Shown: piece by piece, positions 1 to 64,000 of the stretch | Layout: the number at the start of each line of letters is the position of its first letter | Numbering within the stretch: the stretch's first letter is position 1 | Source: Devosia sp. 67-54 | Lineage (GTDB): Bacteria > Pseudomonadota > Alphaproteobacteria > Rhizobiales > Devosiaceae | DNA: 64,000 nucleotides | NCBI RefSeq assembly: GCF_001899075.1 | Contig: NZ_MKVA01000011.1 | Location: 496,001 to 560,000 of the forward strand | Direction of reading: 5' to 3' | Program-made: the position numbers and the translations under genes | Notes under the pieces: generated by a model | Seen by the model: only the letters and a program-made list of their open reading frames with translations | Database searches by the model: none | Told to the model about the DNA's origin: nothing

Positions 1-2
1 TC

Positions 3-188
3 GGTCTGGGGCTGCAGCCGCCCAACCCAAGTTGGGGCAACATCCTGGGCGAAGCGCGCGCCGCGTTCCAGCAGGCCTCGTGGCTGGTGATGTATCCCGG
101 CCTCATCCTCGCGGCGACCGTACTGGCACTCAACCTCATCGGCGACGGCCTCGGCCGCGCCATAGATCCGAAACGGCGCGACGGCTAG
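3..188 (+). CDS. ABC transporter permease, DppC/OppC-like, C-terminal end only
   Basis: This is the last 61 codons of a binding-protein-dependent permease; the gene starts before the window. The visible part contains the short periplasmic turn NPSWGNILGEAR, which is typical of the end of DppC/OppC proteins, then a final hydrophobic helix and the closing GDGLGRAIDP motif, after which the frame ends at TAG. Such permeases pair with a DppB-type permease and two ATPase domains to import peptides or opine-like compounds. The matching DppB, binding protein and ATPase lie downstream at 3077, 1492 and 5281, so this is probably the second permease of that system, separated from it by one PLP enzyme gene. 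Confidence 0.85.
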   Translation, partial: GLGLQPPNPSWGNILGEARAAFQQASWLVMYPGLILAATVLALNLIGDGLGRAIDPKRRDG

Positions 189-230
189 GCCGCCACTCCG
201 CAGCAATCTCCGACAGGACCATCGAGACAA

Positions 231-1442
231 ATGACCGACAGAGCGTGGCTCACCGAGATCAAGACCGGCAAGAAGTTCGAGCTTGGCCCGATGTTCCGCA
301 GTCCTGGGGACGGCGAGCTCAGCGTCACCTTCGATCTGGGTGCGGCAGCCGACGAATTCGCCGGCAACTGGAAGAAGCCAGGAACGCTGTGGGAGCGGTT
401 CGGTGCCGTGATGGCGCCGCTCGAGAAACAGCACGCCGTGACGCTGGGCGAGGGAAACACACCGTTGGTGCGCAGCCGGCGCTTTGCCGAAAAGCTCGGG
501 CTCAAGAACCTGTTCTTCAAGTTAGAAAACTGCAACCCAACCGGCTCATTCAAGGACCGGCAAATGGCGAGCGCCATCAGTACCGGCCGGTCCTGGGGCC
601 GGACTCGCTACGCCACAGTGTCATCGGGCAATGTCGGCAATGCTCTGTCGGCTTACTGCGCCGCGCTGGGCTACGACGCCTATGTGTGGGTGGCCTCCGA
701 CACCGCCGAAGGCAAGCGCCGGCAGATCAGCGTCTACGGCGCGCAGCTGTTCCTGTTCCCGCCGGCCGGACCCGGTCGTATGCGCGAACAGCTACGGCTG
801 TTCCGCGGGCTCGGGCCATTCTGCGCCGAGCGCGGCATCGTGCCGATGATCTCTGCGCGGCCAGTCAATCCGTTCATGGTCGAAGGCACCAAGACAATGT
901 CGTTCGAGATCGCGGCGACGCTGGGTCAGGCGCCCGATGAAGTATTCGCGACGGTCGGCGGCGGTGGCCTGATCGGCGGCCTGCACAAGGGCTTCAAGGA
1001 GCTCGTTGGGATGGAGCAGGCCAAGCGCATGCCGCGCATCAACGGCGCGCAGCGCAATGACCGCTACTTCGCGCCGATCGAACACATCACCGACGACAAG
1101 TGCGTTAACGGTGACTACTTCCTGCCCCTCGATGGCGAATGGGCGTGGGAGTCGATTCAGGACAGCAAGGGCACGATCGCGTCGGTCGATATGCCAGCGA
1201 TCACCGAGGCGCAGGCCTGGCTCGCCAATCTCGAGGGCATCTTCGCCGAACCGACCAGCGCCTATGGCGTCGCCGGCCTGATCGAGGCAGGGCGCGCCGG
1301 CAGGATCGATCCAGATGCGACGATCGTCTGCATCGTCACTGGCAACGGCCTCAAGGACCTGGCTGCCGCCGACAAGTTTGCGGAGTTCTTTCCGCTGCAC
1401 CAGCCCAAGACCGTGAACGGGCTTTCCGACTCCGGACTCTAA
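231..1442 (+). CDS. PLP-dependent lyase of the threonine synthase/cysteine synthase fold
   Basis: A 403-residue fold-type II PLP enzyme. The Schiff-base lysine is K108 in PTGSFKDR, followed by the substrate loop SSGNVGNA (about 131-138) and the glycine-rich phosphate loop GGGGLIGG (243-250). The arrangement is closest to threonine synthase, but the gene sits inside a peptide-importer operon and no threonine pathway gene is nearby, so a catabolic beta- or gamma-elimination on an imported amino acid is more likely. Such lyases release 2-aminoacrylate or related enamines, which suits the RidA gene that closes the operon at 7133. It begins 42 bases after the permease stop. Exact substrate unknown. 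Confidence 0.8.
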   Translation: MTDRAWLTEIKTGKKFELGPMFRSPGDGELSVTFDLGAAADEFAGNWKKPGTLWERFGAVMAPLEKQHAVTLGEGNTPLVRSRRFAEKLGLKNLFFKLENCNPTGSFKDRQMASAISTGRSWGRTRYATVSSGNVGNALSAYCAALGYDAYVWVASDTAEGKRRQISVYGAQLFLFPPAGPGRMREQLRLFRGLGPFCAERGIVPMISARPVNPFMVEGTKTMSFEIAATLGQAPDEVFATVGGGGLIGGLHKGFKELVGMEQAKRMPRINGAQRNDRYFAPIEHITDDKCVNGDYFLPLDGEWAWESIQDSKGTIASVDMPAITEAQAWLANLEGIFAEPTSAYGVAGLIEAGRAGRIDPDATIVCIVTGNGLKDLAAADKFAEFFPLHQPKTVNGLSDSGL

Positions 1443-1491
1443 CCGCGACCGCCGGGGAGGCGATTGCAATTAACAGCGCATGAGGTGGACG

Positions 1492-3066
1492 ATGTTGCGA
1501 CTAGCTAAAGGCCTGATGTTGACGAGCGTGATCTTCACCGGACTGACGGGGGCGGCCTTTGCCGCGACCTGTGAGATCACCGGTGGCAAGATTCAGGCCG
1601 CCATGACAACCAATCCATCGACGATGGATCCGATCTTGACCACGACCAATGCTAGCCGGCAGATCGACACGCATCTGTTCGAGTCACTGGTGACGCTGGA
1701 TGAAAACTACAAGATCATCCCGCAGCTCGCGACTAGCTGGACCAAGAGCGACGATGGGCTCACCTATACGTTCACCTTGCGCGATGGAGTGAAGTTCCAC
1801 AACGGCGCGATGATGACCGCCGACGACGTGGTGGCCTCGGTGCAGCGCTTCCTACAGTTCTCGCCTGGCGCCAATCGCTTCAAGAAAGTCGCGTCGGTCG
1901 AGGCGGTCGATCCCAAGACCGTGAAGATCACCGTCTCGGAAGATTTTCCGCTGTTGACCAATCTGTCCATGCCCTCGCCGATCATCGCCATCATGCCGGC
2001 CGATATCGTCAAGAAGTACGGCAAGGACGAAATCCGCGGCGCCGACGTGGTCGGCACCGGCCCGTACAAGCTGATCGACTGGCAGCCGGACGTCGGCGTG
2101 AAAATGCAGAAGTTTGCCGACTACGTGCCAGAGGCGGGCTTCGACGGACCGACCGGCTTCGGCGGCGCCCGCACAGCGTGTGCCGACGAAGTGGACTTCC
2201 TGCCGGTGACCGAAGAGTCGAGCCGCGTCGCGGGCCTTCAGACCGGTGACTTCGATTTCGTCGAAGCCCTGCCGATCACCTCGGTGCCGGACCTGCAGAA
2301 CAATCCCGACGTCAAGGTCGCGATCGTGAAGCCGACCTGGGGCATCGCGCTCGAGATCGACCACAAGGACCCGTGGATGGCCAAGTTGCCGTTCCGCCAG
2401 GCGCTGCTCGCCGCGATCAACCCCGAGCAGGTGCTGATGGCGGCGACCTTCGGCCAGAAGGACTATTACCGGGTCCAGCCGAGCATCTTCTTTCCCGAGC
2501 AGACCAACTGGTACTCGGACGCCGGCTCCGAGGTCTACAACCACCCCGATCCGGACAAGGTGAAGAAGCTCCTCGCCGAAGCCGGCTATAACGGCGAGCC
2601 GATCACCTATCTCACCAACCAGAACTACGGCTGGATGTACAAGGCCTCGCAGGCGCTCGCCGCGCAGTGGCAGGCCGCGGGCATCAACGTGCAGTTGTCG
2701 CTGATGGACTGGCCGTCGCAGATTCAACGGGCCCAGCACCAGACCGACTGGGCGCTGAACCAGACCGGCTGGTCGCCGCGCTTCGATCCGTTCCAGCTCA
2801 CCGACTCGCTCGGCTGTGGGTCGCTCGGGGCATTCGGCTACTGCAACGACAAGATGCAGGCGCAGCTCGACATCATCAACTCGGGCGCCACCGACGAGCA
2901 GCGCAAGGCCGCCTGGCAGGCCATCCAGAAGCTGGTCTGGGACGACGTCGCCGTGCTTCGCATCGGTGACTATTTCCAGCCCGACGGGATCCGCAAGACG
3001 CTGGCGGGCTACACCCCGTTCTACGTGACGCCGCGGTTCTGGAACGTGTCGCAGACGCGCAAGTAG
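1492..3066 (+). CDS. ABC transporter substrate-binding protein, family 5 (peptide/opine type)
   Basis: A periplasmic binding protein of about 524 residues, the usual size for SBP_bac_5 (OppA/DppA). It has a Sec signal peptide with a hydrophobic core (MLTSVIFTGLTGAAFA) and a likely cut before ATCEI. The family motif DGLTYTFTLRDGVKFHNG follows at about residues 85-105. I chose ATG 1492 because GAGGTGG lies four bases upstream; an in-frame ATG at 1480 would add four residues. The gene is followed ten bases later by its DppB permease. The ligand is unknown; the operon mates (amidohydrolase, PLP lyase) suggest a modified amino acid or short peptide. Confidence 0.9.
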   Translation: MLRLAKGLMLTSVIFTGLTGAAFAATCEITGGKIQAAMTTNPSTMDPILTTTNASRQIDTHLFESLVTLDENYKIIPQLATSWTKSDDGLTYTFTLRDGVKFHNGAMMTADDVVASVQRFLQFSPGANRFKKVASVEAVDPKTVKITVSEDFPLLTNLSMPSPIIAIMPADIVKKYGKDEIRGADVVGTGPYKLIDWQPDVGVKMQKFADYVPEAGFDGPTGFGGARTACADEVDFLPVTEESSRVAGLQTGDFDFVEALPITSVPDLQNNPDVKVAIVKPTWGIALEIDHKDPWMAKLPFRQALLAAINPEQVLMAATFGQKDYYRVQPSIFFPEQTNWYSDAGSEVYNHPDPDKVKKLLAEAGYNGEPITYLTNQNYGWMYKASQALAAQWQAAGINVQLSLMDWPSQIQRAQHQTDWALNQTGWSPRFDPFQLTDSLGCGSLGAFGYCNDKMQAQLDIINSGATDEQRKAAWQAIQKLVWDDVAVLRIGDYFQPDGIRKTLAGYTPFYVTPRFWNVSQTRK

Positions 3067-3076
3067 GACCTCCCGA

Positions 3077-4021
3077 ATGCTGACTCTGATCCTGCGCAGG
3101 CTTCTGCTCTTCGTACCCATGTGGATCGGGGTCAGCATTCTTTCGTTCGTCATCGTCCATGCCACGCCGGGCGACCCGGCGGCCGCCTTCGTGGGTATGG
3201 ATGCCAGCGCGGGCAGCCTCGAGGTTGCCCGCGAGCGGCTAGGCCTCGACCTCCCGTATTGGCAGCAATTGCTGAACTGGCTGGGGGGCACGCTGACCGG
3301 CAATCTCGGCGACTCGTTCTTCCTCGGCCGCAGCGTGTGGCAGGCGATCGTCGAGCGCTTGCCGGTAACCTTCAGCCTCGGGTTCCTGTCGCTCCTGATC
3401 GCCGTGATCGTGGGCATTCCGCTCGGCACGGCAGCGGCGCTGGCGCCCAATTCCTGGAAGGACACGGTCAGCATCGGCGTGTCCTTGACCTTCCTCTCTG
3501 TGCCCGAATTCGTGGTCGGAATGATCCTGATCTACGTGTTCGGGGTCGAGCTCCGGTGGCTGCCGATCGGTCGCTACGAGCCGCTGTCAGCGGGCTTCCT
3601 GCCATGGTTCTACCATCTGCTCCTGCCGGCGCTTGCTCTCGGCCTGTCGCAGTCGGCGCTGATTGCACGCATGACGCGCGTCGCGCTACTGCAGGTGCTG
3701 CGTGCCGACTACATCCGTACAGCGCGGGCCAAGGGTCTGCCGGAGCGGGTAGTGATCGGCAAGCACGCCTTCCGCAATGCGATCATCACCATAGTGACGG
3801 TGATCGGGCTCTCTGTGGCGCTGCTGCTCAGCGGCGCGTTCATTACCGAAGCGCTGTTCCAGCTGCCGGGAGTAGGGAACCTCGGCGTGTCGTCGGTCCT
3901 GAGGCGGGACTATCCGGTGATCCAGGGACTACTACTGATCGCCTCGTCGTTCATTCTCGTCGTTAACCTTCTGGTCGACATCCTCTACGCGATGCTGAAC
4001 CCCTCGGTCAGCGGGCGGTGA
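3077..4021 (+). CDS. ABC transporter permease, DppB/OppB family
   Basis: A 314-residue inner-membrane permease with about six hydrophobic helices. The N-terminal LILRRLLLFVPMWIGVSILS and the following HATPGDPA are the standard DppB start. The cytoplasmic EAA loop that docks on the ATPase is seen near residues 215-235 (RADYIRTARAKGLPERVV). It forms the channel together with the partial DppC at the window start. It sits 10 bases after the binding protein and 18 bases before the amidohydrolase, so one transcript is likely. Confidence 0.92.
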   Translation: MLTLILRRLLLFVPMWIGVSILSFVIVHATPGDPAAAFVGMDASAGSLEVARERLGLDLPYWQQLLNWLGGTLTGNLGDSFFLGRSVWQAIVERLPVTFSLGFLSLLIAVIVGIPLGTAAALAPNSWKDTVSIGVSLTFLSVPEFVVGMILIYVFGVELRWLPIGRYEPLSAGFLPWFYHLLLPALALGLSQSALIARMTRVALLQVLRADYIRTARAKGLPERVVIGKHAFRNAIITIVTVIGLSVALLLSGAFITEALFQLPGVGNLGVSSVLRRDYPVIQGLLLIASSFILVVNLLVDILYAMLNPSVSGR

Positions 4022-4039
4022 CTTCATTCGGAGATCGTT

Positions 4040-5284
4040 GTGAGTAGCTCTAGGCACTGGATCAAATCGCAGCACGTTTGGCGCGAAGCGCTCGGCAGGT
4101 TCGAGCCGGCGGCGGTCGCCGTCGAGGGCGACCGAATCGCCGCCGTTGAGCGGCCAGACGCCGTGCCCGCCGGCGCGACGCTGCGCGACTTCGGCGACCG
4201 CTGGGTGATGCCGGGCCTGTTCAACACGCACGTGCATCTCGACTTCAGCGCCAGCAAGACGCCCCTGCGCGACTTCGAGGCCGAGGATCCGTCCGAGCGG
4301 CTGTTGCGCGCGGCCAAGAACGCCAACACGCTGCTCCTGAGCGGCGTGACCACCGCGCGCGACTGCGGCTCGCAATGGCAGACCCTGGCGCTCGCGCGTC
4401 GGCCGGACCTGAGCCCGGTACCGCTGCCGCGGCTGCTCATGTCGGGGCCGCCGATCACCGTGCCCTACGGCCACCTGCATTTCATGCATGGCATTGTCCG
4501 CAACGACCGCGACATCTACGCCCACATCGCGCGCATCCGGAAGGACGGGGGCCGCAGCGTCAAGGTGATGATCAGTGGCGGCCAGATGACGCCGGGCTCG
4601 AAGCCGGAGGATACGGTGTTCGGCCAAGACGACCTCAACCTTATCACCGGCGAGTCGCGCCGGCTCGGGCTGCCGAGTGTGGCGCACGTCCTCTCTACCG
4701 AGAGCGTGCGCCGCGGCGCCATCGCCCGCTTCGACAGCCTCGAGCACTGCGCCTATTTCGACCGGCACGAGGATGGACGCCTGTACCGGAACTACAACGC
4801 CGATGTGGCCCAGACCGCACGCGACAACGGCTCGGCGATGATGGCGAACCTCTCGACCGCGATGCCGGGATTCGATGCGATCTACGCCAAGGCTGAGAGC
4901 GACCGCACGCCGCTCGAAAAACATCAGGTCAGGCAGTTCGAAACGATGGTCGAGAATTTCGGCAAGATGCTGAAGCTCGGCATTCCGATGGTCTGCGGCA
5001 ACGATGCCGGCGTCAACGACACGCCGTTCGATTCGACCTGGATGGAAGTCGACTGGATGATCCGCGGCGGGCAGTCACCGGTCGAGGCGCTGCGCTCCGC
5101 CACCATCGGCTCAGCCAAGGCCCTCTTGATCGACGAAAGCGTCGGCCGCATCGAACCTGGCTATTCGGCCGACATCATCGCCCTCGCGGGCGACCCGCTA
5201 CAGGCGGTGAGCGCGCTCAAATCCCCGCTCTATGTGATGCGGCAGGGCGAGGTCGTCCTCGGGCAGGCAGGTGTGGCCGCGTGA
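4040..5284 (+). CDS. Amidohydrolase family protein (imidazolonepropionase-like)
   Basis: A 414-residue metal-dependent hydrolase starting with GTG. The binuclear-site residues of the superfamily are all present: HxH at H64/H66 (NTHVHLDF), the bridging lysine K175 (SVKVMISGG), H216 (VAHVLST), H236 (SLEHC) and the catalytic D322 (CGNDAG). The protein should therefore be active, and it hydrolyses a C-N bond in a cyclic amide, amidine or N-acyl amino acid. No signal peptide is visible, so it acts in the cytosol on the imported substrate. Its stop overlaps the start of the following ATPase gene by four bases, indicating translational coupling. Confidence 0.85.
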   Translation: MSSSRHWIKSQHVWREALGRFEPAAVAVEGDRIAAVERPDAVPAGATLRDFGDRWVMPGLFNTHVHLDFSASKTPLRDFEAEDPSERLLRAAKNANTLLLSGVTTARDCGSQWQTLALARRPDLSPVPLPRLLMSGPPITVPYGHLHFMHGIVRNDRDIYAHIARIRKDGGRSVKVMISGGQMTPGSKPEDTVFGQDDLNLITGESRRLGLPSVAHVLSTESVRRGAIARFDSLEHCAYFDRHEDGRLYRNYNADVAQTARDNGSAMMANLSTAMPGFDAIYAKAESDRTPLEKHQVRQFETMVENFGKMLKLGIPMVCGNDAGVNDTPFDSTWMEVDWMIRGGQSPVEALRSATIGSAKALLIDESVGRIEPGYSADIIALAGDPLQAVSALKSPLYVMRQGEVVLGQAGVAA

Positions 5285-7107
5285 GCACTGAGCCCCACAG
5301 CGCACCGCTGCTCTCGGTCCAGGATCTCGAGACTTCGTTTCGCGACGAGTACGGCGACTGGCTGCCGATCGTCCGCGGGGTGAGCTTCGACGTCGGCGCT
5401 CACGAGACCGTGGCGCTGGTCGGCGAATCCGGCTCGGGCAAGAGCGTCACGGCGCTGTCGATCATGCGGCTCCTCGAGCGCTCGCTGGCGCGTACCTCCG
5501 GCCGCGTGATGTTCGCCGGCCAAGACCTGCTGGGCCTCCTCCCTCAGGCGATGCAGAAAATCCGAGGCAATGCGCTCTCGATGATCTTTCAGGAGCCGAT
5601 GACCAGCCTAAACCCGGTGCTCACCATCGGCGACCAACTGACCGAGGCTCTCACCTGGCATCGCAGCATGTCGCAGGGCGAGGCGGAGACCGAGGCGCTG
5701 CGACTGCTCGACAAGGTCCGCATTCCGGCCGCGCGCGAGCGCCTGGGCGACTATCCCCATCGCTTCTCAGGCGGCATGCGGCAGCGCGTGATGATCGCGA
5801 TGGCGCTGGCTTGCAAGCCGAAGCTGCTGATCGCAGACGAGCCGACGACGGCGCTCGACGTCACCATCCAGGCGCAGATACTCGATCTCCTGCGGACGCT
5901 CCAGGCCGAAGAACAGATGTCGATGCTGTTCATTACGCACGACATGGGCGTGGTGGCCGAGATTGCCGACCGCACCATCGTCATGCGCCAGGGCGAAATC
6001 GTCGAGGCGGGAACGACGGTCGACATCTTCGCCCGGCCGCAGCATCCCTACACCAAGGCCCTGCTGATGGCGGTGCCACGGCTCGGCTCGATGGCCGAGA
6101 GTGCGCTGCCGATGCGCTTTCCGCTGGTCGATCTCGCGACCGGCACCGCCAGCGCGCCGCGGCCGGGGTTGCCACCTGCCTCCGGCAAGCCGCCGGTGCT
6201 CGAGGTGCGCAACCTCACGACGCAGTTCGACGTGCGAGGCGGCGTGCTCGGGCGGCCCGTCGCAGCGGTGCGGGCGGTCGAGAACGTCTCGTTCGATCTG
6301 ATGGCGGGGGAAATTCTCGGCGTGGTCGGCGAGTCCGGCTGCGGCAAGTCGACCATGGGCCGGTCGATCCTGCAGCTCGTGCGGCCGCGCGGCGGCAGCG
6401 TCAAGGTCAACGGCTGCGAGGTCGTCGGATTGGGCGGTACGGAGCTGCGGCAGGTCCGTCGCAATGTGCAGATGATCTTTCAGGACCCCTTCGCGAGTCT
6501 CAACCCGCGGATCAGCGTCGGCAAATCGATCGCCGAGCCGTTGGTCGTGCATGGGCTTGCCTCGCCGCGCGAAGCTACCGATCGGGTCGCGGACTTGCTG
6601 AGGCGGGTGGGCCTCAGTCCCGATCTGGCCCGACGCTATCCGCACGAATTTTCCGGTGGCCAGAAACAGCGCATCTGCATCGCCCGCGCGCTGGCCCCAT
6701 CGCCCAGCATCATCGTCGCCGACGAGGCGGTTTCGGCGCTCGATGTATCGATCAAGGCACAGGTGATCAATCTGATGCTCGACCTGCAGGAGAGCCTCGG
6801 GATCGCCTATCTCTTCATCTCGCACGACATGGCGGTGGTAGAACGAATCAGCCACCGGGTGGCGGTGATGTATGCTGGTGAAATTGTCGAGATGGGGCCG
6901 CGTGCGGCAATCTTCGAAAACCCCCAGCATCCTTACACGCGCCGGCTCCTCGCAGCGGTGCCGGTGCCCGAGCCGGGACGCCGCCGCGACATCCGGCCAT
7001 TGAGCGCCGACGAGCTGCTCAGCACGGTGCGGCCGCTCGACTACGCTCCGCCGCAACGGCGCTACCGGGAAGTCTCCCCGGGGCACCTGGTGCACGAGAC
7101 CAACTGA
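5281..7107 (+). CDS. Dipeptide-type ABC transporter ATP-binding protein, DppD-DppF fusion
   Basis: A 608-residue protein with two complete ATPase domains in tandem. Domain 1 has Walker A GESGSGKS (48-55), signature FSGGMRQRV and Walker [13 protein letters not shown]. Domain 2 has Walker [10 protein letters not shown], signature FSGGQKQRI and Walker [13 protein letters not shown], where Ala replaces the usual Pro. Each domain ends with the oligopeptide-transporter tail ([16 protein letters not shown]) of DppD/DppF proteins. The GTG start overlaps the amidohydrolase stop (GTGA). It powers the importer formed by the permeases at 3 and 3077 and the binding protein at 1492. Confidence 0.93.
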
Positions 7108-7132
7108 TTTCCAACCAAGAGAGTAGGCAAAG

Positions 7133-7477
7133 ATGATTCAACGCATCCAGGCGGGTTCGCGGATGAGCCAGGCCGTCGTTCACAGCGGGCTCGTCTATAT
7201 TGCGGGCCAGGTCGCGAACGATCCGAAGGTGGGCATCGAGGGGCAGACCCGCGACGTGCTGGCCAAGGTCGATGCTTTGCTGCAAGCGGCGGGAACCGAT
7301 AAGTCGAAGCTGCTGTCGGTCAACGTGTTTCTGCCGGCAATCGTCGACTTCGATGCGATGAACTCGGTCTACGACCGGTGGATCGATCCGCAGAATCCGC
7401 CGGTGCGCGCCTGCGTCGAGGCGCGCCTCGCGGTGGCTGATCTGCGCATCGAGATCACCGCCATCGCCGCCGTCTGA
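7133..7477 (+). CDS. ridA: RidA family enamine/imine deaminase
   Basis: A 114-residue YjgF/YER057c/UK114 protein of normal length. The C-terminal active-site block PVRACVEARLAVADLRIEI carries the Arg and Glu used by genuine RidA proteins to hydrolyse 2-aminoacrylate and other enamines to keto acids. It lies 25 bases after the ATPase and closes the importer operon. The simplest reading is that it removes reactive enamine released by the PLP lyase at 231. A second, divergent RidA-like gene at 20553 is likewise paired with a PLP lyase. Confidence 0.9.
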   Translation: MIQRIQAGSRMSQAVVHSGLVYIAGQVANDPKVGIEGQTRDVLAKVDALLQAAGTDKSKLLSVNVFLPAIVDFDAMNSVYDRWIDPQNPPVRACVEARLAVADLRIEITAIAAV

Positions 7478-7506
7478 AGCGCCGCGGCGACGGCATCGAC
7501 CGAAGC

Positions 7507-8643
7507 TCACTCGCGACGCAGGGCGGCCTCCCCGTAAGGCACGTTGCGCTGCCCGTAGCGCCGCACGCGCACATTGGCCTGTTCGGCGTGACCGACAAAC
7601 CCTTCGAGTAGGCAGAGGCGCGAGCGGTATTCGCCGACCATCGCCGACGCCTCGTCGATGACGACGCGCTGGTAGGTCACGGTCTTGAGGAACTTGCCGA
7701 CCCACAGCCCGCCCGTAAAGCCCGGCGCCTTGCGGGTGGGCAGCGTGTGGTTGGTGCCGATGACCTTGTCGCCGTAGGCCACGTTGGTGCGCGGCCCAAG
7801 AAACAACGCGCCGTAATTGGTCATGTTGGCGAGGAAGTAGTCCGGGTCCGCGGTCATCACCTGCACGTGCTCGGAGGCGATCTCGTTGGCGGTCCGCAGC
7901 ATCTCCTCGTTCGTATCGCAGACGATGATCTGGCCGTAGTCGGCCCATGCCTTGGCGGCAATGGCGGCGGTTGGAAGAATCTGCAGCAGGCGGTCGATCT
8001 GCACCATCGTCTCGCGCGCCAGTTTCTCCGAACTGGTCAGCAGGCTCGCCGGCGAGTTAGGCCGTGCTCAACCTGGCCCAGCAGGTCCGTGGCGCACAGC
8101 ACGCCGCCGAGGCAATAGATCGCGTCGGCCCCGGCAAGGTGCTGCGCGGCGACGATGGCGGGCGCCGGCTGCCCGTGGAAGGGCGGGGCGACGGTGATGA
8201 CGCGAGGAATCTTGGCGACGCGTGCGGTGATCACCGACATGTGGGCCGAGGCGAGGAGCGCATACTTTGCCGCCGAGCACGTAGCAGCCCACTGCGTTCA
8301 CCGGGATGTTCTTATGGCCGAGCACGACGCCTGGCAGCGTCTCGGTCTCGACGTCGGTGATCGTACTCCGCTGCACCTCGGCGAAGCGTCGCACCTGCGC
8401 CTGCGCAAAGCGGATGTCGTCGAGCGGGTCGTTACCGACAAGCGCAAGACTTGCCTCGATCTCGACCGTGCTGAGCCGGAAGTCCTTACGGTCGTAGTTG
8501 TCGAAGCGCCGCGATAGCTCGTGCACGGCGGCGTCGCCGCGCTTGCCGACGTCCTCGAGGATGGCCGTCACGATGGCGCGAACGTCGCGGTCGCGCTCGG
8601 TCGTATCGACGGACGGGGCGGCGGTTTTGAGGGAACGGATCAT
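7507..8643 (-). pseudogene. Histidinol dehydrogenase-like gene, broken by two frameshifts and a 60-codon deletion
   Basis: Read on the minus strand, three frames together give a HisD-like protein closely similar to the intact one at 36900-38225. It starts at 8643 (MIRSLKTAAPSVDTTERD), shifts frame by one extra base near 8264 just after the GCYVLGGK motif, runs on through [16 protein letters not shown], then jumps from CLGG directly to LCATDLLGQ at about 8097-8101. The jump removes 60 codons, matching residues 182-241 of the intact paralogue and including [13 protein letters not shown] base is missing near 8052-8056, and the C-terminal third (7507-8007) then reads cleanly. The in-frame deletion of family-defining residues makes sequencing error an unlikely full explanation. 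It lies divergent from the M81 gene, next to two R1 operators. Confidence 0.88.
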
Positions 8644-8682
8644 GCAGCGTTTTCTTCATTGGTAGAGACGGCAATCCATTGC

Positions 8683-8696
8683 TGCATCCGGATGCA
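8683..8696. promoter_or_regulatory. LacI-type operator R1, copy 1
   Basis: Perfect 14-bp palindrome TGCATCCGGATGCA with the central CpG typical of LacI-family sites. It lies in the gap between the HisD-like pseudogene (-) and the M81 gene (+). The next copy is centred 23 bp away. Confidence 0.8.
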
Positions 8697-8704
8697 GAAT
8701 TCTG

Positions 8705-8720
8705 TTGCATCCGGATGCAA
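8705..8720. promoter_or_regulatory. LacI-type operator R1, copy 2
   Basis: Perfect 16-bp palindrome TTGCATCCGGATGCAA, 61 bases before the preferred start of the M81 gene. Together with the copy at 8683 it forms a tandem pair on roughly the same DNA face (23 bp between centres). Confidence 0.8.
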
Positions 8721-8780
8721 TCCTTGCTTATCTCGCTCTCGAAGACGGCGCAGGTGATGCCTTCGTCGAAGGAAACAGGG

Positions 8781-10316
8781 GTGCATTCGGTGTTTAGGAT
8801 TCTCTTTATCGAATGCATGCAGGAGATTTCCTCCTTCAACCCCGTGCTTTCCTCCTACGATAAGTTCCGGATCGACCGCGGCAATTCGATGCTGCAGCAG
8901 CGCGGGCTGAACACCGCGGTGGGTGGCGCGCTCCAGGTGCTCGAGGCCGCTAGCGATGTCGTCGTGGTTCCAGGCTTCGGCGCTCGTTCCGACAGTGCCG
9001 GACCGCTGGCCGCGGACAGCTGGGCGCGGCTCTCCTCGGATATCTTAAAAGTGGTCGACCAAAACGCGGCTGAAATCGACGGCGTGTATCTCTCGGTACA
9101 CGGCGCGATGGGCGCCGAGAACGAGCTCGACCCAGAAGGCTACCTAGCCGCCGAAATTCGCAAGCGCATCGGTCCAGACAAGCCGATGGTCATGTCGCTC
9201 GACCTGCACGGCATTCTCACCGCCAGGATGATCGAGGCCACCAATGGCTTTGCCATCTACTACACATATCCGCACCATGACTTTGCCGATACGGGCGCGC
9301 GGGCCGCGCGGCTGCTGCTCAAGCTGCTGCGCGAGCGCACTGCCACCAATGTGGTGCGCGTCACGATCCCGGCGCTTGTGCGTGGTCATGAGCTGATCAC
9401 CGAGACAGGCATCTACGGCAGGTTCCTGGATGAGTGCAAAGCGCTGGAAGACAGCGGTGAGGCGCTCGCCGCCGGGCTGATGATCGGCAATCCGTTCACC
9501 GATGTGCCCGAGCTCTGCAGCCAGGTAGTGGTCGTCACCGACCGAGATCCGGCGGCTGCGACCGCGTTCGCCGAAAAGCTGGCCGCAAAGTTCTGGGCCA
9601 ATCGCGACATCATGCAGGCGCACATGACCTCGCTGGAAGATGCGATTGCGGGCGCCAACGCGGCCACAGGCTCGGTGTTGTTCAGCGATGCCGCCGACGC
9701 GCCGTCCTCGGGCTCGAGCGGCGACTCCAATCTTCTCATCAAGGGGCTGCGCGACGCTGGCTTCACTAAGAGCGTGCTGGCGCAGATCGTCGATCCGGCC
9801 GCCGCGGCAGCGGCCCACAGGGCGGGCGTCGGCGCGACGATCGAAGTCGATCTCGGCGGTGCGCTCGACAGGAAGCGGTTCACGCCGATGCGCGTCAGCG
9901 CGCGGGTCAAGCTCCTGTCGGACGGCAAGTCGCGGCTCGAGACCATGAAGATCAGCCTCGACGCCGGGCCGACCGCGGTGCTGACCTTCGAGAACTTCAC
10001 GGTCGTGGTGTTCAGCCAGTCCGTCAGCCTGTTCGACCGCGCGATGTACTACTCGAACGGCATCGACCCGGTCGAATATGACGTCATTGTGCTGAAGTCG
10101 CCGCATGCCGAACACCACATGTACGACGCGTGGGTCGAGAAGAACTATGTCGTCGATGTTGCAGGGTCCACGTCGGCCAACCTGCCGACGCTCGGGCACA
10201 CCGTCGCGGCTCGACCGATGTTCCCGCTTGATCTCGGCGTGACCTATGCGCCCAAGGCCCAAATCTACCGCTCGACGCTGACGCCGGACGCTAACCGCGA
10301 CGGAGCCGCCGCCTGA
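8781..10316 (+). CDS. M81 family metallopeptidase (MlrC-like)
   Basis: About 511 residues, matching the MlrC/DUF1485 family in length and two-domain layout. The N-terminal domain shows ILFIECMQEISSFNP, VHGAMGAENELDPEG and the metal-site stretch SLDLHG then YTYPHHDFADTG. The C-terminal domain shows DAPSSGSSGDSN and the closing LGVTYAPKA. MlrC was described for microcystin breakdown, but relatives are common beside importers in catabolic loci, so the substrate here is open. The frame is open from 8679, but that stretch is the operator pair. I prefer GTG 8781, with AAGGA about seven bases upstream; ATG 8757 is an alternative. It heads the operon to 15385. Confidence 0.85.
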   Translation: MHSVFRILFIECMQEISSFNPVLSSYDKFRIDRGNSMLQQRGLNTAVGGALQVLEAASDVVVVPGFGARSDSAGPLAADSWARLSSDILKVVDQNAAEIDGVYLSVHGAMGAENELDPEGYLAAEIRKRIGPDKPMVMSLDLHGILTARMIEATNGFAIYYTYPHHDFADTGARAARLLLKLLRERTATNVVRVTIPALVRGHELITETGIYGRFLDECKALEDSGEALAAGLMIGNPFTDVPELCSQVVVVTDRDPAAATAFAEKLAAKFWANRDIMQAHMTSLEDAIAGANAATGSVLFSDAADAPSSGSSGDSNLLIKGLRDAGFTKSVLAQIVDPAAAAAAHRAGVGATIEVDLGGALDRKRFTPMRVSARVKLLSDGKSRLETMKISLDAGPTAVLTFENFTVVVFSQSVSLFDRAMYYSNGIDPVEYDVIVLKSPHAEHHMYDAWVEKNYVVDVAGSTSANLPTLGHTVAARPMFPLDLGVTYAPKAQIYRSTLTPDANRDGAAA

Positions 10317-10378
10317 GCGGCGCGAGGAAAATTCTCATCGGCCGAACCGGCCGCCGAGTTGAACAGGGAGAGACGACA

Positions 10379-11665
10379 ATGAAGACCACCTGGTTTGACG
10401 TGCATCGAGTATCTTTGGGCCTGTCGGTGGCGATGCTCGCCATCGGCGCCGCTGCCGCGCCGGCCATCGCGCAGGACAAGAGCCTGACCTTCTCGGTGAT
10501 GGCGTCGGGAACCTACGACAAGGCCGCCGAGGCGCTTGCAGCCGACTTCCAGGCCAAGACCGGTGCCAAGGTCACTGTCGCTGCGTTCCCTTGGGCGATC
10601 TTGCGACAGAACAACATTACAGATGTCGTCACCGGCACCAACCAGTACCAGGTGATGAGCGGCGGCTTCTACCTCGCCGATATCTACCAGCATTTCGTGC
10701 CGCTTGATGACTACATCAAGAAGGACAACATGACGAATGGGCTGGTCCAGGGCCTCATGGACCCGGGCCGGTCCGAGTACTTCAACGGCAAGCAGATCGG
10801 CTTCCCCTACGGAACCGACGTCTATGGCGTGATGGTCAATGACGACCTGCTGAAGCAGGCCGGCGTCGATGCAAACTTCAAGACGTGGGACGATTTCCTC
10901 GCGGCCTGCAGCACTATCGAGAGCAAGGACGCTGGCGTCGCCTGCTTCTCACACCCGACCGGCAGCCCAGAGCAGATCAGTGCATTCTTCACCGGCGACT
11001 ATGACGGGACCTACATCGACAAGAATGGCCACTATGCCCTCAACGTCGACAAGGCTGTGGCCACCGGCAAGCTGATCGCCGAGCTCTGGAAGCACTTGCC
11101 CAAGCAGGGCAACGCCATGTCATTCGACGAAGCCAACGCTGCGTTCCGCGACGGAAAGGCGGCGATGCTGGTGACGTGGCCGTCCTTCGCCAACGCCTTC
11201 CTTGACGCTGATGGCAGCCCGATCAAGGGTCACTGGCACCAGGTGTCGTTCCCGGGACCGGGCTTTCCGCAGCTGAGCCAATGGCAGCTGTTCATGGTCG
11301 ACTCGGCGCCGGACAAGGATCTCGCCTGGGACTGGATGAAGACTTTCGCCGGTCCGCAGGCTGCCAAGGCCAACTACGAGAAGTTCGGCATTGGCTCGCC
11401 GTGGCAGGCGCTCTACGACGATGCGGACCTCAAGGCCAAACACCAGCACGACTGGCCGGCCAAGCTGGCCGACCTGCCGCGCGCGCAGAACCTGGTGCTG
11501 ACGGGCGAAGCGTTGGACTTCCTTAACAATACCTTGCAGGACATCGCCAACGGTCGCACCTCGCCGGAAGATGGCGTGGCAGCTATCAACGCGGCCTGGG
11601 CCAACTTCACGGTGCCGCAAACGCTCGCGGACGTGGCCGTCAAGGTCGGCGCCGTCGAAAAGTAA
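10379..11665 (+). CDS. ABC transporter substrate-binding protein, family 1 (sugar type)
   Basis: A 428-residue periplasmic binding protein with a signal peptide (hydrophobic run LSVAMLAIGAAAAPAIA, cut before QDKSL). The body fits SBP_bac_1: an early KVTVAAFPWA strand, PYGTDVYGVMVNDDLL at about 145-160 and a tryptophan-rich C-terminal half. A GGGAGAGA ribosome site precedes ATG. It is followed by a GC-rich hairpin and then the two permeases, a common layout that lets the binding protein be made in excess. Ligand not predictable; the family takes sugars, polyols, glycerophosphodiesters and some amino-acid-like compounds. Confidence 0.9.
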   Translation: MKTTWFDVHRVSLGLSVAMLAIGAAAAPAIAQDKSLTFSVMASGTYDKAAEALAADFQAKTGAKVTVAAFPWAILRQNNITDVVTGTNQYQVMSGGFYLADIYQHFVPLDDYIKKDNMTNGLVQGLMDPGRSEYFNGKQIGFPYGTDVYGVMVNDDLLKQAGVDANFKTWDDFLAACSTIESKDAGVACFSHPTGSPEQISAFFTGDYDGTYIDKNGHYALNVDKAVATGKLIAELWKHLPKQGNAMSFDEANAAFRDGKAAMLVTWPSFANAFLDADGSPIKGHWHQVSFPGPGFPQLSQWQLFMVDSAPDKDLAWDWMKTFAGPQAAKANYEKFGIGSPWQALYDDADLKAKHQHDWPAKLADLPRAQNLVLTGEALDFLNNTLQDIANGRTSPEDGVAAINAAWANFTVPQTLADVAVKVGAVEK

Positions 11666-11687
11666 GCTGGTTCCTCCCCGGCTATCG

Positions 11688-11713
11688 CGCGGAGGGGCCT
11701 CGACTCCTCCGCG
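11688..11713 (+). terminator. Intercistronic hairpin after the binding-protein gene
   Basis: Inverted repeat CGCGGAGG / CCTCCGCG with a 10-base loop, between the binding-protein stop (11665) and the permease start (11743). No T tract follows, so it is more likely an mRNA-stabilising or attenuating stem than a full terminator. Confidence 0.5.
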
Positions 11714-11742
11714 TGCGTTAACAACGTCGGGTCAGTGAAGGC

Positions 11743-12672
11743 ATGCAGCTCTCGCGAACAACATGGGCGATTGCCGACTGGCTCGAACGAAAGATCGGCG
11801 AGCGCGGAATCCTGCTAGCCTTCATGCTGCCGGCGATCGCCATCATCGTTATCGCGCAGTTCTACCCGCTCATCTATTCGCTCTGGATTTCGTTCGTCGA
11901 CTGGACGCTGACCAAGTCCATCGAACCGGGTCCATTCGTGGGTGTCGCCAACTATAGCAAGATGGCCACGGACAGCGTGCTGCTGCAGACCATCGGGCGC
12001 ACGTTCGTCTTCGCCATCAGCAGCACCGCGGCGAGCGTCATCATTGGCTTCATCCTCGCCTACTTCACCGTCGGCGAGCGACCGGCGGTGCGCATTGCCC
12101 GCACCATCCTGATCCTGCCGATGGTGATCGCACCGGTGGCGGTCGGCACCATCTGGCGCATGATGCTGAGCGCCCGCGTCGGGCCGATCAATGACATGCT
12201 GCGCGGCATTGGCGTGCCGGCGCCCGACTGGCTCGGCGATCCGCGTCTCGCCGTGCTGTCGATCATCATCATCGACGTCTGGGAATGGACGCCCTTCGTT
12301 TTCGTGATCTTTGCCGCGGCGATCTCGTCACTGCCCTCCGAGGTGCTGCGCGCCGCCGAGGTGGATGGCGCGACGCCGCTGCAGATCCTGTTCCGCATCG
12401 TGCTGCCGATGTTGGCGCCGGTCGGGCTGCTGGTGGTGATGTTCCGTCTGCTGGATGCGCTGCTGACACTCGACATCGTGTTCACCACAACCTTTGGTGG
12501 ACCGGGCTTTGCCACGCACACGCTAAGCTTCTGGATCTATCAACAGGGCCTGCGCTACTTCAACATCAGCTACGCGGCGGCGATTTCCTGGGCGACGATG
12601 CTCGGTTGTCTCATCCTCGTCATTGGACTGCTGGTCTGGCGCGCCCGTATCTCGCGCTGGCAGCAGGCGTGA
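11743..12672 (+). CDS. ABC transporter permease, MalF/UgpA-like
   Basis: A 309-residue integral membrane protein with about six hydrophobic helices. The opening helix AFMLPAIAIIVIAQFYPLIY is the standard start of carbohydrate-type permeases. The EAA loop appears near residues 202-222 (EVLRAAEVDGATPLQILFRI). It forms the channel with the MalG-like partner that starts one base after its own stop. Part of the R1-controlled operon that starts at the M81 gene. Confidence 0.92.
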   Translation: MQLSRTTWAIADWLERKIGERGILLAFMLPAIAIIVIAQFYPLIYSLWISFVDWTLTKSIEPGPFVGVANYSKMATDSVLLQTIGRTFVFAISSTAASVIIGFILAYFTVGERPAVRIARTILILPMVIAPVAVGTIWRMMLSARVGPINDMLRGIGVPAPDWLGDPRLAVLSIIIIDVWEWTPFVFVIFAAAISSLPSEVLRAAEVDGATPLQILFRIVLPMLAPVGLLVVMFRLLDALLTLDIVFTTTFGGPGFATHTLSFWIYQQGLRYFNISYAAAISWATMLGCLILVIGLLVWRARISRWQQA

Positions 12673-12673
12673 G

Positions 12674-13528
12674 ATGAGCGCGATGGATCACTCCACTGAC
12701 ACTCTGCTCCGCCGCATCCCCGTCGTTGCAATCGTGCTGATCGGCCTCTTCGTCACGCTGGCGCCGTTCTTCATCCTGTTCGGCAACAGCCTTAGGCCGG
12801 CGGACGAATTCCTCAGCGAGAACGCCACGTTGTGGCCGAGCCATCTGACCTTCGAGTATTATGCGAGTGTGTTCGGCGCCAACAGTGCGACGCTAAAGAT
12901 CCTGTTCAACTCGATCATCGTCACCACACTTACCACTATCGTTTCGGTGAGCACCGGCTGCCTTGTCGCCTACGGTCTCGCGCGACTGAAGTTGCCGTTC
13001 CGCCTGTCGACCATCATCGGGCTCACCTTTCTCGTCGTCCGGTTCTACCCCAAGATCACCATTGCCATTCCATACTTCGTGCTGATGCGCGACCTCGGCC
13101 TGCGCGACACCTACGCAGCAGTGGTCATCGCGCATGTCAGCATGACACTGCCAGTAGTGGTGTGGCTGATGTTGTCGTTCTTCGAGGAATTCCCTCGCCA
13201 ACTCGAGCAGTCCGCGATGCTGGACGGCTGCGGCGTGCTGCGACGGTTCTTCTCGATAGTGCTGCCGCTTACCTTGCCGGCGATCGTCACGGCGGGGCTG
13301 CTGACCGCGTTCTTCTCATGGAACGAGTTTCTGTTCGCATCGGCAGTCGGGCCGCTCAACGCCAAGACGCTGCCGGTCGCCATCTCGGCCTTCATCACCG
13401 ACAAGGGGACCTCTTGGGGACCGATGTCGGCGATGGGGACCATCATCGTGCTGCCGGTCGTCGTGCTGGCCGTCATCGCGCAACGCTATCTCGTCCGCGG
13501 TCTCACCGCCGGCGCCGTGAAGGGGTGA
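12674..13528 (+). CDS. ABC transporter permease, MalG/UgpE-like
   Basis: About 284 residues with six hydrophobic helices. The family features are NSLRPADEFLSENATLWP early on, the EAA loop ESAMLDGCGVLRRFF-type segment (QLEQSAMLDGCG) near residue 185, and the closing QRYLVRGLTAGAVKG that marks MalG-type permeases. ATG 12674 is chosen because it follows the MalF-like stop (TGAGATG); the open frame continues upstream only inside that gene. The ATPase gene begins two bases after the stop. Confidence 0.92.
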   Translation: MSAMDHSTDTLLRRIPVVAIVLIGLFVTLAPFFILFGNSLRPADEFLSENATLWPSHLTFEYYASVFGANSATLKILFNSIIVTTLTTIVSVSTGCLVAYGLARLKLPFRLSTIIGLTFLVVRFYPKITIAIPYFVLMRDLGLRDTYAAVVIAHVSMTLPVVVWLMLSFFEEFPRQLEQSAMLDGCGVLRRFFSIVLPLTLPAIVTAGLLTAFFSWNEFLFASAVGPLNAKTLPVAISAFITDKGTSWGPMSAMGTIIVLPVVVLAVIAQRYLVRGLTAGAVKG

Positions 13529-13529
13529 C

Positions 13530-14618
13530 ATGGCTGGTCTGATCCTTAGAAACGTCTGGAAGAAGTTTGGTGCGGTGACAGCCGTGCGCGAGCTCAACCT
13601 CGAGATTCGTGACCGCGAATTCGTCTCGTTCCTGGGCCCCTCGGGTTGCGGCAAGACGACCACGCTCAACATGATTGCCGGGCTCGAGAGTGTTACCAGC
13701 GGCGAGATCCTGATGGACGGCCAAGACCTGACGAAGGTACCGCCGCGCTCGCGCAACCTCGCGATGGTGTTCCAAGGCTACGCGCTCTACCCGCACATGA
13801 CGGTCGCCGACAACATCGGCTTCGCGCTCAAAGTGCGCAACATTGAGAAGGCCGAGATCGATCGGCGCGTCGCCGACGCGGCCGAGCGGCTCGAGCTCAA
13901 GGACATGCTCGAGCGCTACCCGCGCCAGCTTTCCGGCGGACAACGGCAGCGCGTGGCGCTCGGGCGAGCTTTCGTGCGCGATCCCCACGTCTTCCTGCTC
14001 GACGAGCCGCTGAGCAATCTCGATGCGGTGCTGCGGGTGCAGACGCGCGTCGAGCTCAAGCGGCTGTTCTCTGAGCTCGACACCACCGCGATCTACGTCA
14101 CGCACGACCAAGCCGAGGCGATGACGATGAGCGATCGCATCGCGGTGTTCAGCCGCGGCGAGCTGCAGCAGTTCGCGGCTCCGCTCGATATCTATCGCAA
14201 CCCGGCCAACCGGTTCGTCGCGACATTCGTTGGCAGCCCGCCGATGTCGGTGTTTCCCGGTACGTTCGAAGACAGTGGAAACCTCAAGTTTCTCGGTGCG
14301 AGCGTGCCGGTGCCGGATCAGGTGAAGCCGCGGCTCCGCGCCGACGCGACCTACGATGTCGGTCTCCGGCCCGAGGATGTCAGCGTCGGCGTCAGTGGCG
14401 ACGTGTCGGTGCGCGTCGATTTCGTCGAGCATCTCGGCGCCATGACGATCCTTCACCTGTCGTTGCCAGGTGGGCGGCTGATCGCACAGTCGAATGCGGC
14501 CGAGCCAGCCAAGGCGGGCGATACTGTCTTTGCACGCATCAACCCGCGGACGTTGTATGTGTTCGATCCGGCAACCGGTGCTGCACTGGTGACGCCGGCG
14601 CTGATCGACGCGAACTGA
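13530..14618 (+). CDS. ugpC: ABC transporter ATP-binding protein, UgpC/MalK type
   Basis: A 362-residue ATPase with Walker [11 protein letters not shown] (about 35-44), signature [15 protein letters not shown], Walker [13 protein letters not shown] and the switch-histidine segment [11 protein letters not shown]. The C-terminal third is the TOBE domain used by MalK/UgpC proteins (ends [16 protein letters not shown]). It energises the permease pair encoded just upstream. The symbol is a family label and does not imply glycerol-3-phosphate as the substrate. Confidence 0.92.
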
Positions 14619-14632
14619 CGACGGAGGCGACC

Positions 14633-15385
14633 GTGGCATCAAATCGGCTGGCAGGGCTCAGCGCACTGGTGACTGGTGCGGGCGGCGGTATCGGCGGTGC
14701 CGTCGCGCAGCGGTTCGTGGCCGAAGGCGCCACTGTGATCGGCCTCGATCTCGGCGGGGAAGGAGTGGGGTTTCCCCTGCTGAGCTGCGACGTCCGCGAT
14801 GCCCAGGCGGTGGAACGCGCCGTAGCCGTCGCGGCCGAGCGCAACACCGGTATCGACATCGTGGTGACGGCGGCGGCGCTCACCGGCGGCCGCGCGCTGT
14901 TCCCCGATGTCACCGACGATGAGTGGGATGCCTATCTGGCGGTCAACCTCACCGGCACCTTCCGCGTCTGCCGAGCCGTGGCGCGCGCGATGATCGCGCA
15001 GGGTCGTGGCGGCAGCATCATCACCGTTGGCTCGGTGAACTCCTTGGCGGCCGAGCCGCAGGCGCTGCCCTATGCCTCCTCGAAAGGCGGCATCGCGATC
15101 CTCACCCGCGCGATGGCGGTCGATCTCGCGCCGCACGGCATCCGCGCCAACATGCTGGCGCCGGGGCCCGTCGAGGTGCCTCGCAATGCTTCGCTGTTCC
15201 GCAGCCCCGGGTTCCAACGCGGCTTTAAGCAGATCGTGCCGATGGGGCATGCGGCCGATCCGGCCGACGTCGCCAATGCGGCGGTCTATCTAGCCGAGCC
15301 GGGGTCGAAAATGGTGACCGGCACGACGCTCTTAGTCGACGGCGGCCTAATGGCGCAAATCCCGCCGTTCGATCGCGGCGACTAG
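14633..15385 (+). CDS. SDR family NAD(P)-dependent oxidoreductase
   Basis: A 250-residue classical short-chain dehydrogenase starting with GTG after a GGAGG ribosome site. The cofactor motif is TGAGGGIG (about 16-23). The catalytic Ser lies in VGSVNSLAA, and the Tyr/Lys pair is in YASSKGG. The C-terminal GTTLLVDGGLMAQ is usual for the family. It is the last gene of the operon from 8781 and probably oxidises an alcohol intermediate of the imported compound. Its stop overlaps the end of the convergent LacI gene by four bases. Confidence 0.9.
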   Translation: MASNRLAGLSALVTGAGGGIGGAVAQRFVAEGATVIGLDLGGEGVGFPLLSCDVRDAQAVERAVAVAAERNTGIDIVVTAAALTGGRALFPDVTDDEWDAYLAVNLTGTFRVCRAVARAMIAQGRGGSIITVGSVNSLAAEPQALPYASSKGGIAILTRAMAVDLAPHGIRANMLAPGPVEVPRNASLFRSPGFQRGFKQIVPMGHAADPADVANAAVYLAEPGSKMVTGTTLLVDGGLMAQIPPFDRGD

Positions 15386-16419
15386 CGGACGGTGCGGTTC
15401 TGCACAGAGTTGCGCTGCACCAATGCGCCGGGCAAGACGCTCGAGGCGGGCGCAGGCTCATCGGGATTGCGGCGATTGAGCAGGCGCACCGCAGCCTCTA
15501 CCATCTGGTCGACCGGCTGGGCGAAGGTCGTCAGCTGGTAAGTCGGCCAGGCACCCTGCGGGATGTTGTCGAAGCCGACGACAGAGATGTCCTCCGGCAC
15601 GCGCAGTCCGAGACCGTACCGCAGCGCGTCCATGCCGCCGAGCGCCATGATGTCGTGCGCAAAGAAGATCGAATCTGGCCGCGAGCGCCCGAGCTCCAGC
15701 GCCGCTGCATAGCCACCCTCATAAGTGTATTCGCCGTCGACGCGCCCAAACAGCGGCACACCGGCTTCGGCGAGCTCGGCCTCAAAGCCCTCGGCGCGAG
15801 CATGGGTCGTTGCGGCATCGGGACTGCGGCCAACAAACGCCGGGCGCTTGTGCCCATTCTGCAGCAACAGGCGCGCGACGTCGCGACCGCCCGCCTCGTT
15901 GTCACAGACGACGCTAATCAGATCGATGCCGGGGATGGAGTAGCTGAACAGCAGGGCAGCCCGGCCGGTGTCGGTCCAGCGTCGTGCCATTTCCTGCGAT
16001 ACGGTGCCGGTCATGATGACGATGGCGTCGACGTTGTATTGCAGCAGCAAGTGCAGCTGCGCGTCGATCTGCTGGCCTGACGGGATGCTGGTCAGGAGCG
16101 TCTGCAGGCCCAGCTGCTGCAGGCGGCGCGCCAGCGGCTGCAAGATCGAGGCGTAGAACGGATTGGTCATATTCGCGACGACGATGCCAACAATACCGCT
16201 CCGGTGTGTCGACAGCGAACGAGCGATGACATTCGGCTGGTAGCCGAATTTGCGCGCCGCCTCGAGCACCTTGGCGCGCATCTTTGGCGAGATCGTCGCG
16301 CCGTCGCTGAAGGCGCGCGAAATGGTCGATTGCGAGATGCCGAGTTCCTTGGCGAGCTGCCGGCCGGTGAGGCGATCTGAACCCGATAGGAGGTCGCTGT
16401 CGTCGTCGCCGATGCTCAT
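15382..16419 (-). CDS. LacI family transcriptional regulator (R1)
   Basis: About 345 residues. The N-terminal helix-turn-helix is TGRQLAKELGISQSTISRAF, with the hinge helix PNVIARSL, followed by a periplasmic-binding-protein-like effector domain (IVGIVVANMTNPFY onward). At the positions matching PurR 15, 16 and 55 it has Gln, Ser and Ser. I chose ATG 16419 because AAGGGG lies six bases upstream; an ATG at 16437 falls inside an operator-like site. The surrounding palindromes TGCATCCGGATGCA are its likely targets, including one in its own promoter. The ligand is presumably the compound imported by the neighbouring transporters. Confidence 0.92.
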   Translation of the reverse strand: MSIGDDDSDLLSGSDRLTGRQLAKELGISQSTISRAFSDGATISPKMRAKVLEAARKFGYQPNVIARSLSTHRSGIVGIVVANMTNPFYASILQPLARRLQQLGLQTLLTSIPSGQQIDAQLHLLLQYNVDAIVIMTGTVSQEMARRWTDTGRAALLFSYSIPGIDLISVVCDNEAGGRDVARLLLQNGHKRPAFVGRSPDAATTHARAEGFEAELAEAGVPLFGRVDGEYTYEGGYAAALELGRSRPDSIFFAHDIMALGGMDALRYGLGLRVPEDISVVGFDNIPQGAWPTYQLTTFAQPVDQMVEAAVRLLNRRNPDEPAPASSVLPGALVQRNSVQNRTVR

Positions 16420-16432
16420 ACTCCGCCCCTTA

Positions 16433-16446
16433 TGCATCCCGATGCA
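16433..16446. promoter_or_regulatory. Imperfect R1 operator in front of the R1 gene
   Basis: TGCATCCCGATGCA, one base away from the R1 palindrome, with both half-sites intact and the centre changed from CG to CC. It sits 13 bases upstream of the R1 start, so binding would block its own expression. The altered centre suggests weaker binding and looser autoregulation. Confidence 0.6.
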
Positions 16447-16521
16447 GCATCAGCATTAGCCTAGCGGCAGACAAGCCGCCAAGCATCTTATGGAGGCTAT
16501 CCTAGCAATCTCGAATGCATA

Positions 16522-16539
16522 TTGCATCCGGATGCAATG
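16522..16539. promoter_or_regulatory. LacI-type operator R1 in the divergent promoter
   Basis: Perfect 18-bp palindrome ATTGCATCCGGATGCAAT, the longest R1 site seen, 33 bases before the SelA/DgaE-like gene and 102 bases from the R1 start. A partial half-site (AATGCAT, 16515-16521) lies directly before it. Confidence 0.8.
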
Positions 16540-16572
16540 TTAGGTTTGATGGGTTTGGTATAGAGAGGTCAC

Positions 16573-17760
16573 ATGCCCAAGTTCGATGAAAAAGACCGCG
16601 GCCTGAGACAGGTGATCAACGTCGCCGGCACCATGACGGTGATCGGTGCCTCGAGCGCGCATCCCGAAGCGATGGCCGCCGTTGCCGACATCCTGCCGCG
16701 CTTCGTGTGGATCGACGAGCTGCAGCGCGTCGCCAGCAAAACCATCGCGGGGGCGCTTGGCGCAGAGGCGGGTCTCGTCACCGCCTCGACCAGTGCGGCG
16801 ATCACGCTGTCAATTGCCGCGACCATGACCGGCCTCGATCGTGCGAAGATCGCGCGGCTGCCCGACACGAGTGGTTTGCGCAACGAAGTGGTGATTCTGC
16901 AGGGGCATCTTCTCAACTACGGTGCTCCGATCGACCAGGCCATCCGACTCTCGGGCGCCCGCCTCAAGGCGATAGGGCAGGCAACGTCATCCACGGAGTT
17001 CGAGCTCGAGGCGGCGTTCGGCCCAAACACCACCGCAGCGCTGTACGTCGTATCGCATCACGCGGCGTCATATGGCATGATCCCGCTGTCACGTTTTGCC
17101 GCCATCGCGCACGCGCACGGCGTGCCGGTTATTGTCGATGGAGCTGCCGAGTATAACCTTCGCGGGTTCCTCGCGCAGGGGGCCGACCTCGCGCTTTATT
17201 CGGCACACAAGTTCATGCGAGGGCCGACGGCCGGCATCATCGCCGGGCGCCGCGATCTGGTGCGCGCGATCTATCTCCAGAACGCCGGCATCGGCCGCGG
17301 CTTCAAGGTCGGCAAGGAGAGCATTGCCGGGGCCATCGCGGCGCTCGACGCGTGGGAGCGCACCGACCACGCCGCGACCCGCGCACATGAGAGGTCGCTG
17401 CTCGACCACTGGACCATCGCACTCGCCAACCTTGACGGCGTGACGATCACCGTCGTGCCGGATCCAACGAACAACCCGGTCGACCGGGTGCGGGTCGCCG
17501 TCGATCCGGCACGTGCGGGGACGAGCGCCTGGGACATGAGTTCGGCGCTTGCCGCCGGAACGCCGTCGATAGCCGTGCGGGCCGAGGACCTCGAGCATGG
17601 CTACTTCGAGCTCGATCCCTGCAACCTCGATCTCGAGGAGGCAAGGATCGTGAGCGAGCGCATTGTTGGCGAGCTCGACGCCGCCCGCGCCGGACGGACT
17701 AAGTCCACGCCGTTTGCTGAGTGGCGGTCGCGGCAGGAAGAATCGATCTGGGACATCTAG
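16573..17760 (+). CDS. PLP-dependent enzyme of the SelA/DgaE family
   Basis: A 395-residue fold-type I PLP enzyme. The expected lysine is K213 in YSAHKFMRGPTAG, and the ring-binding Asp is D189 in VIVDGAAEYN. The opening VINVAGTMTVIGAS and the loop SASTSAA-like TASTSAAITLS are typical of the branch holding D-glucosaminate-6-phosphate ammonia-lyase (DgaE) and SelA-like proteins. No selenocysteine genes are nearby, so an ammonia-lyase or similar catabolic role on an amino acid or amino-sugar acid fits better. It follows the R1 operator at 16522 and leads a three-gene operon. Confidence 0.8.
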   Translation: MPKFDEKDRGLRQVINVAGTMTVIGASSAHPEAMAAVADILPRFVWIDELQRVASKTIAGALGAEAGLVTASTSAAITLSIAATMTGLDRAKIARLPDTSGLRNEVVILQGHLLNYGAPIDQAIRLSGARLKAIGQATSSTEFELEAAFGPNTTAALYVVSHHAASYGMIPLSRFAAIAHAHGVPVIVDGAAEYNLRGFLAQGADLALYSAHKFMRGPTAGIIAGRRDLVRAIYLQNAGIGRGFKVGKESIAGAIAALDAWERTDHAATRAHERSLLDHWTIALANLDGVTITVVPDPTNNPVDRVRVAVDPARAGTSAWDMSSALAAGTPSIAVRAEDLEHGYFELDPCNLDLEEARIVSERIVGELDAARAGRTKSTPFAEWRSRQEESIWDI

Positions 17761-17771
17761 GAGAGTTCACA

Positions 17772-18791
17772 GTGCAATCGCGTCCGCCGAGCCGGCTCGT
17801 CACCGAGATCAGCCTCGATGGCCCCGGCAAGCGCCACGGCTATGTGCGCGTGCCGCTGTCGTCGCATGAATCGGCATATGGCTTTGTGCCGGTGCCGGTG
17901 GTGGTGATCTCGGGAGCACCTGGGCCGACGACGGTGCTCACCGCCGGCAACCACGGCGACGAGTACGAGGGCGAGGTGGCGTTGGCGGAGCTGGCGCGAT
18001 CGCTCGATCCGGCCGAGCTCACCGGCCGGCTGATCATCATGCCGACGCTAAACCAGCCGGCGGCAGTTAGGGCGCGACGCACCTCGCCGATCGACGGCGG
18101 CAATCTCAACCGTTCATTCCCCGGCGACGCTGCCGGCAACGTGACGCAGCAGATTGCCTACTACGTTGAAGAGAACATCATTCCATTATGCGATGCCGTT
18201 TGCGACATGCATTCGGGCGGTAGCTCGCTGCACTACGTACCATCAACGGTGATCGCTCGCTGGGCCGACGTGGATAAGTACAAGAAGTCCCTGGCGATGG
18301 TGCGCGCCTTCGGTACCCCCGCTGCCTACGTGCTCGATCAGCCCGACGACACCAACAACACGCTGTTGGGCGCCGCGGGGCGCAAGGGCAAACTGTTCAT
18401 CGGCACCGAGCTTGGCGGCTCAGGCGCGCTCAGCCGCGAGACCATCCGGATCGCGCGCGACGGCCTGCGTGGACTGCTGACCCACCTCGGTCACTTCACC
18501 GGCAAGCAGCAGGGCAAGGGCGCCGGCTTCGACACCCGCATCCTCGATCTTCGCGGCCCCGAATACTACGTCTACGCCGATGACGATGGCGTCTACGAGC
18601 CACTGGCCGAGCTCGGCGACGAGGTGGTCGCCGGCCAGCCGGCGGCGCGCGTGCACGTGCCCGAGAAGCCCTGGGTCGAGCCGCTGACGCTCAGCTTCGC
18701 GCTCTCTGGCATGGTGCTCTGCAAGCGCGCGCCGGCGCGGATACGGCGCGGCGACTGCCTGTTCCACATCGGCACGGACGTGGTCGCCTGA
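17772..18791 (+). CDS. Succinylglutamate desuccinylase/aspartoacylase family deacylase (DoeB-like)
   Basis: A 339-residue zinc carboxypeptidase-fold deacylase. The zinc ligands are H61 and E64 in GNHGDEYEGE and H147 in DMHSGG, with the family arginine motif NLNRSFPG at 111-118. In length and motif layout it resembles DoeB, which removes acetate from N-acetyl-diaminobutyrate in ectoine breakdown, but no ectoine hydrolase is seen here, so I do not assign that reaction. GTG 17772 is chosen because AGGAGAG lies seven bases upstream. It follows the PLP enzyme by 11 bases and overlaps the next start by one base. Confidence 0.82.
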   Translation: MQSRPPSRLVTEISLDGPGKRHGYVRVPLSSHESAYGFVPVPVVVISGAPGPTTVLTAGNHGDEYEGEVALAELARSLDPAELTGRLIIMPTLNQPAAVRARRTSPIDGGNLNRSFPGDAAGNVTQQIAYYVEENIIPLCDAVCDMHSGGSSLHYVPSTVIARWADVDKYKKSLAMVRAFGTPAAYVLDQPDDTNNTLLGAAGRKGKLFIGTELGGSGALSRETIRIARDGLRGLLTHLGHFTGKQQGKGAGFDTRILDLRGPEYYVYADDDGVYEPLAELGDEVVAGQPAARVHVPEKPWVEPLTLSFALSGMVLCKRAPARIRRGDCLFHIGTDVVA

Positions 18792-19528
18792 TGCGGATCG
18801 CCGAGCGCCTGCATCTGGTGATGAGCGGCGGCCTCGGCATGGATCTGACCGATCCGCTCGATTGCAACGTCTATCTGGTCGGCGCCAGCACGGGTTGGCT
18901 TCTGTTCGACGCCGGCGCCGGCCGCAGCGTCGACGCGGCACTAGAGGCAATGCCCGCGGAGGGCATCGATCCGGCCAGCATCACCACCCTGTTCCTCACT
19001 CACGGCCACGCCGATCATTCGGCGGGCGCGGCCCGGATGCGCGAGCGGCTCGGGCTCAAGGTCATCGCCGGAGCGGCCACGGCGGCAATGGTGGCGAGCG
19101 GCGACGAGGATGCGATCAGCCTCACCGCGGCGCGCGAGGCCGGTGGGTATCCGGCCGACTATGCGTATCGCGCGTGCCCTGTTGGCCAGATCATTGCGGA
19201 TGGCGACACGCAGCGCATCGGCGACACCAGGGTCACCGCTATCGCCACGCCCGGCCACAGCCACGATCACCTGGCGTTCCTCATCGAGCAGCCTGGCCGC
19301 AGGGTGCTGGTCGCGGGCGACGCGCTGTTCCACGGCGGTCGGGTAGGAGTGCAGAACGTCTACGATTGCAGCGTGCCCGAGATCTGCCGTTCGGTGCGAC
19401 GGCTCGCTGGCTTCGACTACGAGATCTTCCTGCCGGGGCACGGGCCGTTCTCGCTGCGCGATGGCCGCCGTCACGCCGATGCGGCGATGGAGCATGTGCG
19501 GCGCAACGCCTGTCCGCCGTCGATCTAG
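18791..19528 (+). CDS. MBL-fold metallo-hydrolase
   Basis: A 245-residue metallo-beta-lactamase-fold protein. The metal motif THGHADH (70-76) is complete, a further His is in ATPGHSHDH, and the later ligands lie in VAGDALFHGG (Asp) and PGHGP (His). It has the general hydrolase look of glyoxalase II or quorum-lactonase relatives, so a thioester or lactone is a possible substrate. Its ATG overlaps the deacylase stop (TGATG), so the two are translated together. Confidence 0.85.
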   Translation: MRIAERLHLVMSGGLGMDLTDPLDCNVYLVGASTGWLLFDAGAGRSVDAALEAMPAEGIDPASITTLFLTHGHADHSAGAARMRERLGLKVIAGAATAAMVASGDEDAISLTAAREAGGYPADYAYRACPVGQIIADGDTQRIGDTRVTAIATPGHSHDHLAFLIEQPGRRVLVAGDALFHGGRVGVQNVYDCSVPEICRSVRRLAGFDYEIFLPGHGPFSLRDGRRHADAAMEHVRRNACPPSI

Positions 19529-20547
19529 AGGTAGGGCTGGTAGCCGAACTCGCCGCTGCGGGCGAACAGCCCCGGTAGCCCGCCGGTGTGCACGAACACG
19601 ACGCTGTCGTGCTGTTGGAAATCGCCCCGACGGATCGCCGCGATCATCCCGGCCGCGCCTTTGCCGGTGTAGGTCGGCTCGAGCAGGATGCCTTCTGTGC
19701 GGGCGAAGAGCTCTATCGCTTCCTTGACCGGGGCGGCGATCGGCGAGGTCGTCGCGTGGTAGCTCGCATCGATGCCGAAATCCGTGTCCGAGATGCGGCG
19801 GTCGACGCCGAGCATCGCGGCGCATTTGTTGGCGTAGTCGAGCACGTGCCGCAACACGTCGTCGCGGGACGAGCCCACCGAGACGCCGGTGATCCCGAAG
19901 CTCGCGCCGTGTGCGCGGCAGCCGAGCACCAGGCCGGCGGTGGTTGGGCCGGCTCCGGTGGCGATGAACACGTGCTTGGGCTTGAGCTGCATGGCCTCGA
20001 ACTGGCAGAGCAGTTCCTCGGCGCCAGCGACGTAGGACGCCGTTCCGATCGTGCCAGTGCGTTCCGGGTGATAGATCATGAATGGCTTGTAGCCGCGGCG
20101 CGCCGCGTCGTCGCAGAGCCGCTGTAAGACGTCTTTGATCGCGGGATCGAGCCGTTCGGGGATCGGCGTGGTATGCACTTCGGCGCCGAGCAGTTCGAAC
20201 AGGAAGCGGTTGCCAACCATCGCCGTCGGCGTGGTCACTGCATGCAGCAGCAGGATCGGCTTCATGCCGAGCTTGTTGGCGCCGGCCGCGAGCTCACGCA
20301 GTTTGTTGGATTGTTCGCCCGCCATGGCAACGACCGCTGTTGCGCCTTCGGCCTTGGCCTGGCCCAGCACGAATTCGAAGATGCGCGTCTTGCTGCCGCC
20401 CACCGACAGGCCCGAGAGGTCGTCGCGCTTGATGTAGATATTTGGCCCGCCCAGCGCCTTGCTCAGGTTCGGCGCGGCTTCGAGCGGCGTCGGGAAGTTG
20501 CCGAGCTCGGCGCGGGGCAGTCTTGCAGTGAGCGAGGTCGAGGACAT
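19525..20547 (-). CDS. D-cysteine desulfhydrase/ACC deaminase family PLP enzyme
   Basis: A 340-residue fold-type II PLP enzyme. The Schiff-base lysine is K53 in LSVGGSKTR after IKRDDL, followed by AMAGEQSNKLRELA; the phosphate loop is ATGAGPTTAGL, and HTGGLPGLF closes the protein. These are the marks of the DcyD/AcdS group. Members eliminate H2S or ammonia from D-cysteine, ACC or related D-amino acids. It lies five bases after the RidA-like gene, so its enamine product could be handled directly by that partner. The pair reads away from the R1 operators at 21128-21164. Confidence 0.85.
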   Translation of the reverse strand: MSSTSLTARLPRAELGNFPTPLEAAPNLSKALGGPNIYIKRDDLSGLSVGGSKTRIFEFVLGQAKAEGATAVVAMAGEQSNKLRELAAGANKLGMKPILLLHAVTTPTAMVGNRFLFELLGAEVHTTPIPERLDPAIKDVLQRLCDDAARRGYKPFMIYHPERTGTIGTASYVAGAEELLCQFEAMQLKPKHVFIATGAGPTTAGLVLGCRAHGASFGITGVSVGSSRDDVLRHVLDYANKCAAMLGVDRRISDTDFGIDASYHATTSPIAAPVKEAIELFARTEGILLEPTYTGKGAAGMIAAIRRGDFQQHDSVVFVHTGGLPGLFARSGEFGYQPYL

Positions 20548-20552
20548 GATGG

Positions 20553-21053
20553 CTAGCGTACCGCGATGACGGCTTCGATTTCGACAGTGATCAGACGCGG
20601 CAGGGAACCGACGCCCATGGCGGTGCGCGAATGCTGGCCGGCTTCGCCGAACACCTCGCAGAAGAGGTCGGAACAGCCGTCGATCACCGCCGAATGGTCG
20701 GCGAAATCGGCTGTGGCGTTGACCATGCCGAAAATCTTGACGACACGACGCACCCGCCTGAGATCGCCGAGCACATCGTGCATCACCGACAGGAGGTTCA
20801 GCCCGGTCAGGCGCGCGTGGCGATACGCCTCCTGCGCGCTTACCGCATCGCCAACCTTGCCGATATGCAACGTGCCATCCTCGCGTGTCGGCCCCTGGCC
20901 CGACAGGAAGACGATGTCGCCATCCTGGACGGCGGTGCGGAAGTTTGCGATCGGCGTCGGGGGAGGGGGCAGTTCCAGCCCAAGCGCGGCCAAACGCTGG
21001 TAGGGATCCGGGTCCCGGTGTCGATCGTCGGCCTGGGGCGTCAAGGGCTTCAT
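20553..21053 (-). CDS. RidA-like protein (YjgF family)
   Basis: A 166-residue member of the RidA superfamily, longer at the N terminus than the archetype. It shows VFLSGQGPTREDG near the start of the domain and the C-terminal AMGVGSLPRLITVEIEAV, which keeps the Arg and Glu used for enamine binding. ATG 21053 is chosen because upstream sequence in frame covers the operator pair and has no coding character. It is first in a two-gene operon with the PLP lyase at 19525 and sits directly downstream of tandem R1 operators. Confidence 0.85.
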   Translation of the reverse strand: MKPLTPQADDRHRDPDPYQRLAALGLELPPPPTPIANFRTAVQDGDIVFLSGQGPTREDGTLHIGKVGDAVSAQEAYRHARLTGLNLLSVMHDVLGDLRRVRRVVKIFGMVNATADFADHSAVIDGCSDLFCEVFGEAGQHSRTAMGVGSLPRLITVEIEAVIAVR

Positions 21054-21127
21054 GATTAATCCAAAGTTTGGCAGAAGAGGCGAGATAGCCAGAAATGGCG
21101 ATTGCCTACGCTGCATCTTTAGCCACC

Positions 21128-21143
21128 TTGCATCCGGATGCAA
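21128..21143. promoter_or_regulatory. LacI-type operator R1, upstream of the RidA-lyase operon
   Basis: Perfect 16-bp palindrome TTGCATCCGGATGCAA, 75 bases upstream of the RidA-like start at 21053. First of a tandem pair. Confidence 0.8.
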
Positions 21144-21150
21144 CATGTTC

Positions 21151-21164
21151 TGCATCCGGATGCA
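21151..21164. promoter_or_regulatory. LacI-type operator R1, second copy of the pair
   Basis: Perfect 14-bp palindrome TGCATCCGGATGCA, centred 22 bp from the previous copy. On the other side lies the truncated amidotransferase gene, so the pair may once have controlled a divergent promoter. Confidence 0.78.
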
Positions 21165-21225
21165 ATATTTCGAAAGGCGGCGTTGTGTCGAGGAACAAGG
21201 CTGTCCTACCCGCTGGCGAAATGGC

Positions 21226-21825
21226 ACCAAGGTCAACGGCGCTGAGCAATTCATCGCCGCCTTGAACGAGGGCGGGTACGCGGTGACGCAACTCTCGGTG
21301 GACGAGCGTGGCGAGCACTTCCCGCTCAGCATAGCAGAGATGGTCCGCTATGACGCTCTCGTTCTTTCCGACGTCGGGGCGCTCTCCCTGCTCCTGACGC
21401 CGAGTGCGCGAGGGGGACACCTAGGCACCGATCGCCTGCAGATGTTGAGCGACTGGGTGGCGACCGGCGGCGGCCTTGTCATGGCCGGCGGCTATATGAG
21501 CTTCCAGGGCATGGAAGGATTGGCCCGCTATTTCGAGACGCCGATAGACGACTGTCTTCCGGTCGGGTGCCGCCCAAACTCGGATGGCCTCGAAGCGCCA
21601 GCCGGCCTCGTGCCGTTGGTCCTCAAGCCCCACCATCCCGTCCTCAGGGGCATCGGAACCAGCTGGCCTTCTCTACTCGGGATGAACAAGACCGAGTATC
21701 GAAATGGCGTCAGCGATTTTCAGATCATCGCCGAATGCACGCATCTAGCCCGAGGGTCCCGAGGTGCGGGGCAAGATTCGGTACTATTCGCGCTTCCAGA
21801 GCCTTCGACTCTGGTCCGAGAATGA
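21226..21825 (+). pseudogene. Glutamine-amidotransferase-like protein, truncated at both ends
   Basis: The frame reads VNGAEQFIAALNEGGYAV, then YDALVLSDVGA, TGGGLVMAGGYMSF and HPVLRGIGTSWP, the order found in an uncharacterised class I amidotransferase-like family. Members normally have about 35 further residues at the N terminus and a C-terminal section after the last motif. Here the upstream in-frame sequence is non-coding and crosses the R1 operator pair, while past about 21745 the recognisable fold gives way to unrelated sequence before the stop. I read it as the remains of a gene once divergent from the RidA-lyase operon. A short living protein cannot be excluded. Confidence 0.6.
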
Positions 21826-22274
21826 TGAGAAGGGCACGGCGACGTCACAAACACCCTACGAGTGGACTGTTGGCCAAGACACCGGGGCGGCTGCTGCAGC
21901 GCGCTCCCTCTCGACGGCGACAACTGAGACAGGTTCGCAGCAGACTATAGGCATCGCCATTCCTTCCTCAGGCTTGTGTCCCTAGGAACTCCAGCAAGTC
22001 AGGCGTCTTTGCTTCATGGCTGTTCCGCAAACTGCTATTATGGAGCTATGGAAACATGCTCGGACACCCCCGCCTGACCCGTCAGGTCTTCCGGTACCGT
22101 GCCGCCATCGCTGCGGACATCACGAGCCTCGCTATGACGACATCTATCTGGCCTCGAAGGGCCGCGACACGAGGCCTCATGAAGAGCAACTCAAAGCATT
22201 CCTGTCTGGGAAGCCGTTCCAATCACGCTGGAATCGGTCCCGCGGCGTGAAATTTACGATGTCCCTTCGACGAC
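21826..22274. other. Gene-poor scar between regions B and C
   Basis: About 450 bases with no supported gene. Short open frames occur (21764-21985 and 22016-22327), but neither has a convincing ribosome site or recognisable family. Base composition looks less GC-rich than the neighbours. It may be what remains of a rearrangement or lost mobile DNA; no terminal repeats are visible. Confidence 0.45.
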
Positions 22275-23156
22275 CTAGCCGCTGGATGCCATCGAGCTGG
22301 CGGACGGCGTTGCTTGCGAAGTGGTGAAGCCGCACTGCTTCTGTTCCATCGCGATCTGCTGGGTGATGCGCGTGGCGTTCTCGGCATAGGCCTGTGTCAC
22401 CGAGCCGCTGTGGACGGTCTTGTCCTTGAGCGGACTGACTTCGGCACAGAGGTGGAAGACGTGCTCGATATCGGACTTGGTCTGTCCGGCCGCAGGCGCG
22501 ATCCAGTAGACGACGTCCTGGCCATTGGGGTGGTCGGCGTCCTTGGTCGCATCGGCAATGGTGCTGGTGTCGTTGGCGATCGCCTGCGCCTGCGCGGCAA
22601 CCTCGGGCGAGCAGTCCGTCGTCGGCTGGTTCGCCTTGATCTCCGCCGCGCACTTGTCCATGTCCTGCGTATACTGCTCGACCGATGGCGGCTGGAAGTT
22701 GATGCCGAGCACGGTCGCGAGCACCAGCAGCACCGCGCCGACGCTGCCGCCGACCTGCTTGGTGCGCGGATCCATGTTCTTGTCGGTAAAGATCAGGACG
22801 AGGAGTGGCAGGAAGGCGATGACGCTGATGATCGCGCCGAGCTGATTCTGGAAGAAGAAGCGCGCGGTGTCGGAGGCACGGGCCGGATCGCGGCGGTTGG
22901 CCGCCTTCCAGAAGAGGTTGCCGGCGATGGCGAACACCGCAATGCCGATCAGCAGACCCAGCAGCAGCGGCTGGCCGCCCTGGTCGAAGGCGCGATGGTA
23001 GATCAGCCACACGCCGTAGCATTCGCCGGCGATGGCGATGATCCAGGCGATGGCGGCAAAGAGGCGAAAATTGCCGGCGGAGGATTTCTGCGACTGCGAC
23101 GCCTGCCAGTCCTTGGTGACGTCCTGAGCGGGTGCGGTGGGCTTCTTGTCGGCCAT
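22275..23156 (-). CDS. Hypothetical four-helix membrane protein
   Basis: A 293-residue protein I do not recognise. After a polar N terminus (MADKKPTAPAQD) come four hydrophobic helices: about 30-52 (LFAAIAWIIAIAGECYG), 60-80 (LLLGLLIGIAVFAIAGNLF), 98-116 (LGAIISVIAFLPLLVLIF) and 127-145 (VGAVLLVLATVLG). A soluble C-terminal half follows with four cysteines (DKCAAE, TDCSPE, HLCAEV, KQCGF) and a Ser/Ala-rich end. The cysteines could form disulfides if this half is periplasmic. ATG 23156 is the likely start. The YidB-like gene lies 10 bases upstream, suggesting co-transcription. Confidence 0.7.
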   Translation of the reverse strand: MADKKPTAPAQDVTKDWQASQSQKSSAGNFRLFAAIAWIIAIAGECYGVWLIYHRAFDQGGQPLLLGLLIGIAVFAIAGNLFWKAANRRDPARASDTARFFFQNQLGAIISVIAFLPLLVLIFTDKNMDPRTKQVGGSVGAVLLVLATVLGINFQPPSVEQYTQDMDKCAAEIKANQPTTDCSPEVAAQAQAIANDTSTIADATKDADHPNGQDVVYWIAPAAGQTKSDIEHVFHLCAEVSPLKDKTVHSGSVTQAYAENATRITQQIAMEQKQCGFTTSQATPSASSMASSG

Positions 23157-23166
23157 GTCGTGCGTC

Positions 23167-23505
23167 CTATCGTTTCGCGCTGCCGGAAACCGCGCTGGGC
23201 AGGTGCTGCGCCAGAACCTCGGCGACGAGATTGGGCGGCACACCGAGCTTGCTGGCGATCTGCTGCAGATGTTCAGGCGCCAGGGCATTTTTGATTTCGT
23301 CGGCGGTGATGGGCGTATTGGGGCCCTCGCCCAGCCAGGAATTGACTTTGGCGCCGAGTCCGGCCTCGTTCAGCGTCTTCACCACGCCGTCGATGCCCCC
23401 CAGATGCGTGAGGGCGTCGTTCATCACCCCGCCAAGGCCGCCCGGATGCGACTTGATCGCATTCTCAACGACGCCAGCCAGTTCGTCAAAAAGTCCCATC
23501 GTCAT
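23167..23505 (-). CDS. YidB family protein (DUF937)
   Basis: A 112-residue small protein with a glycine-rich N-terminal half (GLFDELAGVVENAIKSHPGG) and the repeat-like helical C-terminal segment PITADEIKNALAPEHLQQIA then LPSAVSG. This pattern matches the YidB/DUF937 family of unknown function. A start at 23499 (MGLFDEL) is equally possible. It is followed closely by the membrane protein gene at 22275. Confidence 0.8.
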   Translation of the reverse strand: MTMGLFDELAGVVENAIKSHPGGLGGVMNDALTHLGGIDGVVKTLNEAGLGAKVNSWLGEGPNTPITADEIKNALAPEHLQQIASKLGVPPNLVAEVLAQHLPSAVSGSAKR

Positions 23506-23565
23506 TCACTCCGATCACGCCCCATCCGCTTGTTATCACGGCGGCGGCCCGGGGGGAATCGTAAC

Positions 23566-23691
23566 GTGAGCCTCGGGAAACTGCTGCACACCGTGCAGGC
23601 CGCCGCTCGGTTCTTGACCCGATCGGCCGTCTCGCCAACCGAAGCGATCGCCGCGTCGAAACTGGCGCGACAGGCTCGCGGCCGAAGATGA
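23566..23691 (+). CDS. Possible 41-residue small protein
   Basis: A short frame with GTG start eight bases after GGGGGGA, encoding MSLGKLLHTVQAAARFLTRS at its N terminus and a basic end (ARQARGRR). It lies alone in the gap between YidB (-) and the FmdE-like gene (-). It could be an amphipathic peptide or a chance frame. No family recognised. Confidence 0.22.
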   Translation: MSLGKLLHTVQAAARFLTRSAVSPTEAIAASKLARQARGRR

Positions 23692-23723
23692 CACGTTGGT
23701 TGCGTTCGGAGGCAGCGCCCTGC

Positions 23724-24281
23724 CTACGGCACAATGGCCGAGCGGACCATCATCGGTCCCCGCTGGTTGTCATCGCCGCACGGCTCGTAGACGTCACCTG
23801 CCGGCAGCGCAAGCAGGCGGTCGGCCATCTCCTGCTTGAGGACGGTGAGTCGAGCCTCTTCGTTCGCCGTGCGATCCGGCTTGCGGCCAAGCGCTATGAA
23901 CTCGTCGCGTACATGCCCGTCCCGAATCTGCAGTCGCACGACGCGATCGCGGTAGGTCAGCACGAACACATAGCGTGCCAGGGTCTCACCCCGCTCGGGC
24001 CGCTCGAGCGCCGGATCGACGACGAAGCGACCGTCGGTCACGGCGCGGGTCACCATCTCGAACGCATCGCGTCCGCCGGGACCCCGGAAGGCCGTCCGGA
24101 TGTCGATCTCGCGGCGCTCCGGCGGGGTGTCGGGGCTCAGCAGCGGCAGCGCCAGCTGCATCACCTGGAAGGCATGTGCTACGCCACCCGGAAAGCCGAA
24201 GCCGTGATAGTGCATCAAATCCGCATAGGTGAACGACATGGGCCGCCCGCCCTCGGCCACGACGATTGTTGCTTCGCTCAT
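23724..24281 (-). CDS. Uncharacterised protein, possibly FmdE-like
   Basis: A 185-residue cytosolic protein. Its N-terminal third has FTYADLMHYHGFGFPGGVAH, which recalls the HGHxCPG signature of FmdE-domain proteins but lacks the cysteine. The rest is rich in charged residues with no motif I know. It is the last of six genes read from the binding protein at 28388 and overlaps its upstream neighbour by four bases. Genes of this kind beside FecCD-type importers suggest handling of an imported metal or metal-chelate, which is inference only. Confidence 0.65.
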   Translation of the reverse strand: MSEATIVVAEGGRPMSFTYADLMHYHGFGFPGGVAHAFQVMQLALPLLSPDTPPERREIDIRTAFRGPGGRDAFEMVTRAVTDGRFVVDPALERPERGETLARYVFVLTYRDRVVRLQIRDGHVRDEFIALGRKPDRTANEEARLTVLKQEMADRLLALPAGDVYEPCGDDNQRGPMMVRSAIVP

Positions 24282-24898
24282 GAGTGTTCCTTGCGATCGA
24301 GCTCTTCACGCATCCAGGGCAGGAAGCCATCGAGGAAGCGCGTGGTCGCCGGCATGAAATGGCTGCCGTGGTGGAAGAAGGGATCGAGACTGGTGATCAC
24401 CATGCGGCCCTCTGTCGTCACCTCGTCGACGTAAAGGATCGGCTTGCCCTCGCCATTGACGGCCAGCACCTCGGCTCCATCGGGAACATCGAACCAGCCG
24501 TGCAGGTGCCAGGTGAGGTCGCGCTGCGCGAGACGCCGGAACAGCGGGTGTTCGGGTCGCGCGATGCGCACGCCGAGATCGGCGCCCGGCTCCAGCCACC
24601 ACCACCAATTGGTCGGCTGCGGGGTGAAGCTTATGCCGGGAAGGAACGCGCTGAACTCGTTCTCGCCGGTGACGACAAGCGTGCCGCCCTGATCGAGATA
24701 GGCTCGCAGCAGGTCCCGGTGCGGCGCCAGGCGATCGTCCGGCGTCCGGCACGGAATAAGAACGACGTTGCAGTCCGACAGCACGACATCGGCGAGCTGC
24801 TCGGGCCGCGCCAGCCGGTCGAAATAGCCGGCATAGCGTGGCGTCTCGAAGCTCTGGATGTGGTAGTAGGCGCCAGGATGCACAGCGAGAACGCTCAT
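24278..24898 (-). CDS. Uncharacterised protein, amidotransferase/DUF4159-like fold
   Basis: A 206-residue protein with LLRAYLDQGGTLVVTGEN near residues 75-95, a segment usual in class I amidotransferase-like and ThuA-like folds, and SLDPFFHHGSHFMPATTRFL near the C terminus. Many Trp and His residues are present (NWWWWLEPG), but no cysteine nucleophile is evident. The next gene upstream encodes a related protein, and starts and stops overlap by four bases on both sides, so the three accessory proteins are made together. Confidence 0.65.
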   Translation of the reverse strand: MSVLAVHPGAYYHIQSFETPRYAGYFDRLARPEQLADVVLSDCNVVLIPCRTPDDRLAPHRDLLRAYLDQGGTLVVTGENEFSAFLPGISFTPQPTNWWWWLEPGADLGVRIARPEHPLFRRLAQRDLTWHLHGWFDVPDGAEVLAVNGEGKPILYVDEVTTEGRMVITSLDPFFHHGSHFMPATTRFLDGFLPWMREELDRKEHS

Positions 24899-25494
24899 AG
24901 CCTGCCTCCCGTCCAGGCGATGGTGCGATAAACCAGCAGGTCCTTGAGCTCCGCGTCGTCGCCGCAGCCCCAGAATTCGTTGCCGGCGTGGACGAGCATC
25001 TCGCCGCCGGTCGGCAGCCGCCAGTGCCAGTCGATCGGCAGATGGCCGGGGCCGAGGCCGTTGATCGCGGTGGCGCCCGGCGGCATCGGGTTGTGGCCGC
25101 GGCCGTAGAACCCGGCGACGCCGCGGTTCTTCGCCAGGAGCTGCTGGTCGATGCCGGCAAAGATCGGATGCTCGCCCAGCCGCGTCAGCGCCAGATCTTC
25201 GCGCTTGGGCGCGAGCAGTGGCATGTAGACAGCAAGGCCGGGCAGGAATGGCCTGAGGATGTGGCCGTTGAACACCCAACGGCCGCCGCGGGCGAGCAGG
25301 CGCTGCACCGGCACGGCGTAAGCGAGCCAGCCGATCTGGTCGAGATGCGTGGTGGTGATCAGGCCATCCGCCGCCTCGATCTGATCCGGCGTCAGCTCGC
25401 GCTCGCGCACTATGGCGACATCTCCGGCCTGTGCCGCCCTGGCGACGCCTGCGCCGGGCCCGCCCGAATGCGACTGGATATAGAGGATGCTCAT
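24895..25494 (-). CDS. Uncharacterised protein related to its downstream neighbour
   Basis: A 199-residue protein beginning MSILYIQSHSGGPGAGVARA. It has a Rossmann-like sequence of strands (GDVAIVRERELT, DGLITTTHLDQIG) and LLARGGRWVFNGHILRPFLP, which again resembles an amidotransferase-like fold, followed by GHNPMPPGATAINGLGPGH and ELKDLLVYRTIAWTGG. No known catalytic triad. ATG overlaps the ATPase stop by four bases. The pair with 24278-24898 may form a heterodimer that processes or delivers the imported ligand. Confidence 0.65.
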   Translation of the reverse strand: MSILYIQSHSGGPGAGVARAAQAGDVAIVRERELTPDQIEAADGLITTTHLDQIGWLAYAVPVQRLLARGGRWVFNGHILRPFLPGLAVYMPLLAPKREDLALTRLGEHPIFAGIDQQLLAKNRGVAGFYGRGHNPMPPGATAINGLGPGHLPIDWHWRLPTGGEMLVHAGNEFWGCGDDAELKDLLVYRTIAWTGGRL

Positions 25495-26249
25495 GCCGCG
25501 CGCGCTCCGGCGAAGGCCGGCAGCACCGCACGATGCGGGGTGCCGCTCATGCCCTGCAGCTCGACCAGTCGCATCGGCACGCTGTAAAGTCGTTCCAGAT
25601 GCGGCGGTGTGACCACCTCTGTCACCGGACCGCAGAGCGCCGGGCCGTCGGGCATCAGCAGCAGCGCGTCGTCGGCGGCGGCGAGGGCATGATTGGGATC
25701 GTGCGTGGTGAAGACGATGGCCTTGTCCTGCGCCCGCCGCAGCTCGTCGAGCAAGGCAAGCAGGCGCTGCTGGTTGGCAAGGTCGAGCGCGGCGCCGGGC
25801 TCGTCGAGCACCAAGGCCGGCGAGCCGGTGGCCAGCGCCCGCGCCAGCAATACGAGCTGGCGTTCGCCACCCGACAGTCGGTCGAAGAAGGCGTCGGCGA
25901 AGCGCAACGCGCCCGCGCGCTGCAGGGCAGCCCGGGCGGCGTCGATGTCGGCGGGACCGGGCTGGCCGAAAAGACCCAGCCGCGCGGCACAGCCCATGAC
26001 CGCGACATCGACCGCCTTGAGCCGCTGATTGCTGCTGCCGGTCTGCGGCACATAGCCGACGATGGGCGGGGCAAGCCGGCTCCCGGCATCGAGACGCTGG
26101 AAGCCCAGCATGGCGCACAGAGCGGTTGTCTTGCCGCGGCCATTGGGGCCGAGGATGGCGAGCGACCGGCCCACCGGTACGGAGAAGGAGAGGGTTTCGA
26201 GTACCACACGGCTGCCGAACCGGACCGTGGCGCCATTGAGGCCGATCAC
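25491..26249 (-). CDS. ABC transporter ATP-binding protein, iron-chelate/cobalamin type
   Basis: A 252-residue ATPase with Walker A GPNGRGKTT (about 35-43), signature LSGGERQLVLLARAL, Walker B LVLDEPGAALDLANQ and the switch histidine in FTTHDPNHAL. The arrangement fits the FhuC/BtuD class that serves FecCD permeases. The Arg in the P-loop is unusual but keeps the GxxxxGKT spacing. Its start overlaps the permease stop by four bases and its stop overlaps the next gene. Confidence 0.9.
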   Translation of the reverse strand: MIGLNGATVRFGSRVVLETLSFSVPVGRSLAILGPNGRGKTTALCAMLGFQRLDAGSRLAPPIVGYVPQTGSSNQRLKAVDVAVMGCAARLGLFGQPGPADIDAARAALQRAGALRFADAFFDRLSGGERQLVLLARALATGSPALVLDEPGAALDLANQQRLLALLDELRRAQDKAIVFTTHDPNHALAAADDALLLMPDGPALCGPVTEVVTPPHLERLYSVPMRLVELQGMSGTPHRAVLPAFAGARAA

Positions 26250-27307
26250 TGCTCTTTCCTTTCACGATAATAGCGCCGGAGCAGCAGCGCGAAGACGGGG
26301 GCGCCGACCAGCGCGGTGATGACGCCGAGCGGGATCTCGGCCGAGGTCGCGCTGCGGGCGAGCGTGTCGATGATCACCATGAAGGCGGCGCCGAGCACGA
26401 CGGCGGCCGGCAGCAGGGTGCGGTGATCGTGGCCGACCAGCAGGCGCGCCGCATGCGGGATGACGATGCCGATCCAGCCGATGATACCGGACACGGCGAC
26501 CTGGCTGCCAACGATCACGGCGACGACCAGGAAGACCAGCCAGCGCTCCGGCTCGGTCCTCACTCCGAGGCTGCGGGCTTCGGTTTCCTCGAGGGCGAGC
26601 AGGTTGAGGCGGAAGCGCAGACCCCACAACAATGCCGTGCCCAGCAGCAGGCCCGGCGTCGCAATCAGTACGCGCTCCCAGGTGGCGGTCGAGAACGAGC
26701 CCATCAGCCAGAAGACGATCGCCGGCAGCGACGAGTTGGGATCGGCGATGAATTGCAGCAGCGACACCAGCGCCGTGAACATGGAGCCGACCACCAGGCC
26801 AGCCAGGATCACCGTGACGGTCTCCGTCCGGCCGTTGATGCGCGACAGGAAGCCGACGCCGACGAGTGCCGCAAGGCCGAGCAGAAACACCATGCCGATC
26901 AGCGGCAGGCCCCAGATGCCGAGGATGATGGCGAGCGCGCCGCCGAATGCCGCGCCCTGCGAAATGCCGAGAATGTCGGGCGACACCAGCGGATTGCGGA
27001 ACACGCCTTGCAGCCCCGTTCCGGCGACTGCGAGCCCGGCTCCCGCCATGGCTGCGAGCAGTACGCGCGGCGCGCGCACCAGCAGCACGATGCGCTCGTC
27101 GATAGTGGTGGGCGTGGCGCCCGGATGCAGCAGGCCCTGCCAGAGAATGGCGAGGGCCCGGTCCACCGGCACCGAGAAGCGTCCGGCGCAGAGGCTGACC
27201 AGGATGCTCGCCAGCAGCGTCACCACCAGCCCGATGAAGATCAGCGTCGGCCGGCCGTGCCGGCGCGGCGTGGGGGAGGCCACCGCCTCCCCGGCATACG
27301 TGACCAT
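26246..27307 (-). CDS. FecCD family ABC transporter permease
   Basis: A 353-residue protein with about nine or ten hydrophobic helices. Family landmarks are RAPRVLLAAMAGAGLAVAGT, followed by QGVFRNPLVSPDILGISQGA, GWIGIVIPHAARLLVGHDHR and the closing GAPVFALLLRR. These place it with BtuC/FhuB/FepD permeases for cobalamin, heme, siderophores and some other metal chelates. ATG 27307 follows the binding-protein stop by one base. Confidence 0.92.
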   Translation of the reverse strand: MVTYAGEAVASPTPRRHGRPTLIFIGLVVTLLASILVSLCAGRFSVPVDRALAILWQGLLHPGATPTTIDERIVLLVRAPRVLLAAMAGAGLAVAGTGLQGVFRNPLVSPDILGISQGAAFGGALAIILGIWGLPLIGMVFLLGLAALVGVGFLSRINGRTETVTVILAGLVVGSMFTALVSLLQFIADPNSSLPAIVFWLMGSFSTATWERVLIATPGLLLGTALLWGLRFRLNLLALEETEARSLGVRTEPERWLVFLVVAVIVGSQVAVSGIIGWIGIVIPHAARLLVGHDHRTLLPAAVVLGAAFMVIIDTLARSATSAEIPLGVITALVGAPVFALLLRRYYRERKEQ

Positions 27308-27308
27308 G

Positions 27309-28388
27309 CTATTTGGCCTTGAAGCGGTCGTAGCCGGTGGCCGTACCCTGCTTGTCCATCCACAGGATGCCGTCGATGTCGGCATCGGTGAGCTGGTAGT
27401 TGTAGAGCGTCTGGTAGGCCGTCTTCATTTCGCCGCGCAGATCGAAATTGAAGAGCTCGGGATGGACGAGGTCGGCCAGCCACATCCAGCCCAGCGGTGA
27501 CTCCTGGTTCGGCGGATCCCAGCGATAGCCGCCCAGCGGCATCTTGTAGACGCGGTGGTTCTGCGCCGCCTTGGTCAGCGACAAGATCGGATCGTCATAG
27601 ACCCAGTTGACGTCGAGCTGCGGCTCGAAGGCGTTGAGCAGGATGATGTCCGGGTTCCATTCGGCGATCTGCTCCTTGTTGATGGCCGCCGAGCCGCTGA
27701 GCCCGGCGGAGGCGCTCCTGGCGCCGACCATGTTGATGTAGAAGGCGTTGTAATTGCCCTTGTCACCCGAGGCCGTGATCGACGACAGGGCGTTGCCCAG
27801 ATAGAGCACGCTCGGCCGGTCGGCCGCCGCCAATCCCGCCGTCTTGGCCTCGATCTCCTTTTCCACCTTGTCGCGCCATTCGACGAGCGGGCCAATGCGT
27901 TCGGGCTTGCCGATGGCGGTCGCCACCATGGTCATGTATTGCCGCGTCAGCTCTTCGGTCCCGTATTTGATCAGCAGCGCATTGAGACCGGCATTGGTGA
28001 TGGGATCGACGATATCATTGCCCCGCCCGCCCCATTGAATCACCAGATCCGGGTTGGCGGCCGCCAGCGCTTCGACGTTGGGCATGAAATCGGTGCCGGT
28101 CACGCTGTCGGTGATGTTCGCGGCGGCGGGGAAGATGCGCCCGAGGATGCCCTCGCGGATGGCGGTGAGCGACAGCGGGTTCATGCCGACGAGCTTGCTG
28201 GTGCCGCCGTCGAGGGCGATCACGCCCGAGGCCATCGGCATCGGGATGGTCACGATGCGCTGCGCCGGGGCGTCGAGGTGGACCGGCCGTCCCTCATGAT
28301 CGGTGATGTCGATCTGCTGCGCCAGGGCCCCACCCGATAGCGCGAGCAGCGCTGTGCCAACGCTCGCCAGAACCGAAGCCGTCTTCAT
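27309..28388 (-). CDS. Iron-chelate/cobalamin-type ABC transporter substrate-binding protein
   Basis: About 359 residues, class III binding protein with a signal peptide (ASVGTALLALSGGALA, cut before QQIDI). The early ITDHEGRPVHLDAPAQRIV and NVEALAAANPDLVIQWGG are the first-lobe motifs of the FepB/BtuF/FecB family; EWNPDIILLNAFE is the second-lobe equivalent. ATG 28388 is chosen as it begins the signal peptide. First gene of the operon. The ligand is not deducible; no TonB receptor is visible in the window. Confidence 0.88.
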   Translation of the reverse strand: MKTASVLASVGTALLALSGGALAQQIDITDHEGRPVHLDAPAQRIVTIPMPMASGVIALDGGTSKLVGMNPLSLTAIREGILGRIFPAAANITDSVTGTDFMPNVEALAAANPDLVIQWGGRGNDIVDPITNAGLNALLIKYGTEELTRQYMTMVATAIGKPERIGPLVEWRDKVEKEIEAKTAGLAAADRPSVLYLGNALSSITASGDKGNYNAFYINMVGARSASAGLSGSAAINKEQIAEWNPDIILLNAFEPQLDVNWVYDDPILSLTKAAQNHRVYKMPLGGYRWDPPNQESPLGWMWLADLVHPELFNFDLRGEMKTAYQTLYNYQLTDADIDGILWMDKQGTATGYDRFKAK

Positions 28389-28724
28389 CCACTGCACGAC
28401 CACCCTAAGCTCCACAAATATGAGTATTGATATCATATTTGAGCATTAGCGGAGTTTGGATGTCAAGTTTCTGCTGTTGGCTTTCTGCGCTCGGATTTGA
28501 AAGAAGCGGCGCGGCCATCCTTGAGGCACGCCCTGAGACGTGGAGCCCGGCCGGCGGCGTCTTCGCAATGACGTTGCGGCGGCGAAACTCGTGAGCACGT
28601 CTAGTCACGATCGCCCCTTGTGGAGGCGATCAGTCGCTGTCAGCGAACGCCCGAGTCTGGTCTGGCCGAAGAACCAGATGGGTCACTGAACACTGCAGTC
28701 GATATGACCGACACCGATGGCCCA
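28389..28724. other. Intergenic region with the FecCD-operon promoter
   Basis: The 336-base gap between the importer operon and the SnoaL-like gene. It holds the AT-rich repeat at 28416-28447; the rest shows no supported gene, and I see no cobalamin-riboswitch-like structure. Confidence 0.5.
28416..28447. promoter_or_regulatory. AT-rich repeat in front of the FecCD-type importer operon
   Basis: Inverted repeat AAATATGA - 9 bases - TCATATTT (28416-28440), overlapping a direct repeat ATATGAGTATT / ATTTGAGCATT (28418-28428 and 28437-28447, 9 of 11 bases shared). It is strikingly AT-rich in a GC-rich setting and lies 28 bases upstream of the start. It is a candidate site for a metal- or chelate-responsive repressor; the spacing does not match the NikR or ModE consensus I know. 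Confidence 0.5.
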
Positions 28725-29891
28725 TCATGGCCGATGCGGATCGGTATCGGGCAGGTCCTGCAGCTGAGCGAGCTTGATCTGGGTCAGCAGGCTCAATTCG
28801 TCGTAGACGTTCCATTCGTCGACGATCTGGCCATCCTTGATGTGGAAATGGGTCATGCCCATCACCTGCAGGCGCTTGCCGGTGGGCTCGCCCAGCGATT
28901 CCAGGATGCCGTAGCCCAGATGGTGCCCCTCGATGATCCAGCGCACGGCGACCTTGGTGCCGCCTTCCTCGCTGTCGTTCGAGCAGACGTGCTGCACGAA
29001 ATATCCCGCATCCGGGATCGATCCGACGAGGCCCAGATGCTGGTGCGTCACCGCGGCGACGCCGTAGAGCTCCTTCATCAGCGGCCCGTGATACTGCACC
29101 GTCGGCGCGTAGACGTCCTTGATCTTGCCGAACATGCGTTTGTTGAAAATCTCGTGCAGCCAGCGCAGCACGTCGGCCTCGAGTGTGGTGTTGGCGAGCG
29201 AAACGTCGGCCTCCCATTCCGGCGGGTTCTGGCCGAGGAGGCGGCGGTTTTCCCCGATATCGAGCGACGTCAGTCCGGCGTCGAATTTCGACTTCGCCGT
29301 GCGCATCGCGAAGGCGTGCGGATCGAGTCCGAGCTGCCGGACGATGGCCATGTTGTCGGCAACCACCCACTCCCGGTAAATCTTGTTGCGCAGTACCATG
29401 CAGTCGGCGATCGTGCGCGAGACGAACGGCCGCCCGGTCGGCGCGCCGAAATGGCCGAATTGCGTGTGCCGGCCGGATCCAGTGACGAGGTGCGAGGTGT
29501 AGAACCCATCCTTGTCGTTGCCGTTCCAGATGACCTGCGTAGCCATGCCGCGCCGTTCCGGAAAGCTCACCAGGCGCTGGATGGTGTCGCGGACCACGTC
29601 CTCGCGATTGTAGATCGTGCCGGTGGTGCCGTAGAGCACGCAATTGTGCGTGTAGTGGGTGTAGATCAGGCCGATGTCGCGCTCGTCCCAGATCTTGTGC
29701 GTGCAGCGCACGATGTAGTCGACGATATCGGTGTAGATATCGTCGAAGCCGTCGAGCGACTGGCTGCGTGGACGGTCGGTGGGCGCGAGTTCGGGGTAGT
29801 CGCGGCGCTCCACCTGCAGCACCTGCTCCTTCGGCGTGTCGATGCGGGCGATGCGGGCCTTGCCGCCTTTGTCGTTGTCAGCGTCGCTCAT
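28725..29891 (-). CDS. Double SnoaL-like (NTF2-fold) protein, possible ester cyclase
   Basis: A 388-residue protein that appears to contain two NTF2-like domains. The first runs about 40-190 (DIYTDIVDYIVRCTHKIWDE, NCVLYGTTGTIYNREDVVRD); the second about 230-380 and ends with the typical TTHFHIKDGQIVDEW-like stretch MTHFHIKDGQIVDEWNVYDE. Proteins of this fold include SnoaL cyclases, dehydratases and many of unknown use. ATG 29891 is chosen because its first four bases overlap the hydrolase stop, giving coupled translation. Substrate unknown. Confidence 0.78.
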   Translation of the reverse strand: MSDADNDKGGKARIARIDTPKEQVLQVERRDYPELAPTDRPRSQSLDGFDDIYTDIVDYIVRCTHKIWDERDIGLIYTHYTHNCVLYGTTGTIYNREDVVRDTIQRLVSFPERRGMATQVIWNGNDKDGFYTSHLVTGSGRHTQFGHFGAPTGRPFVSRTIADCMVLRNKIYREWVVADNMAIVRQLGLDPHAFAMRTAKSKFDAGLTSLDIGENRRLLGQNPPEWEADVSLANTTLEADVLRWLHEIFNKRMFGKIKDVYAPTVQYHGPLMKELYGVAAVTHQHLGLVGSIPDAGYFVQHVCSNDSEEGGTKVAVRWIIEGHHLGYGILESLGEPTGKRLQVMGMTHFHIKDGQIVDEWNVYDELSLLTQIKLAQLQDLPDTDPHRP

Positions 29892-30586
29892 GATGGCTCC
29901 TTTGCGCAAGACCGGACCGGCATGGCGAGCCATGCCGCAAGTTCGTCGGCGACCCTGCCGGGTCGCTCGAGGGGAAGGTAGTGGCCGGCCCCCGGCACGA
30001 TGGCGAGGCAGGCCCCAGGGACGGCGTCGGCGATGGCGCGGCTCATCGCTGGTGGACAGGTCCGATCACACGCGCCGCACAGGACCAGCGTTGGAACGTC
30101 GATCCGGGCGAGGCGTGGCCGGCTGTCGCTGCGCTCCAGCGTCATGCGTGTCTGCTGCCGATAGGCGCCGGCATCCGTCTCGCGCGCCATCGCCTGCACC
30201 AGCGGTCCGTCCGTCGCATCGGCGAACTCGCTTTGCCGCAGCGCCGCGCGGGAAGCGCGCGCTGTGTCGTCCAGCACGCCGGGGTTGCAAGCTATCAGCG
30301 CCAGCCGCTCGATCCTTTCGGGCGCCAGCGCGATCATTTCGAGCGCCACGATGGCGCCGAGCGAAAAGCCGCAGAGTGAGATGCGCGACGACGCCTCCGT
30401 GAGGAGGCGCTCCGCCATCGCCGTCGTGCTGTCGGCACCGGCGAGCAGAGGCACCCGCGCCAGCACCTGTAGCCGCTCCAGAACGCCGGCGTAGAGCCGG
30501 CCGTCACACAGCGTGCCGGGCAGCATCAGCAGCGGCGCCGGCATGGCGTCGACAAATGTTCGCGGAGGCTGCGGACGATGGAGCAT
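29888..30586 (-). CDS. Alpha/beta hydrolase
   Basis: About 232 residues with the nucleophile elbow CGFSLGAIV (Ser), an Asp-bearing VLCGACDRTCPP loop and the catalytic His in PGAGHYLPLERP, so the triad looks complete. The early LLMLPGTLCDGRLY gives the oxyanion-hole strand. No signal peptide. ATG 30586 is preferred (MLHRPQPP); in-frame codons extend to 30625. It is translationally coupled to the SnoaL-like gene, and the pair may act on one ester or lactone substrate. Confidence 0.82.
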   Translation of the reverse strand: MLHRPQPPRTFVDAMPAPLLMLPGTLCDGRLYAGVLERLQVLARVPLLAGADSTTAMAERLLTEASSRISLCGFSLGAIVALEMIALAPERIERLALIACNPGVLDDTARASRAALRQSEFADATDGPLVQAMARETDAGAYRQQTRMTLERSDSRPRLARIDVPTLVLCGACDRTCPPAMSRAIADAVPGACLAIVPGAGHYLPLERPGRVADELAAWLAMPVRSCAKEPS

Positions 30587-30708
30587 GGACCTGATCTTAG
30601 CGTCTCGTGACGGCAGCCGCGGCATCGATCGAAACTATGGTGAGCGACGCTCGGCTCGCCGCGCCACATGGCGAAGGCGATCTTCACGCAGAAACTTCTG
30701 GCAAATTC

Positions 30709-30722
30709 TGCATACGTATGCA
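30709..30722. promoter_or_regulatory. LacI-type operator R2 before the first HisD-like gene
   Basis: Perfect 14-bp palindrome TGCATACGTATGCA with a central CpG, 57 bases upstream of the HisD-like start at 30780. It differs from the R1 palindrome only two bases from the centre. Confidence 0.78.
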
Positions 30723-30779
30723 AGAGGGAATGTGCCGTGGCTCCAGCAGCGGGCCGCAAAGCTATTTCGAGGTTCCCCG

Positions 30780-32066
30780 ATGTCCGATTCTACCCGCGCC
30801 CCGAACGGCGTGAGCTATGTCAAAGCCCCGTCGCGCGATCAGGTCAGCGACAACAAGCCGGTCGAGACCCTGGTCGCCGAAATCCTCAAGAACGTGCGCG
30901 AGCGCGGCGACGCCGCGGTGCGCGAATATTCCGAGAAGTTCGACAACGCGACGGTGAACGCTTTCGAAGTGACCGATGCTGAGCGGGAAGAGGCGCTGCG
31001 CGGGCTCGCGCCGCAGACCCGGCAGGACACCGAATTTGCCATCGCCAATGTGCGCAGATTTGCCGAGGCGCAGCTCGGCACCATCCTGCCGCTGGAGATC
31101 GAGACTCTGCCGGGCGTCCATCTGGGCCACCGCGTCATCCCGATCGAGCGGGTCGGGTGCTACGTGCCCGGCGGCCGCTATCCGCTGCTGTCGGCGCCGA
31201 TCATGACCATCGTGCCGGCCAAGGTCGCCGGCGTCGACGAGGTGATCGCCTGCCTGCCGCCCAATGCCCACAAGGCGATGATCGCCGGCTGCCATTTGAG
31301 CGGCGCCGACCGCATCTTCCGGATCGGCGGCGCGCAGGCCATCGCAGCGCTCGCCTACGGCACCGAGAGCGTGCCGGCGGTCAACAAGGTCGTGGGACCG
31401 GGCAATGCCTTCGTCAACGAAGCCAAGCGCCAGGTGTTCGGCCCGGTGGGCATCGACCAACTCGCCGGCCCCTCCGAGATTTTCGTCGTCGCCGACCGCA
31501 CCGGCGATGCCGAGATGATCGCGACGGACCTGCTGGCGCAGGCCGAGCACGATGTGCGCACGCGTGTCGGCCTCATCACCACCGACCGTGCGCTCGCCGA
31601 GGCGACACTCAAGGAAGTCGAGCGGCAGCTCGCGACGCTTTCGACCGCCAGCGTCGCCGGCGTGGCATGGAAGGACTACGGCGAGATCGCCGTCTGCCCG
31701 GACGAGGCGACAATGATCGCCTATTCCGACTACATCGCCGCGGAGCACCTGCAGGTCCACACCGCCGACCCGCAGGCGATGGCCAAAAAGCTGCGCAATT
31801 ACGGCTCGCTATTCATCGGCCAGCTCGCGAGCGTGGTCTATTCGGACAAATGCATCGGCACCAATCACACGCTGCCGACCATGGGCGCCGGCCGCTACAC
31901 CGGCGGCCTCTGGGTCGGCGCCTATGTGAAGATCGCCACCCATCAGTGGATCGACGAGCGAGGCGTGCGCGCCGTGGCGCCGCCGGCGGCGCGCCAGAGC
32001 GCCAGCGAGACGCTGGAAGGGCATCGCCATGCGGCGCAGCTTCGCTTGGACCGCCTGCAGGCGTGA
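30780..32066 (+). CDS. HisD-like dehydrogenase, copy 1 (catabolic)
   Basis: A 428-residue homologue of histidinol dehydrogenase of normal length. HisD landmarks are [15 protein letters not shown] (125-139), GPGNAFVNEAKRQVFG (206-221) and DQLAGPSE. Zinc ligands by alignment are Q254 and H257 in LLAQAEHD, D356 in YSDK and H415 near the end; the catalytic pair is E322/H323. No other histidine genes are near, an R2 operator sits in front, and a second intact copy lies at 36900, so it most likely oxidises another primary alcohol to a carboxylate with two NAD+, as sulfopropanediol dehydrogenase HpsN does. ATG 30780 opens the conserved part; upstream codons cross the operator. Confidence 0.88.
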   Translation: MSDSTRAPNGVSYVKAPSRDQVSDNKPVETLVAEILKNVRERGDAAVREYSEKFDNATVNAFEVTDAEREEALRGLAPQTRQDTEFAIANVRRFAEAQLGTILPLEIETLPGVHLGHRVIPIERVGCYVPGGRYPLLSAPIMTIVPAKVAGVDEVIACLPPNAHKAMIAGCHLSGADRIFRIGGAQAIAALAYGTESVPAVNKVVGPGNAFVNEAKRQVFGPVGIDQLAGPSEIFVVADRTGDAEMIATDLLAQAEHDVRTRVGLITTDRALAEATLKEVERQLATLSTASVAGVAWKDYGEIAVCPDEATMIAYSDYIAAEHLQVHTADPQAMAKKLRNYGSLFIGQLASVVYSDKCIGTNHTLPTMGAGRYTGGLWVGAYVKIATHQWIDERGVRAVAPPAARQSASETLEGHRHAAQLRLDRLQA

Positions 32067-32124
32067 CGACGTCCCGGGCCAGCCGTCATCGCCGCGTCCG
32101 TGGGGATGACACGCGGGCGTCATG

Positions 32125-32823
32125 CTATTTGATCTGGTCGGCTTCGCGCCAGGCCGCGCGCAGCTTCTCGATGTTGAACCCCGGCGCCCGTGCCGCCTTG
32201 AGGATCGGCTGCTCCTTGCGCAGCACGATGTCGATGGCGGCGGGCATTGTCTCAATATGCTCGGCCGGGATCACCACCGCCCCGTGTCGGTCGGCATGGA
32301 TCAGCTCGTTGGGACGCACGGTCATGCCGAACACCGTGACGGTGCAGTCGAGCTCGGTGACGTGCACGAACGCATGGCTTGGCCCGATGGAGCCGGCGAT
32401 CACCTGATAGCCCGCATCCAGCATGCCGAGGTCGCGCAGCACGCCGTTCGTCAGCGTGCCGGCGACGCCCAGCCCCTTGTGCTGCGCCACCTGCATCTCG
32501 CCCCAGAAGCCGCCGATGCAGCGCGGCCAGTCGGTGTCCTCGATCACGGCGACATTCGGTCCCGCGCCGCCGGCCACGTGCTCGTAATAGGCCATGCGCA
32601 GCGCCCGCACCTCGGCTGCCGGCCGCTGCGCCGGCGACGAGGCCCGTATGCGGGCCGTCCGGGCGAAGCCGACGATGGGCGGCAGCGCTGGATCGGCGCA
32701 GACCACGGGGGCTTTGGTGAAGCCCTCGGCGGTGCGACCGCCCATCACATGTTCGAGCGCGTTGCAGATGGTCGGCGTATCGTGCCGGCGCAGGATCGCC
32801 AGTGTTTCCGGGGTGATGGACAT
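32125..32823 (-). CDS. RraA/HMG-aldolase family protein
   Basis: A 232-residue member of the family often misnamed dimethylmenaquinone methyltransferase, which includes 4-hydroxy-4-methyl-2-oxoglutarate aldolase and RNase E inhibitor RraA. The active-site segment is GTLTNGVLRDLGMLDAG, with the metal-site Arg-Asp pair, preceded by GGFWGEMQVAQHKG. The N-terminal DTPTICNALE is typical. Given its place after the MetE-like gene (two bases), an aldolase or decarboxylase step in a catabolic pathway is likelier than RNA regulation. Last gene of the cupin operon. Confidence 0.85.
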   Translation of the reverse strand: MSITPETLAILRRHDTPTICNALEHVMGGRTAEGFTKAPVVCADPALPPIVGFARTARIRASSPAQRPAAEVRALRMAYYEHVAGGAGPNVAVIEDTDWPRCIGGFWGEMQVAQHKGLGVAGTLTNGVLRDLGMLDAGYQVIAGSIGPSHAFVHVTELDCTVTVFGMTVRPNELIHADRHGAVVIPAEHIETMPAAIDIVLRKEQPILKAARAPGFNIEKLRAAWREADQIK

Positions 32824-32825
32824 GC

Positions 32826-33962
32826 TCAGCTCAGCTTCAGGCGGTCGTTGACGAGATTGGTGCCGTCGCGCAGCGATTTGAGCTTCAGCCAGACGATGTC
32901 GGGGTCGACCGTGCCGAAGCCGGCAAAGGTCGAAAAGCCGCAATCGGTGCCGGCGATCACACGGTCGGGGCCGACGATGTTGACGAAGTTCATCAGTCGC
33001 TCGGCGATGAGTTCCGGATGCTCCACGAAATTGGTGGTCGAGTCGAGCATGCCGGGGATCAGCACGTAGTCATCCGGCAGCTCGACCGATTTCCAGTCGA
33101 TCCACTCATGCGCGTGGCGCGGGTTCATCGCCTCGAACAGCAGCGCCCGCGGTTTGGCCTTGAGGATGGCCGGCAGCACCGTCTTGAGCGCGATGTCGCA
33201 ATTGTGCGGGCCTTCGTAATTGCCCCAGCAGACATGCATGCGCACCTTGTCGCCCGGGATGTTGCGCAGCGCATGGTTGAGCACCTCGATGTGGCGCTCG
33301 GCGCGGCGGACGAAGCCGGCGTCGTCGAGCTCCTTGTACATCATGTGCCGGCCGAGCCCAAGATCGGGACTGTCGAGCTGGAGGATCAATCCGGCGGCGA
33401 CGATGCCCTCATATTCGGCACGCATGGCTTCGGCGACGGCTTCGAGATAGTCGTCTTGCGTCGTGTAGAACTCGTTGGGCTGAAACAGCGCGATGACCCC
33501 CGGTGTCGCCGAGTTCATGAAGCCCTTGGCATAGCCGCTGCTTTTGAGCGCCGACTGGAAATTGTCGATGTCCTCGCGCAGCGGCTGTAGCGTCTTGACG
33601 GCGATTTCGCCGATGCATTTGGGGCGCCGGTAGGTCGGCGTGCCGCCGCCCTTGGCCTGCCGCTCGAGAAAGCCGGGCACCTGTTCGAGGTCCTGCGGTG
33701 GCCGGCGTGCGCTGTCGCCGGCAAAGCCTGTGAGGCGATCCTTGATGTAGGTGGCGTAGGAGATCTTGCTCATCTCGCCGTCGGACGGCAGGTCGACGCC
33801 CGCCGCCTTTTGCCGTGCCACGATATCGGCGACGGCCTCGCCGACGATGCGGTTGAAGCCGGCTTCATCGATGGGCACACCGGCCTCGCGCGCGAACACG
33901 AGGTCGGTGATCTGTTTGCTGCGGGGCAGGGACCCCACATGCGTTGTCAGGATACGTGCCAT
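32826..33962 (-). CDS. Short MetE-like (cobalamin-independent methionine synthase C-terminal) protein
   Basis: A 378-residue stand-alone version of the MetE catalytic barrel. The start THVGSLPR and the zinc ligands H243 and C245 (RMHVCWGNYEG), E277 (LFEAMNPRH) and C341 (GTDCGFSTF) are all present, so it should bind zinc and activate a thiol. It lacks the N-terminal half of MetE. Relatives include methylcobalamin:CoM methyltransferases and epoxyalkane:CoM transferase, so the role may be thiol-linked C-S or methyl chemistry on the imported substrate. Its ATG overlaps the cupin stop by one base (TAATG). Confidence 0.85.
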   Translation of the reverse strand: MARILTTHVGSLPRSKQITDLVFAREAGVPIDEAGFNRIVGEAVADIVARQKAAGVDLPSDGEMSKISYATYIKDRLTGFAGDSARRPPQDLEQVPGFLERQAKGGGTPTYRRPKCIGEIAVKTLQPLREDIDNFQSALKSSGYAKGFMNSATPGVIALFQPNEFYTTQDDYLEAVAEAMRAEYEGIVAAGLILQLDSPDLGLGRHMMYKELDDAGFVRRAERHIEVLNHALRNIPGDKVRMHVCWGNYEGPHNCDIALKTVLPAILKAKPRALLFEAMNPRHAHEWIDWKSVELPDDYVLIPGMLDSTTNFVEHPELIAERLMNFVNIVGPDRVIAGTDCGFSTFAGFGTVDPDIVWLKLKSLRDGTNLVNDRLKLS

Positions 33963-35002
33963 TATTCGGCCGCCACGCGGCGTTCGGCGAAGGCCGGGGC
34001 GGCGGGCGCCGACGCACCGCGCACCACGAAGGCGATCGCGTCGGCGGAGGCGGGGTTGCGATAGGCGTGCATCAGTCCCACCGGCACCGTCAGCGTGTCG
34101 CCGGCGCCCATCACCAGCCGGCCGCCGTCCCACGAGAATTCGAGCGTGCCCGACTGCATGAAGATCACTTCCTGCTCGGCGCGCGAATGCATCGGGATGC
34201 TGGCGCCGGTCTCGAGCTTCAGGCGGCGCAGGGCAAAGCCGTGGTCCCAATGGCCGATGATCGGGCCGGCCTTGAAGCCGTCCCGGGAGTCGATGTCGCC
34301 GATCACCGCGTCTTCCTCAACGCCGGGCCCGGCGAGAGGCGAGTTCGGGTTGCCCGTCATGGCCGCCGCCTTGAGGGCATATTTGCTGAGCTCGCTCATC
34401 GGGGGCGTCGCCAGCTCCTTGAGCTTGGCGGCATCGGGCGGCTGCTCCATCTCGGCGCCCTCCGGCACCGTTTCGCCCAGCGTCGTGTCGATCAGCTTGC
34501 CGCCCTTCAGCAGCTTCAGGCCGAAATCCTCGGCCATCTTGAACACCGACGGCGCCCAGACCACCTTGCCTGGATCGTCATGGCCAAGCACGACGGCGAG
34601 AAATCCCGTGCCTTCGTCGCGCTTTTCGAAGCCGCGGAACATGTGCGTCGGCACGCTCGCGACGTCGCCAGGTTCGACGTCGAGATAACCCTCGTCCTTG
34701 TTGGCGCCGAAGACGAAGCGCCACTTGCCGGTGTGCACCAGGAAGGTCTCGGCGGTCAGATGCGAGTGCTGCGAATTGGTGCAGCCGAAGGGTTGCCGCG
34801 CCGCACCGAAATTGAAGCCGTGTGCCTCGGGAATATGCACCACCTGCGCCGGGTTCTCGGAAACGCCCGGCCCGATGATGGTGAAATTCTCCTTGCGATC
34901 GGACCCGGGCGTGCGCGCATCGATGAAGGCGTTGCGCAGCCCCTTGAGGTCGGCGTAGCGGACCAGCCGCTTTTCCATCGCCTCCTGCGTCCATTTGCTC
35001 AT
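33962..35002 (-). CDS. Bicupin-domain protein
   Basis: A 346-residue protein with two cupin domains. Domain 1 (about 70-160) has QHSHLTAETFLVHTGKWRF with later PGDVASVPTHMFRG; domain 2 (about 245-325) has PMHSRAEQEVIFMQSGTLEF with PVGLMHAYRNP. His/Glu ligands for one metal can be seen in each. The two-domain plan is shared by gentisate-type dioxygenases and sugar isomerases, but I cannot place it in either. ATG 35002 begins the operon cupin-MetE-RraA, 24 bases from the R2 operator at 35026. Confidence 0.8.
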   Translation of the reverse strand: MSKWTQEAMEKRLVRYADLKGLRNAFIDARTPGSDRKENFTIIGPGVSENPAQVVHIPEAHGFNFGAARQPFGCTNSQHSHLTAETFLVHTGKWRFVFGANKDEGYLDVEPGDVASVPTHMFRGFEKRDEGTGFLAVVLGHDDPGKVVWAPSVFKMAEDFGLKLLKGGKLIDTTLGETVPEGAEMEQPPDAAKLKELATPPMSELSKYALKAAAMTGNPNSPLAGPGVEEDAVIGDIDSRDGFKAGPIIGHWDHGFALRRLKLETGASIPMHSRAEQEVIFMQSGTLEFSWDGGRLVMGAGDTLTVPVGLMHAYRNPASADAIAFVVRGASAPAAPAFAERRVAAE

Positions 35003-35025
35003 GTCGAAACTCCTTTCACAGCCTT

Positions 35026-35039
35026 TGCATTCGTATGCA
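35026..35039. promoter_or_regulatory. LacI-type operator R2 before the cupin operon
   Basis: TGCATTCGTATGCA, the R2 palindrome with one arm carrying T instead of A two bases from the centre. It sits 24 bases upstream of the cupin start on the minus strand and also lies 29 bases past the end of the R2 regulator gene. Confidence 0.75.
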
Positions 35040-35067
35040 CAGCGCGCGCTGCCCAAAGCCGATCGGC

Positions 35068-36147
35068 TCAGCGCGTGGCGGCAGATTTGTAGAATTTCAC
35101 TCCATCGCGCTCGACGATGCCTGTCTTGGGCAGGCGGGCGGAGGTGCGCACGATGAGCTCGCCCGGGATGACCCGGTGCTGCGGCTCGATCTCGCCGGAG
35201 GCGATCTGGTCCATCAGGATGTCGACGGTCGCTTCCGCCATCGGCATGATCGGCTGCGTCACCGAGGTGATGCCGTAGCTTGGCCAGCGGGCCGGGCCGA
35301 CATCGTCATAGCCCACGATCGACAGGTCCTTGGGAATCGTGAGGCCGAATTCGTAGCGGGCGACGTCCATCACGGCGACGGCCATATGGTCGTTGGCGAC
35401 GAAGATCGCCTGCGGGCGTTTGGGCAGCGACAGCAGCTCCCGAGCCGCCGCTTCGGCGTCGGCGCGGTTGTAATTGCCGGTCCTGACCTCGATCTTGCTG
35501 AAGCCGCCGGCCTTCAGGCCCTCGCGGAAGCCGATGAGCCGATCGCGATTGGTCGACGAGTTCTCCAGCCCCGAAATGTAGCCGAAGCTCTTGTGCCCGC
35601 CGGCGATGAGAAATTCGGCAAGCAGCCGCCCGCCTTCGCGGTTGCGTGTCGTGACCGACGAAGCCGCGGCCTTCTCTGTTGTGCGATTGAACAGCACCAC
35701 TGGAATGCCCGCGACGGTGCATTCTTCCGACAGCTGCGAACTCAGCGAGGTCGAGGCAAGGATGATGCCATCGACCCGGTACTGCATCAGTTGGTCGAAC
35801 ACCGGATCGGAATCGCGGTCCATGAAGCCGGTGAACAGCAGCACATGGTAGTTCTCGGCGGCGAGGCGGCGGCCGAGTTCCTCCAGCACGTCCGGGTAGA
35901 ACAGATTTTCGAGATACGCCATCACCACCGCGATGATGCGCGAGCGCGAGGTGATCAGCGAGCGAGCGATGGCATTGGGGCGGTAGCCCAGCTCCTTGGC
36001 GGCAGCCAGCACCTTGGCGCGCGTCTTCGGTGAAATAGAGGCGCCGGGCGTGAAGGTGCGCGACACCGCCGACTGCGACACGCCAGCATGCTCGGCAACC
36101 TGCGACGAGGTCACGGAAGGCTTCTTGGTGATTATTCCGCCGTCCAT
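35068..36147 (-). CDS. LacI family transcriptional regulator (R2)
   Basis: A 359-residue regulator with helix-turn-helix SSQVAEHAGVSQSAVSRTF, hinge PNAIARSL and an effector domain beginning RIIAVVMAYLENLFY. At the positions matching PurR 15, 16 and 55 it has Gln, Ser and Ile, whereas R1 has Gln, Ser and Ser. The likely targets are the palindromes at 30709, 35026, 38253, 44298 and 44322. ATG 36147 is chosen; it lies inside the end of the SDR gene, a 16-base overlap, so R2 is made from the HisD-SDR-LacI transcript and is probably autoregulated through the 38253 operator. Confidence 0.9.
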   Translation of the reverse strand: MDGGIITKKPSVTSSQVAEHAGVSQSAVSRTFTPGASISPKTRAKVLAAAKELGYRPNAIARSLITSRSRIIAVVMAYLENLFYPDVLEELGRRLAAENYHVLLFTGFMDRDSDPVFDQLMQYRVDGIILASTSLSSQLSEECTVAGIPVVLFNRTTEKAAASSVTTRNREGGRLLAEFLIAGGHKSFGYISGLENSSTNRDRLIGFREGLKAGGFSKIEVRTGNYNRADAEAAARELLSLPKRPQAIFVANDHMAVAVMDVARYEFGLTIPKDLSIVGYDDVGPARWPSYGITSVTQPIMPMAEATVDILMDQIASGEIEPQHRVIPGELIVRTSARLPKTGIVERDGVKFYKSAATR

Positions 36148-36896
36148 CCGCCATCCACCACCAGAGCTGAGCCGGTCATCAAGCTGGCCGCATCCGACGC
36201 CAGGAACACCACCGGCCCCATGATGTCTTCGAGCCGGCCGATCCGCCCAAGCTTGATCTTCGACAGCACCCACGATTTGAACCCCGGGTCCGCGAGGCTT
36301 CTGCTCGCGAGTTCGGTGTCGATGAACGTGGGACAGATACTGTTGACACGAATATTGTGGACCGCGAGGTCGATCGCCATCGCTTTGGTGAGGCCTTCAA
36401 CAGCAAACTTGCTGGCCGAATAGACCGCTCGGTCGGGGCCGCCGACCTGGCCCATCTGCGACGAGATGTTGATGATCGAGCCAGGCCGGCCCTGCGCCAC
36501 GAGCCGCGTGGCGACCGCTTGGCTCGCAAACAGCGTGGCGCCGACATTGACGTCCATCACCGCATGATAGTCGCGAGGTGTCACTGCGAGGATCGGAGCG
36601 TGGCGCGCCGCGCCCGCGCTGTTGACCAGGACGTCGAACGGCTCGCCGCGATCGACCAGTGCCCCCACGGCGTCGAAATCGGTGACATCGAGCGCCTCGC
36701 CGTCTGCTGCGTAGCCGGCCGCCCGGAGTGCCGCAACTACCGCGCCCACATCCGAGCTGCTGCGCGCGACAATCGTAACGACCGCGCCGGCCGCCGCCAG
36801 GGCGGTCGCCGCCGCAAGGCCGATGCCGCGCGAGCCGCCCGTGACCAGGGCACGCTTGCCGTCGACCCTGAGGCTAGGTGTGCGCGGCAGGTCCAT
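36132..36896 (-). CDS. SDR family NAD(P)-dependent oxidoreductase
   Basis: A 254-residue classical SDR. The cofactor motif TGGSRGIG lies at 19-26, the NNAG-equivalent is VNSAGAARHAP, the catalytic Ser is in INISSQMG and the Tyr/Lys pair in YSASKFAVEG. The end GSALVVDGGWTAE is usual. It starts four bases after the HisD-like stop and overlaps the R2 gene, so it is part of the HisD-SDR-LacI operon. It probably oxidises a secondary alcohol of the substrate. Confidence 0.9.
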   Translation of the reverse strand: MDLPRTPSLRVDGKRALVTGGSRGIGLAAATALAAAGAVVTIVARSSSDVGAVVAALRAAGYAADGEALDVTDFDAVGALVDRGEPFDVLVNSAGAARHAPILAVTPRDYHAVMDVNVGATLFASQAVATRLVAQGRPGSIINISSQMGQVGGPDRAVYSASKFAVEGLTKAMAIDLAVHNIRVNSICPTFIDTELASRSLADPGFKSWVLSKIKLGRIGRLEDIMGPVVFLASDAASLMTGSALVVDGGWTAE

Positions 36897-36899
36897 CGT

Positions 36900-38225
36900 T
36901 CATTCGGCGGCTGCCCGCGGGCCAGCCGCGGTGGCATAGGGGATGTTGCGGCCGCCATAGCGGCGGACGCGAATATTGGCCTGCTCGGCGTGTCCGACGA
37001 AGCCTTCGAGCATGCACAGCCGCGAGCAGTATTCGCCCACCATCGCCGACGCTTCGTCGGTCTCGACCATCTGCCAGGTGCAGGTCTTGATGAATTTCCC
37101 CACCCACAGGCCGCCGGTGTAGCGCGCCGCCTTCTGCGTCGGCAGTGTGTGGTTGGTGCCGATCACCTTGTCGCCGAACGCCACATTCGTGCGTGGCCCG
37201 AGGAACAATGCGCCAAAATTGGTGAGATGGTCGCGGAACCACAGGTCGCGATCGGTCATCACCTGCACATGCTCGCTGGCGATGCGGTCGGCTTCGGCCA
37301 GCATCTCCTCATAGCTGTCGCAGACTATGATCTCGCCGAAATCGGTCCATGACCGGCGGGCCGTCTCGCCGGTGGGCAATATGTCGAGCAGGCGCTCGAT
37401 CTGCGCCATCGTCTCGCGAGCGAGCTTTTCGGAATTGGTGACAAGGATGGCGGGCGAGGTCGGGCCGTGCTCGGCTTGACCGAGCAGGTCCGTGGCGCAG
37501 AGCTCGCCGTCTACCGTCTCGTCGGCGATCAGCAGCGTTTCGGTGGGACCGGCGAAGAGGTCGATGCCGACCCGGCCATAGAGCTGGCGCTTGGCTTCGG
37601 CGACGAAGGCGTTGCCGGGGCCGACCAGCATGTCGACCGGCGTGATCGACTGCGTCCCGATCGCCATCGCGGCCACCGCCTGGATGCCGCCGAGGACGAG
37701 GATCTCGTCGGCGCCCGCCATGTGCTGGGCCGCGACGATGGCCGGCGCCGGCTTGCCATGGAAGGGCGGGGCGGCGGTAATGACGCGGCCGCAGCCGGCG
37801 ACCTTGGCGGTCAGCACCGACATATGCGCCGAGGCGAGCAGCGGATATTTGCCGCCGGGCACGTAGCAGCCGACCGAGGCGATCGGCACGAGGCGGTGGC
37901 CGAGCGTCACCCCTGGCATCGTCTCGACCGACAGCTCGCTCAGCGTCGCCTTCTGCTGCTCGGCGAAATTGCGTACCTGCTGCTGCGCGAAGGCGATATC
38001 GGAGAGATCCTGTTCGGACAGTTGCGCCATGCAGGCATCGATCTCGGCTGGCGTCAGGCGGAAATCGTCACGGTCCCAATTGTCGAATTTGCGCGACAGC
38101 TCGCGCACGGCCTCGTCGCCGCGCTTTTCGATATCGGCAAGGATGCCCTCGACCGTGACGCGCACCTGCCGGTCCGCCTCCGCCCGCGCCGCCACGTCCT
38201 TGCTGCGCTTCAGCCACTTCGCCAT
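36900..38225 (-). CDS. HisD-like dehydrogenase, copy 2 (catabolic)
   Basis: A 441-residue histidinol-dehydrogenase homologue. [15 protein letters not shown] (118-132), [16 protein letters not shown] (202-217), the zinc residues Q250/H253 in LLGQAEHG, the Asp in [15 protein letters not shown] and the EH pair in SEHVQVMT are all present. It resembles the pseudogene at 7507-8643 far more than copy 1, for example in the shared ending [23 protein letters not shown] 38225 follows the R2 operator by 27 bases. First gene of the HisD-SDR-LacI operon. Confidence 0.9.
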
Positions 38226-38252
38226 TCCGACCGCCTTCCGTTTGGCTCGATC

Positions 38253-38268
38253 TTGCATACGTATGCAA
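38253..38268. promoter_or_regulatory. LacI-type operator R2 before the HisD-SDR-LacI operon
   Basis: Perfect 16-bp palindrome TTGCATACGTATGCAA, 27 bases upstream of the HisD-like start at 38225. It probably also sets the level of R2 itself. Confidence 0.82.
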
Positions 38269-38313
38269 AGATTGCAAGAGACCTCCCGGTGGTTTCCCTG
38301 CAACTGCGCGAAT

Positions 38314-39867
38314 TTAGCGCGGCGGCTGCGGCGGCCGCTGCAAGGCAAAGTCGGTGGCACGTTCGAATGCATCGCCGATCTGGCATAGGCGCGCCTCGCC
38401 GAAATGCCGGCCGACGAGTTGCATACCGAGCGGCAGCCCGTCGGCAAATCCCATCGGCAGCACCAGCGCCGGATGTCCGGAAAGGTTGAAGCCGATTGTG
38501 CGCATCGGCGTCCACACCGAGCCCTTGCCGAACAGCGCCACGGGCAGAGCGGGCGTCAGTGTGCCGACCGTCACGAGGGCATCGAAACGCGCGAAGATGT
38601 CGGTGTCGAGCCGCCGGCGAAACGCCTCGCCAACGCGCTTCGCCTTGGCATATTCGGCCGCGGTGACAACGGCGCCGGCGACGAGGCTCTGATAGGTCTT
38701 GCGGCCGTACCCCTCGGGTCGCGCGGCGAGGTCGCCGGCATGGGCGTCGAAGCTTTCCTTGTGCAGCACCGCCGCTGCCGCGACCTCGATCGCGCTGTAT
38801 TCGGGCAGCGTCACCTGCTCGATGCTGGTGCCCAGTTGCGAGAGCGTCGACACGGCGGCGTCCATCGCCGCGACCACCTCGGCGGTCGCTTGCGGGTCGC
38901 GCGCGAACCAGTCGCGAGCATAGGCGATGCGCAGCCCGGCAATCGGCTGGCCGAGCAGGGCCGACGCCGCCTCGGCGCCGCTCCGCCCGCTGATGACGTC
39001 GAGCGTCAGCGCCGCCTCGGCGGTCGTCGCGCTCATCGGCCCCACATGATCCATCGACGGGGACATCGCCAGCACGCCCGCGGTCGGCACCAGGCCATGG
39101 GTTGGCTTGAGGCCGACCACGCCGCAATAGGCGGCCGGGCCGCGCACCGAGCCGCCGGTATCGGTGCCGATGCTGGTGCGCAGCAGGCCGCCGGCAACTG
39201 CCGCCGCGCAGCCCGACGACGAGCCGCCGGTGATGTGCTCGAGGCTCCACGGATTGCGGGCGGGCGGATAGAGCGTGTCGAAGGCCGGTCCGACCGTGCC
39301 CCATTCATAGGTCGCGAGCTTGCCCAGGATCACCGCCCCGCCGTCGATCAAGCGGGTGACGACCGCGGCGTCCTGCGCCGCGACCCGGCCGGCGCGACCA
39401 CGTGATCCGGCAGTGGTCGCGAGGCTCTCGACATCGATCATGTCCTTTATGCCGACCGGGATACCGTGCAGTGGCCCGCGATCGTGGCCGGCGGCGAGCT
39501 CGGCGTCGGCGCGGAGCGCAGCCGCCAGCGCCCGCTCGGCGTCGACGACATAAAAGCTCCGATAGTCCCGGTCACGCTCGGCGATGCGAGCCAGCGCGGC
39601 ACGCACCAGATCGACCGAGGTCAATTGGCCGCTGCGGAGGCGCTTGCCGGCTTCGCCGATCGGCAGGTCAGCCGCCGCGCGCGTTTCGTCGACTGCGGCG
39701 GTATCGTCCAGCGCCGCGACACCTTCGCTCAGCCAGCGCGCGAGAGCGAAGACGCTGTCGGCTTCGTCCCTGTTGAGCTTGATCCCGCGCGCCGCGAGCG
39801 CCGTATCGAACGTCGCCCGGTCGAGGCCGTCGCCATCGGCTCTGGTGTCGGCAATTGGCGTCGCCAT
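38314..39867 (-). CDS. Amidase signature family protein
   Basis: A 517-residue cytosolic amidase. The Ser-cisSer-Lys triad is visible: Lys in [12 protein letters not shown], the [14 protein letters not shown] loop with the bridging Ser, and the nucleophile Ser in [15 protein letters not shown]. The N-terminal helical region is typical of AtzF/GatA-like amidases. ATG 39867 overlaps the ATPase stop (TGATG), so it is the fifth gene of the importer operon and likely hydrolyses an amide bond in the imported compound. Substrate not predictable. Confidence 0.88.
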
Positions 39868-40928
39868 CACGTTGCCGCGCCACCGAGGCGCTGGCCCGAC
39901 TGCCGGTCGAAGACGTGGCAGGCGCGCGCCGGCACCTGCGCCGAAATGGGCGAACCGATCTCGGCGGCAAAATCCTTGCTGGTCTTGATCGACACCAGCT
40001 CGCCGCCGACCCGCATCGATACCATCGAGGCTTCGCCAAGCAGCTCCAGGGAATAGATCGGGGCGGTGAGTTGCCCGCCGCTCGGCACGATCTCGGCGTC
40101 CTCGGCACGGAAGCCCAGGATCACCGGACCATCAGTCCCGCCGCCGACGCCCTCGATGCGGATGTTCTCGCCGGTGAACACGCCCCCCTGCAGCACACCC
40201 GGCACCAGGTTCATGGCCGGCGAGCCGATGAAGCCGGCCACGAACGTGTTGGCCGGCCTGTCGTAGATCTCCTTCGGCGCACCAATCTGCTGCACCACGC
40301 CCTTGTTCATCACCACCACGCGGTCGGCCAGCGTCATCGCCTCGATCTGGTCGTGCGTCACATAGATGGTGGTGGTCTTGAGCGTATGGTGCAGATTCTT
40401 GATCTGCGCCCGCGTCGACACGCGCAATTTGGCGTCGAGGTTCGAAAGTGGCTCGTCCATCAGAAAGGCATTGGGCTCGCGCACGATGGCGCGCGCCAGC
40501 GCCACGCGCTGCCGCTGGCCGCCGGACAGCGCCGCCGGGCGTCGCTCCAGGAAGTCGCTGAGCTCGACCATGTTCGCCGCCTTCATCACCTTGTCATGGT
40601 GCAACTCCTTGGGCACCTTGCGCACGCGCAGCGGGAAGCGGATGTTCTCGTACACCGTGAGGTTGGGATAGAGTCCGTAGCTCTGGAACACCATCGAGAT
40701 GTCGCGGTCCTTGGGCTCGAGCTTGTTGACCATGCGCTCGCCCAGCCAGATCTCGCCGCCGCTCACCTCCTCGAGGCCCGCGATCATGCGCATGGTCGTG
40801 GTCTTGCCGCAGCCTGAGGGGCCGAGCAGCACGAGGAATTCCTGGTCGGCGACGTCGAGGTTGATCTGGTCGACCGCGACGAACTTGCCCCAGCGGCGCG
40901 ACACGTTCTTGAGCTGAATGCGGGCCAT
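39867..40928 (-). CDS. ugpC: ABC transporter ATP-binding protein, UgpC/MalK type
   Basis: A 353-residue ATPase: Walker [18 protein letters not shown], signature [15 protein letters not shown], Walker [13 protein letters not shown], switch histidine in YVTHDQIEAMTLADR. A TOBE domain fills the C-terminal third. It serves the two permeases encoded immediately upstream (four-base gap). The symbol is a family label only. It is a parallel of the ATPase at 13530 in the R1 module. Confidence 0.92.
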   Translation of the reverse strand: MARIQLKNVSRRWGKFVAVDQINLDVADQEFLVLLGPSGCGKTTTMRMIAGLEEVSGGEIWLGERMVNKLEPKDRDISMVFQSYGLYPNLTVYENIRFPLRVRKVPKELHHDKVMKAANMVELSDFLERRPAALSGGQRQRVALARAIVREPNAFLMDEPLSNLDAKLRVSTRAQIKNLHHTLKTTTIYVTHDQIEAMTLADRVVVMNKGVVQQIGAPKEIYDRPANTFVAGFIGSPAMNLVPGVLQGGVFTGENIRIEGVGGGTDGPVILGFRAEDAEIVPSGGQLTAPIYSLELLGEASMVSMRVGGELVSIKTSKDFAAEIGSPISAQVPARACHVFDRQSGQRLGGAAT

Positions 40929-40932
40929 GAGC

Positions 40933-41814
40933 CTATCCCTTTACCGCGCCGGCGGTGAGGCCGCTGACGATCTGCCGCTGGAAGAACAGCACGAGGATGA
41001 ACAGCGGCACCGTGGCCGAAACCACTGCGGCCACCGCGTACATGACGTTGCCGGACTGATAGATCGAGCTCATGAAGCTCTGGATTTTCGGAATCATGGT
41101 CTGGTTGTCCTGGCTGAGCAGCATCGCCGTCACGGCGAAATCGTTGTAGCCGAGCAGAAAGCTGAACAGGCCGGTGGTGATCACGCCCGGCCACATGACC
41201 GGGATGACCACCCGGCGGAAGGCTTCGAAGCGCGTGCAGCCATCGACCATGGCGCTCTCGTCGAGGTCCTTGGGGATGCTGAGGAAGAACGAATGCAGCA
41301 TCCACAGCGTGAAGGGCTGGTTGATGGCGACGAGCACGATGATGGCCGTCGGCAGATAGCCCCAGATGTTGAGCTGGAAGAACGGCAGCAGATAGCCCGA
41401 CACCAGCGTGATGTGCGGCATGGCGCGGAAGATCAGCGCGATGATGAGGATCCAGAACGAATAGCGCTGCCCGGAGCGGGCGAGGGCGTAGCCGCCCAGC
41501 GTGCCGAAGGTCAGCGAGATGATGGTGACGAACACCGTGACCAGCACGGTATTGATGACCGAGCGCCAGAAGTTGTTGGTGACCCACGCGCCGTAATAGC
41601 CGGCGCCGGTGAAGCTGGCGCCGGTCTGCTGCTGCGTCGCGGGGCCGGTGATGGCGTTCCACCAGCTCAGCCGCGAGAAGAAATCGGCCTCGACCTTGAA
41701 CGAGCCCCACACCGTCCATAGGAACGGGAAGGCGGCCGCGATCAGCCAGACGATGATGAAGACGCTCGCGAGGATCGACAGTGGCAGTGGCCGCTTCTGC
41801 ATTGCAGCGCTCAT
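40933..41814 (-). CDS. ABC transporter permease, MalG/UgpE-like
   Basis: A 293-residue inner-membrane protein with six hydrophobic helices. The EAA loop is ESAMVDGCTRFEAFRRV-like (DESAMVDGCTRFEAFRRVV, about 195-213), and the C terminus FQRQIVSGLTAGAVKG is the MalG signature shared with the R1 counterpart at 12674. One base separates its ATG from the MalF-like stop. Confidence 0.92.
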   Translation of the reverse strand: MSAAMQKRPLPLSILASVFIIVWLIAAAFPFLWTVWGSFKVEADFFSRLSWWNAITGPATQQQTGASFTGAGYYGAWVTNNFWRSVINTVLVTVFVTIISLTFGTLGGYALARSGQRYSFWILIIALIFRAMPHITLVSGYLLPFFQLNIWGYLPTAIIVLVAINQPFTLWMLHSFFLSIPKDLDESAMVDGCTRFEAFRRVVIPVMWPGVITTGLFSFLLGYNDFAVTAMLLSQDNQTMIPKIQSFMSSIYQSGNVMYAVAAVVSATVPLFILVLFFQRQIVSGLTAGAVKG

Positions 41815-41815
41815 C

Positions 41816-42847
41816 TCACGCCCCCTTCCTCGAGAATTCGCGCCAGGTGCGGATCAGCACTGGCGTCAGCAGGATGACGACGCCGATGATCGTCAGCATC
41901 GAGGTGGCGGCCGCCGAGCCGAAGAGCTGTGCGTTCTGGCCGTGCAGATCGTCGAAGATCGCCGAGCTGAGCGAGGAGGCGTTGGCCGATGCATTGAAGC
42001 CGACGATCGGCTCGAACACGCGGAAATTGTCCATCAGCTGCACCAGCGCGACGAAGGTCGCGAGCGGCGCGAGCGAGGGGATGACGACGAAGTGGATGCG
42101 CTCCCAGCGCGATGCGCCGTCGACCATGGCGCTTTCGAGCGTGTCGTGCGGCACCATCTGCAGGCCGGCATAGAACACGACGAAGGAGAACGGGGCGTTG
42201 GTCCAGATCCCGTAGACGATCAGCACCACCCAGGTCAGGACCGGCGAGGCTTTGAGGTAAAGGTTGGGGTCGTGGAACAGCGCCTGCAGATTGGCGCCGA
42301 TGATGCCGTTGGAATCGATCATCCAATAGATGATCAGCGCGCCGACGAGCGGCGTGATGATCATGGGCAGCAGCGACAGGAAGATCGCCGGCCCTTTGAC
42401 CAGGTGCGGTAGCCCGTTGATGCCCAAAGCGATGAAGAAGCCGAGGATCATCGCCAGCGGCGTGACCAGGATGCAATAGGCCAGCGTGAAGGCCAGCGCC
42501 CGATAGAGCGGCAGTGCATAGATGCGGGCGACGATGTCGGCCGGCCCGCTGTTGCTGGCGAGGATCGCACCGATCTCGCCGACCGCCAGATGCGAGCGGT
42601 TCAGATAGGTGCCGAGGCCGTTGAAGCGGCCTAGCGGCTCGGCTCGCTGCAGCGCCAGCGTCTTTTCGGCATCGACATGCGTGTCTTTGCTGCACCCGAA
42701 CGGTCCGCAGCTCTCGACCGTGACCATCACCTTCTCGTGCTCGATATAGAGCGACTGGATGGCGACCGACACGATGGGCAGCGCGATGAACAGCAGCATC
42801 GCCAGCGCCGAAGGCAGGATGAACCAGAAGAAAGTTCTGTGCTTCAT
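41816..42847 (-). CDS. ABC transporter permease, MalF/UgpA-like, with an extended periplasmic segment
   Basis: A 343-residue permease, somewhat longer than the R1 partner at 11743. After the first helix (FWFILPSALAMLLFIALPIV) there is an extra hydrophilic stretch of about 60 residues with two cysteines (VESCGPFGCSKD), then five more helices. The EAA loop is LESAMVDGASRWERIHFVV. The extension is absent from the R1 protein and might contact the binding protein. Confidence 0.9.
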   Translation of the reverse strand: MKHRTFFWFILPSALAMLLFIALPIVSVAIQSLYIEHEKVMVTVESCGPFGCSKDTHVDAEKTLALQRAEPLGRFNGLGTYLNRSHLAVGEIGAILASNSGPADIVARIYALPLYRALAFTLAYCILVTPLAMILGFFIALGINGLPHLVKGPAIFLSLLPMIITPLVGALIIYWMIDSNGIIGANLQALFHDPNLYLKASPVLTWVVLIVYGIWTNAPFSFVVFYAGLQMVPHDTLESAMVDGASRWERIHFVVIPSLAPLATFVALVQLMDNFRVFEPIVGFNASANASSLSSAIFDDLHGQNAQLFGSAAATSMLTIIGVVILLTPVLIRTWREFSRKGA

Positions 42848-42876
42848 GCGACGCCCTCGGGAGAAGTCGAACGAAA

Positions 42877-42898
42877 GGGGCCAGCTTCCGCCGGCCCC
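42877..42898 (-). terminator. Intercistronic hairpin between binding-protein and permease genes
   Basis: Inverted repeat of nine bases with one mismatch around TTCC (arms 42877-42885 and 42890-42898). On the transcribed minus strand it is followed by TTTCGTT, so it could terminate part of the transcripts and lower permease relative to binding-protein levels. Confidence 0.55.
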
Positions 42899-42914
42899 CT
42901 GCGATGTCGAGACC

Positions 42915-44156
42915 TTAGTTCAGGAAGCCGCCTTCCTTGGCTGCCGCCGCATAGGCCGCGCCGATGTCGTCGAGCGTCTTCTGGGCATCCTTGGAGCCCT
43001 TGAGGAAGTCGCCGATCTCGTTGCTGAGCGCGGTGTGCAGCAGGCCCATATAGGGCAGCATCGGATACGGCTTGGCGTTGCCGTTCGCCGTCGCGATCAC
43101 GCCGACCGCGGCCGGGCCAGGCTTGAAGCCCTTGATGAGCCAGGGCGCGACGTCGGGATGCTGGGTGGCGACTTCCGGGCGGATGGCGTGCATCATCGCC
43201 TGGAAGGAGGCCGTGGCGTCCTCGTCGGAGATATTCTTGGCGATGGAGAAGCCGTCCCACCACAGCGAGGCCGCAGCGATCGAGCCGCCGTTGAAGGTCG
43301 GCGCGGCGGCCAGCACGGTCTCGGCGGCGATGTCCTTGGACGGGCTGTCCGGCCCGATTACCGACCCGGCATACGACCCCCAGCCATCCATCATCGCGAC
43401 CTTGCCTGCGAGATAGGTCGCCTTCATCTCATTGGCGTCGTAGGTGAGGTAGTCTGGCGGCATGTACTGCGTCAGATCCTTCATCATCTGCAGCGTCTTG
43501 AGGCCGTTTTCGTTGTTGATCGCGAGCTTGGCCGAGCCTGGCTCGAAGAAGTCGGCACCGGTGCCGAGATAGAGGTTGACGAACTCGGCGCCGAGATCCC
43601 AGCCCGGCTTGTCGGCTGCGGCCAACGGATAGTCGAGGATGCCTTTGTCCTTGATCGTCTTGGCGGCGGCGAGCACGTCCTCGTACGATTTCGGCGGCTG
43701 TACGCCGGCCTTGTCGAGGATGTCCTTGCGGTAGAACAGATGCTGCGAATTGGCGTCGAAGGCGATGGCAACGGTCTTGCCGTCGACCTTGATCAACTGG
43801 TTGGGCTGCAGATCCTGACCGTATTTGGCGATCAGATCGTCGAGCGGCCGGATGAGGTCGCCGTTCAGCAGCGGCGCGATCGAATTGTTGGCGACCATGG
43901 CGACGGTGTACTCCGCCGGATTGATGGTCAGCGCCGGAACCTGCAGATCCTTGTGCTGCGTGGTGAGGTTGGCGGTGACGGTCACCTTGTCGCCGGCGCA
44001 TTCCTTGGCGCCGTCGGCCACGACCTTCAGCACGTCGAAATCGTTGGACAGGATGCGCACCGAACCCGACGCGATGCCGCAATCGGCCGCCAGCGCAGTG
44101 CCTCCCAGAAGGGTCAGGACAGCGAGAGAGACGCTCGCCCCCAAAAGGTGTTTCAT
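42915..44156 (-). CDS. ABC transporter substrate-binding protein, family 1 (sugar type)
   Basis: A 413-residue periplasmic protein with a clear signal peptide (LLGASVSLAVLTLLGGTALA, cut before ADCGI). SBP_bac_1 features include GKTVAIAFDANSQHLFYRKD near 125-145 and the aromatic-rich region WDGFSIAKN. First gene of the five-gene importer-amidase operon and placed just after the paired R2 operators, so its induction probably depends on R2. Ligand unknown. Confidence 0.9.
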   Translation of the reverse strand: MKHLLGASVSLAVLTLLGGTALAADCGIASGSVRILSNDFDVLKVVADGAKECAGDKVTVTANLTTQHKDLQVPALTINPAEYTVAMVANNSIAPLLNGDLIRPLDDLIAKYGQDLQPNQLIKVDGKTVAIAFDANSQHLFYRKDILDKAGVQPPKSYEDVLAAAKTIKDKGILDYPLAAADKPGWDLGAEFVNLYLGTGADFFEPGSAKLAINNENGLKTLQMMKDLTQYMPPDYLTYDANEMKATYLAGKVAMMDGWGSYAGSVIGPDSPSKDIAAETVLAAAPTFNGGSIAAASLWWDGFSIAKNISDEDATASFQAMMHAIRPEVATQHPDVAPWLIKGFKPGPAAVGVIATANGNAKPYPMLPYMGLLHTALSNEIGDFLKGSKDAQKTLDDIGAAYAAAAKEGGFLN

Positions 44157-44297
44157 GTCGTTCTCCTCTATGGCGGATCCCCTGTTCCCGGTCCGCGCAA
44201 ATGTTGCTTTGCGCAGCGCAAGAGACCGATGACGATCCCCGAAACACCCCTCCCGCGGGAGTTTCCTCGCCCTGCACCATCAAAACCTAGACTGGTT

Positions 44298-44313
44298 TTG
44301 CATACGAATGCAA
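44298..44313. promoter_or_regulatory. LacI-type operator R2, copy 1 before the importer operon
   Basis: TTGCATACGAATGCAA, the R2 palindrome with one arm changed at the second base from the centre. It lies 141 bases upstream of the binding-protein start on the minus strand and is paired with the site at 44322. Confidence 0.78.
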
Positions 44314-44321
44314 ACTGTTTC

Positions 44322-44335
44322 TGCATTCGTATGCA
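44322..44335. promoter_or_regulatory. LacI-type operator R2, copy 2 before the importer operon
   Basis: TGCATTCGTATGCA, centred 23 bp from copy 1, the same spacing as the R1 pair at 8683/8705. Confidence 0.78.
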
Positions 44336-44603
44336 TTGTGCATCGCAATGCCCCGCTGGCTTCAACCCGCGCTAGGTGTTCGAAAACAATGGCCGGCGTG
44401 CCACGGGCCATCCACGGCTATATCGGGCCCGCGGACCGGACCGGGCCGGATGTCGATCTCGATGACGGTAAACGGCCAAATATCTGTTCGGCGGAGGTCA
44501 AATGCGCCTATGCGAAGGTCGGCGTGATCTCCTTGCGGAAGCCTCTGCTTCGCGCCTGGCAACGGTCTCTGCAGCTCCAGTCGGAACCCGGACTTGGTGC
44601 GAA

Positions 44604-44627
44604 GCCGGGCCGCCGGCGCGGCCCGGC
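44604..44627 (-). terminator. GC-rich hairpin after cydX
   Basis: Perfect nine-base inverted repeat GCCGGGCCG / CGGCCCGGC with a six-base loop, starting nine bases beyond the cydX stop. There is no T run, so termination may need Rho, or the stem may protect the 3' end of the cyd transcript. Confidence 0.45.
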
Positions 44628-44635
44628 CTCTTGGC

Positions 44636-44755
44636 TCAGTCCTTGCGCACCTTTGCCGGCGCCGGCTCGGGGTCGCGCAGCTCGTACCACATGGCGTTGA
44701 GGATGCCGAAGCTGCAGGCGAGGCTGACGCCGAGAATCCAGGAGAAATACCACAT
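44636..44755 (-). CDS. cydX: Cytochrome bd oxidase small subunit CydX
   Basis: A 39-residue protein, MWYFSWILGVSLACSFGILN at its N terminus followed by AMWYELRD and a short charged tail. This is the CydX pattern: one membrane helix starting MWYF or MWYL and the Glu-containing exit motif. CydX binds CydA and is needed for a stable bd oxidase in enterobacteria. It lies 12 bases after the cydB stop with AAGGA eight bases before its ATG, so it is the third gene of cydABX. Confidence 0.92.
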   Translation of the reverse strand: MWYFSWILGVSLACSFGILNAMWYELRDPEPAPAKVRKD

Positions 44756-44767
44756 CGTTCGGTTCCT

Positions 44768-45916
44768 TCAGTAAGCGTTGGGGTTGCGGTTGAGGCTGGC
44801 GGTGGTCACCGTGCCCCGCATCACCCGGTAGACCCAGGCGGTGTAGGCCAAAATGATCGGCAGGAAGACCACGGTGGCGCAGAGCATGATGAAGAGCGTC
44901 ATCTGGCTCGACGAGGCGTCCCACACCGTGAAGCTCGCCGTGGGATCGACCGACGAGGGCATCAGGAACGGAAAGAGGGACAGGCCCGCCGTCGAGATGA
45001 TGCCGAAGATGGCAAGGCTGGAGCCGAACAGCCCCAGCATCCTGGCGCGAAGCTCCAGCGCCAGATAGGCGATGACGCTGCCCAGGACGGCGAGGACCGG
45101 AGCGACGATGGTCCACGGCATCGCGGCGTAGTTGTTGCGCCAGGCGCCCTGCGCAATCGTCACGGTCTTGCCGAGGGGGTTCGATGGTCCGGCCATGTTC
45201 TGGACGCTGGTGACCTGGTAGCCGTTGAGCAGGAACAGCGTCACGATGCCCCCGAGCAGGAAGATCACCAGCGTCGCCGCGGCGGCCCACCTGCCATAGG
45301 TGCGGGCGCGTTCGGCGATGTCGCCGCTGGTCCGGGCGGCGATGACGGTCGCGCCCTGCGTGGTGAGCATCGACAGGCTCAACAGGCCGGTGAGCAGCGC
45401 AAAGGGCGTGAGCAGGCCGAAGAAATTGCCCTGGTAGCTGGCCCGGAGCGTGTCGTCGAGCTGGTAGGGGACCCCGAGAAACAGGTTGCCGACGGCGACG
45501 CCGAAGATCAGCGACGGCACGAAGCCGCCCACGAACAGGGCCCAGTCCCACGCCGTGCGCCAGCGCGGATCGGCGATCTTGCCGCGGAACTTGAAGCCGA
45601 CCGGCCTCAGGATCAGCGCCAGCAGGATGGCGATCATCGCGAGGTAGAACCCCGAAAAGCTCGCCGCGTAGATCGCCGGCCAGGCCGCGAAGATGGCGCC
45701 GCCGCCGAGCACCAGCCAGACCTGGTTGCCTTCCCAGGTGGGCCCCGAAAGATTGAGCACCACGCGGCGCTCCTCGTCGGTGCGGGCAACGAAGGGAAGG
45801 AGGGTTCCCATGCCGAGGTCCATGCCGCCCATGACGGCAAAGCCGATGAGCAATATGCCGAGCAGGGCCCACCAGATCAGGCGAAGGGTTTCGTAGTCGA
45901 GTGGAATGCTGCTCAT
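44768..45916 (-). CDS. cydB: Cytochrome d ubiquinol oxidase subunit II
   Basis: A 382-residue membrane protein with about eight helices. The N-terminal helix FAVMGGMDLGMGTLLP, then NLSGPTWEGNQVWLVLGGGA, are CydB signatures. With CydA and CydX it forms the bd-type quinol oxidase, which reduces oxygen to water with high affinity and does not pump protons. Its ATG overlaps the cydA stop by four bases. Confidence 0.95.
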   Translation of the reverse strand: MSSIPLDYETLRLIWWALLGILLIGFAVMGGMDLGMGTLLPFVARTDEERRVVLNLSGPTWEGNQVWLVLGGGAIFAAWPAIYAASFSGFYLAMIAILLALILRPVGFKFRGKIADPRWRTAWDWALFVGGFVPSLIFGVAVGNLFLGVPYQLDDTLRASYQGNFFGLLTPFALLTGLLSLSMLTTQGATVIAARTSGDIAERARTYGRWAAAATLVIFLLGGIVTLFLLNGYQVTSVQNMAGPSNPLGKTVTIAQGAWRNNYAAMPWTIVAPVLAVLGSVIAYLALELRARMLGLFGSSLAIFGIISTAGLSLFPFLMPSSVDPTASFTVWDASSSQMTLFIMLCATVVFLPIILAYTAWVYRVMRGTVTTASLNRNPNAY

Positions 45917-47496
45917 TTGGCGGGCTCCAGCTTGGCGGCACCCGTAGCCGGGGCCGGCATGTCTTCATCGAGGTCGAGGACGGATTGCTCGGATGGGCCA
46001 TGCTTGATGGCGCGAACCATCAGCCAGACCATGATGGCGAGCAGCACGGTGTAGACGAGCACGTAGAAGCTCAGCGAGATCGCGAGGTCCCACACGCTGA
46101 GGCCCGAAGCGGCGTAGAAGGTGGGCAGGATGCCCTCCACCACCCAAGGCTGCCGGCCGAGCTCGGCGATGAGCCAGCCGCTTTCGATCGCGAGCCAGGG
46201 CAGCGGCAGGGCCCACACCGCGACCCAGAGCCAGGCCCGGCTCGTCTCGAGCCGATGGGTCGAGGCCTTCCAGAACCAGAAGGCGAAGAACGCGATGAAG
46301 AAGAAGCCTACGGCCACCATGAGCCGGAAGGTCCAGAACAGCACCCAGACGTCCGGCACCGTGCTCTGCGCGGCCTTGGCGATGTCCTCGCTGGTGGCGT
46401 TCTCGACGCCGTTGGGGAACTGCTTGAGCAGCAGCGCGTAGCCCAGATCCTGCTGCGTCTGCTGGAAGGTGGCTCGCGCTGCCTGGTCGGTGGGGTTGGC
46501 GTGGATCTGCTGCAGCGCCTTGTAAGCGACGATGCCGTTGGTGATGCGGCCCTCGGCAGCCTTCACCAGATCGTCGATCCCGATGACCGGCTGGTCGAAA
46601 GACCGGGTGGCAATCAGGCCGAACACCCACGGAATACGGATCGCGAACTGCTGGCCATCGCCGGTCGGGACGGCGAACAAGGTGAAGGAGGCGGGCGCCT
46701 GCTGCGTCTCGTACATGTCCTCCATCGCGGCCAGCTTCATCTTCTGGTGCGCGGTGGTCTCGTAGCCGGACTCGTCGCCGAGCACGACCACCGACAGCGC
46801 CGCGGCCAGGCCAAAGCTCGCCGCCACCACCATCGAGCGGATCGCGACATCGCGGTGACGCTTCTGCAGCAGGAACAGCGCACTGACGGCGAGCACGAAC
46901 ACCGCGCCGCTGACATAGCCGGCGCTGACGGTATGCACGAACTTGGCCTGCGCGACCGGATTGAAGATCACGTCGATGAAGTTCGTGACCTCCATGCGCA
47001 TCGTGTCGGGATTGAATTTTGCGCCGACGGGGTTCTGCATCCAGCCATTGGCGATGAGAATCCAGAGCGCCGAGAAATTGGCGCCGATCGCGACGAGCCA
47101 TGTCACCGCCAGATGCCCCACCGGCTTCAGCCGATCCCAGCCGAAGAAGAAGAGGCCGATGAACGTCGCCTCGAGGAAGAAGGCCATCAGGCCCTCGATG
47201 GCGAGCGGCGCGCCGAAGATGTCGCCGACATAGTGGCTGTAATAGCTCCAGTTCATGCCGAACTGGAACTCCATTACGACGCCGGTGGCGACGCCCATGG
47301 CGAAATTGATGCCGAACAGGGTTCCCCAGAACAACGTCGCCTTGCGCCAGACCGGGCGGCCGGTCATGACATAGACGCTCTCCATCACGGCCATCAGGAA
47401 GGAGAGGCCGAGGGTGAGGGGAACGAAGATGAAGTGATACATCGCCGTCGCGGCGAACTGCAGCCGCGATAGTTCGACGACGAGGGGATCGACCAT
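45913..47496 (-). CDS. cydA: Cytochrome d ubiquinol oxidase subunit I
   Basis: A 527-residue membrane protein holding the three hemes. The heme b595 ligand is H21 in TAMYHFIFVPLTLG, the b558 ligands are the His in KFVHTVSAGYV and the Met in LFWTFRLMVAVGF, and the GRQPW motif lies near the C terminus in LGRQPWVVEG. The length is close to the E. coli protein. First gene of cydABX; an FNR/FixK-type box lies 75 bases upstream in the shared promoter with cydDC. Confidence 0.95.
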   Translation of the reverse strand: MVDPLVVELSRLQFAATAMYHFIFVPLTLGLSFLMAVMESVYVMTGRPVWRKATLFWGTLFGINFAMGVATGVVMEFQFGMNWSYYSHYVGDIFGAPLAIEGLMAFFLEATFIGLFFFGWDRLKPVGHLAVTWLVAIGANFSALWILIANGWMQNPVGAKFNPDTMRMEVTNFIDVIFNPVAQAKFVHTVSAGYVSGAVFVLAVSALFLLQKRHRDVAIRSMVVAASFGLAAALSVVVLGDESGYETTAHQKMKLAAMEDMYETQQAPASFTLFAVPTGDGQQFAIRIPWVFGLIATRSFDQPVIGIDDLVKAAEGRITNGIVAYKALQQIHANPTDQAARATFQQTQQDLGYALLLKQFPNGVENATSEDIAKAAQSTVPDVWVLFWTFRLMVAVGFFFIAFFAFWFWKASTHRLETSRAWLWVAVWALPLPWLAIESGWLIAELGRQPWVVEGILPTFYAASGLSVWDLAISLSFYVLVYTVLLAIMVWLMVRAIKHGPSEQSVLDLDEDMPAPATGAAKLEPAK

Positions 47497-47570
47497 GTCG
47501 AAGAATCCTTATGCTTGGACCGGCCTCGGGCCGGCCAGGACGTCGATAGGCGCGCGGCGGCCGATCCACC

Positions 47571-47584
47571 TTGATGTGAGTCAA
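47571..47584. promoter_or_regulatory. FNR/FixK-type anaerobox between cydA and cydD
   Basis: TTGATGTGAGTCAA fits the TTGAT-N4-ATCAA consensus at nine of ten defined positions. It lies between divergent cydABX (start 47496) and cydDC (start 47619), where a low-oxygen activator could raise both. Confidence 0.7.
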
Positions 47585-47618
47585 AGGGGACGGATGGGAG
47601 GGCCGGTAGGGTGTCGGA

Positions 47619-49376
47619 ATGACCCCGCCCCCCGCCTCAGCCCATGCGCTGCGCCCCCGCAAATTGCTTGGTCAACTGGGCCGGAGCGGCGGGGTCAGCC
47701 AGACGCTCTCCATGACCATGCCGCTGCTCGCCGGCGCGCTGCTGTTGCCGCAGGCATGGCTGCTGGCCCACGTCATCGATCGTGCGGTCGTGGCAGGGGA
47801 GGGGCCGCAGCTGCTGTTCGTGCCGCTTGCCGTCATCGCATCGCTGCTGGCCCTTCGCATCGCGCTCGCGCTTGTCGGCGACGTGGCGGGGATCAAGGCT
47901 GGCGAGGCGGGCAAGGCCCGACTGCGCGAGACGCTCATCGGCGATATGCTCGGCCGGTCGCCGAGCTGGACCGCAGAGCGCGCGAGCGGCGCCCTCGCGA
48001 CCGCCGTCATCGAACACGTCGAGGCGATGGACGGCTACCTGACGCGCTATCTGCCGGCGATGGCGCAGGCGGCGCTGTTGCCTCTGGCTTTTGCCGTGGT
48101 GATTCTGCCGATCGACTGGATGGCGGCGCTGCTGCTGCTGGTCGCGGCTCCGCTGATCCCGGTGTTCATGGCTCTGGCCGGCTGGGGCGCGCAGGCCGCG
48201 AGCGAGCGCCAGGCCACCGCATTGAGCCGGCTCAGCGGCTACTTCGCCGACCGCCTGCGCGGCATCACGACGCTCAAGCTCTTTGGCCGCGAAGCGGCCG
48301 AGACCGACGGCGTGGAACGTGCGAGCGAGGCGCTTCGAATCCGCACCATGCGCGTGATGCGCATTGCCTTCCTGAGCTCGGCCGTGCTGGAGTTTTTTGC
48401 CGCGCTGGGCGTTGCGGGGGTGGCGCTCTATGTCGGCCTGACGTTCCTGCATCTCGTCAACTTGCGGAGTGCGCCGCTGTCGCTCGAGGCCGGGTTGTTC
48501 TGCCTGCTGATGGCGCCGGAGGTGTTCGCGCCGTTGCGCACCCTTGCTGCCCACTACCATGACCAGGCTGCGGCGAAGGCGGCGCTGGCGGAGCTGCAGA
48601 AGCTGTTCGGCGAGGTGCCGGCCCTCCAATCGCAGACTGCCCCGCACCGAGCGCCCGACCCGAATTTCGAGGTCGTCCCGGCTGCCGTCACCCTGTCGGC
48701 GGTGCGCGTTGCGTCGCCGACCGGCGCGACGGTCATCGAGGATCTCGATCTGGTCGTGAAGCCGGGCGAGCACGTGGCCATCCTGGGGCCGAGCGGCTCG
48801 GGAAAGTCCACCTTGCTCTCGGTGATCGCGGGGCTCGCGCCCTACGAGGGATCGATCCGGCTCGACGGACGTGAACTGCGCGAAATCGAGCCGCAGGTGC
48901 TGCGGCGCAGTATCGGCGCCTTGGGCCAGCGGCCAACGATCTTTGCGGCCTCGATGGCGGAGAATATCCGGCTGGGACGACCGCAGGCATGCCCGACCTC
49001 GGTGCTGAGGGCGGCCGATCGAGCGCGAGTAACGGAGTTTGCCGGCGGGTTGCCGCAAGGTCTCGATACGCTGCTGGGCGACGGTGGCATCGGACTGTCG
49101 GGAGGCGAACTGCAGCGGGTCGCCCTGGCGCGGATCTACCTGCTCGAGCGCGGTCTGCTGCTGCTCGACGAGCCGACGTCGCATCTCGACGTTCTCACCG
49201 AGGCGCGCGTGCTCGATGGCCTCTGCGATTTCGCACGTGGCCGCACGATGATCGTCTTCACCCACTCGCTTGCCGTGGCGGCGCGCATGGATCGCTGCTA
49301 CCGGCTCGCGCAGGGACACCTGCTGGCGACGCCGCGGCCGGCGGCCGAATGGCCGGCGCAGCGAGGTGCCGCATGA
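47619..49376 (+). CDS. cydD: Thiol reductant ABC exporter subunit CydD
   Basis: A 585-residue half-transporter with an N-terminal membrane domain (about six helices to residue 320) and a C-terminal ATPase: Walker A GPSGSGKST, signature LSGGELQRVALARI, Walker B LLLLDEPTSHLD. With CydC it exports cysteine/glutathione-type thiols or heme-related reductant to the periplasm, which is required for bd oxidase assembly. The position next to cydABX supports the assignment. The stop overlaps cydC by four bases. Confidence 0.92.
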   Translation: MTPPPASAHALRPRKLLGQLGRSGGVSQTLSMTMPLLAGALLLPQAWLLAHVIDRAVVAGEGPQLLFVPLAVIASLLALRIALALVGDVAGIKAGEAGKARLRETLIGDMLGRSPSWTAERASGALATAVIEHVEAMDGYLTRYLPAMAQAALLPLAFAVVILPIDWMAALLLLVAAPLIPVFMALAGWGAQAASERQATALSRLSGYFADRLRGITTLKLFGREAAETDGVERASEALRIRTMRVMRIAFLSSAVLEFFAALGVAGVALYVGLTFLHLVNLRSAPLSLEAGLFCLLMAPEVFAPLRTLAAHYHDQAAAKAALAELQKLFGEVPALQSQTAPHRAPDPNFEVVPAAVTLSAVRVASPTGATVIEDLDLVVKPGEHVAILGPSGSGKSTLLSVIAGLAPYEGSIRLDGRELREIEPQVLRRSIGALGQRPTIFAASMAENIRLGRPQACPTSVLRAADRARVTEFAGGLPQGLDTLLGDGGIGLSGGELQRVALARIYLLERGLLLLDEPTSHLDVLTEARVLDGLCDFARGRTMIVFTHSLAVAARMDRCYRLAQGHLLATPRPAAEWPAQRGAA

Positions 49377-51031
49377 AGGCGCTCGCCTATGTGTTGCCGC
49401 TCGTCGGACGGCTGCGCGGTCCGTTGCTGCTGACGCTGGGGCTGTCCCTCGTCACCCTGGCGGCGGGCGTGGCGCTGCTCGGCATCTCCGGCTGGTTCCT
49501 GACCGCTGCCGCCATCACCACGGCGGGGGTGGCCTTCAATCTGTTTGCGCCATCGGCGGGCGTGCGTGGCCTGTCCTTTGTGCGCATCCTGTCGCGCTAC
49601 GGCGAAAAGGTGACGGGACACGACGCGACCCTGCGGCTGCTGTCGAGCCTCAGGCGATCGACCTTCGCCGGCCTGTTCCGGCTCGTTCCCGTCAGCCGCC
49701 TGTTCGGCCGCGGCGATCTGGTCAGCCGGCTGGTCGCCGATCTCGATGCGCTCGACAGCATCTTCCTGGTCGGACTTGGTCCGCTTGCGACGGCGGTCAT
49801 GGCCGGAACCGGAATGACGGTGCTGCTTGCGTTCACCCTGCCAGCCGCGGCTGCGGTCTACGCTGTCGGGTTTGCCGTCGCGACCGTGGGCGTGCCGGTC
49901 CTGCTGGTCGTCGCGTCGCGGCGCGCAGGAGCCGAGATCGTCGCGTCGTCAGCCGCGCTCAGAAGCGCGATCCTCGACGGTATCGAGGGACACCAGGACC
50001 TCGTCCTGTTCGATGCGGTCGGCCGGGCGCGGGAGAGCGCCGAGCGCTGCGCCGGCCGGCTGTCGGCAGCCAAGGCGCGATTGGGTCGGATGACGGCGTG
50101 GGCATCGGCTGCGGTTCAAGCCCTTTCGGGGATGGTTCTGGTCGCCACGCTCGCCTGTGGCCTGAGTGCAGTAAATGGCCGGGCGATCGATGGGCCTCTG
50201 ATGGTGGGACTCGTGCTCGCCGTGGTCGCGAGTTTCGAGGCGTCGGCCGTGGTGGTGCGGAGCGCGCGCGGGATCGCGGCGGCGGCAGCCGCCGCCGATC
50301 GCCTGTCGGCGCTTGCCGGGATGCCGTCCTCGATCGTCGAGCCGGCCGATCCGAAGGCGCTTCCTCCGGGCGGCACCGTCGGTTTCGAGGATGTCCGATT
50401 CTCCTACCGTGATGGTGCGGCCGTGCTCGACGGCGTGAGCTTTCATGTCGCGGAGGGTGAATGCGTGGCCATCAAGGGGCCGAGCGGGGTAGGCAAGTCG
50501 ACCATCGCGCAGCTGCTGGTGCGGCTGATCGATCCGGCGGCGGGCCGGGTGATGATCAATGGCCGTGACGTGCGCGAAGTTGGCAGCGCCGCGCTGCGGC
50601 AGCGCGTCGCGCTGATGACGCAGGATGCACCGGTCTTCAACGCCACCGTTCGGAACAATCTGCTGATCGGACGCCCCGACGCCGCCGACGAGGCCCTGTG
50701 GGTCGTGCTCGATCTCGTCGGGATGAAGGACGTTGTGTCGCATCTCGCGGCCGGGCTCGACACCGTGCTCGGCGAAGGCGGGCGTACGCTGTCGGCCGGG
50801 CAGGCCCGGCGCATCTGCCTTGCCCGCACGCTGCTGTCGCCGGCATCGATTATCGTCCTCGACGAGCCCACCGCCGGATTGGACGTCGACGCCGAGCGCG
50901 CGTTTCTGGAGGATGTGCCGAGTGCAGTTGCCGGCCGGACGATGATCGTGATCACCCACGCCGAGCTTCCTCCGGCGTTCGGCCGGGTGCTCGAGCTCAG
51001 AGCCGGTTGCATCGCCGCGAACGACGCCTGA
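49373..51031 (+). CDS. cydC: Thiol reductant ABC exporter subunit CydC
   Basis: A 552-residue ABC half-transporter. The membrane part begins YVLPLVGRLRGPLLLTLGLS and contains the CydC-typical LGISGWFLTAAAITTAG. The ATPase has Walker A GPSGVGKST, signature LSAGQARRICLARTL and Walker B IIVLDEPTAGLD. ATG 49373 overlaps the cydD stop (ATGA), so the two subunits are translated together. Confidence 0.92.
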   Translation: MKALAYVLPLVGRLRGPLLLTLGLSLVTLAAGVALLGISGWFLTAAAITTAGVAFNLFAPSAGVRGLSFVRILSRYGEKVTGHDATLRLLSSLRRSTFAGLFRLVPVSRLFGRGDLVSRLVADLDALDSIFLVGLGPLATAVMAGTGMTVLLAFTLPAAAAVYAVGFAVATVGVPVLLVVASRRAGAEIVASSAALRSAILDGIEGHQDLVLFDAVGRARESAERCAGRLSAAKARLGRMTAWASAAVQALSGMVLVATLACGLSAVNGRAIDGPLMVGLVLAVVASFEASAVVVRSARGIAAAAAAADRLSALAGMPSSIVEPADPKALPPGGTVGFEDVRFSYRDGAAVLDGVSFHVAEGECVAIKGPSGVGKSTIAQLLVRLIDPAAGRVMINGRDVREVGSAALRQRVALMTQDAPVFNATVRNNLLIGRPDAADEALWVVLDLVGMKDVVSHLAAGLDTVLGEGGRTLSAGQARRICLARTLLSPASIIVLDEPTAGLDVDAERAFLEDVPSAVAGRTMIVITHAELPPAFGRVLELRAGCIAANDA

Positions 51032-51142
51032 GGCTTGGCCGGGCCCACATTCCGGCAAGGCCGGGCGACGCCGGCGATGCACCCGCGCCGATTTTGTTGC
51101 GAACCGCCTCCGTTAAAGGCATGAACGTCGCCCGGAGGTTTC

Positions 51143-52639
51143 ATGTCGCTTTCCGTCTCGGTCGTCGTTCGATCTACAATCGTCATGCTCGTCCTGGGCT
51201 TTCTGGCGCTGGCTGGGATCGTCGGAACAACCTTGTGGCTCGTCGAGCAGAACCGGGCCTGGTTCGAGCAGACGACCGACAGCCGCGAAATCCGCTCGGC
51301 GGCCATCGCCCTCAGAAGTGCCCTGCAGGATGCCGAGACCGGCCAGCGCGGCTATCTCCTCACCGGCGAGCAGCGCTATCTCGAACCCTACGAACGCAGC
51401 GTGGGTCAGATTCCCGCCCTGATCGATCGCCTGGCGACGGTCTTTGCGCCGTTTCCGGAGCAGGCGCGGGCCATCGCCAAGATGCGCACCGCCGTCGCCG
51501 GAAAGCTCGAGGAATTGTCCCGCACGATCGAGCTCGTGCGCGACGGACACCGGGACGAGGCCGTCGCGATCGTCCTCACCGACGAGGGCAAGGTGGCGAT
51601 GGACGAGGCCCGCGCGCTTTTCGACCAGCTCATCGATGTCGCCGACCAGCGGATTGACGACGGCGTGGTCAACCAGGCCAACGCCGCCGATGCTCTGCGC
51701 TGGGTCACGATCGTCGGAGCGTTCGTCATCGTTGCCGTCGCCGCCGGCGCCATCTGGATGGCGATGACCTATACGCGCGAACTTTCCGCTGCGCGGCAGG
51801 AGGTCGTGCTGGCCAATGCCGGTCTCGAGGAGCGCGTCCGCGAACGTACCGCCGATCTCGGCCGGGCAAACGACGAGATACAGCGCTTTGCGTACATTGT
51901 GACGCACGACCTGCGCGCGCCGCTGGTGAACATCATGGGCTTCACCAGCGAGCTCGAGACCAGCGTCGGCGAGCTCGAGCGATATATCGCCGCGAGAGGC
52001 AGCGACGACGACGATCCCGAGCTGCGCGCGGCACGCGTGGCGGCGACCGAGGACCTGCCGGAAGCTATCGGATTCATCCGCGCCGCAACGCGCAAGATGG
52101 ATGGATTGATCAACGCCATCCTCAGGATCTCGCGCGAGGGCAGGCGGCAGTTGAAGCCGGACACGCTGGACGTAAAGGCGATCGCGGAGGCCGCCGTCGC
52201 GAGCGTCCAGCATCAGATCGTCGAAGGCGGCGGTGCCGCCGTCATCGATGCCACGGTGCGCACGGTCGTCTCGGATCGGCTGTCCCTGGAACAGGCGCTG
52301 GGGAATTTGCTCGACAACGCCATCAAATACCGCGACCCCAACCGGCCGCTGCAGATCGCGTTGCGTGCCGCGGCAGTTCCCGGCAACCGCGTCGCCATCG
52401 ACGTGGAAGACAATGGCAGGGGCATCTCCCCCGCGGATCACGAACGCGTATTCGAGCTTTTTCGGCGGGCGGGGTCGCTCAATCAGCCGGGGGAAGGTAT
52501 TGGACTGGCCTATGTCCGAACCATCGCGCGCAGTCTGGGCGGTGACGTGACGCTGCGCTCGGAACTGGGCAAGGGATCGACATTCACAATCACGCTGCCG
52601 CGCGACCTGCGCCGGCATCTGGAGGCGAAAAGCACATGA
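51143..52639 (+). CDS. Sensor histidine kinase with CHASE3 domain
   Basis: A 498-residue membrane kinase: helix 1 at about 11-33 (STIVMLVLGFLALAGIVG), a CHASE3 sensory domain in the periplasm (about 38-185; the conserved DAETGQRGYLLTGE at 63-76 marks it), helix 2 at about 188-208, a short coiled segment, HisKA with H255 in IVTHDLRAP, and an ATPase domain with NLLDNAIKY and GEGIGLAYV. The stimulus is unknown. Its stop overlaps the next start by four bases, so it signals first to the response regulator at 52636. Confidence 0.9.
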   Translation: MSLSVSVVVRSTIVMLVLGFLALAGIVGTTLWLVEQNRAWFEQTTDSREIRSAAIALRSALQDAETGQRGYLLTGEQRYLEPYERSVGQIPALIDRLATVFAPFPEQARAIAKMRTAVAGKLEELSRTIELVRDGHRDEAVAIVLTDEGKVAMDEARALFDQLIDVADQRIDDGVVNQANAADALRWVTIVGAFVIVAVAAGAIWMAMTYTRELSAARQEVVLANAGLEERVRERTADLGRANDEIQRFAYIVTHDLRAPLVNIMGFTSELETSVGELERYIAARGSDDDDPELRAARVAATEDLPEAIGFIRAATRKMDGLINAILRISREGRRQLKPDTLDVKAIAEAAVASVQHQIVEGGGAAVIDATVRTVVSDRLSLEQALGNLLDNAIKYRDPNRPLQIALRAAAVPGNRVAIDVEDNGRGISPADHERVFELFRRAGSLNQPGEGIGLAYVRTIARSLGGDVTLRSELGKGSTFTITLPRDLRRHLEAKST

Positions 52640-53079
52640 GCGACGGAAAGCCGGTCACCATTATCATGGTGGAAGACGACGAGGGACACGCCAGACTGAT
52701 CGAAAAGAACATCCGCCGGGCCGGGGTGGCCAACGAGATCGTTCCGTTCAGCAATGGCGCCGACGCGCTGACCTACCTGCTCGGCCCGGACGGGTCCGGA
52801 TTGGCGAGCAAGGGACGACAGCTTCTCGTTCTGCTCGATCTCAACCTGCCGGACATGACGGGCGTCGATATCCTCGAAAAGGTGAAGGCCAACGAGCACA
52901 CGCGCCGCTCTCCGGTGGTGGTCCTCACCACCACCGACGACCAGCGGGAGATCCAGCGCTGCTACGACCTGGGCGCCAACGTCTACATCACCAAGCCGGT
53001 GGACTATGATGGCTTCGCCAATGCCATCCGCCAGCTTGGGCTCTTCTTCTCCGTGATGCAGGTTCCCGAGACCGACTGA
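52636..53079 (+). CDS. Single-domain response regulator (Rcp1-like)
   Basis: A 147-residue receiver with acidic pocket VEDDEG (12-17), phosphoacceptor D68 in LLDLNLPDMTG, the Thr in VLTTTDDQ and the conserved Lys in ITKPVDY. There is no output domain, so it transfers phosphate or acts by protein binding. The extra loop after helix 2 resembles Rcp1-type regulators used with phytochrome-like kinases. It is coupled to the kinase upstream and lies three bases before the next kinase. Confidence 0.9.
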   Translation: MSDGKPVTIIMVEDDEGHARLIEKNIRRAGVANEIVPFSNGADALTYLLGPDGSGLASKGRQLLVLLDLNLPDMTGVDILEKVKANEHTRRSPVVVLTTTDDQREIQRCYDLGANVYITKPVDYDGFANAIRQLGLFFSVMQVPETD

Positions 53080-53082
53080 GTC

Positions 53083-54126
53083 ATGCCGAACCACGTTCCG
53101 CTCGTTTTGTACATCGACGACGATCCCGGGATTGCGCGCCTCGTCGGGAAAGTGGTCCGCCGCCACGACTTTGCGTTCGAACACTGCCTGACGGGTCGAG
53201 ACGGGCTGGAGCGCATCCGCGCGGGCGGTGTGGATGTCCTGATCCTCGATCACCATCTTGCGGCCGAGACCGGCCTCGACGTGCTGAACGCCATGCAGGA
53301 TATCGCGGACCGTCCGGCGGTGGTCTACCTGACGGCAACGGCCGACACCGCCGTCGCCGTCGCCGCGCTCAAGGCGGGCGCCACCGACTATCTGCTGAAA
53401 TCGGTGGACGACGATTTCTTCGAGCTGCTGGGCTCGGCCGTCGAGAACGCGGTGAGCATCATCCGGCTCAGCCGCGCGAAGTCTCTCGCCGAGCAGGAGA
53501 TGCGTATCGCGCGAGAGCGCGCGGAAACGCTGCTGGGCGAGATGAACCATCGCGTCGCCAACAGTCTTGCGCTGGTGGCCTCCCTCGCGAGGCTGCAGGC
53601 GGGCGCGTCGAAGACCGAGGAGACGCGGGCCGCCCTCGCCGAGACCCAGGCCCGCATCCAGGCGATCGCCGGGGTGCACCGCCACCTCTACACCCGCGGG
53701 GATGCCCAATCCGTCCGGATGGACGACTACGTTTCGAGCCTGCTCGGCGAGATGAACGGATCGGCCGTCGCCGACGGGGCGACGGCAAGCATCGTGGTGC
53801 ATGCAGCGCCGATATCGATCTCGACCAAGACCGCCGTCTCGCTTGGCGTCATCCTCACCGAACTCGTCACCAACGCGCTCAAATATGCCTACCGCGACCG
53901 GCCGCCCGGCGAGATACGCGTTGTGCTTCAGAGCGACGGAGCCCAGGCGGTGCTGCGGGTGGAGGACGACGGGGTCGGCTACGACGGGTCCGGGCCGCCT
54001 TTGGGGACAGGCCTCGGCAGCCGGATCGTCAAGGCCATGGTGCAGACCATCGGCGGACACCTCGACTACGGCTCGGCCGGTCAGGGGACCGTGGTGTCGG
54101 TGACCTTTCCGACTGGCGATCGATAG
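53083..54126 (+). CDS. Receiver-HisKA_2 hybrid histidine kinase
   Basis: A 347-residue soluble protein. The N-terminal receiver has YIDDDPG and the phosphoacceptor D56 in LILDHHLAAETG; the C-terminal kinase has the HisKA_2 phospho-histidine H156 in GEMNHRVANSL and an ATPase domain with LTELVTNALKYAY and GTGLGSRIV. Without a sensor domain of its own, it is probably controlled through its receiver. Kinases of this class feed general stress or other responses in alphaproteobacteria. Confidence 0.88.
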   Translation: MPNHVPLVLYIDDDPGIARLVGKVVRRHDFAFEHCLTGRDGLERIRAGGVDVLILDHHLAAETGLDVLNAMQDIADRPAVVYLTATADTAVAVAALKAGATDYLLKSVDDDFFELLGSAVENAVSIIRLSRAKSLAEQEMRIARERAETLLGEMNHRVANSLALVASLARLQAGASKTEETRAALAETQARIQAIAGVHRHLYTRGDAQSVRMDDYVSSLLGEMNGSAVADGATASIVVHAAPISISTKTAVSLGVILTELVTNALKYAYRDRPPGEIRVVLQSDGAQAVLRVEDDGVGYDGSGPPLGTGLGSRIVKAMVQTIGGHLDYGSAGQGTVVSVTFPTGDR

Positions 54127-54157
54127 TCTGGGCCGACTGCGCGGCCCGACGGGCCGA

Positions 54158-55036
54158 TCACCCCGGCCAGTGGAACGTCTTCACCGCGCCGACGAACGCC
54201 TTGGTTGCCGGGCTGAAGGGGCGGCCCGGGGCGCTGACCAGCGAAATGGTCCGTGCGACTTCCGGCTCGACCAGCGGCCGCTGCAGCAGGTCGAGCGAGG
54301 TCACTGCGCATTCGGGCATGAAGGCAAACCCCAGGCGAGCCAGGACCATCGCCTGGATCCAGTCCTCGCGCTCCGAGCGGAACCGCGCATAAAGGCTGAT
54401 GCCGCGGTCGCGGCAGACCTCCATCACCATCTCGCGCATCTCGCATGACAGCCGGTCGACATAGGGCTCGTCCGACAGGTCGCCGAGACGGATGGCGTCC
54501 CGCGCCGCGAGGCGATGCTCCGGCGGCAGGATCACCACATAGCGCTCCCGATAGAGGGCATGGACATTGAAGGCGGCGCCGAAGCCGTCCATCGCGTTCA
54601 GGATCGCCAGGTCGAGCTCGCCGCGTTCCAGCTTGAGCTTGAGCTCGGCGGCGCTCGCTTCGGTGACGGCCACCTCGATCCCTTCGTACTCTCCCTGAAA
54701 GCTCGCAAGGAACCGCGACAGCCGCACCGGGCCGATCGTCGACATCACGCCCACCCGGACGGGCACGTTGTTGAGCAGCCTGAAATTGTCGGCCATCAGC
54801 CGCGTCGCCTCGGCTTCGTGGGCGATGTGCTGCAGGTGCGGCAGCAGCGAGCGGCCGAAATCGCTGAGCAGGATGCGTTTGCCTTCGCGATGGAAGATGG
54901 GCGCCCCCAGCTCGCTTTCGATCGCCTTGATCGCCTTGGTCAGGGCCGGCTGCGAGACATTGCAGGCGGCCGCCGCCCGCGTGAAGTTGAGCTCGCGTAC
55001 CGCTGCCAGAACATATCTGATCTGGAACATTTCCAT
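54158..55036 (-). CDS. LysR family transcriptional regulator
   Basis: About 292 residues with an N-terminal winged helix (FTRAAAACNVSQPALTKAIK, 20-39, then ELGAPIFHREGKR) and a two-lobe effector domain. ATG 55036 gives MEMFQIRYVLAAVRE, a standard LysR beginning. It is transcribed away from the DsrE-like gene at 55199, the usual layout when a LysR protein controls its neighbour; no clear T-N11-A site was identified. The domain is typical of OxyR/CynR-like regulators, and the effector is unknown. Confidence 0.88.
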   Translation of the reverse strand: MEMFQIRYVLAAVRELNFTRAAAACNVSQPALTKAIKAIESELGAPIFHREGKRILLSDFGRSLLPHLQHIAHEAEATRLMADNFRLLNNVPVRVGVMSTIGPVRLSRFLASFQGEYEGIEVAVTEASAAELKLKLERGELDLAILNAMDGFGAAFNVHALYRERYVVILPPEHRLAARDAIRLGDLSDEPYVDRLSCEMREMVMEVCRDRGISLYARFRSEREDWIQAMVLARLGFAFMPECAVTSLDLLQRPLVEPEVARTISLVSAPGRPFSPATKAFVGAVKTFHWPG

Positions 55037-55198
55037 CGAACATTCCCCCGTGTTCGCCAAGGCAACGACACTAGCACGTCCGACCATAACTGGCGGTTTT
55101 CAATCAATCACCAAACGCTTGTTTCCCTTCGAGTGACGCTGGCGCTTCTTCTACGGCCGGAAGCGGTACGAGGAACCGCGATTACCGAGGGGCTCGAA

Positions 55199-55624
55199 AT
55201 GCAGCATCGATACATCGTCATGGCGGCCGCGTTGTTCTCGCTCGCGGCCGGCCCGGCCACGGCGGCCAGTTTCCTGGTCCACATTCACACCGGACCGGAC
55301 AATCCCACCGAGGCCGCCCTGGGCTTCCTGGTCGCCATGACCGCGCAGAAGGACGGCAACACCGTCACCATGTTCCTGGCCGGCGACGGGGCGTCACTCA
55401 TCACCGACGCCGCGCTGTCGAGCGTCGTGGGCAAGGGCACCGGCAAGCTGCGGGACAGCTTCGATGCGCTGAGCAAGGGCGGCGCGCGCATCTACATCTC
55501 CGGCAACTCGGCCAAGACGCGCAATATCACCGACGCCGACCTGGTGGGAAAGCCTGCCGAGTTCGCAACGCCGGACAAGCTGGTGGAACTGGCCGCGGCG
55601 GCCGACGTGGTCCTGAGCTACTGA
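55199..55624 (+). CDS. DsrE-like periplasmic small protein
   Basis: A 141-residue protein with a signal peptide (IVMAAALFSLAAGPATA, cut before ASFLV). The mature part has the DsrE/YchN fold pattern: VHIHTGPDNPTEAALGFLVA, NTVTMFLAGDGA and a C-terminal LVELAAAADVVLSY. No active-site cysteine is present, so sulfur transfer is unlikely. The open frame extends far upstream, but only over the reverse side of the LysR gene. Divergent from that LysR gene, which may regulate it. Confidence 0.78.
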   Translation: MQHRYIVMAAALFSLAAGPATAASFLVHIHTGPDNPTEAALGFLVAMTAQKDGNTVTMFLAGDGASLITDAALSSVVGKGTGKLRDSFDALSKGGARIYISGNSAKTRNITDADLVGKPAEFATPDKLVELAAAADVVLSY

Positions 55625-55676
55625 GTGCCGGCGGTGCCGGCCACGACATCACTCGCCGCTGAAGGGAGATCAGGTC

Positions 55677-55940
55677 ATGGGCGTATTCATGGTAGAGCGC
55701 AATCTCAAGGGCATTTCGATGGAGGCGCTGGCCGCCGCGCAGCAGGCGGCGATCGCGCAGGGCCGGAAGATGACGGCGGAGGGCACGCCGATCCGCTACA
55801 TCCGCTCGACCTTCACGCCCGCCGACGGAAGCTGCATGTGCCTGTTCGACGCGAGCGACGTCGCCGACGTCACCCGGCTCAACAATGAGGCCAGGCTTCC
55901 CTACTACCGCGTTGTCGAGGCACTCGACCTCACGCCTTGA
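55677..55940 (+). CDS. DUF4242 family small protein
   Basis: An 87-residue ferredoxin-like-fold protein with FMVERNLKGISMEALAAAQQ at the start, YIRSTFTPADGSCMCLFDAS in the middle and the closing YYRVVEALDLTP, all typical of DUF4242, a family with a nickel-binding member in Streptomyces. A ribosome site (AGGGAGA) precedes ATG. It probably shares the transcript of the DsrE-like gene 52 bases upstream. Confidence 0.82.
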   Translation: MGVFMVERNLKGISMEALAAAQQAAIAQGRKMTAEGTPIRYIRSTFTPADGSCMCLFDASDVADVTRLNNEARLPYYRVVEALDLTP

Positions 55941-55991
55941 GGCATGCGGCCGGCGGCCGGCATTCGGCCGCCGGACCTCGCGCGGCCGGCC

Positions 55992-56246
55992 TCAGAGAGG
56001 AATCGGCTTGCCCGAATATTCCTCTTCGAGGGTGACGGCGACGTCGCCGTTCGCCGACAGGCGGACCGTGTTGCCCTCGACGCCGGCAACGAAACCGAGC
56101 TCGACATAGTGGGAATGCCCGCGATGCTCGCCGAAGCTGTCGCTCTTCTTGAGCCGGATGCGCTTCGCGTCGACGCTGTCGACCGTGCCGACGTGCACGC
56201 CGTCCGCGCCGATGACGTCCATGTCCTTTTTGATCTCGTCGCTCAT
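55992..56246 (-). CDS. DUF2171 domain protein
   Basis: An 84-residue PRC-barrel-like small protein: DVIGADGVHVGTVDSVDAKR followed by SHYVELGFVAGVEGNTVRLS. This matches DUF2171, often found beside stress or acid-tolerance genes in rhizobia. It is read convergently to the DUF4242 gene. Function unknown. Confidence 0.82.
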   Translation of the reverse strand: MSDEIKKDMDVIGADGVHVGTVDSVDAKRIRLKKSDSFGEHRGHSHYVELGFVAGVEGNTVRLSANGDVAVTLEEEYSGKPIPL

Positions 56247-56392
56247 GAAAGTTCTCCTTCGTTTGGATAACCGGGCACTGCGAGATTGTAGTTCGCGTGA
56301 GCCTAGACCCTATCGCCCTCCGCGACGAGAGGGACGCGGCAACGACATCGTGAGCGACATTGCCCGCCCGCCTGCCGCGGCCTCGTGGTCTC

Positions 56393-56701
56393 CTACGGCA
56401 GGTCGCGCTGGTCGACGTCGCGGACAGGCTGGCCGGCCATGGTCTGGCCCACCTGCCGGAGCGCCCAGCGCATGCCGTTGAGCTGATCGACCAGGTGCAG
56501 GATGACGTCGATGCCGGCTTCGTTCGCCCCGATGTTGTCCCTGAGTTCGATGATGAGGCGCGCCCGGGCGGCATCCAGCTCGGAAAATGCCGGGCCCGCG
56601 GCCGTCTGCTCCGGGATGAGCCAGCTGTGCTCCAGCCAGAGCTCCAGCGTCTCGCCTTCGATGCCGGACGACAGGAGGAACTCGCGTTTGGTGAGCTTCA
56701 C
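56393..56701 (-). CDS. cbpM: Chaperone modulator CbpM
   Basis: A 102-residue MerR-like helical protein (KLTKREFLLSSGIEGETLEL, then ELRDNIGANEAGIDVILHLV). CbpM binds the J domain of CbpA and restrains it. GTG 56701 overlaps the stop of the CbpA-like gene by four bases, so the modulator is translated right after its target. The pairing with 56698-57648 is the main support. Confidence 0.85.
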   Translation of the reverse strand: MKLTKREFLLSSGIEGETLELWLEHSWLIPEQTAAGPAFSELDAARARLIIELRDNIGANEAGIDVILHLVDQLNGMRWALRQVGQTMAGQPVRDVDQRDLP

Positions 56702-57648
56702 GAGGCATTCTCCTCTCTGGGGTTGAACTGCTTGCCTTTCGGCCAGCCGGACACGAAGGCGGTGAGTTCGGGATCTTCGCCGCGCGGCAGGACGATCTTC
56801 AGCCGCACCAGCTCGTCGCCGTGCCCGCCGCCCCGGCGTGGCGCGCCTTTGCCCTTCAGTCGCAGCGTCGTTCCGGTGTTGGACCCCTTGGGCACCGACA
56901 TGGTGACATCCCCGGTCGGCGTGGGCACCCGAACCTTGCCGCCGAGCACTGCTTCGGACAGGGACACCGGCAGCTCGAGCAGGATGTCGTCGCCGTCTCG
57001 GGTGAACCGTGGATCGGGCAGGACGTCGATCTGGATCAGGGCATCGCCCGGTCCGCCCTCGCCGATGCCCGGCGCCCCCTTGCCCCGCAGGCGGATGGTC
57101 TGCCCGTCGACGAGGCCGGCCGGTATTTTTACCTCCAGCGTGCCCCCGTCGGGAAGCGTCAGCCGCTTGCTGGCGCCGGCGATGGAGTCGCTGAAATCTA
57201 TCGCCAGGCGATAATGCAGATCGTCCCCGCGCCGATTGGCGCGGCTCCGCTGACTGCGTCTGAACAGCTCGGCGAAGGGATCGTCGCCCTCTGCAAAATC
57301 TCCAAACCCGCTGGTGTCGGCGTAGGGATGGTTCTGGTCGGCGGATGCATAGTCGCGATAGTAGCGCTGCTGCGGCTTTTCGGCGCCGGACGCATCGATC
57401 TCCCCGTTGTCGAAGCGCTTCCTTTTCTCTGCGTCGCTGAGCAGATCGTAGGCCGCGGCGACTTCTTTGAACCGCTCCTCGGCCGTTTTGTCGCCGGGGT
57501 TGAGATCGGGATGGAGCTTCTTGGCGAGCGTCCTGTAGGCGCTCTGGATCGCCGACACCGAGGCCGTTGGCGGCACGCCGAGAACTTCGTATGGGGACTT
57601 CAAGGCTCGCTCCGAAAGCTGCGCGTCCAGCCTGCGCGGACGCGCCAT
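56698..57648 (-). CDS. cbpA: DnaJ-like co-chaperone CbpA
   Basis: A 316-residue J-protein. The J domain covers about 17-80 with the HPD triad at 46-48 (LHPDLNPGD). A G/F-like linker is followed by the two-barrel substrate-binding region (LTLPDGGTLEVKIPAGLVDG and DVTMSVPKGSNTGTTLRLKG). No zinc-finger cysteines, so it is type II, like CbpA. It stimulates DnaK and, in E. coli, also coats DNA. It forms an operon with cbpM. Confidence 0.9.
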   Translation of the reverse strand: MARPRRLDAQLSERALKSPYEVLGVPPTASVSAIQSAYRTLAKKLHPDLNPGDKTAEERFKEVAAAYDLLSDAEKRKRFDNGEIDASGAEKPQQRYYRDYASADQNHPYADTSGFGDFAEGDDPFAELFRRSQRSRANRRGDDLHYRLAIDFSDSIAGASKRLTLPDGGTLEVKIPAGLVDGQTIRLRGKGAPGIGEGGPGDALIQIDVLPDPRFTRDGDDILLELPVSLSEAVLGGKVRVPTPTGDVTMSVPKGSNTGTTLRLKGKGAPRRGGGHGDELVRLKIVLPRGEDPELTAFVSGWPKGKQFNPREENAS

Positions 57649-57822
57649 GGCGGGTCCGAACAGCGTAATCTTTCTTTATCGTCGTCGTCGACCCAGGTCG
57701 ACCGGCTACCTCGGCGCCCTCGACATTTTCGCGGATTCGCGGGGATTTCCCCGTCATTCGCCTTGCATCACTGCGGCCCCTGCGTGCGGATGGGTGGTCG
57801 CGACACGCGAGGAGGGCATCCG

Positions 57823-59253
57823 GTGGCGCTTGCTTTGTCGTTGGCGCTGGCGGCGATCCAACTGCTGATCGTCGTCCGCCTGCTCCTCAATGCGGACATG
57901 GGCGCCGACGCGCGGCTTGCCTGGCTGGTGCTCACATTGTTTCTTCCGGCGGTCGGGGCGGTGCTCTATCTGCTGTTCGGCGAGCGATGGCTTGCCCGCC
58001 GGTTCCGCCGGCGGGTCGCGAACACCCGAGGTCTCCTGACCCTGCCGGCCGGCCTCGGCGGGTCGTACGGCATCGACTCCGTCCCCGACCGATACCGGCC
58101 CGTATTCGCAACCTGCGGGCGCATCGGGGGAACCAGCGTCGTGGCCGGCAACCACGCCGAGCTCGCACCGGATTCCGACAGCGCCATTGCCTCGATGGTC
58201 TCGGATTTCGACCGCGCACGTGGAACGATCCACATCTCGTTCTATATCTGGCTGACCGACAACAACGGCACCAAGGTCGTCGACGCGCTATGCCGGGCGG
58301 CGCTGCGCGGCGTCACCTGCCGGGTCGTCGTCGATGGCGTCGGATCGCGCGGGCTGATCGAGTCCGCACAGTGGACGGCAATGGCCGCGGCGGGTGTGAA
58401 GCTTTGCGTTTCGCTCGCGCCCAAGCTGGGCTGGTCCATCGCCTCGATCAGCCGGCCGGATCTGCGCAACCATCGAAAGATCGTCGTCATCGACGACGAG
58501 GTCACCTATTGCGGCAGTCAGAACTGCGCCGACCCGCAATTTCGGCTCAAACCCAAATTCGCGCCCTGGGTCGATATCATGCTTCGTCTGGACGGGCCGA
58601 TCGTCCGGCAGAACCAGCTCATCTTCGCCGGCGACTGGATGGTCGAGTTCGGCGAGGATCTGTCCGACCTCATTGACGCTCCTCTGCGAGCGGCTGTTGG
58701 CGATGGGTTTCCGGCAGTTGCCTTCGGCACCGGTCCGACCTCGCCCAAGGGGGCCATGTCGAGCGCATTCGTCGCCTTGCTCAATTCCGCCGAGCAGCAG
58801 GCGGTGATTTCGACGCCGTATTTTGTCCCGGACCTGCCCCTGCTCGAGGCTGTGCTCTCCTGCGCCCGGCGTGGTGTCAGAACCACCTTGATCCTTCCCG
58901 CGCGAAACGACTCCGCTGTCGTCGCCGCGATCAGCCAGGCTCACTACGGTGAGCTTTTGGCTGCTGGTGTCGCGGTATGGGAGTTTGCTGGCGGGCTGTT
59001 GCATGCCAAGACCCTCGTCGTCGACCGTGAGGTCACGCTGATCGGGTCGGCCAACATGGACTACAGGAGCCTCAACCTGAATTTCGAGAACAATATCCTG
59101 CTGTATTCGCCCGAAATATCCGCCTCTGTGCGCCAGCGGCAGGAGACCTATCTTGCCCGCTCGACTGCCGTCGAGCTTGGCCGAGTCCGCAAGCGGCCAA
59201 AATTGCGCATGGCGTTCGACAATTTGCTGACCTTGGCTGGCCCGCTCTTCTGA
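57823..59253 (+). CDS. Cardiolipin synthase-like phospholipase D family protein
   Basis: A 476-residue membrane enzyme. Two N-terminal helices (VALALSLALAAIQLLIVVRL and LAWLVLTLFLPAVGAVLYLL) are followed by two phosphotransferase domains with HKD motifs: NHRKIVVIDDEVTYCGSQNC and LLHAKTLVVDREVTLIGSAN. Such ClsA-type proteins condense phosphatidylglycerol into cardiolipin. GTG 57823 is chosen because GAGGG lies eight bases upstream and the first helix then starts at once; an ATG at 57790 would add 11 residues. Confidence 0.88.
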   Translation: MALALSLALAAIQLLIVVRLLLNADMGADARLAWLVLTLFLPAVGAVLYLLFGERWLARRFRRRVANTRGLLTLPAGLGGSYGIDSVPDRYRPVFATCGRIGGTSVVAGNHAELAPDSDSAIASMVSDFDRARGTIHISFYIWLTDNNGTKVVDALCRAALRGVTCRVVVDGVGSRGLIESAQWTAMAAAGVKLCVSLAPKLGWSIASISRPDLRNHRKIVVIDDEVTYCGSQNCADPQFRLKPKFAPWVDIMLRLDGPIVRQNQLIFAGDWMVEFGEDLSDLIDAPLRAAVGDGFPAVAFGTGPTSPKGAMSSAFVALLNSAEQQAVISTPYFVPDLPLLEAVLSCARRGVRTTLILPARNDSAVVAAISQAHYGELLAAGVAVWEFAGGLLHAKTLVVDREVTLIGSANMDYRSLNLNFENNILLYSPEISASVRQRQETYLARSTAVELGRVRKRPKLRMAFDNLLTLAGPLF

Positions 59254-59318
59254 GCGATAATTTGGCACGGATGACTGCAGCGCCATTGCAGGTTGCAGCT
59301 GCAGCTTGGAGGGATGAA

Positions 59319-59525
59319 GTGTCGAAAGATCACGAAATGCGGGGCACGAGCGAGGCTCGGGCTCACAAATTCGATCACAAGATTCGCGAGCAGTGGCTCG
59401 ATCGAGACGCGGCGCTCCATGCCAAATGGCATGCGTCCGGCATGACGCGCGACGAGTTCATTCGCCACAACGAAGAGCTGATCGACAAAACCATCGTGGC
59501 CAACGCTGATCGCGAAGGGTCGTGA
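59319..59525 (+). CDS. Small hypothetical protein
   Basis: About 68 residues, rich in charged residues and predicted helical: HKFDHKIREQWLDRDAALHA then ASGMTRDEFIRHNEELIDKT. No family recognised. A GTG start at 59319 is supported by GGAGGGATGA just upstream; the frame is open from 59262. It follows the cardiolipin-synthase-like gene by 65 bases. Confidence 0.5.
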   Translation: MSKDHEMRGTSEARAHKFDHKIREQWLDRDAALHAKWHASGMTRDEFIRHNEELIDKTIVANADREGS

Positions 59526-59617
59526 TCGCCTCGACGGAGGCGACGCCGCTCATGAGCTGCTGAGCATCGCGCAGCCGGTCTTGCGGTCGAACGCGAGCGC
59601 CGCGGGCTTGCGCCGGG

Positions 59618-60619
59618 TCAGTCGGCCTTCGGTGCCGCCGTGGAGGTCGGCGCCGGAGCCGGATTGGTCACATCGTCAAGAAAGGTCGTCGTGGGCACGA
59701 AAAAGAGCGTCCCCGTGACGGCGCGGCTGAAGTCGAGAAGGTGATCGTAGGTCCCGGGCGGATTGCCGATGAACATGTTCTCGAGCATCTTCTCGATCCG
59801 GCGTGGCGTCTTGGCGTAGCCGATGAAGTACGTGCCGAACTCGCCTTTCCCCACGTCGCCGAACGGCATGTTGTCCCGCAGGATCTGCAACTGCTCGCCG
59901 TCCTCCTCGATCGAGGTCAGGACATTGTGGGCATAGGGCTTCTTCAGCGCATCCCGCTGCTCGATGTCGGAAAGCTTGTGCCTGCCGATGATGTTTTCCT
60001 GCTCCTCGATGGGCAGGGCGTTCCAGCCCGCCAGATCATGCAGGTATTTCTGCACCACGACGTAGCTGCCGCCGGCAAACGCCGGGTCCTCGCTGCCGAT
60101 GAGCGTGGCATCGAGCGCCGCCTGTCCGGCAGGGTTTTCCGTGCCGTCGACGAAGCCGATCAGATCGCGGTCGTCGAAATAGTTGAAGCCGTGCACCTCA
60201 TCGACCGTGGTGACGGCGCCGGCCAGCCGTGACGCGATGTGCGTCGCCAGCTCGAAGCACAGATCCATGCTGCGGGCCCGGATGTGAAACAGCATGTCGC
60301 CCGGCGTCGCCACGGCCAGATGCACACCGCGAATCTCGCGGAACGGGTGGAGGTCCCTCGGCCTCGGAGCGCCGAAAAGCCGATCCCACGCCGCCGATCC
60401 GAAGCCCGTGACGCAGGACAGATAGCCATGCAGGTTTCGGAATCCCACCCCCCGCACCAGGCTCGACAGATCGGCACAGAGGTCCCTGACGACGCGCTCG
60501 TTCGCTTCCCCCGGATTGATCGTCACGACCAGAAAGATGGCGGCGCGCGTCAGCGACGCGTCGACCGATTGCGGCACACTGGACGGCAAGACTGTCTCCC
60601 CTCGGGCCCCTCCGGCCAT
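59618..60619 (-). CDS. Dyp-type peroxidase (YfeX-like)
   Basis: A 333-residue heme peroxidase with the family motif GFVDGTENP (155-163; catalytic D158), proximal His H230 in KKPYAHNVLTS and the distal Arg R247 in ILRDNMPFG. No signal peptide, so it acts in the cytosol or inside an encapsulin; no encapsulin gene is in view. It uses hydrogen peroxide to oxidise dyes, porphyrinogens or other substrates. Monocistronic as seen. Confidence 0.92.
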   Translation of the reverse strand: MAGGARGETVLPSSVPQSVDASLTRAAIFLVVTINPGEANERVVRDLCADLSSLVRGVGFRNLHGYLSCVTGFGSAAWDRLFGAPRPRDLHPFREIRGVHLAVATPGDMLFHIRARSMDLCFELATHIASRLAGAVTTVDEVHGFNYFDDRDLIGFVDGTENPAGQAALDATLIGSEDPAFAGGSYVVVQKYLHDLAGWNALPIEEQENIIGRHKLSDIEQRDALKKPYAHNVLTSIEEDGEQLQILRDNMPFGDVGKGEFGTYFIGYAKTPRRIEKMLENMFIGNPPGTYDHLLDFSRAVTGTLFFVPTTTFLDDVTNPAPAPTSTAAPKAD

Positions 60620-60715
60620 CTTCCTGTTGCCGGTGCCCCTCGGTCAAGCGGTGCGGCGGGCGAGCACGCGCCATTACCTGACAGACTTCCATGGACAAAA
60701 TGCGCCGCGGCCCGG

Positions 60716-61327
60716 TCACGTCGCCTGCTGCATCTGCCGCTGTAACCCCCGCCAGGCGGCATCCAGCACGATATCGGCGACCGCCGCGCGGCTCGGCCCC
60801 GGATGGTCGAGCCACCATACCGCCACCGCATGCAAACCCTCCTTCAGAAATGCCGCCGTCGCCTGCAGGTGCCACGGTGTGCGAGCGGGCATCGACTCCG
60901 CCAGCAGCGCGGCGATGCCGGCCGACGCGCCGGTCTGGACCTCGCGGGAAACGCTCGCCGCAACCGGGTCCCCTGTTGGTACCGTCAGCAGCACCCGCGC
61001 TGCATCGGGAGCCTGCTCGACGAATGCGAGAAAGGCATCGACCGAGCGGCGGAATTTCTGCTCGGGGCTCCCCTCGTCCTGCGCGATCGCCCTGCCTCTC
61101 GCGGCCAGATCGTCGCGGATCGTCTGCAGCACCGCCAGGAACAGCGCCCGCTTCGAGGAAAAATGATCGTAGAGCACCGGCTTGGTGATCCCCGCCTGCA
61201 CCGCGATATCGTCCATCCGGGTGGCGTCGTAGCCGTCGCGCGCGAAGGCCGCGACGGCCGCCTCGATAATCTGCGCCCGCCGTTCGCCGGCACTAAGTCG
61301 CTTGCGTCCTCTTGAATTCATCGGCAT
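60716..61327 (-). CDS. TetR family transcriptional regulator
   Basis: A 203-residue repressor with the N-terminal HTH AQIIEAAVAAFARDGYDATR then VQAGITKPVLYDHFSSKRAL, typical of TetR/AcrR proteins, and a helical ligand domain. It is divergent from the epimerase-like gene at 61376, with a 22-bp palindrome between their starts. It therefore probably represses both itself and that gene until an unknown ligand binds. ATG 61327 is used; 61321 is possible. Confidence 0.9.
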   Translation of the reverse strand: MPMNSRGRKRLSAGERRAQIIEAAVAAFARDGYDATRMDDIAVQAGITKPVLYDHFSSKRALFLAVLQTIRDDLAARGRAIAQDEGSPEQKFRRSVDAFLAFVEQAPDAARVLLTVPTGDPVAASVSREVQTGASAGIAALLAESMPARTPWHLQATAAFLKEGLHAVAVWWLDHPGPSRAAVADIVLDAAWRGLQRQMQQAT

Positions 61328-61333
61328 CGAGAT

Positions 61334-61355
61334 TAACCTACTGCAAAGTAGGTTA
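61334..61355. promoter_or_regulatory. TetR operator between the regulator and the epimerase-like gene
   Basis: Perfect inverted repeat with nine-base arms TAACCTACT and AGTAGGTTA around GCAA. It lies seven bases from the regulator start and 21 bases from the divergent ATG, so one bound dimer pair would cover both promoters. Confidence 0.85.
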
Positions 61356-61375
61356 TCAAGACGCGAGGTGATGTT

Positions 61376-62332
61376 ATGCGTATTTTTGTTGCAGGCGCGA
61401 CGGGCGCCGTTGGACGCAGCCTGGTTCCGCTGCTGGTCGGCAAGGGCCATAGCGTCGTCGGTTTGACGCGCACACCGAAAAAGGCCGACCTCCTGCGCAA
61501 CCTCGGTGCCGAGCCGGTCGTCGCCGACGCGCTCGATGAAAAGGCCATCCACGCTGCGGTTGCTGCCGCGCGTCCGGACGCGATCATCCATCAACTGACG
61601 GATCTGAAAGGCGTGTTGGATCTGCGCCAGTTCGACCGTGCCTTTGCGAGCAGCAATCAACTGCGCACCATCGGCACCGACTACCTGCTTGCGGCTGCCC
61701 GCGATTGTGGCGTGCAGCGCGTGGTGGCGCAGAGCTTTTGCGGCTGGCCCTACGCGCGCGACGGCGGATACGTGAAGACCGAGGACGATCCGCTCGACCC
61801 GAACCCGCCACAGGAATTCCGCGGCACGCTCGACGCCATCCGCTATCTCGAAAACGCCGTGACGACGACGCCGGGGTTCACGGGTGTCGCGCTACGCTAT
61901 GGTGGCTTCTACGGCCCCGGCACCGGCGTCTTCGATCCGTCCATGCTCGAGCAGGTGCGCAAGCGCCGCATGCCGCTGATCGGCGGTGGCACCGCCTGGT
62001 GGTCGTTCCTGCATATCGACGATGCGGCGGCAGCGGCCGCGGTCGCGGTGGAACGGGGCTCCGGCATCTACAATATCGTCGACGACGATCCGGCGCCCGT
62101 GCATGTCTGGCTCCCGGCGCTCGCTGCCATGCTCGGCGCCAAGCCCCCGTTCCACGTGCCCGCATGGCTTGCCCGCCTCATCGCCGGAGAGCATTTGGTC
62201 GTCATGATGACGCAGTCACGGGCCGGCTCGAACGCCAAGGCCAAACGCGAACTCGGCTGGTCGCCCCGCTATTCCTCCTGGCGCCAGGGCTTCGCCGGGA
62301 TCATCAAGAACGAGATGCAGGCGGCCGGGTAG
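61376..62332 (+). CDS. NAD-dependent epimerase/dehydratase family protein
   Basis: A 318-residue extended SDR. The Rossmann motif is GATGAVG (7-13) in FVAGATGAVGRSLVPLL, and the structure continues with LDLRQFDRAFASSNQLRTIG. The usual YxxxK is not evident; near that place is CGWPYARDGGYVKTEDDPLD, so catalysis may be atypical or the protein may act as an NmrA-like sensor. It is the only visible target of the divergent TetR regulator. Confidence 0.85.
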   Translation: MRIFVAGATGAVGRSLVPLLVGKGHSVVGLTRTPKKADLLRNLGAEPVVADALDEKAIHAAVAAARPDAIIHQLTDLKGVLDLRQFDRAFASSNQLRTIGTDYLLAAARDCGVQRVVAQSFCGWPYARDGGYVKTEDDPLDPNPPQEFRGTLDAIRYLENAVTTTPGFTGVALRYGGFYGPGTGVFDPSMLEQVRKRRMPLIGGGTAWWSFLHIDDAAAAAAVAVERGSGIYNIVDDDPAPVHVWLPALAAMLGAKPPFHVPAWLARLIAGEHLVVMMTQSRAGSNAKAKRELGWSPRYSSWRQGFAGIIKNEMQAAG

Positions 62333-62983
62333 CGTTAGCTCTACGTCGGGAGAATTTATGCCGACGGCGCGATTCCGGTGATGGCGCCATGAGTAGCGCC
62401 TGTGCTTGCGGATACATGGCTTTCCGCAGGCCAATAAGGTCGCGTCACTGCAATGGTTGTGCGTTGGACCGGCCCGCAGCACTGAGATGCGGAGCCTGCG
62501 CGCGACGAGCGGCTGGCCATATCGCCATTACCTCAGAATGAGTTGGACAAGCCATCATTCTTTGCCTCGATCCAAGCTAGACACATAACCTATTGTTAAA
62601 AAAGGAGTATTTCAAAAAAAATAAAAACGGATATCGTTAGTATTGACGAATTGTGGAGAGTGTGCCAGTAATTTTGCATGATGATGAGGCGGGTAGGGCA
62701 GATAGGCCATGTGGCGGAGGCTGGTGGCCGGAGGGCCTCGCCTCGTCCGCCAGGACGTCGGCGCTACCCGTCTCCAGGCCAAGCAGCTGGGTATAAATAT
62801 CAATATAAAACAAATGGATACAGACGATCGAGCGATCGCTATGGCCTCGTGGGCGGCGGTCGGGAATTGTCCTGTGGCCTGCTTGGACTGCGGGTTGAGA
62901 TTTATTCGACGGACGGAGTAAGCAATTTCTCTCGGCTGCCGTTTCTATGCTCCGGCAGAGATTTCCTGAGAGGGCCAGGTCAT
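62333..62983. other. Gene-poor, partly AT-rich intergenic region
   Basis: About 650 bases without a supported gene. A marked AT-rich block (62590-62645, A-runs) contrasts with the GC-rich surroundings and may hold promoters or be a foreign remnant; a second AT-rich patch lies at 62787-62820. Short frames at 62709-62921 (+) and 62637-63014 (-) lack recognisable families. Confidence 0.5.
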
Positions 62984-64000
62984 ATGGGCAGACGGGCGCG
63001 CGACACCGGTGCAAGCCGCGTAAGGCAAGCCAAGGAACGGCTGGTGCTCAGCCATCTCCGGCGGCTGGGCGAGGCGTCGAAAAAGGAGCTGGCGGCCGCG
63101 GCCGGCCTGCCTGTGCAGACGACAGCGGATGCCATCGGCCTGCTGGAGTCCGACAAGCTCGTCTATCGGCGCGGCAAGCGGCTGGGCCAGGTGGGGCAAC
63201 CGTCGATCGTCTATGCCATCTCACCCAACGGCGTGTTCGGTCTCGGCCTGCATGTCACGCGGCAGCGGCAGGAACTGGCGCTGGTCGATTTCAACGGACA
63301 GATCACCAAGCGGCTCGTGGTCGAAGGGCATCTGCCCAAATTCGACGAGGTGATGGCGCTGGTGGACCGGGGGCTCGTCGAGTTTCCCGATGCTGACAGC
63401 CCGCGGCAGCGGTTTTCGGGGATCGGCGTGTCGCTGTCGCACGATCTCTGGTACCGGCCGGAACGTCATGCCCTGCCGCAGGACGTGCTGGCCGATTGGG
63501 ATGCGCACAGCCTCTCCAAGGAGATGGCGGCACGCTTCGACCTGCCGGTCTTCGTCGAGAACGATACGCGCGTCGCTGCCGTGGCCGAATATCTGCTCGG
63601 CGTAGGGCAGGACTTCCGGAACTTTCTGCTGGTGTCGATCGGTGCGCATATTTCGGGGGCGCTGGTGCTGGGCGGCAATCTCGAGACCGGCTCGCACGGC
63701 AATGCCGCTTCGCTCGGCGCGATACCGGTGGGGCCAAGTCGGCTGGCGCGCTCGCGCGATGCAGACGGGGTGCCGACCGGCGAGTTTCTCGGGGATCGCG
63801 CGTCGCTGTCGGGGCTGATGCGGCATCTGCAATTGCACGGCTTCACCATTCATGCCGTTTCCGATTTGCCCGACGCCATCGATCAGGCGCGCGGCATCGT
63901 GCAGGACTGGCTGGAAGATTGCGTGGCGGCGCTGGTCGAGGGACTGACCGCCTGCTTCGCCGTGATCGACGTCGAGGCGGTGATCATTGAAAGTCTGCTG
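62984..64000 (+). CDS. ROK family transcriptional regulator, runs past the window end
   Basis: 339 codons are visible from ATG 62984 to the last base, with AGGGCCAGG just upstream. The N-terminal winged helix (RLVLSHLRRLGEASKKELAA) is followed by a sugar-kinase-like ROK domain: VFGLGLHVTRQRQELALVDF and FVENDTRVAAVAEYLLG. The kinase DxGGT motif and the CxCGxxGCxE zinc motif are both missing or changed, so it should bind a sugar-like ligand without phosphorylating it and act as a repressor. The region it controls is probably to the right of the window. Confidence 0.88.
   Translation, partial: MGRRARDTGASRVRQAKERLVLSHLRRLGEASKKELAAAAGLPVQTTADAIGLLESDKLVYRRGKRLGQVGQPSIVYAISPNGVFGLGLHVTRQRQELALVDFNGQITKRLVVEGHLPKFDEVMALVDRGLVEFPDADSPRQRFSGIGVSLSHDLWYRPERHALPQDVLADWDAHSLSKEMAARFDLPVFVENDTRVAAVAEYLLGVGQDFRNFLLVSIGAHISGALVLGGNLETGSHGNAASLGAIPVGPSRLARSRDADGVPTGEFLGDRASLSGLMRHLQLHGFTIHAVSDLPDAIDQARGIVQDWLEDCVAALVEGLTACFAVIDVEAVIIESLL

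What the first reader, a model, noticed from the sequence alone, without database searches (positions are those of the whole stretch)
15382..36147. Two LacI paralogues and their operators appear to have co-diverged at one specificity position
R1 and R2 sites share TGCAT arms and the central CG and differ only at the second base from the centre (C in R1; A or T in R2). The two regulators have the same residues (Gln, Ser) at the positions matching PurR 15 and 16, but Ser versus Ile at the position matching PurR 55. LacI-family recognition studies name 15, 16 and 55 as the main specificity residues, with 55 acting near the operator centre. The pattern is what two insulated regulons would show after duplication.
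Basis: partly seen in the sequence, partly recalled or inferred. Interest (0 to 1): 0.85.

Follow-up and report, generated by a model that had tools for sequence, protein, structure and literature searches.

The report
Two repressors with matched operator variants
Two anciently related DNA-binding repressors sit side by side in one bacterial genome, each next to sites that differ from the other's by one base pair per half, and comparison with relatives links that base to one hinge residue acting together with a second residue, which refines a known recognition pattern.

Summary
The 4.21-Mb genome holds ten perfect TGCATNCGNATGCA palindromes, all in this window: five with C/G at the second base from the centre (NT-2) in the cluster of regulator R1, five with A/T in the cluster of R2. 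In 21 genomes of the same family, pure C/C and pure A/T palindromes occur only where the matching regulator type occurs. Residues 15/16 are Gln-Ser in both; residue 55 is Ser in R1 and Ile in R2, as claimed.

R1 and R2 are 37% identical and fall in separate well-supported clades: two old lineages side by side, not a recent duplicate. Natural exchanges in relatives suggest that 55 gates A-T against G-C (Ile55: 96 of 104 half-sites A/T, whatever stands at 5), while Ser/Thr55 goes with C beside Arg5 or Tyr5 but not beside Trp5 or Phe5. Independent changes are too few for significance on the tree, and nothing was tested at the bench. A new member of a known kind; a testable refinement of a published correlation.

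The parts
15382..16419 (-). R1, LacI-family regulator (Arg5, Gln15, Ser16, Ser55); the frame also has an ATG at 16437, but the ATG at 16419 has the better ribosome-binding-like stretch before it
   Evidence: Pfam LacI and Peripla_BP_3 above gathering scores; residues; starts
35068..36147 (-). R2, LacI-family regulator (Ser5, Gln15, Ser16, Ile55)
   Evidence: Pfam LacI and Peripla_BP_3 above gathering scores; residues
8683..8719 (.). Two R1-type operators TGCATCCGGATGCA, 23 bp apart, before the M81/MlrC-like frame (start unsure, ATG 8757 likely)
16433..16446 (.). Imperfect R1-type operator TGCATCCCGATGCA in the R1 leader
16523..16536 (.). R1-type operator between R1 and the divergent DgaE-like gene (ATG 16573)
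21129..21164 (.). Two R1-type operators, 22 bp apart, between the RidA-like gene (ATG 21053, minus) and the GATase1-like gene (start unsure)
30709..30722 (.). R2-type operator TGCATACGTATGCA before the first histidinol dehydrogenase-like gene (ATG 30780)
35026..35039 (.). R2-type operator TGCATTCGTATGCA between R2 and the cupin gene (ATG 35002)
38254..38267 (.). R2-type operator TGCATACGTATGCA at the head of the same-strand row HisD-like, SDR, R2 (HisD-like ATG 38225)
44299..44335 (.). Two R2-type operators, 23 bp apart, before the ABC substrate-binding protein gene (ATG 44156)
8757..15385 (+). R1 cluster, first row: M81/MlrC-like protein, ABC importer genes, SDR
16573..21825 (.). R1 cluster, second part: DgaE-like, AstE/DoeB-like, MBL-fold (plus strand), CuyA/ACC deaminase-like and RidA-like (minus), GATase1-like (plus)
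30780..44156 (.). R2 cluster: two histidinol dehydrogenase-like proteins, RraA-like, MetE-like, cupin, R2, SDR, amidase, ABC importer

Best explanation
R1 and R2 are two local, self-regulating LacI-family repressors of separate transport and catabolic clusters. Both read the same outer half-site (TGCAT) through Gln15-Ser16 and Arg20, and both have Leu54 at the central CG step. They are told apart at NT-2, the second base from the centre. Residue 55 of the hinge helix gates that base pair: Ile favours A-T in either orientation, Ser, Thr or Ala admits G-C. Residue 5, at the start of the DNA-binding domain, is a second determinant: among Gln15-Ser16 regulators, C was seen only beside Arg5 or Tyr5. 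Shown: sites, residues, linkage to the clusters, co-occurrence across genomes. Inferred: binding, repression, which groove each residue reads, and absence of cross-talk. The two modules are old separate lineages that now lie side by side, perhaps because the R1 module was acquired (inference).
For: Ten perfect sites, all in the two clusters and nowhere else in the genome; R1 and R2 are the only Gln15-Ser16 LacI-type regulators among 29 matches. In 21 family genomes, C/C palindromes occur in exactly the 4 with an R1-type regulator and A/T palindromes in exactly the 9 with an Ile55 R2 orthologue. Half-sites of 37 Gln15-Ser16 regulators with a strict linked site, of 44 examined: Ile55 (24 regulators) A 66, T 30, G 7, C 1; Ser55 (8) C 30, A 4, G 2; Thr55 (3) C 6, A 2, G 1, T 1; Ala55 (1) G 3, A 1; Val55 (1) A 3; all 37 C half-sites are beside Arg5 or Tyr5. 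Exchanges with residue 5 held: Arg5 with Ser/Thr55 goes with C, Arg5 with Ile55 (an Ile15-Ser16 relative) with A in 4 of 4 half-sites; Tyr5 with Ser55 goes with C 4 of 4, Tyr5 with Ile55 with T 3, C 1. Camas et al. 2010 report NT-2 correlated with residues 55, 15 and 5, in decreasing order.
Against: The regulators are kin: only 2-3 independent pairs on the tree, too few for p < 0.05, and the grouping of Arg with Tyr was made after seeing the data. Of 61 columns of the DNA-binding domain none separates C-type from other regulators fully; columns 7 and 11 nearly do so as well as 5 and 55. Outside the Gln-Ser class the rule for residue 5 fails: own-genome L010 (Asp5, Arg15, Ser16, Ser55) has C at TGCAACCGGTTGCA, L069 (Lys5, Ile15, Ser16, Thr55) has A and C, Arg5 with Ile55 has A, not T. 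In the wider family Val55 can go with G. No binding data.
Confidence: 0.6

Rival explanations
1. One reading: residue 55 alone sets NT-2 (Ser gives C, Ile gives A/T), the outcome of duplication and divergence of one regulator.
For: Ile55 goes with A/T in 96 of 104 half-sites and Ser55 with C in 30 of 36; Arg5 with Ile55 goes with A and Tyr5 with Ile55 mostly with T.
Against: Ser55 with Trp5 goes with A; Thr55 goes with C beside Arg5 but with A, G or T beside Phe5; Ser to Thr in the R1 orthologue leaves the site unchanged. R1 and R2 are not close kin.
Confidence: 0.2
2. Residues 5 and 55 are markers of clades; the determinant lies elsewhere in the domain (for example columns 7 or 11) or in how the domain sits on DNA.
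For: Few independent changes; columns 7 and 11 nearly separate the two types too.
Against: L047 (Tyr5, Val7, Ala11, Ser55) goes with C although its columns 7 and 11 are those of the A/T types; 5 and 55 are the positions named from an independent data set.
Confidence: 0.15
3. The two site types are not insulated: both proteins bind both, and the base at NT-2 only tunes affinity.
For: One base pair per half differs; relatives hold mixed sites such as TGCATACGGATGCA (R1 type, L169) and TGCATGCGTATGCA (R2 type, L173). No binding was measured.
Against: Pure C/C and pure A/T palindromes follow the regulator type in the 21 family genomes, including G369, where both types exist in separate places.
Confidence: 0.2

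Closest known systems
LacI-family recognition code of Camas, Alm and Poyatos 2010 (PMC2978694; abstract and Results/Discussion read)
   Same: Residues 15/16 read NT-5/NT-4, Arg20 goes with G at NT-6, Leu54 with the central CG, and NT-2 correlates with residues 55, 15 and 5.
   Different: The published code is for the dominant TVSR group; R1 reads TISR and R2 AVSR at 17-20. The rule for NT-2 was left open there; here Gln15-Ser16 relatives suggest one. Their supplementary tables were not read.
Purine repressor PurR, role of residue 55 at NT-2 (cited by Camas et al. as demonstrated; the original paper was not seen)
   Same: Hinge residue 55 affects the base next to the central step.
   Different: PurR has Lys55 and Thr15-Thr16; no natural pair with the same reading head.
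LacI-family regulon comparison of Ravcheev et al. 2014 (PMC4052901; passages seen)
   Same: Even palindromes with central CG, local regulation, paralogues that change motif after duplication (AglR/ThuR, CelR/AscG).
   Different: Those are near neighbours on the tree; R1 and R2 are not. No TGCAT regulon of this kind appeared in the passages seen.
Simulated divergence of a duplicated lac repressor-operator pair (PMC1464816; search listing only)
   Same: How a repressor and its operator can diverge together.
   Different: A computation on lac mutants, not a natural pair.

Membership tests
LacI family of transcription factors | LacI helix-turn-helix plus sugar-binding-protein-like domain | tested here: met
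   PF00356 and PF13377 above gathering scores in R1 and R2
LacI family of transcription factors | Even palindromic operators with central CG near the regulator gene | tested here: met
   Ten perfect sites in the two clusters
LacI family of transcription factors | DNA binding relieved or strengthened by a small ligand | not testable with these tools
   No bench data; ligands unknown
NT-2 correlation with residue 55 (Camas et al.) | Residue 55 differs where NT-2 differs | tested here: met
   Ser55 with C, Ile55 with A/T in the window; counts over 37 regulators
NT-2 correlation with residue 55 (Camas et al.) | Residue 55 alone predicts NT-2 among relatives with the same residues 15/16 | tested here: not met
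   Ser55 with Trp5 goes with A; Thr55 goes with C, A, G or T depending on residue 5
Insulated paralogue pair after a recent duplication | The two proteins are each other's nearest relatives | tested here: not met
   37% identity; separate supported groups of 9 and 33 rows
Insulated paralogue pair after a recent duplication | No cross-binding | not testable with these tools
   Needs binding assays

The most novel reading that the evidence does not exclude
A two-residue code for NT-2 in Gln15-Ser16 LacI regulators: residue 55 gates A-T against G-C, probably through the minor groove, and residue 5 chooses the strand, probably through the major groove (Arg or Tyr giving the pyrimidine). The R1 lineage changed both residues together from an Ile55 ancestor: its nearest relative on the tree, L182 (Glu5-Ile55), has sites with A, T and G but no C.
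Probability: 0.3. Interest if true: 0.6.

Novelty: new member of a known kind. Interest (0 to 1): 0.45.

Why it matters
The base next to the central step is the part of the LacI recognition code that the 2010 study left unresolved. With the outer readout fixed as Gln-Ser, these alphaproteobacterial regulators offer natural exchanges at 55 with residue 5 held (Arg, Tyr) and at 5 with residue 55 held (Ser, Thr). The rule for NT-2 thus becomes testable with a handful of constructs, and would help in building repressors that do not cross-talk. It also shows two old regulators with the same reading head living side by side on operators that differ by one base pair per half.

Tried and rejected
Chance palindromes: rejected. 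A longer operator with six bases between TGCAT arms: no excess over shuffles. Recent duplication: rejected. Residue 17 (Thr in R1, Ala in R2) as the determinant: rejected, since L062, L063, L064 and L066 have Ala17 and C sites. Arg5 alone as the determinant, my own idea after the first relatives: rejected when Arg5 with Ile55 proved to go with A. 'Arg or Tyr at 5 means a pyrimidine' as a family-wide rule: not upheld outside the Gln-Ser class. A viral-contig scan with R1 found no relative. Paper searches for a LacI and histidinol dehydrogenase TGCAT regulon (0 papers) and for lac repressor contacts by residue name (8 papers, none on lac repressor) gave nothing usable.

Rows left out of the count: it examined 44 regulators that I chose because they had, or might have, sites in the stretches held; 7 of the 44 had no strict site. 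Other Gln15-Ser16 regulators with no strict site in their short loci were never entered, among them eight loci with Leu or Lys at 55 (L142, L143, L146-L149, L154, L155), L075, L076, L081, L091, L095, L098, L101, L103, L109 and L110, L159, and L267-L269 and L271-L274. Sites that differ at NT-5 (TGAATGCGCATTCA type, Phe5 with Thr55) and one-mismatch sites were kept out. G087 has 5 perfect sites in all; I located 3 of them and found no strict one in a further 18 kb. Gene distances printed rest on search anchors of which several are not start codons; one search replaces them.
Full report
What is there. The window holds two LacI-family genes, R1 (15382-16419, minus) and R2 (35068-36147, minus). Both match the LacI helix-turn-helix and the sugar-binding-protein-like domain of Pfam above the gathering scores. 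Each sits in a cluster of transport and catabolic genes. R1: M81/MlrC-like protein, ABC importer, SDR, DgaE-like lyase, AstE/DoeB-like deacylase, MBL-fold protein, CuyA/ACC deaminase-like protein, RidA-like and GATase1-like proteins. R2: two histidinol dehydrogenase-like proteins, RraA-like, MetE-like and cupin proteins, SDR, amidase, ABC importer. Among the NCBIfam matches only histidinol dehydrogenase and one UgpC-type ATPase pass their curated cut-offs, so the other names are leads. The substrates are not known.

The sites. Ten perfect TGCATNCGNATGCA palindromes lie in the window and none elsewhere in the 4.21-Mb genome; the reversed control pattern has none. Five are CC/GG and lie in the R1 cluster, five have A or T and lie in the R2 cluster. 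With the start codons listed, each lies in a gap before a gene start, although the starts of the M81-like and GATase1-like genes are unsure. The sites at 16523 and (imperfect) 16433 lie between R1 and its divergent neighbour; the site at 38254 heads a same-strand row of three genes that ends in R2. Both regulators therefore look self-regulating.

Residues. On an alignment with PurR both have Gln15, Ser16, Arg20 and Leu54; residue 55 is Ser in R1 and Ile in R2. The same alignment shows Arg5 in R1 and Ser5 in R2. This matters because Camas et al. 2010 (abstract and Results/Discussion read) tie NT-2 to residues 55, 15 and 5, in decreasing order, and leave the rule open.

Which regulator goes with which site. 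Of the 29 LacI-like matches in this genome only R1 and R2 have Gln15-Ser16. In 21 genomes of the family (20 relatives and the own genome), TGCATCCGGATGCA occurs in 4, exactly the 4 with an R1-type regulator at E <= 1e-70 (G000, G259, G369, G381). Palindromes with A or T on both sides occur in 9, exactly the 9 with an Ile55 R2 orthologue (G000, G005, G179, G222, G291, G305, G319, G332, G369). G056 has an R2-side regulator with Ala55 and, beside it, sites rich in G; four more mixed sites with G lie elsewhere in its genome without a regulator in the stretches held. Mixed sites occur in G179, G259, G319 and G332. Of the 9 genomes with neither regulator at that threshold, 8 have no site and G202 has one G-type site (and one match to the control pattern). 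In G369 the two types lie about 0.9 Mb apart, each with its own regulator.

Kinship. R1 and R2 are 37% identical. On a tree of 69 regulators built without the DNA-binding domain, R1 falls in a group of 9 (support 99/91) and R2 in a group of 33 (100/97). Among 397 genomes of the order the only other R1-like protein above 70% identity is in G087, of another family, at 75%; eleven proteins of the R1 cluster lie around it at 60-85% identity, with three CC/GG sites. The R1-type regulators of G369, G259 and G230 have mostly other neighbours. R2 has 78-82% orthologues in eight other family genomes; the one such cluster compared, that of G369, is syntenic. The plain reading is two old modules side by side, perhaps after transfer of the R1 module (inference).

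The test of residues 55 and 5. I counted NT-2 in strict sites (GCATNCGNATGC) linked to a single Gln15-Ser16 regulator: 44 regulators examined, 37 with a site, 157 half-sites. Ile55 (24 regulators): A 66, T 30, G 7, C 1. Ser55 (8): C 30, A 4, G 2. Thr55 (3): C 6, A 2, G 1, T 1. Ala55 (1): G 3, A 1. Val55 (1): A 3. All 37 C half-sites belong to regulators with Arg5 or Tyr5. The Ile55 regulators bear ten different residues at position 5. Exchanges with one residue held: Arg5 with Ser55 or Thr55 goes with C, and Arg5 with Ile55 (L065, a relative with Ile15-Ser16, the only LacI regulator in its 18-kb stretch) goes with A in two TGCAAACGTTTGCA sites; Tyr5 with Ser55 goes with C (4 of 4), Tyr5 with Ile55 with T 3, C 1; Ser55 with Trp5 goes with A (2 of 2); Thr55 with Phe5 goes with A, G or T. 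R1's own orthologue shows that Ser and Thr at 55 are exchangeable without change of site.

Limits. The regulators are kin. On the tree only 2-3 independent pairs differ at either residue and the sign test cannot reach 0.05. The Fisher values (1e-5 for small residue at 55 against G-C; 3.6e-7 for Arg/Tyr5 against C; 3.6e-4 for small residue at 55 against C; 32 rows) are inflated by kinship, and the Arg with Tyr grouping was made after seeing the data. By that measure residue 5 predicts C better than residue 55 does. Columns 7 and 11 also nearly separate the types. Outside the Gln-Ser class the rule for residue 5 breaks: L010 of the own genome (Asp5, Arg15-Ser16, Ser55) has C; L069 (Lys5, Ile15-Ser16, Thr55) has A and C; L160 (Ala5, Arg15-Ser16, Ser55) has G and A; Arg5 with Ile55 has A rather than T. 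In a wider sample of 80 loci Lys55 and Arg55 mostly go with A or T, Ala55 with G, and Val55 of several actinobacteria with G. No structure with DNA could be examined; the groove assignments are inference.

Verdict. The result is a new pair within a known kind of system and a sharper, testable form of a published correlation. Of the paper searches made none listed a paper that states this rule in its title or the start of its abstract, but the supplementary tables of Camas et al. and the RegPrecise data were not read, so priority is not claimed.

Noticed in passing
8683/8706, 21129/21151, 44299/44322; L167 3161/3184; L169 7103/7126; L172 5179/5203; L185 3839/3865; L183 296/322: Operators come in tandem pairs 22-26 bp apart (start to start) in both regulons and in relatives, about two helical turns, which would suit two dimers side by side on one face of the DNA.
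   Followed up: partly
7522-8619, minus strand: A broken third histidinol dehydrogenase-like copy: pieces 57-77% identical to the R2-cluster protein lie in different frames, just across from the paired R1 operators at 8683/8706.
   Followed up: partly
L170 7741-9027; L278 10634-11998; window 30780-32066 and 36900-38225: Histidinol dehydrogenase-like genes recur beside this group of LacI regulators, in R1-type (G381, 66% identical), R2-type and Arg5-Ile55 (G224) clusters.
   Followed up: no
L010, 2591 in the locus: A third regulator of the own genome (Asp5, Arg15, Ser16, Ser55) has TGCAACCGGTTGCA before it: Ser55 with C at NT-2 in another reading head.
   Followed up: no
16437 against 16419: The imperfect operator at 16433 overlaps the first ATG of the R1 frame; the ATG at 16419, with AAGGGGCGGAG before it, is the likelier start.
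   Followed up: partly
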